Below, one piece after another: positions 1 to 44,151 of a DNA stretch of 44,151 bases. Origin of the DNA: Terramyces sp. JEL0728 (Eukaryota > Chytridiomycota > Chytridiomycetes > Rhizophydiales > Terramycetaceae); contig JADIIU010000107.1 in assembly GCA_027603945.1 (NCBI GenBank), positions 1-44,151 on the forward strand, written 5' to 3'. The position numbers and the translations under genes are program-made. Every line of letters begins with the position of its first letter. Position 1 is the first letter of the stretch. Under the pieces are notes generated by a model. It saw only the letters and a program-made list of their open reading frames with translations, had not been told where the DNA came from and made no database searches.

Positions 1-103
1 GATTTTTTTGGTTGTACAATTTAATATTTGTGAAACTTTGAAACCCCCAACTGGTTTTTTTCGAATGTTTTGGAGGAGAAATTTCAGCTTCACAATTCCA
101 AAA

Positions 104-1381
104 ATGACAAAGATTTCTCGATTCGTACAGATGAATTAACCTAGTCTGCTAAAAGATTGAATTCCCTTGATCCCAACGGAACGGTATTCGCAGAGTACAC
201 TGCATTGGCAAACAAACACAAAGCTGTTAACCTTGGTCAAGGATTTCCAACTTTGCATGTTGCTGATTTCATTAGAAAGAATGCTGCAGATGCAATTGCG
301 CATGAATCTCTGGGACACCAATATACTAGATCGGAAGGACATGTCAAGCTAGTTGCAGCTTTAGCAAAATACTATTCACCAAAGATTGGAAAGGAAATCA
401 ATCCATTGACAGAAGTAATGACTACTGTTGGGGCTTCGGAAGGTAACTCGAGTGTAATGAAGCCATTTATTCCACAATTCAAGCTCTTGTCGATCCCGAC
501 GACGAAGTTATTCTAATGCAGCCATACTACGACTCTTACCCAGCATCTATCAGTCTTGCTGGAGGAAAGCCAGTCATTGTGTCTTTAAAGCCAAAAGCGA
601 ATGGCACCTCTTCCAGAGACTGGAAGCTGGATATGTCTGAATTGAAAAAGGCAGTTACAGAGAAAACAAAGATCATAATGATTAATAACCCAAATAATCC
701 TATTGGCAAAGTATGGTCCAGAGATGAGTTGATGCAGGTTGCCCAGATTGCAAAGGATCACGACTTGCTTGTTATCGCCGATGAAGTTTACGAAACTCTG
801 GTGTATTCTGATTCCGAATCGCCAATGATCAAGTTTGCTTCTTTGCCAGATATGTACGAACGCACAATTACTGTTGGCTCTATGGGTAAAATGTTTGGTG
901 TCACCGGATGGAAGATTGGATGGATAATCGCTCCTCCTGAAATCACAAGGGCAAGTTGGGTAACTCTCTTTAATGTTAGCTGGTTCATCAATTCCTGCCT
1001 TTCTCTGTGGTAACCCCATTGCAGGAAGCTGGCGCAACCTCTTTAGAAATGGCCATGTCAAATAGCTATTTTGAAGACACCACCAACACTTACCAGCATT
1101 TGCGCGACAAATTAATGAAGACCCTGAATGATGTCGGCTTCCATCCAATGAAGCCAGATGGCGGGTACTTTATAATTGCCAACGTCGCCCCTTTCAAGGT
1201 TGACGAAGATTTCTCTGCTTACTTGACGAAAACTGTCGGCGTCACATCTATTCCTATGAGAGCATTTTATCAAAAGTCCAGCCATGGAGATATTCAGCAT
1301 TTTGTCAGATTCGCATTTTGTAAAGACGAAGCTACACTCGATGAAGCAGGAAAGAGATTGGTTGGCTATTTCAAGAAATAA
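104..1381 (+). CDS. PLP-dependent aminotransferase, kynurenine/glutamine transaminase-like
   Basis: Exons 104-124, 145-442, 463-959 and 980-1381, joined by three 20-nt introns, give 405 residues. The protein is a class I/II fold aminotransferase of the kynurenine aminotransferase/cysteine-S-conjugate beta-lyase group, which moves amino groups between amino acids and 2-oxo acids. Visible family marks are the N-terminal VNLGQGFP, the NPNNPIGK loop (about residue 181), ADEVYE (about 212) and SMGKMFGVTGWKIGW, with the PLP lysine at about residue 249. The ATG at 104 is chosen because a 21-nt first exon joins in frame to MTKISRF-SAKRLNSL. The basic N-terminus could be a mitochondrial presequence. 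Without splicing the reading frame breaks at each of the three introns. Substrate specificity is not deducible. Confidence 0.9.
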
Positions 1382-1786
1382 ACGCACTATTAACCTATAT
1401 TTTTAGCCTGATTAGTTTCAAGATCAATCGCTTGCTAGTGTATTATTCCCGGCCAAACCCGAACAAATACAGGCCGTCTTGTTACTGGTCTGATGAATCA
1501 TAAAGTCCTAAATATAAATTGGTTCTGGCTCATCAACCGCTCCTCAAAACTGAACTTGTGTGACCTTACCGCACTCTGTTAATCAACAAACGCACACAGA
1601 CTTTGCTGAACTACAACTTGGAAATCAAACGGATAAATAGCATTCAAACATGATTCAAATATAATTTGATTTACTTTTTCACAACACAACTTGAATATTA
1701 TTTTCGAGAAGGGACTTGCTGTGCCACTCGCTTTAAAGAAAAAATGTAAAATCGTCAGTTTAAAAATTTTTAAGATACCCCTTGCG
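1382..1786. other. Intergenic, no gene seen
   Basis: About 405 nt between the aminotransferase stop and the ARID/Abp2-like start. It is AT-rich with scattered stops in all frames. The following reading frame is open upstream of 1787 back to about 1691 but contains no ATG there. I recognise no tRNA, snRNA or repeat. It presumably contains the 3' end of one gene and the promoter of the next. Confidence 0.6.
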
Positions 1787-2831
1787 ATGAAATTGGAAGA
1801 TGACAAATCGCTTGCTGCTCTGAACCACTTGGTACGAGCGTCCGAAGCGTCGCTGCCAACCGCTCCATCATCTCCAAATAGATTGACTTCAATTATTCCT
1901 CCAGAAGGCCCAACAAAAGAAAATTTTGAAATCATGTACGATAATTTCATTCGTACTTTCCACGACAGTGATCACTGTAGAGTGCCTGATCATATCAACA
2001 AATTCAACGATCCACCGACATATCAAAAGAAAACATTTTGTACTTTTGACCTTTATCAAATTGTGCTGGAATGTGGCGGAATTCACAAGGTAAACTGTTA
2101 CTAAACCATAGTTACAGAAATTGCCTCGACAATGGACTAATACCCAGCCAAACATGCAACCGAACCCATTGCCTAGGAATTGGACTCAGGTAGCGTCGCA
2201 ATTGGGCTACGATACCAAAGCAACCAACATTTCGTTCAGAATCAAAGAATGGCTTAGATTTCACCATATCGATGCATTCTTTGATTACTTGATGAACATT
2301 CCCCACGAATTCTTTAGCAAGCACGAAGCACATTTGGATGCGCAGAATGGAGCAAGAAATTTGATGGAGTTGGATGGGGGACCGCGTTTATTAGATGCCA
2401 ATGTTAGAAATATGCAGATTTCACTGCCATCAACGGCAAATATCCACAAACCACACTTGATTAAGCGTTATGGATTAGATCGCACTCCCGAAAGCCCGCT
2501 AACCGATGCATTAGGCAAGAAACGCTCAAGCGAGAGCATTTCATTTGATAGTACTATGCGGAAACGCTCAATGTCTAACGGGCCCGACTCGGAAAAAGAT
2601 GACGAAAAGTATGACCAATCACAGTTGATTATCAAGTTACAAAACGAAGTAACTGAGCTGTTGGCCCAAATACATAGATATGAAGATCATTTAGGTGCCC
2701 GAGACCAAAGAATTATGTTGTTGCAACAAGAATTAGACGAAAAGAACAAGCAATTGACACGTGCGGGCCAATTCAAGGAAATGATGTTGCGATACTTGGA
2801 TTTCCTTCCAAATCAAAAACCAACGCTGTAA
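1787..2831 (+). CDS. ARID/ARS-binding-protein-2-like DNA-binding protein
   Basis: Exons 1787-2089 and 2112-2831, with a 22-nt intron carrying TACTAAAC near its end, give 340 residues. The region KTFCTFDLYQIVLECGGIHK followed by WTQVASQLGY and FRIKEWLRFHHIDAFFDYL resembles the ARID-like/fungal Abp2 (ARS binding protein 2) domain, here about residues 45-175. The last 60-70 residues (about 275-335) are a heptad-rich coiled coil that could mediate dimerisation. The middle is low-complexity and basic. The likely role is sequence-specific or AT-rich DNA binding in the nucleus. Assignment to Abp2 rather than a generic ARID protein rests on remembered motif similarity and needs a profile search. The ATG at 1787 is the first in frame. 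A 28-nt intron ending at a later AG (2117) is also frame-compatible but less typical. Confidence 0.65.
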
Positions 2832-2923
2832 ACAATAAAAAAATATAGTTGACTTGTGTTAGTAATGGTATCTCTTGATATAATTGTTGGCAGATTTAAT
2901 GATTTATTAGACTTTTAGATCGT

Positions 2924-4459
2924 TCACTTGCTCAGCAACATCACTTGCTTGACGGCTTCTTTCTTTCTACTATTAGCAATGTTTACCTTTGACTTTTTGT
3001 CTTCTTTGAATGGAATGAACGACTTGCCGCCCATGTAATTGCGCAAAACCTCAGGGACATTGAAACCATCTTCAGTTTGGTAGTTTTCCAAGATACAGCA
3101 AATAGTTCTTTCAGTGGCGGTTAAGGTGCAGTTGAGAGCATGCACGTACTTTTTAGTTGTATCATTGAGCTTGGATTAGACAGCCCTTACCTTCTTTGCA
3201 CCGTATCTAATTTCAAGCTCGCGAGTTTGGTAATCAGTGCAGTTGGAGCATGATACCAATTCTTTGTAAGTGCCTTGGAAAGGGAAATACGCTTCCAAAT
3301 CGTACTTTGCAGCCGCAGCATTGTTCAGCGCACCAGATACAATAGAAATAACATGGTATGGCAAGCCCAACTAGTGTTAACGATAGGTACAGATTGATAG
3401 AATTCCTTGGCAACTTCCAGCATTTCCTTGTGCATTTCCCAGGACTTTTCTGGCTCTGTCAGACAGAATTGCTCAATTTTTTCAAATTGATGAACTCTAA
3501 AGATACCCCAGGTATCCCTACCATGCGCACCGGCTTCTTTACGGAAACAGGTAGAGGTGCCAGCATATTTCTTTGGTAACTCGCTGGCATCAGAGAACCA
3601 TTCGTTTTGGTGGAAAGCACTAATTGGCTGTTCAGAAGTAGCAATCAAATATTTGGAATCGCCTTCTTCGCCAGCTACATTATACAATGCTTCATCAAAC
3701 TCTTCTAATTGAGCGGTTTTAGCCATGATTTCTCTTCTCATAAAGAATGGAGTCCAAAGTTTGGTATATCCTTTGGATTCCAAAAAGTTTAATCCATATT
3801 GCATCAATGCCAGGTTCAAATCAACACCAGGACCGGTAAGGAAATAACCACGATGTCCAGCTACATTTGCACCTATGGATTAATAGCAAGAACCTCTGAC
3901 TGGGTCGTATCCTCCGAGCTTTTCCAATACTTCGTGGTGACTGAACAATCCAGGAACACCTTTTCCGTTCTTGATCAAATTGTCTTTTCTTGCCAATTCA
4001 TCTGCTTCAGATCGACCTTCTGGCCACCATTTTTCCAAGACTTTGTTGTCGTCTTCTGTCATTGAGTCAACAACTGAATCGTGGACAATATTTCCAATTA
4101 GTCTCAATTTTGAGTTTAAACTCTTTTCCTTTTCGTCACTTTCAGTATTTAATTTGGCTTTCAGAGCGGTGAGTTCTTCCTTCTTTTCCTTTAATGCTTG
4201 TGCTTCTGGAGAGTCCAGCTTTTTGGCTTTTGCCAGCGGTGCGATTTGTTTTCCAATATCGTTGATTTGCTTATTGACCTCATTGGCATTGAATCTAGCT
4301 TTAAATCAGAGATCAATTACATTTTTTCCATTCATCATCCAGCTGCATCACTTCATCTACCAAAGCGACCGCTTTTTCGCCTCCCCTCTTTCTCTGAGAT
4401 TCCTTTACCAAGTCTGGATTTCCGCCCTTGTCAACTCTTAACAAATTTATATCAATCAT
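2924..4459 (-). CDS. SES1: Seryl-tRNA synthetase, cytosolic
   Basis: Minus-strand exons 4459-4321, 4298-3894, 3872-3391, 3370-3191 and 3169-2924, separated by introns of 22, 21, 20 and 21 nt, give 483 residues. It charges tRNA-Ser. The N-terminus [13 protein letters not shown] and the long charged helices to about residue 115 form the tRNA-binding coiled-coil arm. The class II catalytic core shows [56 protein letters not shown] (motif 2) and [20 protein letters not shown] (motif 3). It ends with the usual short basic tail. Length matches eukaryotic cytosolic enzymes. Without the introns the frame is interrupted four times, so this gene is one of the clearest proofs of the ~20-nt intron class. 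Confidence 0.96.
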
Positions 4460-4996
4460 TGTTCTGATTTGAAAGCGAAAACTTTTTTGGAGTGGTTTTT
4501 GTAAACGCCACACTTTAATTGGGGAAGAAAAAATGAACCTAATGAATCATCTGTATCTCTCCACTTGACGCAAAGTGCCAGAATATCCGAACGATATTAG
4601 TTGCGACTTGCTAGAAGTTTTATAATCACACTAAAGTTGAAAGTTAGAACTCCTGCCACTGTAAATACTTTCACGGTAGAAGCTTCGGTTCGGATAGTTC
4701 CGAGACAGGCTGGCCATTTAATTTTACTATAAGCGGATACCGTCAAAATTCTGTTATATCTTGAATTGCCCAAGATTGGAATGGTAATATTGTGCTGCTA
4801 AATATTTAGAAAGCGGTGAATATTTCCATACGCGTTTTCAATGTTATTAAACTTGGAGTGCCCACCACGCATTCAGAGCTGGCATATGAGATAATTTAAA
4901 TACTACTGCGTTTCTGTGGAGGCCTGTTGACATTCTCATTGTACCTGTCAAGGAACAATACGTGGGGCTTAGAAACATGGAAAGTAGTTTCCAAAA
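4460..4996. other. Intergenic divergent promoter region
   Basis: 537 nt between the divergent starts of seryl-tRNA synthetase (minus) and the first YANK kinase (plus), the longest stretch here with no coding signal. An ACGCGTTTTC element lies near 4830. I found no tRNA boxes, snRNA or repeat. Confidence 0.6.
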
Positions 4997-6583
4997 ATGA
5001 AAGAAGGCGCTCCTGAGGAGTGTAATATTAAACTAAATTAGTATCGCTAAAACGATTCGAATTACAATATATCATTGGCCAAGGCGCTTTTGGTAAAGTG
5101 AAAACCGTGATGGACAAAAAGTCCAAAAAGCAATACGCTTTGAAATATATCAACAAAGAAGAATGTATCGAAGGAAGATCTACTATAAATATATTCCGCG
5201 AACGATTAATGCTACAAACTCTATGCCATCCATACATCATTGGTCTCAGATTTGCATTTCAGGATGATATTCATTTATTCATGATTTTGGAATATGCAAA
5301 AGGAGGAGATTTGCGATTTAATATGGGAAAGCAAGCAACATTTGATTCTCACACTATCATGGTATGGGCTGCACAATTGTCGTACGCGATTGATTATATG
5401 CATGAACAAAAGATTATTCATCGGTATTTAATCATTAATCTAGTGATTTAAAGCCTGAAAACCTATTATTGGACGACCTGGGCAACCTTTACATTACAGA
5501 TTTGAATATTGCAGTATCTGTTGAAAAGAGATTCCCGTCATCCGAGTCTGGCACGTTGGATTACATGGGTACGTAACTACTAACTTTAGCCCCCGAAATG
5601 TTTACTGGACAGCCATATGGATTTTCAATTGACTGGTGGGCAACAGGGACTATCATTTACGAATGTATTTACAAAAAGAGGCCGTTTAGAGGCGGAGATT
5701 CCAACGAGGAAGTAAAGGACGCTATTATCAGCAAACCACTAAAGTTTTCAGACAAAACGGTCGATGGTGAACCAGTGCAAATGATTCCAGTACGAGAACA
5801 GCTCTTGGAACAGCTATTGGAAAGAGATGTCAGTAAAAGATTAGGGAGTGCAAATAACGGAAGAGGGTTCGAAACTGAAGTAAAAGCCCACGAGTATTTC
5901 TCCAAAATTGACTGGAGCCTCATTGCTGAGAAAAAACTGCTGCCAAATTACCATCCTAATGTAAGAAACATTAATATTAGAATGATAAAGATGCCATGAA
6001 TTTCCAACCAAACTTGTTAATCGAAGAAATGATCAATGGTGGAAGTGACGTTTCCTATCGCCCAAGAAAAAAGAAGAGAGACCCAAACAAGAAAACATTG
6101 GGGGAAAAAATTGCTGGTAGCTTTTCTAGCCTATTTTCTAAATCTCGATCAGATAACAGTATTGCACAGAAAGCTGCCAAAGTAAAGTCAAGAAAGGAAA
6201 TCGAGTTGGAGCAAATGGAAGAATATTTTGTTCCGTTTGATTACGAGCTTCCTAGCAATCCAGAAATGAATCTACCGCCTGATGCAAAGAAGGAAAAGAA
6301 GGATGAAGGTTCGGCTGGTTCAATTGAAAAAGGAGCATTTACTCCCGAAAGGGCTTCGCCGCTACGACAACACGATGATGACGATAGCAGTATGCATTCG
6401 GTTGATTCTGCCGGCTCTATTGAATTGGCGAAAAAGAGCACATTGAAGAATCACTCACCACTAAGAGACGGTTTCGAACCAGACGCGGAAGAATTCGGTG
6501 AAAAAGTCAAGATAGTAGAAGTCGACGAAACACTTCCTAATCCAACTATCCAGACGCAAACACTTCCTGGTGCTCAAATATAA
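4997..6583 (+). CDS. AGC-family Ser/Thr kinase, STK32/YANK-like (paralogue 1)
   Basis: Exons 4997-5021, 5042-5423, 5444-5568, 5590-5960 and 5981-6583 (introns 20, 20, 21, 20 nt) encode 501 residues. Kinase marks: GQGAFGKV glycine loop, YALKYINKEECI, split HR-DLKPEN at the second intron, and ITDLN in place of DFG. YANK kinases normally have DFN; this copy has DLN. Then SGTLDYMAPEM and IDWWATGTIIYECI follow. The close match to STK32 around ECIEGRSTINIFRERLMLQTL places it in the YANK group rather than PKA/PKC. A basic linker is followed by a tail with EYFVPFDYELPSNPEMNLPP and two SPLR motifs (near 6352 and 6455), shared with the other two kinases here. Substrate is unknown. Next gene starts 49 nt downstream. 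Confidence 0.93.
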
Positions 6584-6632
6584 AAAGTGATTCTAATTTT
6601 TTGTTTTCAAAATTTTTTCTTGCTAAATTTCA

Positions 6633-8676
6633 ATGGAAGAGGATTACGAATTGGATTTTTCTGATATTGAAGCGAAATATGCAGTAGATGTGCCAACTAC
6701 CTTTGATAACATTGTTGTGGTTGACAATGTTCCTGTTGTCGATGAAACCAAGGAAGAAAAGCTGTTGAAAGTTATCAAGAAAATATTCAGTTCAGCAGGT
6801 GCAATTAAGGACATCACCATGCCAAAAAATCCTAATGGCAAATCCAAGGGGTAACGCTTACTAATCAAGGTTCCTGTTTATGGAATTCGAAAATGGTGCA
6901 GAAGCAGCAAAAGCAATTGCAACTCTCGATGGCTACAAAATGGACAAGACGCACATCCTCGCCGTGTCTAAATTCGACGAAATTGAAACTTATGCGTTAT
7001 TAAATGATGAATTCGAAGAAGCTCAAATTGAACCATACGCTGAAAAGGAGCATTTGAAGTCCTGGCTCTCAGATCCAAAAGCTAGGGACCAATTTGCCAT
7101 CATGAAAGGTGACGAAGTAGGCATCTACTTCAATAACAAATCCGAATCCCCTGATAGATGCCAGGTTAAAAACAATTGGTCCGACCTGTTCATTACATGG
7201 TCTTCTTACGGGTCTTACTTTGTTACTATCCACAAGCAAGGCATCGCACTATGGGGTGGCCCTAGCTGGCAAAAAATCAACCGATTTCCACATCCAAATG
7301 TCACTATGGTGGAGTTCAGTCCAAGAGAAAACTATGTTTTGACTTGGAGTTATGAAGCCTTCAAAACCCCTGAAGGACAATTCCACGTATTTTTCTTCTA
7401 ATATTAGAATCTGTGTATCTGGGATGTTAAAACCGCCTCGTTAATTCGTTCTTTCCCAACCCCTGCAACTGCAGACAAGTCTGGGAAAGAAAATGTGTTT
7501 TTCAAATGGTCACACGACGACAGTTACATTGCCAAAATGACTACTGGTGCGCAAGGAGCGCTCAGTGTTTATGAATTGCCATCTATGGGTCTTTTGGACA
7601 AGAAAAGTATCAAAGTTGAAAACCTTGTGGACTTTAACTGGTCTCCAACTGAAAATGTAATTTCGTACTGGACTCCAGAACTTGGAAACATCCCTGCTCG
7701 TGTTACTATTGTCAGCATTCCGTCAAGGAATGTTGTTAGAACCAAGAATTTCTTTAATGTTATTGGATGCAAGCTGTATTGGCAATCGAATGGGGACTAC
7801 TTGCTTGTCAAAGTTGATAGAACCAAGACCAAGACTACTACCATCACTTCGTTTGAAGTATTCCGTATGAAAGAAAAGGATATCCCTGTTGATGTTGTTG
7901 AACTCAAAGTTACGGAAGAATTGAATGAATTGTATTGGGAACCAATGGGTAACAAATTTGCCATTCTGCTAACCGAAAACAACAATCAAACCCTCAACTT
8001 TTACGAAGTTCAGTCAAAGAGTGCTGCGACAACTGCAATCGGCGTCAAACACCTGAAGCAATTGGATGCAAAAGGGTTCAGCAATGTCTTTTGGTCACCT
8101 AAAGGCCGCTTCTGTGTGCTTGCTGGTTTGAAAGGCATGTCTGGAACCTTGGAATTCTGGGATACTGAAGATTTTACCAAATTGGGAAGCGGCGAACACT
8201 ATATGTGCACTGATATTGAATGGGATCCTACTGGTCGTTATGTCGTTACTTCTGTTTCTTACTGGAGAGTACAGAATGATACTGGATTGACCATGTGGAC
8301 ATTGTCTGGACAGGAGTTGACCAAGCAATACATTACTGGCTTCAGGCAATTTGCATGGAGACCTCGTCCGCCAACTCTACTCTCCACCGAAGACCAAAAG
8401 AAACTCAAGAAGAGCTTGAAGGACTTTTCTAAGCAGTTCGACGAAGAAGATGCTTTGGAGTCCAACAAGGCGTCTGTTGAAGTTCAAGAAAAGCGTAAGG
8501 CGCAATGGAAAGAATACAAAGCCCTTTTGGCCAAATTCCAAGCAATCAAGGACGGCGAAAGAGAAGAAAGAGTTGCAGTGTATGGCTTTGATCCAGAGGA
8601 AGTCAGTGAAGATGTGGAAGAAGTCGAAGAAACCATTGAAGTGGTATTGGAAGAAACTGAAGAAATTATTGAATAA
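6633..8676 (+). CDS. PRT1: Translation initiation factor eIF3 subunit b
   Basis: Exons 6633-6850, 6870-7386 and 7408-8676 (19- and 21-nt introns) give 667 residues. It is a scaffold subunit of eIF3 on the 40S ribosome. The N-terminus is acidic. An RRM (about residues 20-105) with IVVVDNVPVV and KGFLFMEF spans the first intron. The rest is a WD40-type beta-propeller with family strings DQFAIMKGDEVGIYFNN, FFKWSHDDSYIAKM, LYWQSNGDYLLVKVDRTK and EWDPTGRYVVTSVSYW. The C-terminal helical acidic tail (LKKSLKDFSKQFDEEDALES onward) is the expected eIF3i/g-binding region. It is about 100 residues shorter than yeast Prt1, mostly at the N-terminus. The ATG at 6633 is the first in frame. Confidence 0.95.
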
Positions 8677-8714
8677 ACATTTCATCTATAAAGTAAAAAT
8701 TCGCGCTTGAGATT

Positions 8715-8724
8715 TTGACGCGTT
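8715..8724 (+). promoter_or_regulatory. TTGACGCGTT element before the RSP4/6 start
   Basis: TTGACGCGTT lies 6 nt upstream of the ATG at 8731. The identical 10-mer occurs before the Tubby (22258) and tectonic (37720, opposite orientation) genes. The core ACGCGT equals the fungal MluI cell-cycle box. A regulatory role is inference from position and recurrence. Confidence 0.5.
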
Positions 8725-8730
8725 TTAGAA

Positions 8731-10494
8731 ATGGCAGAAGGCGAACAACAAAATGGAAATGGCACAAACCCTCCAGCATCACTATTTTCGGACGATAACG
8801 ATTTTTGGCAAGCAAAGAATCTTCTGAATACAAAAATGGGAGTCAAAGCACCAATTAATCTCTACGACCATCTTACAAATGTAATAATGCATGCTATGGA
8901 AACCAAAGCTTCAAATGTTGTCGGTATATAGAATTTTATCCTAGACAACTTTGAGCAATTATCATTGGATGTAAAGAAACAGCTATTCACTCTTGATGAA
9001 TCATTGCCAACTTCCATTAAAATTGGAGGCGAAAGACATTTGGAATATGAAAGCATCAAACAAAAGATTTCCTTTTACAAAGTATTCCAGCTTTAACATG
9101 AGAAACCTGCTGAAGAGGCAGCGGATGGCGAAACAGGAGATTTCCCAGACATGATGGATTTGGCAAGCTTGTGGGAATGGGCTGGAGTACAAATTGCTAA
9201 TCAAAGGTTTCTTTTGGCAACGAAGACACATTTTTATTATTCCTCGCCATTAAAAATTTAGTGGAAGTAAAGCAACTCAAATCAGTAAGATTATGGGGAA
9301 AAGTCTTTGGCACTCATGAAAATTATACAGTCGTCGAAGCAGAGTTAAAAGAAGGAGTAGCGGACGACGAAGATGCTATTGTTAACGCTGAGGATGTAGA
9401 AGAAAAGGACGATGGTGCTGTTCCTGCTCCTAAAGATGATGATGATTCAGCTCCAGTACCAAAAACCAAACAAATGGCACCCTTAGGCAAAGAATTAAGA
9501 GCCGGTGTAAACAAATACATTTACTATGTTTGCACCTCTGGTGATTCGTAGCTAATTATAGTTGGCGGACAATGGACAAGACTGCCAGATGTAGTGCCAG
9601 AGAGATTGCAAGAAGCTCGAAGAATTAGAAAATACTTTACAGGTAGTCTGAAACACAAGGTTAATTGTGGTTAATTTAGATTGTGTCCTTCCCAGAATTC
9701 AAGGGCAATGAAGCTCAGTACTTGAGGTGTCAAATTGCAAGAATCTCTGCAGCCACAGTGGTATCGCCTAAAGGATACTATATGATTGACCCTGAAGCAG
9801 AAGAGCTTGAAGAAAATAATGGTATTAAACTGCTGACGTAAGGTAATCCGCCAATTATCATCAACCCAGAATACGAAGGGTTGACCAATGAACAGCTAAC
9901 TATGTCTGCAAACTGGGTCCACCATGTGCCATATATTTTGCCTCAAGGTAGATGTAATTGGGAAGCACCCAAAGTCCTAAAGGAAGAGGTAGAAGGCGAA
10001 GAAAAAGAGGAGGAGGAGGAAGAAGAGCAAGATGACGAGGCAAACGCAGCAGAACCTGAAAGCGGTCCATCATTACTTGGCGTTCTAACCTCGGATGACG
10101 GTACTATAAAATTAAAATAGATCATGGAACTATTGCTGCTTGGTCGACTAGAGTGTGTTCTCAATTGTCTCCAACGAAATTCTCCCCAGTCTGTTTAAGA
10201 TCAAATTACTGGCCAGGAGCTCAAACGATGGCGTACAATGATAAATTTGCAAATATTTACATTGGAGATGGCCTTAAAGATTTAGGTAATCCAGAACAGA
10301 ACTTTGTTCCGCCTGCTCTAGGCCCAATTCAAAAAGAATACACCATTCCGGAAGGTGTGGAAATTTCTTTGTCTGAGCAATTGGATCCTACTGTTGAAGC
10401 AGAAGAAGCCTATGAAGAAGAGAAGAGAGCTAAGGATGACGAAGGCAAAGAGGAACAAGAAGGCGAAGAAGCTGAAGAAGGGGAAGACGAGTAA
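8731..10494 (+). CDS. Flagellar radial spoke head protein RSP4/6
   Basis: Eight exons (8731-8923, 8945-9081, 9103-9186, 9207-9540, 9562-9659, 9680-9821, 9843-10100, 10121-10494), separated by seven 20-21-nt introns, give 539 residues. RSP4/6 sits in the head of the axonemal radial spokes that contact the central pair in motile 9+2 flagella. Family marks: [27 protein letters not shown] at the start, [42 protein letters not shown], an acidic insert, [71 protein letters not shown] and [13 protein letters not shown]. The C-terminus is strongly acidic. Its presence shows the organism builds a motile flagellum. It is the most intron-dense gene here together with kinase 2 and GID7. Confidence 0.96.
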
Positions 10495-10537
10495 TATAAT
10501 TTTTTTATGCTTCTTGGATCTATTTATTCATAATAAT

Positions 10538-11020
10538 TTAACTAGCGGCGTCATCCCCAGCAACTGGTTCCTTTGCATATTTTGCTTTAGCTCGTTGTTT
10601 CTTTTTGGCCAGCTGCTTCTTTATCTTTTCATATTTAATTTCCAACTTTGAATTCTTTCCGTTGAAATGCTTATCCAGTTTCAAGGCAAGTAATTTCCGT
10701 GCTTCCTTTCTGTTATTTACGAGCTCTCGAAACCTCTGGGTCTCAACCGCAATTCCAGTTGGGATATGCTTCAACTGAACACAGCTTTTGTTTTTATTGA
10801 TTTTCTGGCCTCCAGGACCGCTTCCCTTAACGAATGATTCTTCCAAATCTTTATCCAGTAGCACAATCGGTATTGGTTTTCGCTCTTTTGGCAAATCCTC
10901 CTTGGTTTCTGATTTCACTGGCTTGATTTCAATGTTATTAAGTGGTGGGTTGATCGTGCTTCTCCAAGCTATGCTTGAGGCGAATAACCTCCTCCAAATT
11001 ATTCTTGCTGGTCGTAACAT
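10538..11020 (-). CDS. Mitochondrial ribosome-rescue factor with GGQ domain (MTRFR/C12orf65-like)
   Basis: A single exon of 160 residues. The basic N-terminus MLRPARIIWRRLFASSIAWR looks like a mitochondrial targeting sequence. The core FVKGSGPGGQKINKNKSCV contains the universal GGQ peptidyl-tRNA hydrolysis motif, followed by LKHIPTGIAVETQRFRELVNNRKEARKLL. The Lys/Ala-rich C-terminal tail is typical of codon-independent rescue factors (C12orf65/MTRFR, ICT1, yeast Rso55). There are no codon-recognition domains, so it should release peptides from stalled mitoribosomes rather than read stop codons. It lies convergent to RSP4/6 (43 nt between stops) and its ATG is 32 nt from the divergent ATG of the next gene. 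Confidence 0.9.
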   Translation of the reverse strand: MLRPARIIWRRLFASSIAWRSTINPPLNNIEIKPVKSETKEDLPKERKPIPIVLLDKDLEESFVKGSGPGGQKINKNKSCVQLKHIPTGIAVETQRFRELVNNRKEARKLLALKLDKHFNGKNSKLEIKYEKIKKQLAKKKQRAKAKYAKEPVAGDDAAS

Positions 11021-11052
11021 AAAAAGGGAATATTTTTCGGCGCATTGTTAGA

Positions 11053-13187
11053 ATGGAAACCCCAAATAGTCAATATCACATTCAGAATTTTGAAGAATTC
11101 AGAAAGTATGGACACCAAAAGAAAGCTTCAAAAGTAGTACACTTGCTCAAACAACCTCCAGATTTACCCAGCAAGCACCTGTCATTCATTCCCGATACCA
11201 ATCGACCTGCAAGTCATTTGCCAACGATAAGACATAGAGACAAAGGAATATTGCAACATGTTATAGATTCAGACAAGTTGTCAAATCTTCCTGTACTGCC
11301 TGCAATAGAAAATGAACCAAATACAAATCAATTCGACATCATGGAGAGCTATAGAAGACCTAGTATTGTGAGATTTTCAGATATAACAAGCATAATACCG
11401 ATCAGTCTGGACAGGTCAGAGCCAATTTACCTCCCACGACGGGCAAGCATTATCCCAAAGACCGGTCACATAATTGAAGAGCCTTTACCCCCAATAGATA
11501 TATCAGACGGACGTACCACTCCAGAATATGAAGCGTTGGAGGAACCAATCCCAAAATTCCTTGGCAGAATGTCTGTAGGCGAAAATAAACAAAACTCCAT
11601 AGTAGGTTTCGAAGAATCAAAGCCATTGCGATCAGTTATATCGGATGGGGGATTCAATAGCCGGATATCTTTCCAAAGGAACCAGCCAGGATTAAGCCGA
11701 AGCAAAAAAGTCTATCAAAAACATGAAAAAATATCCTACTTTTTAAATCTGGGATGTATGATTTTGGATCCCAAGGTTGTGTCTCAAAGAGGGGACACGC
11801 ATGTATTATCACCCCGGCACAAATGGCAATTTGCGATTAAAACCATTCTGAAGCTCATCAAGTCATTGGGGTACCACGATGGCCCCTACGATATGGAAAT
11901 TGATCCAGATCCAGAAAAAGATATTGGTGCCAATATTATTCTAAGGCTATTCAAACATCAGAGCCAAATAGCACTTAGCACAAAGGTAATTTATATTTAA
12001 GAAAGATACAGCAATACTATAAACGCCAGAAATCACTAAACAGACAAGAAACGACGGGGTTTTATCATATACTGATGAACAGACTGACATTCTTTTCGAA
12101 ACTCAGCTATGAGCAACGAGTTCGACTGACCCATTACTTTACATATGAGTTTCACAAGAAAGGGATTCCGATAATTCAGAAAGGAACTAGGGCGAGCAGA
12201 GTGTACTTTCTGCTTAGTGGCCAATGTAAAGAATTCAAACCAGTGTTCGATGGCGAGAAAGAGACCCTACTACACTCTGGATATTTGGATATTGGGGAAT
12301 GTATCGGGCAGGACAATACAGAAGGCACATACCAAGATCCAATATTCCGTAATTTTTCTATTATCTGTGAAACCGACTGTGAATTTCTGTCTTTAGAAAG
12401 GGGTAATTGAAATTGACGCAGATGATTACTGGCATATATTGTTAAATGAGGATACAAAGAAAGATATCAAAGACAGGATCTCGCTATTGAAGAGCATCCC
12501 AGTATTTTCAAATGCAGATGATTCTATTCTTGAACAATCGGTTTCAAGAACCAAAATACGATATTTTGACCGCTATACCCAAATTTTGGTATCCATCGCT
12601 AACCGCAGACGCAAGGTATTTCTAACAGAAATTTATTCTGGGTGTTATCAGGGAAAGTTCGGGTAGATAAACAAATTCAATTTCTATGCAATATTGCAGC
12701 ACCATCGTTACAAAGACCAGATACAACCGATACCCATGTGCTTCGAAATGAGAGAAGAGTTTCCGAGACTGTGTCGATAGGCGTACTGGAAACGAACGGA
12801 TCTTTTCCCGAGCCGCTGCCAGAGTCGTTTCCACATATAGAACAAGGGAGTGATCGTCTGGAATTCATTTCAAAGATTAGCGACCATGACGCTCTGCAAT
12901 TAAACAAGTCCACTGTTTCAGTACTAGCTATTACGCCAGTGGTCTGTCTTGTTATCGAAAGAATCGATTTCATGAGAGTAATGTCATGGTCCATGTTCGA
13001 CAGTCTAGATTCGGCCAGCCTAATGTATTCGGTGAATGTAAGGGTTGTTAACAAAGGTAAAATCTCTGCAAGTTCAATGGTTGGGAGTCAAACAATGGAA
13101 TTATCACAAGAAAAAAGTGCTGAAGGAAGCTATGCGGTTTGTAAGCGCAGTGAAAAGAGACAAGCAGGAATCAATGATGAAATGTAG
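11053..13187 (+). CDS. Protein with cyclic-nucleotide-binding-like domains (CNBD2-like)
   Basis: Exons 11053-11985, 12006-12402, 12422-12588 and 12609-13187 (introns 20, 19, 20 nt) give 691 residues. The N-terminal ~250 residues are low-complexity with many SI and RR pairs. After a helical segment, LTFFSKLSYEQRVRLTHYF, GIPIIQKGTRASRVYFLLSGQC and YLDIGECIG outline a cyclic-nucleotide-binding beta-roll (about residues 335-445). A second partial one starts at LLKSIPVFSNADDSILEQSV and continues to LFWVLSGKVRVDKQI. The phosphate-binding cassette is degenerate, so cNMP binding is uncertain. No kinase or channel domain is present. Arrangement recalls CNBD2-like proteins of ciliated eukaryotes. The C-terminal ~100 residues match nothing I recognise. 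A role in flagellar cAMP/cGMP signalling is only inference. Confidence 0.75.
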
Positions 13188-13221
13188 ACATAATTTAATC
13201 CAATAAAAAAAGTTTGTCCAC

Positions 13222-13557
13222 ATGCTGCAATCTCGTTTTCCATGTGTTTTAAAGAGAGGACATCATTTCATGGTGGTCTTGAAAGACTATCCGAACGCAA
13301 TTGAAAAGCGGTTAGCTGCAAGACCTGCTCATTTAGAGAGAAATGCGAAATCAAAAGAAATTGGGTTTTCGTTACTTGGCGGAGCGATATTGAACAATGA
13401 ACAACAAATGGTAGGAAGCATAGTATTATTTGATGCTCCTTCGAAAGAGGTATTAGAAGAGTATATCAAGGAAGATCCATATTTTAAGCAGCAGGTTTGG
13501 GAAAAGTGGGAGATTTATCCATTCAAAATTGCAGGAGTGTCCAAATATTTAAAATAA
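13222..13557 (+). CDS. YCII-domain protein
   Basis: An intron-less ORF of 111 residues. The ferredoxin-like YCII fold is suggested by HHFMVVLKDYPNAIEKRLAARPAHLE, a central LLGGAILN, GSIVLFDAPSKEVLEEYIKEDPYF and a C-terminal strand, the standard arrangement of this small family. The conserved Asp in KEDPYF and the His in PAHLE are the residues usually conserved as a putative active site. Biochemical function is unknown even in well-studied species. It is packed 34 nt after the CNBD gene and 29 nt before kinase 2. Confidence 0.85.
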   Translation: MLQSRFPCVLKRGHHFMVVLKDYPNAIEKRLAARPAHLERNAKSKEIGFSLLGGAILNNEQQMVGSIVLFDAPSKEVLEEYIKEDPYFKQQVWEKWEIYPFKIAGVSKYLK

Positions 13558-13586
13558 ACAAAACAATTTAGACATTTTTATCGCTT

Positions 13587-15375
13587 ATGAGCAGCAAAGA
13601 TACCTCCAAAACATCGAGCAACCCTGAAATAGCTGAAGGGCAGCTATCACTGACAGATTTCAAATTATTAGAAGTTATTGGAAAAGGTGCGTTTGGAAAG
13701 GTACGAGGTAGCTCATGTAGGTGCGAACTGTGGAGCATAGCACGAATAAACGGAGATTCGCACTAAAGTATATAGATAAAGCACAATGCATATCGCAGTA
13801 TTCAACGAGAAACATCATCAGGGAAAGAATCATTTTACAAAACTTGCAGCATCCATTCATAATGAAGTTATGTTATGCATTCCAAGATAAAGATATTATT
13901 TACTTTGTGCTGGAGCTAGCCTGTGGAGATTTATCATTTCACCTGACAAAAGTGGGGATGTTCCCAGATTCCACTGCAATCATCTACGCAGCCGAATTAA
14001 TCAGCGGCATAAAGTTTATGCATTCCAAATACATTTTGCATCGGTATATGATGGCTGATTAAAGTGATTTGAAACCAGAGAATGTGTTGATTGACGAACA
14101 GGGCCACTTGAAAATTACAGATTTCAATGTTTCGGTAAATATGAAGGAAAAGTCTCCAAAGTCAAAAGCAGGAACTATTTATTTCATGGGTGCGGGTTTT
14201 ATTAACTCTAGCTCCTGAAATGATGACTGGAAAATCCTACAGCTACTCTATTGATTGGTGGGCTTTTGGAATGGTAATGCAATATTGATGTAGATAATGT
14301 ATATGTGTACATACGGGGAGGTATGAGAAATCTAATATAGAACCCATTTCTGGGATTGTCTGACGAAAAAGTATATGAAGCAATCAAAACCAAAGAAATC
14401 AGCTTTCCACTGAAATTCAAGATACAAGGAGCGAAAATTGAAATTACAGAAGACAGGAAATCATTTATTCAAGGGTGTCTTAATCGAAGTGTGCAAGAAA
14501 GATTAGGATCTAAAGAAGTCGATATCAAACAACATAAATACGTATCCTCTATTAACTGGGAGCTATTAGAGGCGAGAAAGTTAATTCCTCACTATATACC
14601 AAAGGTAAGCCTGGGTAACATTAGAAAGGAACAAATCATGATACCGCAATTATGGCGATCGAGGAGCTTTTGGGAGGCGACAGCTTGGCGGATAAAGTCA
14701 AAAAGGAAAGGAAAAAGAAAGACAAGGAAAAGGACAAATCCAAATCAATTGGGTCCATCTTTGGTGGAGTATTTTCAAAGTTGACGCATGGAAGTCAAAC
14801 TAATTTGGGACCGCAAAAAAGAAATAGAAAGCAAATTGAAATGGATTACATTGATGAATATTTTCTGTCGTATGACTACGAAGAACCCGAAAATAACATT
14901 ATGGTAATGCCTCCTCCAATTCCTTACGAAAACGAAAAAGAATTGGATACCAAAAGAGGAGACTTGAGAAACTCTAAAGGTTTCGCCAAATCTACTTCAA
15001 ATCTTAAATTGCCCGACAATGACAAACCGCCGTCACGGAATTCAACATCGCGTGTAATGGGTAAATTTGAGCTGATGACAGAACCCAAGTCTGATATGAG
15101 CCCCAAACCAGAACTTGGTGTGCTTGGAAAGAAAGACTACTTGCAAGTGAAAATCAGCAACAGCCCAATTTTAAGAGAATCCCTACTTAACTCAATGTTT
15201 AGAGAGAAAAATTCGATAGATGCTATAAAAAGTAATTCCGGCTAATATAGAAAAAGGATTCACCTCTTCCCCCGCCCTATCGGCAACTGCTACTGTTCCT
15301 AAGGGCTCGCTGATTGAGTGCGATGAGGAGCTGGAAATGATGCCTCCAAGCATAAAGGAAGAAACTAAGGTGTAA
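13587..15375 (+). CDS. AGC-family Ser/Thr kinase, STK32/YANK-like (paralogue 2)
   Basis: Eight exons (13587-13700, 13721-14043, 14065-14189, 14212-14273, 14294-14320, 14341-14604, 14625-15231, 15251-15375) with introns of 20, 21, 22, 20, 20, 20 and 19 nt encode 548 residues. Motifs: VIGKGAFGKV, FALKYIDKAQCI, HR-DLKPENVLI with the intron inside the HRD codon, TDFNVSV (DFN instead of DFG, as in YANK kinases), AGTIYFMAPEM and IDWWAFGM. The 27-nt micro-exon 14294-14320 encodes IMYMCTYGE. The tail carries a basic stretch, EYFLSYDYEEPENNIMVMPPP and an SPILRES variant of the SPLR motif. The start at 13587 gives an N-terminus similar in length to paralogue 3. The extra exon 8 replaces an earlier in-frame stop inside the last intron. 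Confidence 0.92.
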
Positions 15376-15492
15376 AGTTGAATATAATTATTATTTTGGT
15401 TGTCACTATCTTCATTTGTGCGACTTTGGAGAGCCCATTCCTTTTTCGTAGCAACAATGGTTTAGAATTCCCACCTAAAAACCAAGAGAAAA

Positions 15493-17187
15493 ATGAGCGA
15501 AAAAATGAGCGAAACTCAAATTTCGCAAGAGGCGATAGAATCGGATTCTAGTAAGAAAGATTTGATTGCAGTTTCTTTGATGGATTTTGAATTGCTGCAG
15601 ATAATAGGTCAAGGGGCATTTGGAAAAGTAAGAATAGTAGAGCAAATCAAAACCAAGCGGCAATATGCGCTCAAATATGTGGATAAAATGGAGTGTATAC
15701 GATCGCATTCTACCAGGAATATATTTCGCGAAAGATATATCTTACAAACGCTAAATAACCACTATATCATTAATCTACGATATTGTTTCCAGGACGATGA
15801 AAATCTATTTTTTATTCTTGATTTGGCAACTGGAGGAGACTTGTCGTTACACTTGCGGAAGCTATCTTTTGTCAGGGATGATACCTTAACAGTGTGGGCA
15901 GCGGAACTAGGAAGTGCGATAAATTATATACATTCAAAGCATATGCTCCACCGGTAATTGACGTTTTATTACAGCGATTTAAAGCCGGAAAATATACTAG
16001 TGGATGGGGATGGACACTTAATGATCACTGATTTCAATGTGTCTGTAAATTTAAGAGATAAAACCCCGAAATCGAGATCTGGCACGTTGGCGTACGTTGC
16101 ACCCGAGATGTGTCTGAATAAAGCCTACAGATACTCTGTCGACTGGTGGTCCTATGGAATAGTAAACATATTTAACAAAAGATCATGTATCAGTGTACAT
16201 ATGGCGTGGTAAGTTACAAATAATTCAGAATCCGTTTAAAGAGCGATCAGACGAAAGGACGCTGGAAGCAATTGCAAAAAAAACTGTTGAATACCCAAAG
16301 AAACACAGACAAACTGGAGAAAAAATAGAAGGCGAAGAGCTCCGTGTTGATTTCATATCCAAATTCCTAGAGAGAAACTTGGAGCTGAGATTTGGCAGCG
16401 GCGACAAAGGCCACGGATTCAATTCACAAGTAAAGACCCACCCATACCTGGCTAGTATTGATTGGAGTCTGTTGAATCAAAAGAAACTTAAACCAGCATA
16501 CACCCCAAAAGTAATCAACTGCTAATATAGCCAAACATGTGCTTTGAGCCAAATATAGCCGTTTGCCTGGATGAATTAATGGCTGGCGACAAGCTGGGTA
16601 CAAAGGTTGAGAAAGCCAAGAAGAAGAGTGAAAAGAAAGTTCCTACTCACGCATCCTTCTCATCTCTGTTTTCTGGATTAAAATCAAAATTCAGCTTTTC
16701 CAAGAGCTCAGTCAACATTGATACCAAGTCTACCGGCACGCTACCTCCACCGCTGCTAAGCCAGAGCAGTGCTCATGTCATCAAAGAAAAACCAATTTCA
16801 AAGAAATCAAAGAAAGAGTTGGAGTTGGAGTACATGCTAAAGTATTACATTCCATATGATTTTGAAAACCCCGAGCATAAGAGGATGGAGATGCCTCCTC
16901 ACCTGGAAGATTTGATTGATGGAGGAAAAAAGTTGAACAAGACAAAGTCTGAAACCAATATCAAGGTGGCAAAAAAGGAGATTGAATCGGTGGGTGATAC
17001 CAGCAAGAAATCTTTAGACGGTAGTTGCTTGATAATTGTAGGTGGTCAGTCATTCTCGCCATTAAGAGAGCAGTTTGTAGTAGAGCAAAAGAACTTTCAA
17101 ACCGTGGTGGCCAATTCTCCGCTGAGAGAGAACTTGGAACTAAAAAGTAAATTATCCCCGCTACGAGAACAGTTTATAGCCGAGTAG
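15493..17187 (+). CDS. AGC-family Ser/Thr kinase, STK32/YANK-like (paralogue 3)
   Basis: Exons 15493-15953, 15975-16161, 16182-16208, 16229-16510 and 16531-17187 (introns 21, 20, 20, 20 nt) encode 537 residues. It has IIGQGAFGKV, YALKYVDKMECI, HR-DLKPENILV, TDFNVSV, SGTLAYVAPEM and VDWWSYGI, plus a 27-nt micro-exon coding IMYQCTYGV at the same place as in paralogue 2. The C-terminal tail contains YYIPYDFENPEHKRMEMPP and three SPLRE copies (about 17055, 17112, 17155), the last ending five residues before the stop. It lies 117 nt downstream of paralogue 2 in the same orientation, consistent with tandem duplication. The intron before the APE motif that exists in paralogues 1 and 2 is absent here. 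Confidence 0.93.
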
Positions 17188-17292
17188 CTTGAATATAATA
17201 AATTGTACGATATTTCCCGATTCGCACGAGTCAATTTACTGCTAAAACAAATCTCGTCTTGATTATTGCATGAAAGATTTATTTAGAAAGCA

Positions 17293-18409
17293 TTAGGCAG
17301 ATTTAGACTTTTTTGGGGCTCTGTATTGACCAACGACAATAGCGTGATCACGTTCATATGGCTCCAGGGTCAACTGTTCTTGTGGTTTGACTTGGTCGTC
17401 TTGCAGTTTCTTTACTTCCCTTGCAAACACTGTTGGTGCTTCTACAGTAGAATCAATGCAGTTAGCTTTGATAGAGATTACAATGTGTCCTTCATTTTTC
17501 AAGAAGAGATGTGCATTCATTGTGATGATACGAGCTTGATCAGGTTGAGCTACATCCGCAAAGATAACATCAACCATGCCAACCAACATACGATATTTGT
17601 GAGGATGACGAGCATCTTCAATAATTGGAATAACATTAGTGCGTTTCTTGGCCATGTTGATCAATTCGCGGCCAGGTCTGTGAGAGAATTCGACTGCATA
17701 TACTAAACCAGTCTACATTAGCGAATAATTACAGGTCCAACGATATCAGCAACGTGTGAAACAGATGTACCAGATGCAGCACCGAGGTACAAGACTTTGG
17801 CACCAGGCACGATGTGAATGTTATCTAAACCACCGAGAATACCGGCTGCAATCTTGGATCTGAAAGGGTTCCAGACACGATACTCAGTTTTAGTTCCGTC
17901 AGCATTCTATGGTTACAAAACAGGTTACATCAACACTGATTCTCTTTTCGCCATAAACACTTTCTCCAGGAACCAAGTTCTTTGTGCACAACATGTCTTC
18001 TTTTCCACGAGCGATAAATACACCTTGGTGACGGTGGGGTTCAATAACAACCTTGGCACCTCCTTTAGCACCAACCTTAGCGCCTACGTTCAGTTAAATG
18101 AATTACCACCACGGCCACCACCTCCTCTTCCTCCTCTGGATGCACCTTTTGTAAACTAACAAATACCTAAGTTAAACGGACAAGTTACCTCCTCTGCTTC
18201 CTCCTCTTCCCCTATCGCCGCCAAAACCGCCTCTTCCACCACGGCTACCGCCTAAAGTTAAATTATATGAATTACCTAAAGTTAGTTTGTTTAAACCTCT
18301 TCCTCCACGATCTGAAAAGCCTCCTCTGCTTCCTCCTCTTCCTCTTGACATTGCTCCGCCTCTACCGCCTCTTTCTATACAGTTAGTCATTCATTCTACC
18401 GAAACCCAT
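17293..18409 (-). CDS. NOP1: Fibrillarin, box C/D snoRNP 2'-O-methyltransferase
   Basis: Minus-strand exons 18409-18400, 18374-18297, 18251-18189, 18145-18107, 18083-17929, 17906-17733 and 17712-17293 give 312 residues. The N-terminal glycine/arginine-rich domain (about residues 1-65) is built from RGG repeats. The methyltransferase follows: [68 protein letters not shown] (SAM motif), [33 protein letters not shown] and [15 protein letters not shown]. It methylates rRNA in the nucleolus. Single introns are 25 nt (18375-18399), 23 nt (18084-18106), 22 nt and 20 nt. The gaps 18252-18296 and 18146-18188 are 45 and 43 nt, and each reads as two complete introns placed end to end. All introns in the RGG part split glycine codons in phase 1 or equivalent. 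Confidence 0.95.
18146..18188 (-). other. Two abutting ultrashort introns in fibrillarin (pair D)
   Basis: On the minus strand, 18188-18167 (22 nt, starts GTAACTTG, ends TTTAACTTAG) is followed directly by 18166-18146 (21 nt, starts GTATTTG, ends ACAAAAG). There is no exon base between the AG and the next GT. Removing only one unit leaves a stop codon or a frameshift. Removing both (43 nt) restores the RGG frame. Either one 43-nt intron, over twice the local norm, or two introns removed together or stepwise. Confidence 0.7.
18252..18296 (-). other. Two abutting ultrashort introns in fibrillarin (pair E)
   Basis: On the minus strand, 18296-18276 (21 nt, starts GTTTAAAC, ends CTAACTTTAG) abuts 18275-18252 (24 nt, starts GTAATTCAT, ends TTTAACTTTAG). 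Both 3' ends share TAACTTTAG. The 45 nt contain no stop in frame, so retention of either or both units would only insert 7, 8 or 15 residues. They are called introns because they interrupt an otherwise pure RGG run with non-Gly/Arg codons and carry full splice and branch signals. Confidence 0.6.
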
Positions 18410-18672
18410 TTTTCAAAGTGAAATTTTTTGTTATTTTTTTTTCTTCCTATTTTTTGCCCAAGCCACATTAGAATAGATGTGTGAATATATCTACGGATAA
18501 ATGAGCATGTGCATCGTGATGACTGTTTCCGCATTCGGTTGCTGCAGCGTTCGGTGTAGCATTAAATAAGATTTCAGACGTGAATTCAGTTGCTAGATTT
18601 CAATATATTAAAAGATTAAATAACTTTTTTTCATTTTTATTCAATAATAAGAGGATAACTTGAGGATACTAC

Positions 18673-19275
18673 CTACATAACTGAACAGAACTTTTTCTTT
18701 TTTTTGACAGGAGCCGATGAATCGTTTTTATTTCCACCACTTCTGTTCTCGTCTCGAATAGAGCGGACTAGTGAATAATAAGCTTCGTCAACGTTAATGC
18801 GGTATCTAGCAGAAGATTCTACAAATTTACATCCCATTTTCCTTGCCAATTCTTTCCCATCGACTGTGGATATTTCTCTTTCATTTTCCAAATCGCATTT
18901 GTTGCCTACCAAAGTCATTGGGATGTGGTCGCAATCTTTTACACGCAAGATTTGCTGGTAGAACGTTTGGATTTCTTCGAACGAAGGTCTGGAATTGATT
19001 GCGTATACTAATACAAATCCTTCTCCAGAGCGCATATATTGTTCTCGCATAGCAGAGTATTCTTCTTGACCTGCAGTATCTAATACGTCCAGTAATGCGC
19101 TTTCATTATCTATCACACATTGCTTGCGATACGAATCCTCGATTGTAGGATCATATTCGTCGACAAACTGCGACTGGATAAATTGAATTGTTAATGCTGA
19201 CTACTATCAAATTAAAAATACCTTCCCAACACCACCACCGCCTACTACAACTATTTTATATTCCCGGACTGACAT
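18673..19275 (-). CDS. RAS: Ras-type small GTPase
   Basis: Exons 19275-19222 and 19200-18673 with one 21-nt intron right after the P-loop GVGK give 193 residues. G1 is [11 protein letters not shown], the effector loop region is [16 protein letters not shown] (identical to the Ras switch I signature), G3 is DTAGQEEY with the catalytic Gln, G4 is NKCD and G5 is ESSAR (usually SAK). The lysine-rich end [10 protein letters not shown] is a polybasic region plus CaaX box for farnesylation and plasma-membrane targeting. Ala at the position before human Gly12 is replaced by Gly. A true Ras rather than Rap or Rheb is favoured by [17 protein letters not shown]. It should signal downstream of receptors. 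Confidence 0.96.
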
Positions 19276-19384
19276 TGTTTAAATGCTTATACTGTTGTTA
19301 TCTACAAATAAAAAGGACAAGTAACAGAAATTAGAAAAGAACAATGGCGCTCGACGTCATTTTTCAAATGGACAAAGGGCTCAG

Positions 19385-19635
19385 TCACTGTTTATTCGCT
19401 AGTTTTTCAAGTCGCTTATTATTCCTCTTTGTAAGTACTCTCATGATATTATTCTTTTCAATCTCTGTCAGTTCGGCCCAATTGGTAATTCTTGAAATTG
19501 TGCCGTCCTACGTTTAGTTAGACTCACCTCATTTATAACTACTGGACCTAGATGGTCAAGCGCTACTTTATCATCTACTGCCAGCTGCCTCGCTTGTTCT
19601 GGACTGTATTCAAGCTGCTGCGTTTCGCCTTCCAT
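19385..19635 (-). CDS. Small conserved protein of unknown function (LGPxVIN...SRIxNW type)
   Basis: Exons 19635-19528 and 19507-19385 with a 20-nt intron give 76 residues, too short to be seen without joining exons. Key segment: LDHLGPVVINEDGTISRITNW followed by LTEIEKNNIMRVLTKRNNKRLEKL. I recognise the pattern LGPxVVNxDGTxSRIxNWxxMTxxExxxTLRxLxKRNxxRL from a short uncharacterised family in fungi and plants, from memory only. It is all-alpha after the NW motif and has no signal peptide or membrane segment. The stop is 109 nt from the Ras start, and its own start is 31 nt from the GPCR stop. Confidence 0.75.
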
Positions 19636-19666
19636 CGAAAAAAATTAAATTGGAAAAAAAAAGAGT

Positions 19667-20611
19667 TTATTTTAGAGAGGTGGTAGTTGTGTCTTGATAT
19701 CTGGCATGTGGGTGTTGCAAATGCCGTATAGGAGATCTGATTCTCGGTTCCAAGTAAAAGCAGAGGATTGGGTTGATTGAAAAACTGCATAGCGGGAAAA
19801 TATAGTTGAAGCAATCAGCCCAGAACGGAATTGGATGCCCGGTAGAGTTTTCATATACGATTGTGGTAAATGTGATCCAGTAACTGAATACATGCAGTCC
19901 AACAATAAACAAGCAGCGTTTAATAACAGTAGCTTGCATGTGCTCTGCGCGCATTCTCCCTGCCTCAGTTTCCGGCGACAGAATTGAGATTTTGTAGCAA
20001 ATGTAGTTGAACAGTATCAGGACATTGATAGGACTGACCAAGAGAGTAAAAGCTTCAATCTTTGTAAGAAACGAAACCCAAAATTCTTGGCAGTAATAAC
20101 AAGAGAGACAATACAGGCCAGAGGAATGGTAGACATATTGGTGGGTTTCAGTGATTGGCCAGAATGGGACAGTTGCGGGAAAGAACCCAACCCCAATCCA
20201 GATAACCAGAAGCATAATTGCAACTGCCTTGTCAGACGGCGGGCCTTTTCGTTGGACTACAATGCGAAATGGATCCCAGGCAATGGCGGTCATGCAAACA
20301 ACAGAGATCGACCATAGTGATTGCTGTAAATATCCTTGAATCTGGCACTGTAAATTCCCTCCCCACTGCGAACCATAGTACAACTCCACACCATGAACCA
20401 ATAATTTAAGTACGCACACAGTGCTGTCTGATATCGATATGCTGATATTAAATATATACTGTCTCTTCATTCCAGCGCTCCTTAGTCCATGAATAAGGCA
20501 TAAATTAAGGTATAATCCACCGGCACATAGAAGCATCGATAATATTATAGTAAAATAGTTGACTGCTGTGAATCTATCAGGATCAGTAGTATATTTTGTA
20601 TGCAAGTCCAT
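19667..20611 (-). CDS. Seven-transmembrane receptor, class A (rhodopsin-like) GPCR
   Basis: An intron-less ORF of 314 residues with seven hydrophobic helices at about 18-43, 52-75, 92-112, 128-150, 183-205, 228-252 and 263-287. Class A marks: Cys89 at the top of helix 3 with a Cys-rich second extracellular loop (CLSCYYC, 168-174), D113-P-F-R116 in the place of the E/DRY motif, and N280-P281 in helix 7 (SINPILCFYLEPR) corresponding to NPxxY. No lysine is present at the retinal position in helix 7, so it is not an opsin. The ligand is unknown. It would couple to heterotrimeric G proteins at the plasma membrane. I chose the ATG at 20611; upstream in-frame codons include only a TTG. Confidence 0.8.
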   Translation of the reverse strand: MDLHTKYTTDPDRFTAVNYFTIILSMLLCAGGLYLNLCLIHGLRSAGMKRQYIFNISISISDSTVCVLKLLVHGVELYYGSQWGGNLQCQIQGYLQQSLWSISVVCMTAIAWDPFRIVVQRKGPPSDKAVAIMLLVIWIGVGFFPATVPFWPITETHQYVYHSSGLYCLSCYYCQEFWVSFLTKIEAFTLLVSPINVLILFNYICYKISILSPETEAGRMRAEHMQATVIKRCLFIVGLHVFSYWITFTTIVYENSTGHPIPFWADCFNYIFPLCSFSINPILCFYLEPRIRSPIRHLQHPHARYQDTTTTSLK

Positions 20612-20747
20612 TTTTTTGATTAATTGGCGGAGCAATTTTTTGGCCTTTTGTTAGCGAAGGGTAACACAAATTTCCTTTTACGGCTTCTCGATTTCATGGG
20701 ACCGCAGATGAAAATTTGAGAGAAAGCGAAATAAATTGAAGAAAGAG

Positions 20748-21080
20748 ATGGGTTTTTAAACCGGTGGCATCTACAAATTTCATAGGAGGTGGAATAGGTT
20801 TTACCGGTGGGCTGGTAACAGTTTTTCAACTGTTTTCATTGGTTGTACCCAGTTCATTGAACCAGTCTTATGCAAACGACCTGTGCAAACTTACGCCGCA
20901 GTTGTTCGGCAAAGAAACAAAAGAAAATATTGAGTTTCCAAATATAGGTTAGATAGAATTGATGAACGATGGTCTTGTTGTATTGCCAGAAAGTCAGCAT
21001 CAATCTTCTTCCCAGTTGCATTTCGCAGGCTTGTCAAAAAGTCGTGGTATTGGCTCTACCGCGGACTGATAGTCTATTGA
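20748..21080 (+). CDS. Possible small membrane protein, unsupported model
   Basis: Between the divergent GPCR start and the ALG13 stop is a frame with hydrophobic coding character: GFTGGLVTVFQLFSLVVP at 20795-20850, and after a possible 23-nt intron (20934-20956) the segment RRLVKKSWYWLYRGLIVY. A start is found only by assuming a 34-nt first intron (20752-20785) after ATGG, longer than any other intron here. With these choices a 91-residue protein results. No family is recognised. The rest of 20612-21217 shows nothing. Treat this as a coding-potential flag, not a gene model. Confidence 0.2.
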
Positions 21081-21217
21081 ATGGCTGGGCTAAATCTGTA
21101 TGCTCATTGCCCCAATGCGTAGTCAATGTTAAAAGCCATTGGCAATCGAATTTCTAAATGTAGAACAACGAGTAATATTCACATGTAATTTATTAATCCT
21201 TTTGATGCCCCATTTGT

Positions 21218-21700
21218 CTATCGCATTAATTGGTCAATGATATCCAGCACGGCCCGATTATCGCCAGGCTTATACTTTTCAAGTCCATGTCTTGCGAAAC
21301 CATCTTTAAGGTTTTCCAGCACACAGCCCGCAATATACCCATCCTTTACTAGTTGATCTACGAGTTCTTGTTGATGATTATCCATCAAATCTGTATTTAC
21401 CACAGCTATAATATGTTTCTGCAGTTCCAACGCTTCCAGGATCGTTCCTGACCCACCTGCGCTTATAATAATATCCGCAGCCATCAAATCTTCTCGAATA
21501 GAGGGTTTATAATCGTACACCTCTGATTCTATTCCAATTGTCGGCTTCAAGGATTTCCCGTATTGTACAGTCAGTTTCGCACATCCGATTTCACTGCGAT
21601 TAAAATAAACAAACTAGAGGAAATCTTGGAAATCTTTTCTTGATATATATTGAATCAACTTTTCAAATTTTGTAGTCCCAACAGTAACAAAAACCTTCAT
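21218..21700 (-). CDS. ALG13: UDP-N-acetylglucosamine transferase catalytic subunit ALG13
   Basis: Exons 21700-21615 and 21593-21218 with a 21-nt intron give 153 residues, the usual length of fungal Alg13. Together with the membrane anchor Alg14 it adds the second GlcNAc to the dolichol-linked oligosaccharide on the cytosolic face of the ER. The start MKVFVTVGTTKFEKLI is the family's N-terminal Rossmann strand and loop. The sugar-nucleotide motif ADIIISAGGSGTILEALELQKHIIAVVNTDLMDNHQQELVDQL is complete. There is no TM segment and no OTU extension (as in animal ALG13). I did not find ALG14 in the window. Confidence 0.93.
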
Positions 21701-21730
21701 TGAAAAATTGTAAAAAATACATCTATTTAT

Positions 21731-21997
21731 TTGTATAGGGGTTATTATCACCTGGCCGCACAATATAAGGATTATCGTCTACAGCGCGCACAAGTATATC
21801 ACTACGAGGATAGTGAATTGGATGCAGATCCTCTTGATAATTCTCGAATTCAGTCTGATGAGCAATTTCCTACAATCAATCAGCAAGTACCGTTCTACCA
21901 TAAGTTGATTTTTTCAGATTGTTCAAGTGTTCATGTGCTGATATTGGACAATCTAGGAGATGGTGATGATTGTAGAGAAACCATGTATATCGTCTAA
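21731..21997 (+). CDS. Uncharacterised open frame lacking an ATG
   Basis: An 88-codon open frame starts just after TTTGTATAG, which looks like a 3' splice site, but I cannot find a first exon: the only upstream space is ALG13 on the other strand. The translation is hydrophilic (YKDYRLQRAQVYHYEDSELD) and not recognised. An alternative continuation using a 22-nt intron-like segment near 21940-21960 opens a further frame to about 22056. The rest of 21998-22257 holds nothing I recognise. It may be chance. Confidence 0.2.
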   Translation: MYRGYYHLAAQYKDYRLQRAQVYHYEDSELDADPLDNSRIQSDEQFPTINQQVPFYHKLIFSDCSSVHVLILDNLGDGDDCRETMYIV

Positions 21998-22257
21998 TCA
22001 GAGTAGCCGCGGGTATTGCAGAGCAAGATGGCATATAATTGACCTATTTTGATTGTCTAGATATTTATATTCATGGTTGTTTGTTGTCTCTGGCGATTGT
22101 TACGCGTCCGTCAAAACTCAGATTCGAGTCTCGATCTCAAGCCGAAACTCCGAATCTAAACAGAACCAAGAACAGTTTCCGGACTGCCAAATCATAAACG
22201 CAATTATTCTTTAAATCAAATATAATTGTCAATTCCATTTTTTTACTGTTTCAATTT

Positions 22258-22267
22258 TTGACGCGTT
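22258..22267 (+). promoter_or_regulatory. TTGACGCGTT element before the Tubby gene
   Basis: TTGACGCGTT, 7 nt upstream of the ATG at 22275 and in the same orientation as at RSP4/6. A second ACGCGT core lies further upstream near 22103. Confidence 0.5.
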
Positions 22268-22274
22268 TACTATA

Positions 22275-24340
22275 ATGATGATGAATGAAGGTATTGAAAA
22301 AGTAATAAAAGAATCTACAAGTATTGAAGATCAAAGAATTCAAGTCAAATTGCTCAAGAAGGAATTGAAAGCGTGGGAGTATAAATTCCAACTGGAATAT
22401 GGCAGGAAACCAGACAAGCAAGACATTGCCTCGATATCTGAAGTTGGTACGATTTGGTTTAACTGGAGCAAATAGATACAAGGCATATGCAAAGTTAAAA
22501 GCCTATGTTGACAGGCAAGAGGAATCTGCAAAGGAAAAGGTACATTCCTCAGACACGACAATTGTACGGTCTGTAGAGCAGCCAGCTTCTCCAATTCAAC
22601 CTAGCCCAAAACAGGACAAGAGAGGAGTAACAGCAACCATCATTTCTAAAGAATATTTAATTTCGTCACTTCAGCAAGAAAATGACACTCTGGCAGAAGT
22701 ACATGAAGAACCAAAACCAGAAACTAAAGGAGTACCAAAGTTCAAGGTCCGCAAGGCAAATATTGGAGCCGGGCCTGTTGCTACAGTAACATGTTTTAAA
22801 ATTAGGCTGACGTTGGATCCAACATGTCCAGGTTCAATAAGCGGGTTGTTCAAACTGAAACACCTGCGGAAGTCCAAGTAGCGCAGGAATTACCATTACC
22901 GGCTTATACAAAACATTCGAATAGTGTAACAGACCTGAACAACCCTGAATTGAACGAATTTTTCCAAAGGAGACAACAATTGGAAAACATTGCGGCTCCA
23001 CATAAACTTGAACCGCTTGAGCCAGAAAAAAAGGTAGCTCAAGGATCAGGAGAGTTGGATCAACCCAAACTGAGTCCCATTTCAACAAGTATTGCCCCTA
23101 AAGTCGTTCATGTACACGGGGATGAACCAGATTTGCCTCAAGTTGTTGCAACCCCAGGTGAGGTTAGAAAATCATCAGTTAAAAAGAATATCCCGCCGCC
23201 AGAGTACAGCGGAAATGAAATTCCAGATCTAACAGAGATAGCACCTCCACCACTTCCAAAAAGACGAAGCACTAAAGAGGAAATTGTTGATGAACAGGAG
23301 AGATCTCTGTGGAATGTTGCAAAAATTGACAAACAGACTAATGAGGGGTCTGGAAGCATTCCTACCTCTGACCCAACTTCCATCGTCACGTCTGACGAAA
23401 ACTTGGAAAATGTTGGCCAATTACAAGACCCTCAAGATTCCAGTGAGGAAATTTCGCCATCAAAGTTGGCGGTTGGTGTGGAGGATGTTATCGAACAGCA
23501 AACCGATAAGCCTGTAGAAAGTACTTTCGTCCATGATTTCATAAATGCCCCAGTCAAGACACTCCCATCACTGATTGTCCACGATCTCTTCCAGTAACTA
23601 ATATTAATATAGAAAGGTGCCAAAAGAAGGTGTATTGCGCTGCAAGCTATTCCGTAAAAAGAATCTCTTGGGACAAACCAACCCAACGTACATTTTGCAC
23701 AACGAGCAAGATAACTCTGTGCTTGTCAGCGCCAAACGAATGTTGCTATCAAAATCCGTCAATTACATTATTTCCGATAATGCGGATGATATTAACAAAG
23801 ACTCAATCCACTATATCGCTAAACTAAAGTAAAATATCCTGACGCCAGGGCAAACTTTAAGAGAACAAACTTTATCTTGAGTGATGTTAGAAACAGGGAT
23901 CTCAAAGAGCTCTCTGTGATTATTTATAGCAAGAATGTCTTGCCAAGAGAATTAAAAGTTGGAATCAAAGCAATGGATGTCGAATATAATGTAAATATCC
24001 CTAACCTAGACAAAATTCACTGACGACATTACTGGTGATTTCAAAGCCAATATTGAAAAAAAGTTACTGTTTTTGAAGAACAAAGCGCCAAGATGGAACG
24101 AAGCAACACAGTCCCACTGTTTGAATTTCGGAGGAAGAGTCACACAGCCTTCCATTAAAAATATGCAATTAATCAGCAGCGTTATTGGAGGTAAGGGCTA
24201 TCTAACAAGAAAACTATAACGTTTTACAATTTGGCCGATGTGGTCCAGATTATTTTTCACTCGATGTTCGTTGGCCAATGTCTCCAATAGAAGCTTTCGG
24301 AATTGCTCTTACAACTTTTGATGCCTACGATAGCGCTTAA
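22275..24340 (+). CDS. Tubby-domain protein with FAM13A/Sld2-like N-terminal helices
   Basis: Exons 22275-22446, 22469-22785, 22806-23593, 23613-23828, 23849-23990, 24010-24190 and 24210-24340 (introns 22, 20, 19, 20, 19, 19 nt) give 648 residues. Residues about 426-648 are a complete Tubby domain: [88 protein letters not shown] and the signature end [18 protein letters not shown]. Tubby proteins bind PI(4,5)P2 and carry receptors into cilia with IFT-A. The N-terminus ([28 protein letters not shown], then [11 protein letters not shown]) resembles the short helical module of FAM13A and Sld2/RecQL4. The 300-residue linker is disordered and proline-rich. The linkage is supported by phase-consistent introns throughout. 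Confidence 0.9.
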
Positions 24341-24415
24341 TATATCTCTATTATAATTATTTTATATCCACGGATATTCCCATGTATAAATACAATGGTG
24401 CGGGAAAAATAGGAA

Positions 24416-25576
24416 ATGCAACTAGAATCAAAGACTGCAAAGGCACAAAGTCATTCTAGTGCAAATGCTCCATCCAGTTCAAAAGCACCAAAAAGTCAGC
24501 AGACCCCAAGGACTCAGCATTCGTTGGAGACTAATATCGCGAAATTGGATGATGCTAAAAAACAAATACTTACCAGCGAAGCAGTAATACAAAAGCTATT
24601 CTCACCTTCAGAGCAAAGTTTACCTTCCCATGAAAGTGATTTGGAATTGGAAGACGCGAATATCAACGAATCTCAGCATAGTTTGATTGATTATTCGCAG
24701 GATTTCAAAAAAAAATTGGAATACAAAGGATTCAAAACGGTGCTAACAGGTGAAGATAATTCGTTACAGCGCTCACTGGGTACATTTCCCTGATTTTAGC
24801 TCATCAACTGTATGGCGATCCAGACCTATATGAAAAAATAGACAAAATGATTTACAATAAACAAGAAGACTACCTGCAAGCGGTAGCAAACGCATACAAT
24901 CAACCAATCCATATCCATAAAACTATCCCAAATGACGGTGTGCAAGTGGTTACACCGCATTCCTTAGATTTTGGGCTTTCCTTGAATTTGCTCCAGTACG
25001 GCAACGATTTATTTTGTTCTTTGGTTTCTGGGAAAAAAGTAACTGTAAATCATTACTAACAAGATATCCGAAGAAAAAAGATACATGGATTCTTTCAATG
25101 ATCTGGATTTGGACGATGAGATTGCCAAAGAATTTATGAACAATTATGAATGGACTGAGCTGGATCAAAAAAAGCTTCAGCTTACCAAATTGGGGCCAGG
25201 CAGTCTGCAAGATAACATTAATCTGATGGAAACGCAAAGCACATCGTATCAGGAATTAGATTTACATGATATGAATGAATGCAGCAGCTCACTAGGCACA
25301 AGAGTTAGGTCAACAAACTTTTCCCCTCCAATCAGCAGAAGATACAGCGATCAAAGCAGTTTAAACGAAGACGAATTTCGAGATTTGCAAAAAGCGTTAG
25401 AAGAATCTCTGCACGACATCCCGAACCAAGAGTCATACGATCCTTACGATGAAGAATTACAAATTGTTTTAGAATTATCGAGAAGAGAAAGTTTACCAAA
25501 TGGCCAGGGATCTGCAGCGAAAGGAAAGGCACAAGACCAGGGATACGTGGGTAAAGGTAAAGCACCAATGAAATAA
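24416..25576 (+). CDS. OTU-like protein with lost catalytic residues and C-terminal UIMs
   Basis: Exons 24416-24779, 24800-25044 and 25064-25576 (introns 20 and 19 nt) give 373 residues. After a Ser-rich N-terminus, FKTVLTGEDNSLQRSLAHQLYGD aligns with the OTU deubiquitinase signature (DGNCLFRALxxQLYG), but the catalytic Cys is Ser116. The C-terminal strand GNDLFCSLVS corresponds to HYNSVV, with Leu192 at the catalytic His position. The intervening core is shorter than in active OTUs. Two ubiquitin-interacting motifs follow: EFRDLQKALEESLHD and EELQIVLELSRRES (about 310-350). It is probably a ubiquitin-binding pseudoenzyme. The second intron has an alternative GT six bases earlier, which keeps frame. 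Assignment to OTU rests on motif alignment by eye. Confidence 0.65.
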
Positions 25577-25790
25577 TGTATGATCAACTCAAAGTTTCAT
25601 TGCAACAATGCAATAAAATTCTGTTATTAATCATTTGGTTTTTGCCCGTGTTTACCGCAGATTTCAGGAGTCAAAAAGCGGTGATAATGAGGCAGAAAAG
25701 ACTTGAAAACGTGGTTAGTGTCAAACAGACAGTAACAACATTTTCAAAAATCTAAAAAAAAAAATTCACACATTATATTGGTCACGTGAT

Positions 25791-26620
25791 TCAAAAAATA
25801 GATTGTAGCCTCTTCATTTCGTCGTAGATCAGGGCATCTAATTCAGCGCCATCCACCTCGCCGTACAAATCAGCTTTAGGGCCATATTCTGGCGTGATGG
25901 AACTGAATGTCCTTTCTAAAACTTGTTTCCAAACATTTTCAAAGTAGTCCTTAAATTCCTTGCTAATTGTTTTAGGATCATACTGAGATCTTTGGCTGGT
26001 GCCTAGGTTAGCGGTGAATACCTAAACGTGCATGAATATGACGCGTTTGTTTTAGTACAGGTTTCAAAGTATCGATAGGAATCAACCGTTCAGCAACAAT
26101 AACCCAGTGAGACAGATCCAGAGTAAAAGTAAGATCTGGAAGCTTCTTTAATAGTCTCAGCGCAACCCATGGTGAATAAAGAATCCTGCCTAAATTAACG
26201 GCGATTACCTCTATGAGTTTCGTGGGAAAAGGTGAATTCAGATTCAGCTTGAATCTCCAACACAGAATTAAAAAAGCTTTCAGCGTCTTCTTGACTAAAT
26301 TCATCAGATCCAGAATGGCAATTTACATGGCTGGGCTTCACCGGAACTTGCTTTAATATATCAATTTGCTTTATGAAATTAGTAACGTGCTGATCTACGC
26401 TAATTGATTCACAAGGGCCCTCGTAATCTGTCCATGAAGAATACAACCCGCAAATCCATTTAAGATCGTGCTGAGCCAATAGATTAAAGAATCGTGGTGA
26501 TGGAAATTGAGCGTCTTTGATTGATGCTTCAACCCCAGCAAAGCCTTGCTGTTTTAATATTGGAAATATCGCTTCCCAGTCTGGCCCCATCCCCCACAAT
26601 GAACGGAACATTTCTACCAT
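25791..26620 (-). CDS. Xylose-isomerase-like TIM-barrel sugar isomerase/epimerase
   Basis: Exons 26620-26209, 26189-26022 and 26002-25791, with two 19-nt introns, give 263 residues. Pattern of the AP-endonuclease-2/sugar phosphate isomerase fold: an N-terminal strand and helix (FRSLWGMGPDWEAIFPILKQQGFAGVEAS), HVNCHSGSDEFS, the metal-binding HETHRGRILYSPWVALRLL, FTLDLSHWVIVAERL and RHIHARLGTSQRSQYDP. Glu in HETHRG, Asp in LDLSHW, and His and Arg in HIHARLG are typical ligands of the divalent metal. Substrate is not deducible. The frame is open upstream of the ATG as far as an AG at about 26682, so a longer N-terminus with an atypical 32-nt intron cannot be excluded. Confidence 0.85.
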
Positions 26621-26664
26621 TGTGATTACTTTTTTTAAAAAGCCAAAATTTAAAATATCCTCAG

Positions 26665-26811
26665 CTATGGCATACAGCTGCCAAGTCTACTCGACCAGGA
26701 TGCACATGCCAATTCTACACTAGATTTCCTGAATCCAGCCCCATGCAGTCGTAACTTATCAGCAATCTCAGTTCCTTGGATCTTCAATTCCATCTGAGCA
26801 TGCTTGACCAT
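26665..26811 (-). CDS. Hypothetical 48-residue ORF
   Basis: An ATG-initiated minus-strand frame fills the gap between the isomerase start and SF3A3. It begins MVKHAQMELKIQGTEIADKL, with coding-like composition, and ends SRLGSCMP. No intron with the usual branch signal fits, and I recognise no family. It could be an independent microprotein, a 5' exon of the isomerase gene, or chance. Confidence 0.25.
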   Translation of the reverse strand: MVKHAQMELKIQGTEIADKLRLHGAGFRKSSVELACASWSSRLGSCMP

Positions 26812-26881
26812 ACAATAGGGATCTCATTGAGACAACCGTATAAATAAAAGTGAACTCAAATTTTTTTTAAAAGATCTAAAA

Positions 26882-28328
26882 ATGCAAACTACAATGGAAA
26901 ATACCAGGCAGTATTTTGAAGATTTAGACAGACTGGAAGCTTCGTCAGTCTACCAAATGACTCAGAAAACAGGGACATATCGTGATAAAATCTTGCAGCA
27001 GAAACGAATTTCTGATTTTGTAAATGAAATCCAATCCAAATCAAAAGAGATTGTAACCATTTACCAAACAGATTTCAAACAGCAGGTTGATAAAATGACA
27101 GATTTCAACTCATTCTATGAGCAATTAAAAGAAATCAAGGATTTTTACAAAAACAAACCAAATGAACTTGTTTCTGCTTTTGATCCGTCTGTTCTATTGA
27201 CGGACTATGAAATTCAAGAGTTGGATGGGTTATTCAGTGGCGAAGAAGGCTATGGACGACAACTGGACTTGCATGATTTGTTTTTGGAATACCTGAACTT
27301 GCCTTCAATTGCAAGAATCACTTACTTGTCGTACTTGGACAGATTTGACAGATTCAAAGACTACAGTGAGGAATTGAAACAAAAGAAAGACTATTTTGAA
27401 TATATTTGGAAACTAAAAGAATACCTATTTGGATGGATCAAGAGATCTCAACCACTATTTAATCTGGAAGAAATGCAAGGTGAAATTAAAAAGCGATTTG
27501 AAATGTTATGGAAGGAGGGACAAGTTCCGCTATGGGAGAAACAGCTTGCGCCAATCAGAAATCCAGATTTATACTGTGTTGCCTGCGACAAACATTTTGC
27601 AAAAGATACCGTATTCAAAGCCCATGAAACTGGAAAGAAACATATCAAGGCAGCGAAAGAGCTGAACGGCCCAGTTTCGAAAGAACAGCGAATGAAAGAA
27701 CGCGAGTTGGTTGAATATGAAAAAAACAAGCAATTGGCTGAAACAGAATACAATATCACATTAATAATGAAGCACTTGAAAGAAGTGCGAGAAGACACAA
27801 AGGCGCATATTGAAAGAAAGCAGGCATTGACAGAAAAAGAACGCTTGGATGATGCTGAAGAATTACCGGTGGTAATTCAAGAGGAGGATGAGCAAGTGGA
27901 AGATGAAAAATTATATAACCCATTGAAATTACCTATGGGATGGGATGATAAACCAATTCCATTCTGGCTATATAAACTACACGGACTAGGCGTGGAATAT
28001 CCTTGCGAAATCTGCGGAGGATACATCTATATGGGAAGAAAGGCTTTTGATAAGCATTTCCAAGAATGGAGACATGCACATGGTATGAGAGTGCTCGGAA
28101 TCCCAAATGGAAGGTAAACCCACATTTAACTAGATTTTTCCAAGATATCACTAGTATCCAAGATGCCTACGCACTGGCAGAGAAACTAAAGCAACAGGCA
28201 AAGAACGAATCGTTGAATCCAGATATAATTGAAGAATACGAAGATGACGAAGGCAATGTATACAACAAGAAAACTTATGAAGGTTGCTGTAGATTAATTT
28301 AGATTTGAAGCGACAAGGTTTGATTTAA
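26882..28328 (+). CDS. PRP9: Splicing factor 3A subunit 3 (SF3a60/Prp9)
   Basis: Exons 26882-28113, 28134-28282 and 28303-28328, with two 20-nt introns and a last coding exon of only 26 nt, give 468 residues. SF3A3 joins the U2 snRNP that engages the branch point. Family features: LLQQ-like N-terminal helices (MENTRQYFEDLDRLEASSVYQM), a central FxxFY region (FNSFYEQLKEIKDFYKNKP), SYLDRFDRF, a C2H2 zinc finger YCVACDKHFAKDTVFKAHETGKKH, and the C-terminal matrin-type finger YPCEICGGYIYMGRKAFDKHFQEWRHAHGMRVLGIPN followed by DITSIQDAYALAEKLK and GNVYNKKTYEDLKRQGLI, the usual exact C-terminus. It is a core spliceosome gene in a genome where introns are about 20 nt, so its branch-site complex is of special interest. 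Confidence 0.95.
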
Positions 28329-28429
28329 TAAATCGTAATTCACTTTAACTGCTTTGTGTTTGCTGAGTGCATTGCTACTGAGCCAATAGAACAGACGAAT
28401 AGCATACCAGCCATTCAACAAGAACACAG

Positions 28430-28759
28430 TTACTGGTTTTTATTTTCCTCTATACGATTCCTCGACATCTTGTGTAATTCCTGCATCGCAACTCGGCCTT
28501 GAAATCTACAAAATTCCCACGTTATTAATGATACAGCTGCGAATCCAATTACACCATAATTCATAGATGACCTCCTGTTCCTTGTCATGAAATATCGAGT
28601 AACAAACAATGACAGCCCTGCTGATGTTCCCGATATTATCGACTGGCCAAAGCATGGCATCTGCACTATATTCGACGGCAGAAATTTATTAAAGTCGAAT
28701 TCTTTTAATGCTTGAAATACAGAAACTTTTTCTGGCTTTTGGGGATCTTGCCCATTCAT
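28430..28759 (-). CDS. COX20: Cytochrome c oxidase assembly protein COX20
   Basis: A single exon of 109 residues. COX20 (FAM36A) is an inner-membrane chaperone for newly made Cox2. Visible: a short N-terminal LKEFDFNKFLPSNIVQMPCFGQSIISG, first TM around TSAGLSLFVTRYF, RNRRSSMNYGVIGFAAVSLITWEFCRFQG (second TM and the conserved N-Y, W-E-x-C-R-x-x motif) and a charged tail. The frame is open for 55 codons upstream of the ATG, but that part is antisense to uL10m, so I use the ATG at 28759. It lies head to head with the mitochondrial uL10 gene; only 13 nt separate the start codons. Confidence 0.87.
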   Translation of the reverse strand: MNGQDPQKPEKVSVFQALKEFDFNKFLPSNIVQMPCFGQSIISGTSAGLSLFVTRYFMTRNRRSSMNYGVIGFAAVSLITWEFCRFQGRVAMQELHKMSRNRIEENKNQ

Positions 28760-28772
28760 TTTTTTTTCAAAA
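28760..28772. promoter_or_regulatory. 13-nt intergenic space between divergent start codons
   Basis: The whole interval between the COX20 ATG (minus) and the uL10m ATG (plus) is 13 nt, mostly a T-run followed by CAAA. Transcription of each gene must start inside, or overlap, the other's coding region unless one start codon lies further downstream (uL10m has in-frame ATGs at 28785 and 28791). Confidence 0.5.
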
Positions 28773-29414
28773 ATGATTGCAAGGATGAATATGTTTAGGA
28801 GAATATTTCCAATCAGTCCATACTCAACTAGAATATTCAAGCCATTAACCAATGAGCAAGCAGTATATGCATTGGACAATGTAAAGAAATCCCGCAGAGG
28901 AAATCCAGTCGACCATCGCCGCACATTTTGGTACGCAATCTATTCGCAAATATTACAGTCCAAATATATCTTTGTTTTTCAAAATGTCAATATCCCAGCT
29001 GCCACATTCAAGAAATTGAAACTGGATATTGCGGGTAAGATGGAAACTCTTTCTGTTTGCAATGGGGTGTTCAGGGCTTGCTGCAAGGATAATAAGTTGG
29101 AAAAGTTTGCGAATTTGTTCCAAGGGCCAACTACTATTTTGTTCAGTAATCAAGAAATTGTTCCAGATGTTGTTAAAATTGGAAACAAATATAAACAGCA
29201 TTTGATCCTTGTTGGTGGTAAATTGGATGACTTTATGGTAACAAGCGATACATTCGAAGACGTCAAAAAGTTGCCAAGTAAAGCGCAATTGCTGGGTGAA
29301 TTATTGGGAGTCTTGTCTTACCCAGCTGCCAATATTTCCAGAGTATTACAGCAGTCACCAATGGTATTGGCTGCTTCGTTAGAGCAGTATTCAAAGCAAG
29401 AAAATAAACAATAA
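28773..29414 (+). CDS. Mitochondrial large-subunit ribosomal protein uL10m
   Basis: An intron-less ORF of 213 residues. The N-terminus MIARMNMFRRIFPISPYSTRIF is a typical presequence. The L10 fold follows: VKKSRRGNPVDHRRTFWYAIYSQILQSKYIFVFQN, AATFKKLKLDIAGKM, LFQGPTTILFSNQEIVPDVVKIGNKYKQHLILVGGKLDD and LPSKAQLLGELLGVLSYPAANISRVLQQSPMVLAASLEQYSKQ. The LPSKxxLxxxLxGxLxxP segment near the C-terminus is diagnostic for L10/MRPL10. It forms the base of the mitoribosomal stalk, consistent with the neighbouring COX20 in mitochondrial gene expression and assembly. Confidence 0.88.
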   Translation: MIARMNMFRRIFPISPYSTRIFKPLTNEQAVYALDNVKKSRRGNPVDHRRTFWYAIYSQILQSKYIFVFQNVNIPAATFKKLKLDIAGKMETLSVCNGVFRACCKDNKLEKFANLFQGPTTILFSNQEIVPDVVKIGNKYKQHLILVGGKLDDFMVTSDTFEDVKKLPSKAQLLGELLGVLSYPAANISRVLQQSPMVLAASLEQYSKQENKQ

Positions 29415-29466
29415 TCTATCATTGAATTTTGACTGCTTAATTTAAAAGAAATCAATACACAGTTAT

Positions 29467-31139
29467 TTATTCCAGTTTAGGTTTCCATTTGATCTTCTTT
29501 TGCTTAATCGGCCCCCAGATCCTAATTTGATGATCGTCACTGGCCGACGCAAACATTGTGTATCTTGGATTCCAAGCAACTGAATTCACGCAACCTACAT
29601 TAATAGGATATACCTGTATGGCCGCCAAGCTTCTCGATGATATTTCCACTGTCCTTGTGCCAAATATATACCTTATTATCTATTTTAACGACAAAATACC
29701 TTCATTTCCGCAGATTATAAGATTTTCTTCGATGCCAGCAAGGCATGAGCGGATAATAAACCGCCCTGTTTTTTGGCCATAGTATTTCTTAACTACAGAT
29801 TTGGATTCCAAATCCCACAGTTGCATTCTTGAGCTTGAAAGATTCACCAAAAGATGTCGATCGTCTTTGGATAGACATATGGATGTGATTGGGTCTTTTT
29901 CTTCGAATAAACCGATTTCTTCGTAATCTATTAGACTATATATCCGTATTTTCTTGTCGGAACTTATGATTAATTTTTTCCCATCTTTTGTGATTTTGAT
30001 ATCCATGATTCTGATTCCGGGCCAGTGGTGAATTACAGTGCCATCCAACTGCCACAAATACATGGATTTTTCTACACTTCCAGAGACGAATCTAGTTCCG
30101 CACGGCAACCAAGCACAACAATTCACAGGGTCCGCATGTTTGTCGTAGGTTTTCTTTAGTTTTCCCGTTGTAATGTCCCATACATTTAACGTAGTATCAT
30201 TTGATGCTGAAAGTAAAAGTTTGTCATCAGGGCTCCATGCAACATAGCTAATTGCCTGTGTATGATCCTCAAGGATATACTGCACTTTGAAATTCTTGAT
30301 TAATATAAAAAACCTCAACATCCCAAATAATAACCCTGGCGTCTCTTGAAGCAGACGCTAATTTGGTGCCATCGTGTGAAAATGCCATGTACCACACTTC
30401 ATCTCTGTGCTCTTCCAAGACGTGAGTGGTATTCAATGGGAAGTCTTCTCGCTTGCATTCATGGTCAACTAGCAGTGTTTGGCTATCATCCTTATTGTGA
30501 TAAATACAGTCGAAGCGCTGTTTAATTAGCGCCTGTTCAAAAAGGCTATTCAGTCTATTTGGAGGAATGCACATCTCAGGAGACAGATATTCTGAATCAG
30601 CAAGGAATTACTTTGGATTTCAGACAACAAGGACACCCTAGAATTCCCTTCTGATCCATCCCAGTTCCCATTCAGCTGAAGCTCTTCTCGACTAGTGCAT
30701 AATATCAATCTATCTTAGAATAGCATCACCTCGACAGACTATGCAAATCGTCTTGATTGATATTCAAAGGTGTCAGTTCATGCTGTAATGTGTACAGCGC
30801 CTTCTCTACATTATTGCTTTCCAGATATTCCATATATTTCTGCTTTCGCACAAAGAAATACAAATCCTGAATCAATAATAGTTACGTTCATGTGAGCAGT
30901 ATTGGCGATAGCTAACTGGGGGATAATCTCCTCCACTTGCTCCCAATTTCCCGACAAAACACAGTTCCGTAACTTTATCATAATCTGCGATTCTAATTCC
31001 ATTCCGGATTGCTGTTCCAGCTGTAAAGCTATATCTCTACGATTAAGATAGCGTACTTGTAGCCCATGTCCGTTAAACTCTGCAGAATCAATCTCAGGGC
31101 TTCCTTTTCACGGTGAGAATGTTCAAGTACTAGTGGCAT
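29467..31139 (-). CDS. GID7: GID/CTLH E3 ligase subunit Gid7/WDR26
   Basis: Eight exons (31139-31057, 31036-30886, 30866-30730, 30709-30612, 30591-30314, 30294-29700, 29679-29614, 29594-29467) with introns of 20, 19, 20, 20, 19, 20 and 19 nt give 511 residues. The N-terminal LisH/CTLH helices contain LILQSLTDMGYKDIALQLEQQSGMELES and LRNCVLSGNWEQVE, then YFFVRKQKYMEYLESNNVEKALYTLQHELTPL. The middle has NWDGSEGNSRVSLLSEIQKYLSPEMCIPPNRLNSLFEQAL. Seven WD repeats follow from VLEEHRDEVWYMAFSHDGTKLASASRDARVIIWDV to FASASDDHQIRIWGP. WDR26/Gid7 recruits substrates and drives supramolecular assembly of the CTLH ubiquitin ligase. Order of domains and linker motifs make the WDR26 assignment firm. Confidence 0.94.
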
Positions 31140-31153
31140 TTTACAAATTCTTT

Positions 31154-31390
31154 TCAAATTAGAGTCTGGTATCGGATCTGGTTGTTTCCGTTTCTTTTCG
31201 TTTTGAAATGTAATTTTGAACGATTTGGAATGAAAAAGTCCAAGTGAAATTTCAGAGTAAATAAAATCTTGATTTCCTTGATGGTTAGTAAGATAGGCGG
31301 CAGAGTCTCTCCCGCTTGGTTCTTTGAAGCAGCCAATTCTGCTAATCTTTGAAATAGAACCATATAATAATCTGGACTAGCACGCTTCAT
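31154..31390 (-). CDS. Hypothetical 78-residue basic protein
   Basis: An ATG-initiated single-exon frame between the C82 stop (31437) and the GID7 start (31139), same strand as both. MKRASPDYYMVLFQRLAELA begins a helix. The rest is strand-rich and basic, with SKLHFKTKRNGNNQIRYQTL at the end. The stop is 14 nt from the GID7 start codon. No family recognised; size and charge would fit a small RNA-binding or SRP-like subunit, but this is a guess. It fits the gene spacing of this genome. Confidence 0.45.
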   Translation of the reverse strand: MKRASPDYYMVLFQRLAELAASKNQAGETLPPILLTIKEIKILFTLKFHLDFFIPNRSKLHFKTKRNGNNQIRYQTLI

Positions 31391-31436
31391 GAGGATCTTG
31401 GCTCAAGTTGAAAGATCCAATCTAAATGCACATGCT

Positions 31437-33068
31437 TTATTTAAAGTCTCGCAAGATCATAATGATAAGGTCAACCCTATGGCTCTGTATGCTCAATCTA
31501 CTCTTCAATTGCTCTAAATCTTCTAGTATCTTCAATTCACCCTCGCTCAGCTTTGCTTCTCCTGATCTGATATCGCTACGGTTGGCTTTTTGCAGCAAGA
31601 GCTTTTTCCGACTGACTTCGTACAATTGTCGGTTATGGAGCCTATGGATAGTTTTGATTCCATTTTGGATCAAGATTTCTGTGGTTTTCTTGACGTCTGC
31701 ATACCAGAGGAATAACGTACGAGAAGCTGAGTGATCAATGGTCTTTGGAACATCCTACATTTAAAAGACAAATACTTGCATAAATACAAAGCCATCCTTT
31801 AGCATTAGGTATAGTAGCTTCCTTGCCTCCTTTTCATCAACAAGCGCGAATTTTGACACCTACATTAGCTGAGGTTACATTCTTGTCATCCAACTTTTTT
31901 TTCTCTCTTAGTAATCTCCACAGCCTGCAGGCTACGCTTCCGTACTTTTCCTTGATTGTATTTTCTATGATATTCACTCTAATATCTTCACACACTTTTT
32001 TCAATGGAACCAAATACTGCCCACCACCACTTTCATCACTTTTTTTGAATATTTGATCTTGCTCTTGTGACATTATTTCCATATATTCCGCCAGAGGGTT
32101 CGTAACTGGGCCTTGAATTGTGTCAAGGTTAATTTCAGGGTTTTTTGCTACTTCTATAGACAATGTCATTACTGAAACAGATTCTGTTGATTCATGGCTG
32201 TTTCTAGTCCTGTTTCCCACTACGCCAAAGAATGTTTTTAGAATTTGACTTGCAGTGGTGTTGTATACTGCTTCAACAAACGAAACCAAATACAAATTCC
32301 TGAAATGCGTATGGAACTGCTTGTAATTCACTTTATAGCAAGTGCTGTCTTCTAGCTTGATCTGGAATTAGTTGCAATTACCATTTTGTTTGGCTCATCG
32401 TCCATCATTAGCATTCTCTTTTTTCCTTGCTTTAATTCTTCTCCTTGAATTCTATCTGCAGCCAGTTTAGCTCGCAGCTTCTTCATCTCGGTGCTTGTGA
32501 GAATCCCAGCCTTTTCCACAGCATCTTTTTCTTGTTGGATATAAATATCCGACAGTGTGTTTTGATCTTGTGCAGATACTTCGACAATGTAACTGTGCTG
32601 TAGTAATGTGTGAATACTGCTCTGCATGTCTTCTTCTGAATAATCCAACAAAGAAACTAAATCCACTGCTTGTAATCTGCCATAACTCAGTAATTGCTCC
32701 ACCACCATCGATGTCTATATTAATTATCGGGTACTTGTAGATCATATCCACCTTCGATCAAATTGATGTAAGCAGCAAACCTTTTTCGCTCCAATATATT
32801 TTCAATTGACACTTGATAATACACACTATTCCGCCCTCTTTCAATTACTTGGGTATAGGTGGCAATATTGTGCTGGATGAGAATTGCTAAAGATTCCCGT
32901 ATTAATTTCTGTGGTAATTCGAGTTCTTTCTGGAGTTTGGACAGTGTGGATCTGCCTTTTGCAATTAATTTCGTGGTGACCGCCTTTGTTAGTGGAATGT
33001 ACTTGGATAATTGGGCCGAAATCGTGGTCTATTATATCTTTGCATAAATCAATTGCATACAGGGACAT
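31437..33068 (-). CDS. RPC82: RNA polymerase III subunit C82/RPC3
   Basis: Exons 33068-33003, 32983-32735, 32714-32382, 32361-31879, 31859-31776 and 31754-31437 (introns 19, 20, 20, 19, 21 nt) give 510 residues, close to human POLR3C (534). Repeated winged-helix domains: LIAKGRSTLSKLQKELELPQKLIRESLAILIQHN with IERGRNSVYYQVSIENIL, MVVEQLLSYGRLQAVDLVSLLDYSEED, CYKVNYKQFHTHFRNLYLVSF (the conserved W/Y-x-x-N-x-x-x-F motif), and the C-terminal FALVDEKEARKLLYLMLKDGFVFMQDVPK and SRTLFLWYADVKK, then a coiled coil. C82 with C34 and C31 opens promoters of tRNA and 5S genes. Confidence 0.93.
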
Positions 33069-33122
33069 TTGAGATTATGATTCAAAAAAAAAGAAAAACC
33101 GACTAATCAATTCCATTATTTG

Positions 33123-33287
33123 ATGGAGCGAATCGAAGCTGGGATCCGCAGAGCAGTGACTAATGCGAACGCTATTGTATTGCCATTCCGCGTGTCTCTG
33201 GATTGCGACTGTAAGCCAATATCTCATAAACCACCGATACTGATAAACATGGTTGCAGTTGAATTCAAATCATTTATTAACCAATAA
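33123..33287 (+). CDS. Hypothetical 54-residue ORF
   Basis: A plus-strand ATG frame in the gap between the C82 start and the Rieske stop, overlapping the Rieske stop by 11 nt on the opposite strand. It begins [20 protein letters not shown] and includes [19 protein letters not shown]. Composition is coding-like, but no domain is recognised and no intron is needed. It may be a microprotein or chance. Confidence 0.25.
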
Positions 33288-34119
33288 CAATTGTTCCTTC
33301 AGGTTCATTGAGTTCGTATAATGGTATTTCCAAGTTGAGAGGAGCAGGCCCTTTTCTAATACGGCCTGAAATATCATAGTGAGAACCATGGCAAGGGCAG
33401 AACCAACCACCAAAATCACCGGCTACAATTAATCTTCAATTACATTCGCCGACAGGAACACAACCCAAGTGAGTACAGACACCAATCATAACCAACCATT
33501 TTGGATCCTTGACACGATCGGAATCTGTTTCCTTGTGACGAAGTTCATCCAAATTTACTTGATTGGCTTCGGCAATTTCTACATTAAAAATATAAACCTT
33601 CATCGGTACGATGTCTAATAAAAACTGGCTTTCCTCTCCACTTTAAAACAATATTTTTCCCTTCAGGGATTGTATCCATCTTGATTTCAACTTTTGATAA
33701 TGCCAAAACGTCAGCAGATGCTGATAAATTGTACAAGAACCCAGTGACGAGATTCTTTGCTGCCATTGCCCCAACAAAACTCAAACTTCCAACCAAGAAA
33801 TAAGCACCGTTTCTGGATGCTTGATCATCATAGTTTGACAAATCCTTTTTATAATAATCTTGTTGTTTTGGCGGTGAAGTGATGTGAGTTTTATCTGTTG
33901 CTACTGAGACTGGACCAGCGTAATATCTTTTTTGGAATGATTGTTGTAATGGTGCTATATTAATTTAGCTGTACCTACAAAATTCGTTTTTAATGAGACT
34001 TGTCCATTCAAAAGCGTTGCCTTGCCTCCGATTGCTTTTTGCGCGGTGGTTAATTTAGCAGTTGCAAGACGCTGAGTAGGACTGATAAAGGTTGTGCGCA
34101 ATACGTTTCCTGCTGACAT
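33277..34119 (-). CDS. RIP1: Rieske iron-sulfur subunit of the cytochrome bc1 complex
   Basis: Exons 34119-33975, 33954-33598, 33578-33444 and 33422-33277 (introns 20, 19, 21 nt) give 260 residues. It transfers electrons from ubiquinol to cytochrome c1. The N-terminus is a presequence. [23 protein letters not shown] leads into the single TM anchor and the hinge [19 protein letters not shown]. The 2Fe-2S site shows CTHLGC and CPCHGSHYD, completed only when the 21-nt intron between VPVGE and SGDFGGWF is removed. [16 protein letters not shown] and [10 protein letters not shown] are also standard. Its presence proves an aerobic cytochrome pathway, unlike microsporidia. Confidence 0.96.
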
Positions 34120-34318
34120 TCTGATGTCGATGATGAAGGAAAATTTTGTTTTTTTTAAGGGGCTCAAAACTTATTTTAGATTTGATATTTTTACTTGACT
34201 GCATCATATAATAGCTGTCAGTCTGTTCTTTTTTGAGCACTTGGAGTTCTCTGGTAGAACTCGTATTGCAAATATGAGCAGCTAGTAATGCGATTCAAAT
34301 GGAGATGTCGATGGTTTA

Positions 34319-36229
34319 TTAAAACTCGTTCAAATACTGTTTAAACTCTGATAAATCACCTGCAACACCAGCTTCACCAGCTTGCCGTTCAATATCTGCA
34401 ACGTCCAACTCAAACGTTTTTTTGAGCAACTGATTCAGTTCGGTATCAGTAGAAGCCTTTCTATTCATCTTCCTTACCAATTCTTGCGTTTTCTTGAATG
34501 AAGATAGAGTTTCCTTGCCTTTCTTAGTGTACAGGGCAAGTATTTCCTTGATGATGATTGATTTCCATTCGGATTCCATTACTGGTTGGAAAATATCTGT
34601 AAGGAATGGTGATACTTCAGCTGTCTTGTTTGAAGATTTTAAATTAACAGGAATATTTTGAACTTTTGTACTAAATCGTCCAAAGATCTGTTGTGTCATT
34701 AAATTGATTATCTCTTCCCTGATTGGTTCAACTGGAACATCATCCAAGATTCCAAAGTACACATTTTTCGTGTATTCAAGCGATGCATCTACCAGATTCA
34801 ACTTAGCAGCCATATTTCCAAAGAATTCCTTCAACTAAAGTCAGTAAGAGTTACTCTATCCTGCACTTGTTTAATTTCATTGTACAAGGTGTTTAATTTT
34901 TCAAATTCTTTAGGCTGTTCAATCAAAGAAGTGTATCTCTTGATCAGCAACAAAGTGGTCTTCCAAAAGCGATGTCCAATACTGAAAATATAAACATCTT
35001 CACTCCAGAGCCGTTCCAGCGCATTCAATAAAGCTAAGTTGAAAAACAAAATACCTGTGTGTTTCTCTTCTTCCTTTTCAAAATCACTAACTATATCATT
35101 ATGGCATAATTGAAAGTAAACAGACAATTGCCATCGCTTTTGGTACTCTTTGAAAATCTCTTCATCAACTTGGGGTTTCAGTTTGTCTATAAAATATGTG
35201 CTCTTTTTGTATATTTGATGAAAAGATTTTGGATCGACTACCTGGAACATTTGCTTATTTTTCATTAGTGAATTCAAGATTGGCTTCAATATCTCTTGCA
35301 ATAGATTGTAATTGCAACCTTTGAATGCTGTCATAGATGTATGAACAATACTAGAGAGTCTAGTTTCAATCAGCGATAAAATTGATTCGAACGATGGATC
35401 TTTTTGCAGGAATGCAAGTAGGATTTGATTGATTATCTTGTCTGCAATAGTTACTTGGTCAATCGTGACCAATATTCTAAACAATTCCAGTAATTCTGGA
35501 TTGTCAATCTGTTCTGGGGCAGTTGGAGTTCCCAGTGTACTAACTACTGCAGGAGCGGGAACAATGCTGGACTCTGTCGTTGAAATTGCACCGGTGACTC
35601 CAATGACCGAGTTGCGCTTTTCATCATCTTCGAATGAATCCAGATCAATCAACTCTACTAGAATCTTGTTCAAATCAACACTAATCTGATCAACAAACTT
35701 TTTCTTTAATTGCAGGTTCTTGCTGCCGACCAATTCTGCATTCATTGTATTTTTCTTGATCAAGTATTCCAGCTGATTAAATTCAATCGATATTCTTGCA
35801 GGTTGATTGTCATTCAATAGTGATTCAATTTTAGTAAACGATTCATGAATGTTCAAGTAATTTGATAGTGTTTGTTTCTGCTGTTTTATATCATTCTTTT
35901 TCATCAATTGCGACTTCAAGTGAATTATTCGTTCATCGTATTCTACATTAACATTAATCACCTCTTGTTTTCGATTTGTATTCTTCCTTCAAGTTCAGCA
36001 GCGGTTTCTTTAGTTCGTAAATTAGAGTGTCCATTCCAACCAAATTCAAGGACAGGTTAATGAATAATTGGTAATCATTGTTTATCAGCTGGTACAGTTC
36101 TTGTTGCAGCTGCCGTGATATTTTGCTCAGCTCCTCAATCATCTTTTTGTTTGGTATTTGCTTTCTGCTGTTGATAAACTCTACCAACTCAAATTCATCA
36201 TTGAAATCTGTGATTTTCAATTCGTTCAT
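34319..36229 (-). CDS. COG2: Conserved oligomeric Golgi complex subunit 2
   Basis: Exons 36229-35962, 35942-34855 and 34834-34319 (introns 19 and 20 nt) give 623 residues. COG2 belongs to lobe A of the COG tether for retrograde traffic within the Golgi. The family N-terminus is clear: ELSKISRQLQQELYQLINNDYQLFINLSLNLVGMDTLIYELKKPL, matching the COG2 Pfam segment (INxDYxxFxNLSxNLVGMD). The rest is almost entirely helical, as in other CATCHR tethers, with LYWSVYF-like blocks (KRWQLSVYFQLCHNDI) and a C-terminal DUF3510-like region (GRFSTKVQNIPVNLK ... MESEWKSIIIKEILALYTKKGK). About 110 residues shorter than human COG2. Confidence 0.88.
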
Positions 36230-36302
36230 TTTTTGCTTGGATTGCGTTTTGAAAACTTAAATATTACAATAAACTACAAATAAATATCAAATAATCACAA
36301 TC

Positions 36303-37497
36303 TTATTTTACAAGCTTCTTGTCTTCTCTCCTCATTGGATAATGAACGGTTTGTTTCCGAGTCTTTGGATTGATAAATGAACTATTAATTAAAAATGCGT
36401 ACTTTTGCCCAGGCCGAGGCTGTTCAAGGAAATACGGATGCTTCAAAGCATTCTCGGCGGATATCCTCTTGTGTGGATCGTATTCAAGCATAAGCGACAT
36501 TAAATTAAACCCGCTCTCGTTCTTTGGGAAATAGGTTTGGTGCTGGTAAAGATGCTTTAGATTGTTCTGTGTATTGTGTTTCAAAGTTTTCAGCTTTTCA
36601 TATTCTGGCATGAACTCTACTTCTTGCCAACGATCATCTACATTAAGGAATTTTACTTGTTGGGAATCCTAGTACATCAATGATTTTTGTGAGTTGATCT
36701 TTTTGGAATGGGATTGTTTTCTTTGCGTCCATCTTTGCCTCGTCTCCCTTGAATAATGGTTTAAGCATCAACAGTTCTGCAAAAATGCATCCAGTTGCCC
36801 AAATGTCAATTCCCTTTGTATAGTGACGTGAACCCAAAAGCAGCTCTGGAGCACGGTACCATATAGTTACTACAACTTTATCACCATGGTACAATGGATA
36901 AATAGGAGCTTGGAACAGCCTTGCCAACCCCAAATCCGCGATTTTAACTATTCCATCGGTAGTAACAAGAATATTCGCAGGCTTCAAATCTCTATGCAGC
37001 ACCCAATTATTATGCATGTACGATACGCCATTTAATATCTGCCACAGGAATGATTTCACAGTGTATTCTGGTATCCCTTTTCGTTCCGTTTGCAAGTGGT
37101 GCTGTAAAATTTGGAGTAAATCATGTTCCGCATAGTCGAATACCATTGCTATTGATCTATCTGATGGGTCAAGAATGACTTGCTCTAGAAATACGATATT
37201 TTCATGCTTCATTTCTCTGCACAGCGCTATTTCTCTGCATGCCGATTGCGAAATACCGCTTGATAAGGCTGCTTCGCCCTCCTTGTCTGGCTTGAATTTC
37301 TTTATCGCATAGATTTTAGGGTTTCCGTTCTTTTTAGTTGCTTTAAAGACATTTCCATAAGTTCCGGATGAAATAAAGGAAATGGTATTGTATTGGCTTG
37401 ATATTGGTATTCTTTCCTTGTCTTTTTTCTGTTTAAATATCTTGTATTGGTCTAGTTTTGCCTTATTTAACTGCATTGAACTCTGGCTGGAATCCAT
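36303..37497 (-). CDS. SSN3: Mediator-associated cyclin-dependent kinase CDK8/Srb10
   Basis: Exons 37497-36657 and 36637-36303 with a 19-nt intron give 391 residues. CDK8 with cyclin C forms the Mediator kinase module. Diagnostic: SGTYGNVFKATKK, KKFKPDKEGEAALSSGISQSACREIALCREMKHENI (the SACRE helix in place of PSTAIRE), FDYAEHDLLQI, HRDLKPANILV, ADLGLARLF, a long activation loop with VVTIWYRAPELLLGSRHYTKGIDIWATGCIFAELL, then GFPTNDRWQEVEFMPEY and the C-lobe DPHKRISAENALKHPYF. Only the C-terminal regulatory tail is shorter than human CDK8. Start ATG at 37497; the 8 codons before it have only a TTG. Confidence 0.95.
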
Positions 37498-37719
37498 TTT
37501 GAGATTATGACAAAAAGTCAAACATTATATTAAAATTTTAATCTACTTATTGGATATCTATTAAAATAGGCTTAAACTGTGGATATTGATTCCCAACCAT
37601 TCAAATCCTTCAATGATTTTTGGTTGGATATACGCACATTGGATACTGATTCAATACATTTTAATTGAATCTACAAATACAGTGTGTAGATGGATCGAAC
37701 TGGCACTCTCATTGAAAAT

Positions 37720-37729
37720 AACGCGTCAA
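37720..37729 (-). promoter_or_regulatory. TTGACGCGTT element before the tectonic gene (reverse orientation)
   Basis: The plus strand reads AACGCGTCAA, i.e. TTGACGCGTT on the minus strand, 14 nt upstream of the tectonic ATG at 37744. Third occurrence of the 10-mer, again just before a ciliary gene. Confidence 0.45.
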
Positions 37730-37743
37730 TTTGTTTGTTTTGA

Positions 37744-39859
37744 ATGGCAAATATAATTCGAGTTGCACTGCTACGAACAGCACTGGCAAATGCAATTCTC
37801 GATAAACGAGGTTCAAATCAAACTTCCTCAGTTAGTCCAATTACAGCTACAAATAGCTCTGCTAACATCACACAAATCGCTCAGTCAACCACAACGATAG
37901 ACAACAAACCTTCAACCGTCGACACTACAGCTTCCTCAACAGGCACTTCAGCCCCAGACGTAATATTTGTACACGGTCACAGAGAAATGTCAGATTTCAA
38001 CGAGACCTTGGGTATAGTATGGTCCAACGCAGTAACATCGAAACCGCTAACAAACTGGAACAGAGATATTTCAATTTGCTCTTGTGATTTGACATTTAAT
38101 CAATGTGATCCTAATTGCTGTTGCGATACGGATTGTATGACAAATGGAGATGAAGCATCGTATTTCACTGGGTGTCAGACTACTGCTCAGACCGTTTTAC
38201 CTTTCTGTTCTAGTTACTTGGACAAAGTCACTTGGGCTGATGGAGTGAAAATCAAGACTATACCGGCTCTAGGAGGCGGGCTATGTGTTGTGTATGTGAA
38301 CTGTAAGAAAGGTTCTAACGTAGCGGCTGTCAAAGGTGATTTTTTTGAAGATGTTGGTACTTTTACGGATGACACATCGTTCACCACTCAATATAAACAA
38401 GGATTGTATTTAACCAGCAGAGCAACATACGATGTCGTAGCCAATATATCAGTTTTGGCATACAAGGTATTCCAGTTGTAATGTAGTACGGCGACAGAGT
38501 CCAAGTATTTTATCCTACCATAAACCAGTACGGCTACATGACGTTACCAGTTACAACAAATCCCACTTGTTCAAACAAGGATATATTACGTAAATCCCAT
38601 CTAATAGTAGCCGTTATGATGAACATTAGAAACACTTGCAACCAACTGATTACATCTAATTCATTGTGTGCAAATGGAACTGTTTTTGATTTTAAATATT
38701 ACACAGACGGGTTTACGGTTGTAGGGGTACAATTATTTTTATGTTAGGATCCAAGTGCGACATCTTCACCCGTACCAATCACTACCAGTTTCATGTGTAT
38801 AGATCCGATCACTAACGTGGCCACTAGTTCTTGTTCAAGCCTACCAACATCTCCTAGCCCAACATTATCGAACGGAGTGTGTTCAAACATGGTTGTAGAA
38901 GTGGCATTAGTATTCACGTACCAAATCGTCACATCTGTTCTGACTTTAACTGCCTTGGACATGACTATTGTATTTGATTCACAGACCTTTAGCAATTCGA
39001 TCAAACAGACATTTTCAGTTCAATATGTCGCTCAAGGAGCAACGAATGTGTACAGTAGATCAGGCAACCCTGGGTATATTTACGGTCTTCCGGTCTTGGC
39101 AGGATTGCAAGTTAGTCAAGGCTCAGCAAACGCAATTTCAATGAACGCTGATCCACAATTTGGAATTACATTACTTAAAGATGTTGCACAAACATCGACC
39201 GTCGGCTGTCCAAACACTTTGACTGATTACGGAAACAGATCACCAGTTACGTTTGGTGAAAACACAATATCTGGGTGTACGCTATGGTTGACCAGGAATG
39301 ACTTGCTAAACAACTGCGATTCACTTCGGTCTAGAATATACAATTTACAAACACTCACTGCCAGGAACATTGATTCAGTTGGGATGTTTGGAAACGCCAG
39401 CACGACAAATGTATTTGATTGGATAAAGATAATAAACAACCCACCAAGTGCAATCACAGGGGCTGTTAGCTCGGTAACATGATTTAATATTAGCCTGGAA
39501 CTAGCTTTGGCATTTGCTCAAATTTACTAACTAGTTTTAATGTAGAGTTTTTGTACAGTAGTTATGGATCCACCACGCATCCACAGCATGCAATTGTTGG
39601 TGCTAGGTACAGCTATACTCCTGGGACATTTGGATGGACGTGCGATTCAGTGCGAGACTGTGTTGACCCAAATATTTATTCGGCTGGCACAGAAACAATT
39701 ACAAATATCGGAACTGCTAGTAAGCCATTCCAATTATCCAGCACGGTCTCGTTTGTTCAAGTTTCTACTCTAACTTCTAGTTTGTACATTCCACCTCCAC
39801 CAAAGATATACGCAGAACTACCAGATGATATATGGTACCCATTCAGTATTCCAACTTGA
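37744..39859 (+). CDS. Tectonic-like ciliary transition-zone protein
   Basis: Exons 37744-38466, 38487-38589, 38611-38726, 38748-39473 and 39494-39859 (introns 20, 21, 21, 20 nt) give 677 residues. Tectonics belong to the MKS/B9 module that gates entry into cilia. The cysteine signature ISICSCDLTFNQCDPNCCCDTDC (about residues 115-137), then TGCQ...PFCSSYL, YGDRVQVFYPTINQYGYMTLP and TCSNKD, matches the tectonic family (DUF1619). Later segments with spaced cysteines and PQHAIVGARYSY also fit. A Thr/Ser-rich N-terminal region follows a weak hydrophobic start that could be a signal peptide; no clear C-terminal TM. The 38590-38610 intron has no in-frame stop, so retention would add seven residues. 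The third intron has a second GT 6 nt upstream. Confidence 0.85.
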
Positions 39860-39887
39860 TTATTCAGTTTATTTAAATATAAAACTA

Positions 39888-41235
39888 CTAGTTTTTGAGT
39901 AATGAGAGCATTTCGTCTTTGCTTGTGATTTTTTCTCTTATTTTGCCTGCAGGTTCACCTCTTTTGATTTCTTCCCTGTCTAGTTTCAAATAATCGTCAA
40001 ATGTAGTCGCGCCAGCAATATCTATAGCACAGTCTAATTGAGTGATAATGTACCTGGTTTTTCTTCAAATAGCGGGATATCCTGAACGATTGATCTGCAT
40101 GTCTCTTGGGCATCATATAAAGTAGCAGCAATTTCCCCTCGTCCAGTTTTAATCCAGCCGGCAGTGTACAATCCTGGAACAATGTTTCCATTCTGTATTA
40201 AATAAAAAAGTACATTATCAAATACTCTTCCCTGGGAATTTGGAATTGTCTTGAAATTTGGGTTGAACGGAACTCCGTCCACTTGCTCTCCTTCGTAGCC
40301 AATACTCTTGATAACTAATCCACAAGGAATATATTCCTGCTCCTCTGTCTGTTTCACTCTGCCATTAACTAGAATATTCTTTGCCAGCCTGACACCAACT
40401 ATTTTGTTGTTTTCAGATACAATTTCAATTGGCGATTTCCAAAAGTGCAATTCCAATGATTTTTCGAATTCGCCCTTCTTTTGTTTTGCCATTACCTGAA
40501 CTAGACGGCTGAGAGGTCTATTTTCAATCTTTGACAGCATTTCCTTGTTCTCTTGCTGTACTTGCGCAATCAGTGGATTTGGAGTGTACCCAATATCCTT
40601 TGCTTGTAACTCGCGAACTTCTTTTGTTGTGAAACTAACTTGAAGTACTCCTCTTCTTCCAACTACATGGACTTTATTAATTTTGCTGTTTTTCAATACT
40701 TGCAGTGCTGATTGTGAGATATCTGTTTTGTCAAAATCGTCCGCTAATAATAACCTGGTACAATCGATTGCAACATTTCCTTGGCCAATAATAACCGCAG
40801 TGTCTGATTGTAAATTTGGATGAACTTGGCAATCAGGTTCTCCGTTATACCATCCTACAAAATCTTTTGCAGAGAATACGTTTGGAGAATCCTCTCCTTT
40901 TATTCCCAACTTCTTGTCATATTTAGAACCAGTTGCCATTATAACTGCGTTATAACTCTTTAATAATTTGTCAATTGAAATATCTTTTGGGACTTGAACG
41001 TTTCCAATGAACTTGAAATTTTCATGACTAGCAATTTGAGTGAATTTGTCCGTTACATTCTTTACTGATTGGTGATCCGGAGCTACTCCATATCGTACTA
41101 ACCCGAAAGGAAATATTCTTTGCTCCAGCATTGTCACTTTGAATCCTTCTTTCAAGAGGCTTTGGGCTGTATAAAAACCAGCTTTGTTAGCCATTATTTA
41201 CCAGGTCCTCCTCCTACAATGCAAGCTCGCAGCAT
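39888..41235 (-). CDS. ARH1: Mitochondrial NADPH-adrenodoxin (ferredoxin) reductase
   Basis: Exons 41235-41202, 41181-40054 and 40033-39888 with two 20-nt introns give 435 residues. This FAD enzyme passes electrons from NADPH to mitochondrial ferredoxin for Fe-S cluster and heme A synthesis. The FAD Rossmann motif IVGGGPAGFYTA is assembled across the first intron. Then FGLVRYGVAPDH, IMATGSKYDKKLGIKGED, VFSAKDFVGWYNGEPD, VIIGQGNVAIDCTRLLL (NADP motif), HVVGRRGVLQVSFTTKEVREL, KSIGYEG, GLYTAGWIKTGRGEIAATLYDA and the C-terminal EEIKRGEPAGKIREKI follow. The start leaves almost no presequence, so import may use an internal or very short signal. It lies convergent to tectonic, 28 nt between stops. 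Confidence 0.95.
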
Positions 41236-41428
41236 CCGTAAACTTTTTTGCTGTAATATTTTTAAAGTGGTTGGTCACGTGATTCTTATTCATTTGTGAG
41301 TATGATACAAAACAGAGACTGCTTGCTATTTACGAAAAGAAACTTGGATTTCTACTATTGCAATTGGAGAGAATTAGCGAATTCAAAAAACACTATTAGT
41401 TTATTTGGCATTTAAATTTACATGTAGA

Positions 41429-41911
41429 TCAAGAAAATCCACCAAAGAGATTCAAAACATCAGTGAGCGCTTGAAGAAAAGATCCAATTTCATATTCTCC
41501 CAAAGGAATTCTACAAATTGGGCAGCTGTAATGATTCCGCAGCCATGTATCGATGCAAGCTGTGTGAAATACCGTCTTGCATTGTCGTTTACAAACAAGT
41601 ATCCGTTCAGTATTTACAGCCTCGTAGCAGATGGGGCAGTCTGAAAACAATTGATCATCGCTGACGAATACACAATATTGGTGATTAGTAGAATCTTTGA
41701 TTTCAAAAAGCTTTGCTCCTTTACTAGATGTTTTCTTTACCCACATTGAAAGCTGCTTGCCTGCTAGTTCATCGTGGTCAAGATTAATTTGTTTGAGCAA
41801 CTCTGAGTAAGCGACTGAAGTGGATCTTTCGCGTAGTTGCAAGTAAGCTTCCACTATTTGCGCACAGTCTCGCCATTCCTCCTTCAAGTGTTTTCCAGAT
41901 TGAAGCAGCAT
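41429..41911 (-). CDS. Variant RING (C4HC3) zinc-finger protein
   Basis: A single exon of 160 residues. The ligand pattern is CPIC-x11-C-x3-C-x4-H-x2-C-x12-CPIC (about residues 93-136: CPICYEAV ... VCKRQCKTVFHTAC ... SCPIC). A classic RING-H2 would have His where TVFH has Thr; the extra Cys four residues upstream gives the C4HC3 order of RINGv/Nse1-type fingers. The N-terminal 90 residues are helical with a possible winged-helix segment (YSELLKQINLDHDELAGKQL). Candidates are the SMC5/6 subunit Nse1 (usually ~250 residues) or another small E3 ligase; I cannot decide. The gap 41912-42238 shows only a doubtful 54-codon frame. Confidence 0.7.
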   Translation of the reverse strand: MLLQSGKHLKEEWRDCAQIVEAYLQLRERSTSVAYSELLKQINLDHDELAGKQLSMWVKKTSSKGAKLFEIKDSTNHQYCVFVSDDQLFSDCPICYEAVNTERILVCKRQCKTVFHTACIDTWLRNHYSCPICRIPLGEYEIGSFLQALTDVLNLFGGFS

Positions 41912-42238
41912 GGATTTGGGAAAGCTAAATTTTGGCGGTCCATGTCATGGGTCTTGTGTTCACGGTAAACAGACAGTCAAAAAGTATTTGCTGACTTTCA
42001 ATAAGGTTGTGAATTATGTATGGAATAACCATGTAGCACTTATTCCAGTCGATGAGATATGTTGCTCAATTTGAAATTTGCCATACACCAACGTCCTCAA
42101 TCAGCACTACTCGACTACACGCGTTTTAAAATAGATTTGCTTGCGCTATTAATCTTTATTCTATTTATTTGAAGTTCATCACCACACGCCACCTTCTGGC
42201 CGAAATAGGACAAATTAAATTTAGAAAATTTCAACAAA

Positions 42239-42961
42239 ATGACCTCTCGCTTCCTGCCTTCAGTCGCATTCCTCATCCATCAACACCATATTCCCGAATC
42301 TGCAATTGCAACTATTATAGGAACAGGTCCAAAAAGCCGTATCTTGAAAGGGGACATTTTAGCGTTCCTCAGTGGATTCTCTATTGCACACTCCAGCCCA
42401 GAAACAGAATCAATATACTCTATCGATATTAATACAGCCGCGCTATCATCTATCGGATTACCAGTCAACGATTTGATTTCAACTGCCATTTTGAAAAAAG
42501 TAGATTTGTTGAATGTATCTCCAGTTTGTGCACTAGTCAGGGAATCTAGGTTTGGAGACTTGAATGTGAATATCGATGGCACCGGAATCACAGCATCTAT
42601 ACTTGGGAAATTAAAACGAACTGATAAATTACCTGCGTTCAAAATAATTGACTCTTTGGCTCTAGGACAACGTTACGAAACTCCAGACTACCATCTGGAA
42701 GGCAAAGATGCGGTGATCTCTATTAATCAAATATCTGTGCCGCAAGAAAATGATGATATAATAGATATCCTTGGAGATTATTCTGGAAAGAGTTCTCCTT
42801 CCCAGCCAGCATCCAGCGATCTATTCGAGTTACCTCAAGTTGGTTCCAGCGTTCGGGTTGAAGTTACTGTCAATGAAAAATTAGACTCAAAGAAAGCGCA
42901 ATCCTTCCTGTCAAAAATCAAAGAGATGGTTGAAAACAAACCACAAGAATTACTGAAATAA
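42239..42961 (+). CDS. Pyruvate dehydrogenase E3-binding-like protein (PDX1-type), no lipoyl domain
   Basis: An intron-less ORF of 240 residues. Residues about 7-45 (PSVAFLIHQHHIPESAIATI, GTGPKSRILKGDILAFL) are a peripheral-subunit-binding domain as found in dihydrolipoyl acyltransferases and in the E3-binding protein PDX1/PDHX. The rest lacks the HxxxDG acyltransferase active site and resembles the shortened C-terminal part of fungal Pdx1. No lipoyl domain precedes the binding domain; the ATG at 42239 is six residues before it and the upstream DNA has no coding signal. It should anchor dihydrolipoamide dehydrogenase to the PDH core. Could also be an unrelated protein that acquired the domain. 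Confidence 0.7.
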   Translation: MTSRFLPSVAFLIHQHHIPESAIATIIGTGPKSRILKGDILAFLSGFSIAHSSPETESIYSIDINTAALSSIGLPVNDLISTAILKKVDLLNVSPVCALVRESRFGDLNVNIDGTGITASILGKLKRTDKLPAFKIIDSLALGQRYETPDYHLEGKDAVISINQISVPQENDDIIDILGDYSGKSSPSQPASSDLFELPQVGSSVRVEVTVNEKLDSKKAQSFLSKIKEMVENKPQELLK

Positions 42962-43234
42962 AGTGATTGTGATTTATTTATGTCTTTGTACTAAATTTCT
43001 ATTTTGGTCTGATTACAGCCTCAGCTTGCCGTTTGGACTTGCTTGACTCATTGAATTTAGTGAGCGATATTCCTTGAATTCTCAGTTATGAAGAGTGGCC
43101 GGTTCGGAAGTATCCAGCACTGATATCCAAACCTGAATGGAACTTTTCCTAGAATTTCCTCGCAACTTTTTAATTAATGCTTTTGGTGCAACTGATATAT
43201 AAAAAGCAATGGAAATATTTTTTACCCCATAATA

Positions 43235-44151
43235 ATGCCTGAAAAACAGAAAGATGAATTCCTAGTTGCGCTCGGCAAAGACTTCCTTGCTGGCGGTGTA
43301 TCTGCTGTAGTTTCCAAAACTGCTACTTCCCCCATTGAAAGAGTGAAGCTCATTATTCAAACTCAAGATGCGAATCCCAAAATCATCTCTGGTGAAGTCC
43401 CAAGATACACTGGGTTCTTTAGCACTTTTGGTCGAGTGTATAGAGAACAAGGTCTCGCTGCGTTCTGGAGAGGTAATGTTGCCAACTGCATTCGATATTT
43501 CCCAACGCAAGCAATCAACTTGGCTTCCAAAGATAGCATCAAAGCTGCATTCCCGAAATACAACCCAAACACCGATTTCTGGAAATTTTTTGCAATTAAT
43601 TTAACTTCAGGTGGATTAGCTGGTGCATTGTCTCTCTCTGTAATCTATCCATTAGATTATGCTCGTACTAGACTTGCTGCCGACGTTGGTGGTGGCAAAC
43701 GACAATTCAGTGGGTTGTGGGATTGCTTGGTGAAAACCTCAAAGGGACCTAAAGGGTTCTTCTCCATCTACCAAGGCTTTGGTGTTGGATTGGCTGGTAT
43801 CGTTGGATATCGCGGTGTTCAATTTGGGTTAAACGACACAATCAAGGGATTGAATCCATACGACAAAGAAACCTCATTCAGGGGCATCTTGTCTAAATGG
43901 ATCACCGCGCAAGTTTCAGTTATTGTTTCTTCTTATCCAGTGTATCCTTTGGATACTATTCGAAGAAGACTCCAAATGCAGTCTGAAAAACCAGTCAACG
44001 AACGCTTGTACAATGGCACTGCTGACTGCTTCAGGAAAATTGTCAAGAACGAAGGAGTAACTGCGCTGTTCAAAGGTGCTGGTGCAAATGTATTCCGAAG
44101 TGTCGGCGCAGCTTTGGTTTTGGTTCTTTACGGAGAGGCTCAAGCCATTCT
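43235..44151 (+). CDS. Mitochondrial ADP/ATP carrier-like protein, 3' end outside window
   Basis: An open frame of 305 codons running off the window, missing only a few C-terminal residues. Three SLC25 repeats: KDFLAGGVSAVVSKTATSPIERVKLIIQTQ, SGGLAGALSLSVIYPLDYARTRLAADVGGG and YPVYPLDTIRRRLQMQ, with the linked AFWRGNVANCIRYFPTQAIN and ALFKGAGANVFRSVGAALVLVLYGE that are specific to the ADP/ATP carrier subfamily. However, the signature RRRMMM reads RRRLQM (residues 243-248), and helix 4 has GYRGVQFGLND where most carriers have IYRAAYFGxYD. It imports ADP and exports ATP if canonical. Transport specificity is therefore uncertain. Confidence 0.9.
   Translation, partial: MPEKQKDEFLVALGKDFLAGGVSAVVSKTATSPIERVKLIIQTQDANPKIISGEVPRYTGFFSTFGRVYREQGLAAFWRGNVANCIRYFPTQAINLASKDSIKAAFPKYNPNTDFWKFFAINLTSGGLAGALSLSVIYPLDYARTRLAADVGGGKRQFSGLWDCLVKTSKGPKGFFSIYQGFGVGLAGIVGYRGVQFGLNDTIKGLNPYDKETSFRGILSKWITAQVSVIVSSYPVYPLDTIRRRLQMQSEKPVNERLYNGTADCFRKIVKNEGVTALFKGAGANVFRSVGAALVLVLYGEAQAI

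Follow-up and report, generated by a model that had tools for sequence, protein, structure and literature searches.

Contig JADIIU010000107.1 of Terramyces sp. JEL0728 (Chytridiomycota), analysed here over its entire 44,151 bp (the window), raises the question of whether the many GT..AG segments of about 20 nt that interrupt its genes are spliceosomal introns and, if so, what sets their length. A preliminary description of this DNA had counted about 80 such introns in a gene set that appeared to belong to a flagellated aerobic opisthokont-like organism, a portrait that fits the host, a chytrid fungus whose 15.0 Mb assembly encodes flagellar and respiratory genes.

Intron-bearing genes of the window

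Introns were predicted with a purpose-built gene finder, whose final version is an iterated motif model that considers GT..AG introns only; this model was adopted because the codon statistics obtained under a flat length prior were noisy and fused neighbouring genes if introns of up to 300 nt were allowed. It predicted 31 genes in the window, of which 25 are intron-bearing and contain 85 introns in total. They are listed below as spliced gene-finder models, with additional support where given (lengths in nt in brackets).

104..1381, +, aminotransferase class I/II; introns 125-144, 443-462, 960-979 (all 20); spliced protein matches PF00155, 214.8 bits
1787..2831, +, gene, presumably ARID-like; intron 2090-2111 (22); model
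2907..4459, -, seryl-tRNA synthetase; introns 2967-2986 (20), 3170-3190 (21), 3371-3390 (20), 3873-3893 (21), 4299-4320 (22); spliced protein matches PF00587 and PF02403 across the full profiles
4997..6583, +, protein kinase K1; introns 5022-5041 (20), 5424-5443 (20, HR^D), 5569-5589 (21, M^APEM), 5961-5980 (20); Pkinase match
6633..8676, +, gene, presumably eIF3B-like; introns 6851-6869 (19), 7387-7407 (21); model
8731..10494, +, radial spoke head protein 4/6; introns 8924-8944 (21), 9082-9102 (21), 9187-9206 (20), 9541-9561 (21), 9660-9679 (20), 9822-9842 (21), 10101-10120 (20); PF04712, 469 bits
11053..13187, +, gene, presumably cyclic-nucleotide-binding-like; introns 11986-12005 (20), 12403-12421 (19), 12589-12608 (20); model
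13587..15375, +, protein kinase K2; introns 13701-13720 (20), 14044-14064 (21, HR^D), 14190-14211 (22, M^APEM), 14274-14293 (20), 14321-14340 (20), 14605-14624 (20), 15232-15250 (19); first 353 residues match PF00069, 212 bits, profile 2-262 of 263
15493..17187, +, protein kinase K3; introns 15954-15974 (21, HR^D), 16162-16181 (20), 16209-16228 (20), 16511-16530 (20), 17021-17041 (21), none at V^APEM; Pkinase match
17293..18351, -, fibrillarin; introns 17713-17732 (20), 17907-17928 (22), 18084-18106 (23), 18146-18188 (43), 18252-18275 (24)
18673..19275, -, Ras-family GTPase; intron 19201-19221 (21); PF00071, 200.7 bits
19385..19635, -, small gene; intron 19508-19527 (20); model
21218..21700, -, gene, presumably ALG13-like; intron 21594-21614 (21); model
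21723..22034, -, small uncertain gene; intron 21870-21890 (21); model
22275..24340, +, unnamed gene; introns 22447-22468 (22), 22786-22805 (20), 23594-23612 (19), 23829-23848 (20), 23991-24009 (19), 24191-24209 (19)
24416..25576, +, gene, presumably OTU-like; introns 24780-24799 (20), 25045-25063 (19); model
25791..26590, -, gene, presumably sugar-isomerase-like; introns 26003-26021 (19), 26190-26208 (19); model
26882..28328, +, splicing factor SF3A3/Prp9; introns 28114-28133 (20), 28283-28302 (20); PF11931, PF16837
29467..31139, -, WDR26-like; introns 29595-29613 (19), 29680-29699 (20), 30295-30313 (19), 30592-30611 (20), 30710-30729 (20), 30867-30885 (19), 31037-31056 (20)
31437..33068, -, RNA polymerase III subunit RPC82; introns 31755-31775 (21), 31860-31878 (19), 32362-32381 (20), 32715-32734 (20), 32984-33002 (19); PF22536, PF08221, PF05645
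33277..34119, -, Rieske iron-sulfur protein; introns 33423-33443 (21, VGE^SGDFGGW), 33579-33597 (19), 33955-33974 (20); PF00355, 35.5 bits
34319..36229, -, unnamed gene; introns 34835-34854 (20), 35034-35054 (21), 35943-35961 (19); model
36303..37476, -, kinase, presumably CDK8-like; intron 36638-36656 (19); Pkinase match
37744..39859, +, unnamed gene; introns 38303-38323 (21), 38467-38486 (20), 38727-38747 (21), 39474-39493 (20)
39888..41235, -, gene, presumably adrenodoxin-reductase-like; introns 40034-40053 (20), 40193-40213 (21), 40475-40495 (21), 41182-41201 (20); PF07992, 47.6 bits, residues 4-205

The window lengths (17 introns of 19 nt, 39 of 20, 21 of 21, 5 of 22 and one each of 23, 24 and 43 nt, with 82 of 85 at 19-22 nt) come close to those of the preliminary description, which had 17, 38, 16, 5 and 1 introns of 19 to 23 nt, a single 25-nt intron and two composite cases. 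In the fibrillarin gene, the 43 nt at 18146-18188 consist of 22 and 21 nt back to back, while the 24-nt intron at 18252-18275 is adjoined by an intron-like 21 nt at 18276-18296; this latter composite is ambiguous because GenBank has its first 21 nt as coding. Another back-to-back case was found outside the window (locus L030, 6502-6566, 65 nt).

The same size class was observed across the sampled part of the assembly, with 386 of 411 introns predicted in 244 kb over 20 contigs at 19-22 nt and 396 at 18-24 nt, leaving 15 outside the latter range in the final model, and 20 nt is the commonest length. In 29 further loci, some of them overlapping or duplicated, 144 of 160 introns measured 19-22 nt and the other 16 comprised five of 15-17 nt (two of 15 and three of 17 nt) and eleven of 37-62 nt; introns of 16-17 nt were absent from the 411 of the final model. 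Introns were present in 102 of the 127 complete genes on the sampled contigs, at a density of 2.16 per kb of CDS, and extrapolation gives some 24,000 for the genome. Their GC content is 31% (40% in CDS), the leading donors are GTAATT (46/396) and GTATTT (31/396), and G occupies position +5 in only 20%. The U12-type donor is RTATCC, and GTATCC was found in 5 of 396 donors, a negative result within a final set that modelled GT..AG introns only.

Paralogs, homologs and existing gene models

Exact removal of the segments restores the reading frame and a conserved protein, and 9 of 10 spliced proteins matched Pfam families, several over nearly the full profile. Our own gene models reproduced exactly the examples named in the preliminary description, namely the introns at 5569-5589 and 33423-33443 and the seven of RSP4/6. 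Homologous proteins read straight through most junctions at conserved sites, including those of RSP4/6 and of the WDR26-like gene, and at fibrillarin junction 17713 the flank is 98% identical across 12 homologs; some junctions in variable regions are touched by indels in the homolog alignments. The WDR26-like gene has named chytrid homologs that are 43-61% identical, and these homologs led us to reject SMU1 as its identity.

The three kinase paralogs provide an internal comparison. The HR^D intron is common to K1, K2 and K3 (20, 21 and 21 nt, with unlike sequences), the M^APEM intron occurs in K1 (21 nt) and K2 (22 nt) and is missing from K3, the sites before IMY and before NPF carry introns in K2 and K3 and are cleanly uninterrupted in K1, and the GK^V intron is found in K2 only. 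Moreover, GenBank already holds at least two spliced models from this strain, RSP4A, to which the 539 residues of our seven-intron model are 100% identical, and fibrillarin, a 321-residue model that is 100% identical over our 308 residues, the GenBank models being themselves probably predictions.

Controls and alternative explanations

The size class emerged when length was left free. With GT..AG as the sole requirement and all lengths from 12 to 120 nt given equal prior weight, 91 of 183 introns fell at 17-25 nt in the first pass, run with a stricter penalty, and 139 of 312-314 did so in later passes with a laxer one, with a mode of 20 nt. When all 256 dinucleotide pairs were compared, GT-AG placed 72 of its 139 introns at 19-21 nt and the other 255 pairs averaged 6.4; the runners-up, TA-GA (26, the maximum) and TA-GG and GG-TA (24 each), are interpreted as one-base displacements of the GT-AG segments. 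In total score gain GT-AG (774) ranked below six AT-rich pairs (783-794), which we put down to the larger number of sites available to these, whose best 3-nt length window held 13-25 introns vs 72 for GT-AG. In the surroundings of ORFs that had been identified without introns and span 150 codons or more, a strict 20-22 nt motif occurred 71 times in sense and 7 times in antisense. A control on intron-excised sequence, where 1 intron was predicted vs 411, has an element of circularity and is given little weight. As regards introner-like copying, each of the 396 introns has a sequence of its own, but a length of 20 nt is too small for this to be decisive.

Given the GT-AG specificity, the branch site described below, the paralogs and the homologs, the preliminary description is supported as to the spliceosomal nature, number, length and near-minimal size of the segments. 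We consider it very probable that they are U2-type spliceosomal introns (386/411 at 19-22 nt) that would be removed by a largely ordinary spliceosome.

It is very improbable that a sizeable second class of ordinary introns of 40-300 nt has been missed or mis-modelled beside these. Such a class would find room in the 146 of 399 predicted introns that lay outside 18-23 nt when lengths were free to 300 nt, in the 62 of 370 predictions at 25-120 nt when lengths of 14-120 nt were allowed, in the eleven of 37-62 nt from the further loci, and in a few longer candidates with good ends (e.g., 9507-9552 in locus L012). However, the remainder outside 18-23 nt was scattered, with at most four at any one length, and many of those in the window fuse neighbouring genes; excising all 411 introns left 9 predictions at 14-120 nt, none of them short (a partly circular test); and in the 25 intron-bearing window genes no intron exceeds 24 nt except one composite. 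The preliminary description had named a predominance of longer introns elsewhere in the genome as what would contradict it, and none was seen in 20 stretches from 19 other contigs.

Slightly less probable still is the idea that retention is common and that the segments act mainly as regulated poison sequences, through intron retention and nonsense-mediated decay, instead of being constitutively removed. Retention would bring an in-frame stop in 253 of 396 introns, and in 77 of 100 of the 21-nt class vs a 63% mean over the three phases; yet this excess, which we set aside as detection bias, is expected from the gene finder anyway because stop-free segments of 3n length are hard to see, and the interruption of catalytic motifs (HRD, APE) and of housekeeping genes means that function would need regular removal. 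We give hardly any credence to the segments being products of decay or of faulty assembly, or insertions that are eliminated from the DNA ahead of expression, against which stand the GT..AG ends, the branch site, the sense-strand bias, the spread over 20 contigs, the exact presence or absence in paralogs and the intact genes on either side of the segments.

Branch site and intron length

Among introns of 18-24 nt that had been selected with no branch motif in view, a YTRAH motif located 3-9 nt from the end was present in 74 of 95, compared with 460 of 4119 (11%) antisense GT..AG control segments of the same lengths. In the final set the motif stands at its usual place in 313 of 396 introns, and 83 have no YTRAH there. 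In 264 of the 313 motif-bearing introns the branch A lies at nucleotide 14 or 15 and is followed by a tail of 5 or 6 nt, the combinations being almost evenly filled (14/5, 70; 14/6, 65; 15/5, 73; 15/6, 56; Fisher p 0.46). Intron length thus looks like the outcome of two spacings that behave as nearly independent two-state rulers. The four classes were uneven in the motif-free set (14, 21, 22, 7), so their independence is drawn from the motif-scored set, and the model behind that set had its own alignment anchored at the 3' end.

In the mechanism that we propose for these U2-type introns, GUAGUA of U2 would pair with the YTRAY-like branch site. Attack of the branch A on the 5' end would close a lariat whose loop measures 14-15 nt, and the AG located 5-6 nt beyond the branch A would serve as 3' splice site. 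Two near-independent two-state spacings would then generate lengths of 19, 20 and 21 nt in proportions close to 1:2:1. Longer ancestral introns may have shrunk to the smallest size that this spliceosome accepts and been held there.

Spliceosomal components

The main parts of such a spliceosome were recognised in the genome, including U2 snRNA (140 bits, GUAGUA intact), U5 snRNA (86 bits), Prp8 (PROCN domain, 774 bits), the genes for SF1, Cwc25 and Isy1 and, in the window, SF3A3. A U2AF65-like gene matched exon by exon reached 252 bits, below the family cut-off of 310 bits. An Rfam search of the genome gave no match to U1, and a control match was likewise found nowhere; the canonical U1 5' end had four matches vs 12 for a reversed control. 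For U6, the search gave two weak matches of almost identical sequence (27 bits against a cut-off of 44) without the AGC triad, which look like repeats, and a BLAST with a consensus found nothing. The Cwc25 plug is intact, MGGGDLNLKKSWHP being identical in Terramyces and human CWC25. The Isy1 model is weak, with an uncertain N-terminus whose assembly involves three very small introns and exons only a few bases long, and the model shows no alignment to human ISY1 before residue 38 or to that of C. elegans before residue 33.

Comparison with other short-intron systems

Chlorarachniophyte nucleomorphs (Bigelowiella, Lotharella, Amorphochlora) have GT-AG introns of 18-23 nt, most commonly 18-20 nt, in genomes of about 373-612 kb with 332-636 genes. 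Three of the four species average 2.6-3.2 per gene, and two exceptional introns of 40-41 nt are explained by the merger of two ultrasmall ones in which a central AG persists as a relict (PMC4494063). Terramyces shares the length class (394/411 introns at 18-23 nt), the GT-AG ends and comparable back-to-back cases (43 and 65 nt); unlike these relict endosymbiont nuclei, it is a chytrid fungus with a 15.0 Mb assembly. The heterotrich ciliate Stentor coeruleus, in which 18% of genes bear introns, has introns of 15-16 nt with a loop of 10-11 nt and a lariat tail of 5 nt, a Cwc25 without the GGG plug and a non-conserved Isy1 N-terminus (PMC9505925). The narrow length class, the tail (5-6 nt in Terramyces) and the presence of Prp8 are common to both, whereas in Terramyces the branch A lies at nucleotide 14-15, the introns are longer, the Cwc25 plug is intact and the Isy1 N-terminus is not alignable in a weak model. 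The steric-clash idea proposed for Stentor was tried on Cwc25 and Isy1 of Terramyces; the plug of the former is intact and the N-terminus of the latter uncertain.

The lineages cited in the preliminary description hold for nucleomorphs and Stentor; its third example, the microsporidia, has introns described as few and relatively short and not a uniform class of this size, and it left out the mikrocytids (Mikrocytos mackini, Paramikrocytos), parasites with a reduced spliceosome and introns of 16-17 nt of highly conserved sequence, 224 of them predicted in the M. mackini genome (PMC10245619). Terramyces introns are similarly near-minimal and tightly constrained, but their motif is loose and they occur in 102 of 127 complete genes. 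Trichomonas type B introns, of about 23-25 nt and numbering 24 in T. vaginalis alongside a long class, have a CTAA branch motif close to the 3' end (PMC12316389), and short introns with a branch motif near that end are also what we see in Terramyces. Chytrids are intron-rich, with a current mean of 3.93 introns per kb of CDS in two species, and Cryptococcus neoformans introns, with a mean of 63 bp, are rated relatively short (PMC8476143); Terramyces is likewise intron-rich (2.16 per kb), with a commonest length of 20 nt. Among the matches listed we found no report of such introns in a chytrid, though a paper may have been missed, and the excerpts of one Rhizophydiales genome paper mention introns once, as a software setting (PMC13391722).

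If spliced as predicted, these introns would place Terramyces as a fungus with introns close to the smallest known. A broader proposal, which we put forward tentatively and hold somewhat more doubtful than not, is that in this flagellated fungus the whole set of about 24,000 introns sits at the physical limit of the spliceosome, fixed by two independent rulers (a 14-15 nt loop and a 5-6 nt tail); that the intact active-site plug of Cwc25 would make the remodelled plug proposed for Stentor unnecessary for tiny introns; and that where introns abut directly (AG|GT, as many as three in succession), the exons of zero length separating them would be removed through successive splicing events of 20 nt.

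Work on how short an intron can be has concerned nucleomorphs, heterotrich ciliates and mikrocytids, and a chytrid with recognisable main spliceosome parts would, if our reading is true, make that limit testable. One could then ask which spliceosome changes accompany shrinkage, whether the loop is measured separately from the tail, and whether 20-nt introns are already within reach of ordinary fungal spliceosomes; relatives are available in public protein sets (Boothiomyces, Globomyces, Batrachochytrium, Synchytrium). Besides, RNA mappers and gene finders that impose a larger minimum intron length would break Terramyces genes.

Predicted intron lengths in the sampled genome

Genes were predicted on both strands by dynamic programming, scoring coding sequence with a Markov model and allowing for start (ATG) and stop codons and for introns bounded by GT and AG. 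The input was the window together with twenty 10-kb stretches taken from 19 further contigs (244,151 bp on 20 contigs; 1.6% of the genome of one species). When no motif was used and the length prior was flat over 12-120 nt, the predicted introns falling at 17-25 nt ranged, depending on pass and penalty, from 91 of 183 to 139 of 312-314, with a mode of 20 nt. When each of the 256 dinucleotide pairs was substituted for GT/AG at lengths of 12-60 nt, GT-AG placed 72 of its 139 introns in the 19-21 nt range; the other 255 pairs averaged 6.4 such introns and never exceeded 26, and the three highest of them are read as one-base shifts of those GT-AG segments. The total score gain of GT-AG (774) was not the highest in this 256-pair comparison, as six AT-rich pairs reached 783-794, a difference put down to their more numerous sites; for these six pairs, the fullest 3-nt span of lengths contained 13-25 introns.

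A motif was then learned from the first introns and the gene models were refined. Keeping the motif with a flat length of 14-120 nt gave 305 of 370 introns at 18-24 nt, while 62 were spread over 25-120 nt without a second mode. Under the final model, whose length prior favours 19-22 nt, the window has 85 predicted introns in 25 of 31 genes, 82 of them at 19-22 nt, in line with the roughly 80 introns, nearly all of this size, of the preliminary description.

Predicted intron lengths in the window
19 nt: 17
20 nt: 39
21 nt: 21
22 nt: 5
23 nt: 1
24 nt: 1
43 nt: 1

Nor do longer introns predominate in the stretches sampled from other contigs: over the whole sample, 386 of the 411 predicted introns measure 19-22 nt (396 measure 18-24 nt). 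Among complete genes encoding 100 residues or more, 102 of 127 carried predicted introns; the density was 2.81 introns per gene and, for each kb of coding sequence, 2.16, with phases 0/1/2 represented by 182/134/80. By simple extrapolation (396/244,151 x 15,016,339), the genome would hold about 24,000 such introns. Another 29 loci that had come up in separate searches, overlaps and duplicates among them, yielded 144 of 160 introns at 19-22 nt, five at 15-17 nt and 11 at 37-62 nt.

Agreement with public gene models and homologs

The window spans all 44,151 bp of contig 107, one of the 231 contigs that make up a 15,016,339-bp assembly. Three of its genes were compared with public proteins:
8731-10494, + strand, radial spoke head gene (RSP4)
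17293-18351, - strand, fibrillarin
29467-31139, - strand, WDR26-like gene

The seven introns previously proposed for RSP4 are upheld by the spliced model, which is 100% identical over its full 539 residues to the GenBank Radial spoke head protein 4 A [Terramyces sp. JEL0728]; the next-best match (86%) is from Boothiomyces macroporosus, like Terramyces a member of Terramycetaceae, Rhizophydiales, Chytridiomycota. The fibrillarin model also matches a Terramyces sp. JEL0728 GenBank protein at 100%. No Terramyces-named protein was found among the best 120 of 1365 matches to the WDR26-like model, so public models apparently do not cover every gene of the window; the one for the WDR26-like gene may be missing or mis-spliced. 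Other window genes are presumably ARID-like, eIF3B-like, cyclic-nucleotide-binding-like, ALG13-like, OTU-like, sugar-isomerase-like, CDK8-like and adrenodoxin-reductase-like. The gene at 19667-20611 (- strand) has no introns, and its product resembles a seven-helix receptor, with no Pfam match at 1e-6.

Splice junctions were compared in homologs of these three genes (29 of 50, 18 of 120 and 12 of 120 matches listed for RSP4, WDR26 and fibrillarin, respectively). The fibrillarin methyltransferase junctions at 17907 and 17713, with flanks 92% and 98% identical, showed no indel in 12 homologs, and five of the seven WDR26 junctions showed none in any of 16-18 covering homologs, the other two having indels in three. 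Of the seven RSP4 junctions, five were touched by indels in 0-2 of 28-29 homologs; a sixth was touched in 9 of 28 and the seventh, which lies in a variable linker, in 25 of 28. The GAR repeat of fibrillarin holds three more junctions, with indels in 2 of 8, 8 of 10 and 9 of 12 homologs, that do not allow a judgement.

Further signs that the segments are introns come from strand bias, branch sites and base composition. A strict 20-22 nt motif was found near ORFs of 150 codons or more 71 times in sense and 7 times in antisense orientation (79 versus 24 for all lengths of 20-27 nt). The branch-site motif YTRAH lay 3-9 nt from the end in 74 of 95 introns of the motif-free set, against 460 of 4119 antisense GT..AG segments, and GC content was 31% in introns and 40% in coding sequence.

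Anatomy of the predicted introns

The donor approximates AAG|GTA(A/T)(T)T, the +3 position being A in 88% of cases and the +5 position G in only 20%, and the 396 acceptors comprise TAG (249), CAG (85), AAG (56) and GAG (6). The branch motif is mostly TTAAT, CTAAT, TTAAC or CTAAC and was absent from its usual place in 83 of 396 introns. Among the 313 motif-bearing introns, 264 place the branch A at nucleotide 14 or 15 and follow it with a tail of 5 or 6 nt (70, 65, 73 and 56). The counts are compatible with branch-A position and tail length varying independently (Fisher p 0.46): multiplying the two gives an expectation of 73/132/59 for lengths of 19/20/21 nt, close to the 70/138/56 seen. Intron length thus appears to result from the combination of two short rulers. 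The four classes are less even in the smaller motif-free set (14, 21, 22 and 7), perhaps partly due to poor detectability of stop-free 21-nt introns. In Stentor, a tail of 5 nt is reported with a loop from the 5' end to the branch A of 10-11 nt (PMC9505925), so that the tails are about equal and the Stentor loop is shorter.

Paralogous and adjacent introns

Three tandem protein kinase paralogs lie in the window:
4997-6583, kinase K1
13587-15375, kinase K2
15493-17187, kinase K3

All three have HR^D interrupted by a predicted phase-2 intron, which measures 20, 21 and 21 nt in K1, K2 and K3 and is unlike in sequence between them. The M^APEM site holds an intron of 21 nt in K1, one of 22 nt in K2 and none in K3; 20-nt introns precede IMY and NPF in K2 and K3, with none in K1; and GK^V is split in K2 only. 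Judged from sequence, one-base length differences at the same codon together with clean absences would not be expected of coding sequence. These three paralogs, which span 4997-17187 and differ in intron presence at several codons, are well suited to dating the gain and loss of introns.

Seven pairs of motif-passing segments sharing an AG|GT border, with no exon between, were found in sense and none in antisense orientation (423 and 104 segments overall): two in fibrillarin, one in stretch L014 and four in stretch L031 of the same genome.

Back-to-back segments in fibrillarin and a longer case
Window 18146-18188, - strand, fibrillarin pair of 22+21 nt
Window 18252-18296, - strand, fibrillarin pair of 21+24 nt
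L030 6502-6566, 65 nt, reading by eye as 22+22+21 nt

The GenBank model treats the first 21 nt of 18252-18296 as coding and, like our model, omits all 43 nt of 18146-18188. In nucleomorphs, two exceptional introns of 40-41 nt with a relict central AG are explained as fused ultrasmall introns (PMC4494063), whereas both halves of the Terramyces pairs still look complete, so that stepwise removal would be possible, as would removal as one unit.

Relation to known short introns

Introns of 18-23 nt are reported from chlorarachniophyte nucleomorphs (PMC4494063), 15-16 nt from heterotrichs (PMC9505925), 16-17 nt from mikrocytids (PMC10245619) and a class around 23-25 nt from Trichomonas (PMC12316389). 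A survey of 644 fungal genomes calls a mean of 63 bp relatively short and, in the available part of its text, names no class of about 20 nt (PMC8476143). No description of 20-nt introns in a chytrid appeared among the literature matches listed, a search that mostly left subscription papers aside and does not prove novelty, and GenBank already contains at least two spliced models from Terramyces (RSP4 and fibrillarin). Terramyces is therefore counted as a further case of a known class: we call the length class itself already known, and the lineage new and experimentally better placed.

Splicing machinery

The U2 RNA (140 bits, with the GUGUAGUA region intact), U5 RNA (86 bits), Prp8 and SF1 are present in the genome, and SF3A3 lies inside the window. 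A U2AF65-like gene, whose own model includes four introns measuring 19-20 nt, scored 252 bits exon by exon, below the family cut-off of 310. The Rfam search of the genome gave no match for U1, nor did its control, and a BLAST search with the U6 consensus gave no match. The U6 search returned only two weak repeat-like copies, nearly identical and on different contigs, which retain ACAGAGA with an altered AGC triad and stem and are probably a U6-derived repeat:
L010 1501-1606, U6-like sequence
L011 1501-1605, U6-like sequence

Cwc25 begins with MGGGDLNLKKSWHP, identical to human CWC25, whereas Stentor has lost this plug, a loss proposed to make room for a sharp loop (PMC9505925); the Terramyces start argues that, if the introns are spliced as inferred, plug loss would not be required at a loop of 14-15 nt. 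The Isy1 model, weak at its N-terminus, has no alignment to human ISY1 before residue 38; a non-conserved Isy1 N-terminus is also reported for Stentor (PMC9505925). The Isy1 5' end (L045 1963-2027, - strand) apparently contains three tiny introns, the exons between them being just a few bases long.

Near-identical duplicated regions, possibly haplotypes or recent duplications, were also observed: L042 and L043 (contigs C30 and C33) are 99.2% identical over 3.1 kb, and kinase matches on C18, C26, C42 and C3 recur within a single contig at distances of about 29-62 kb.
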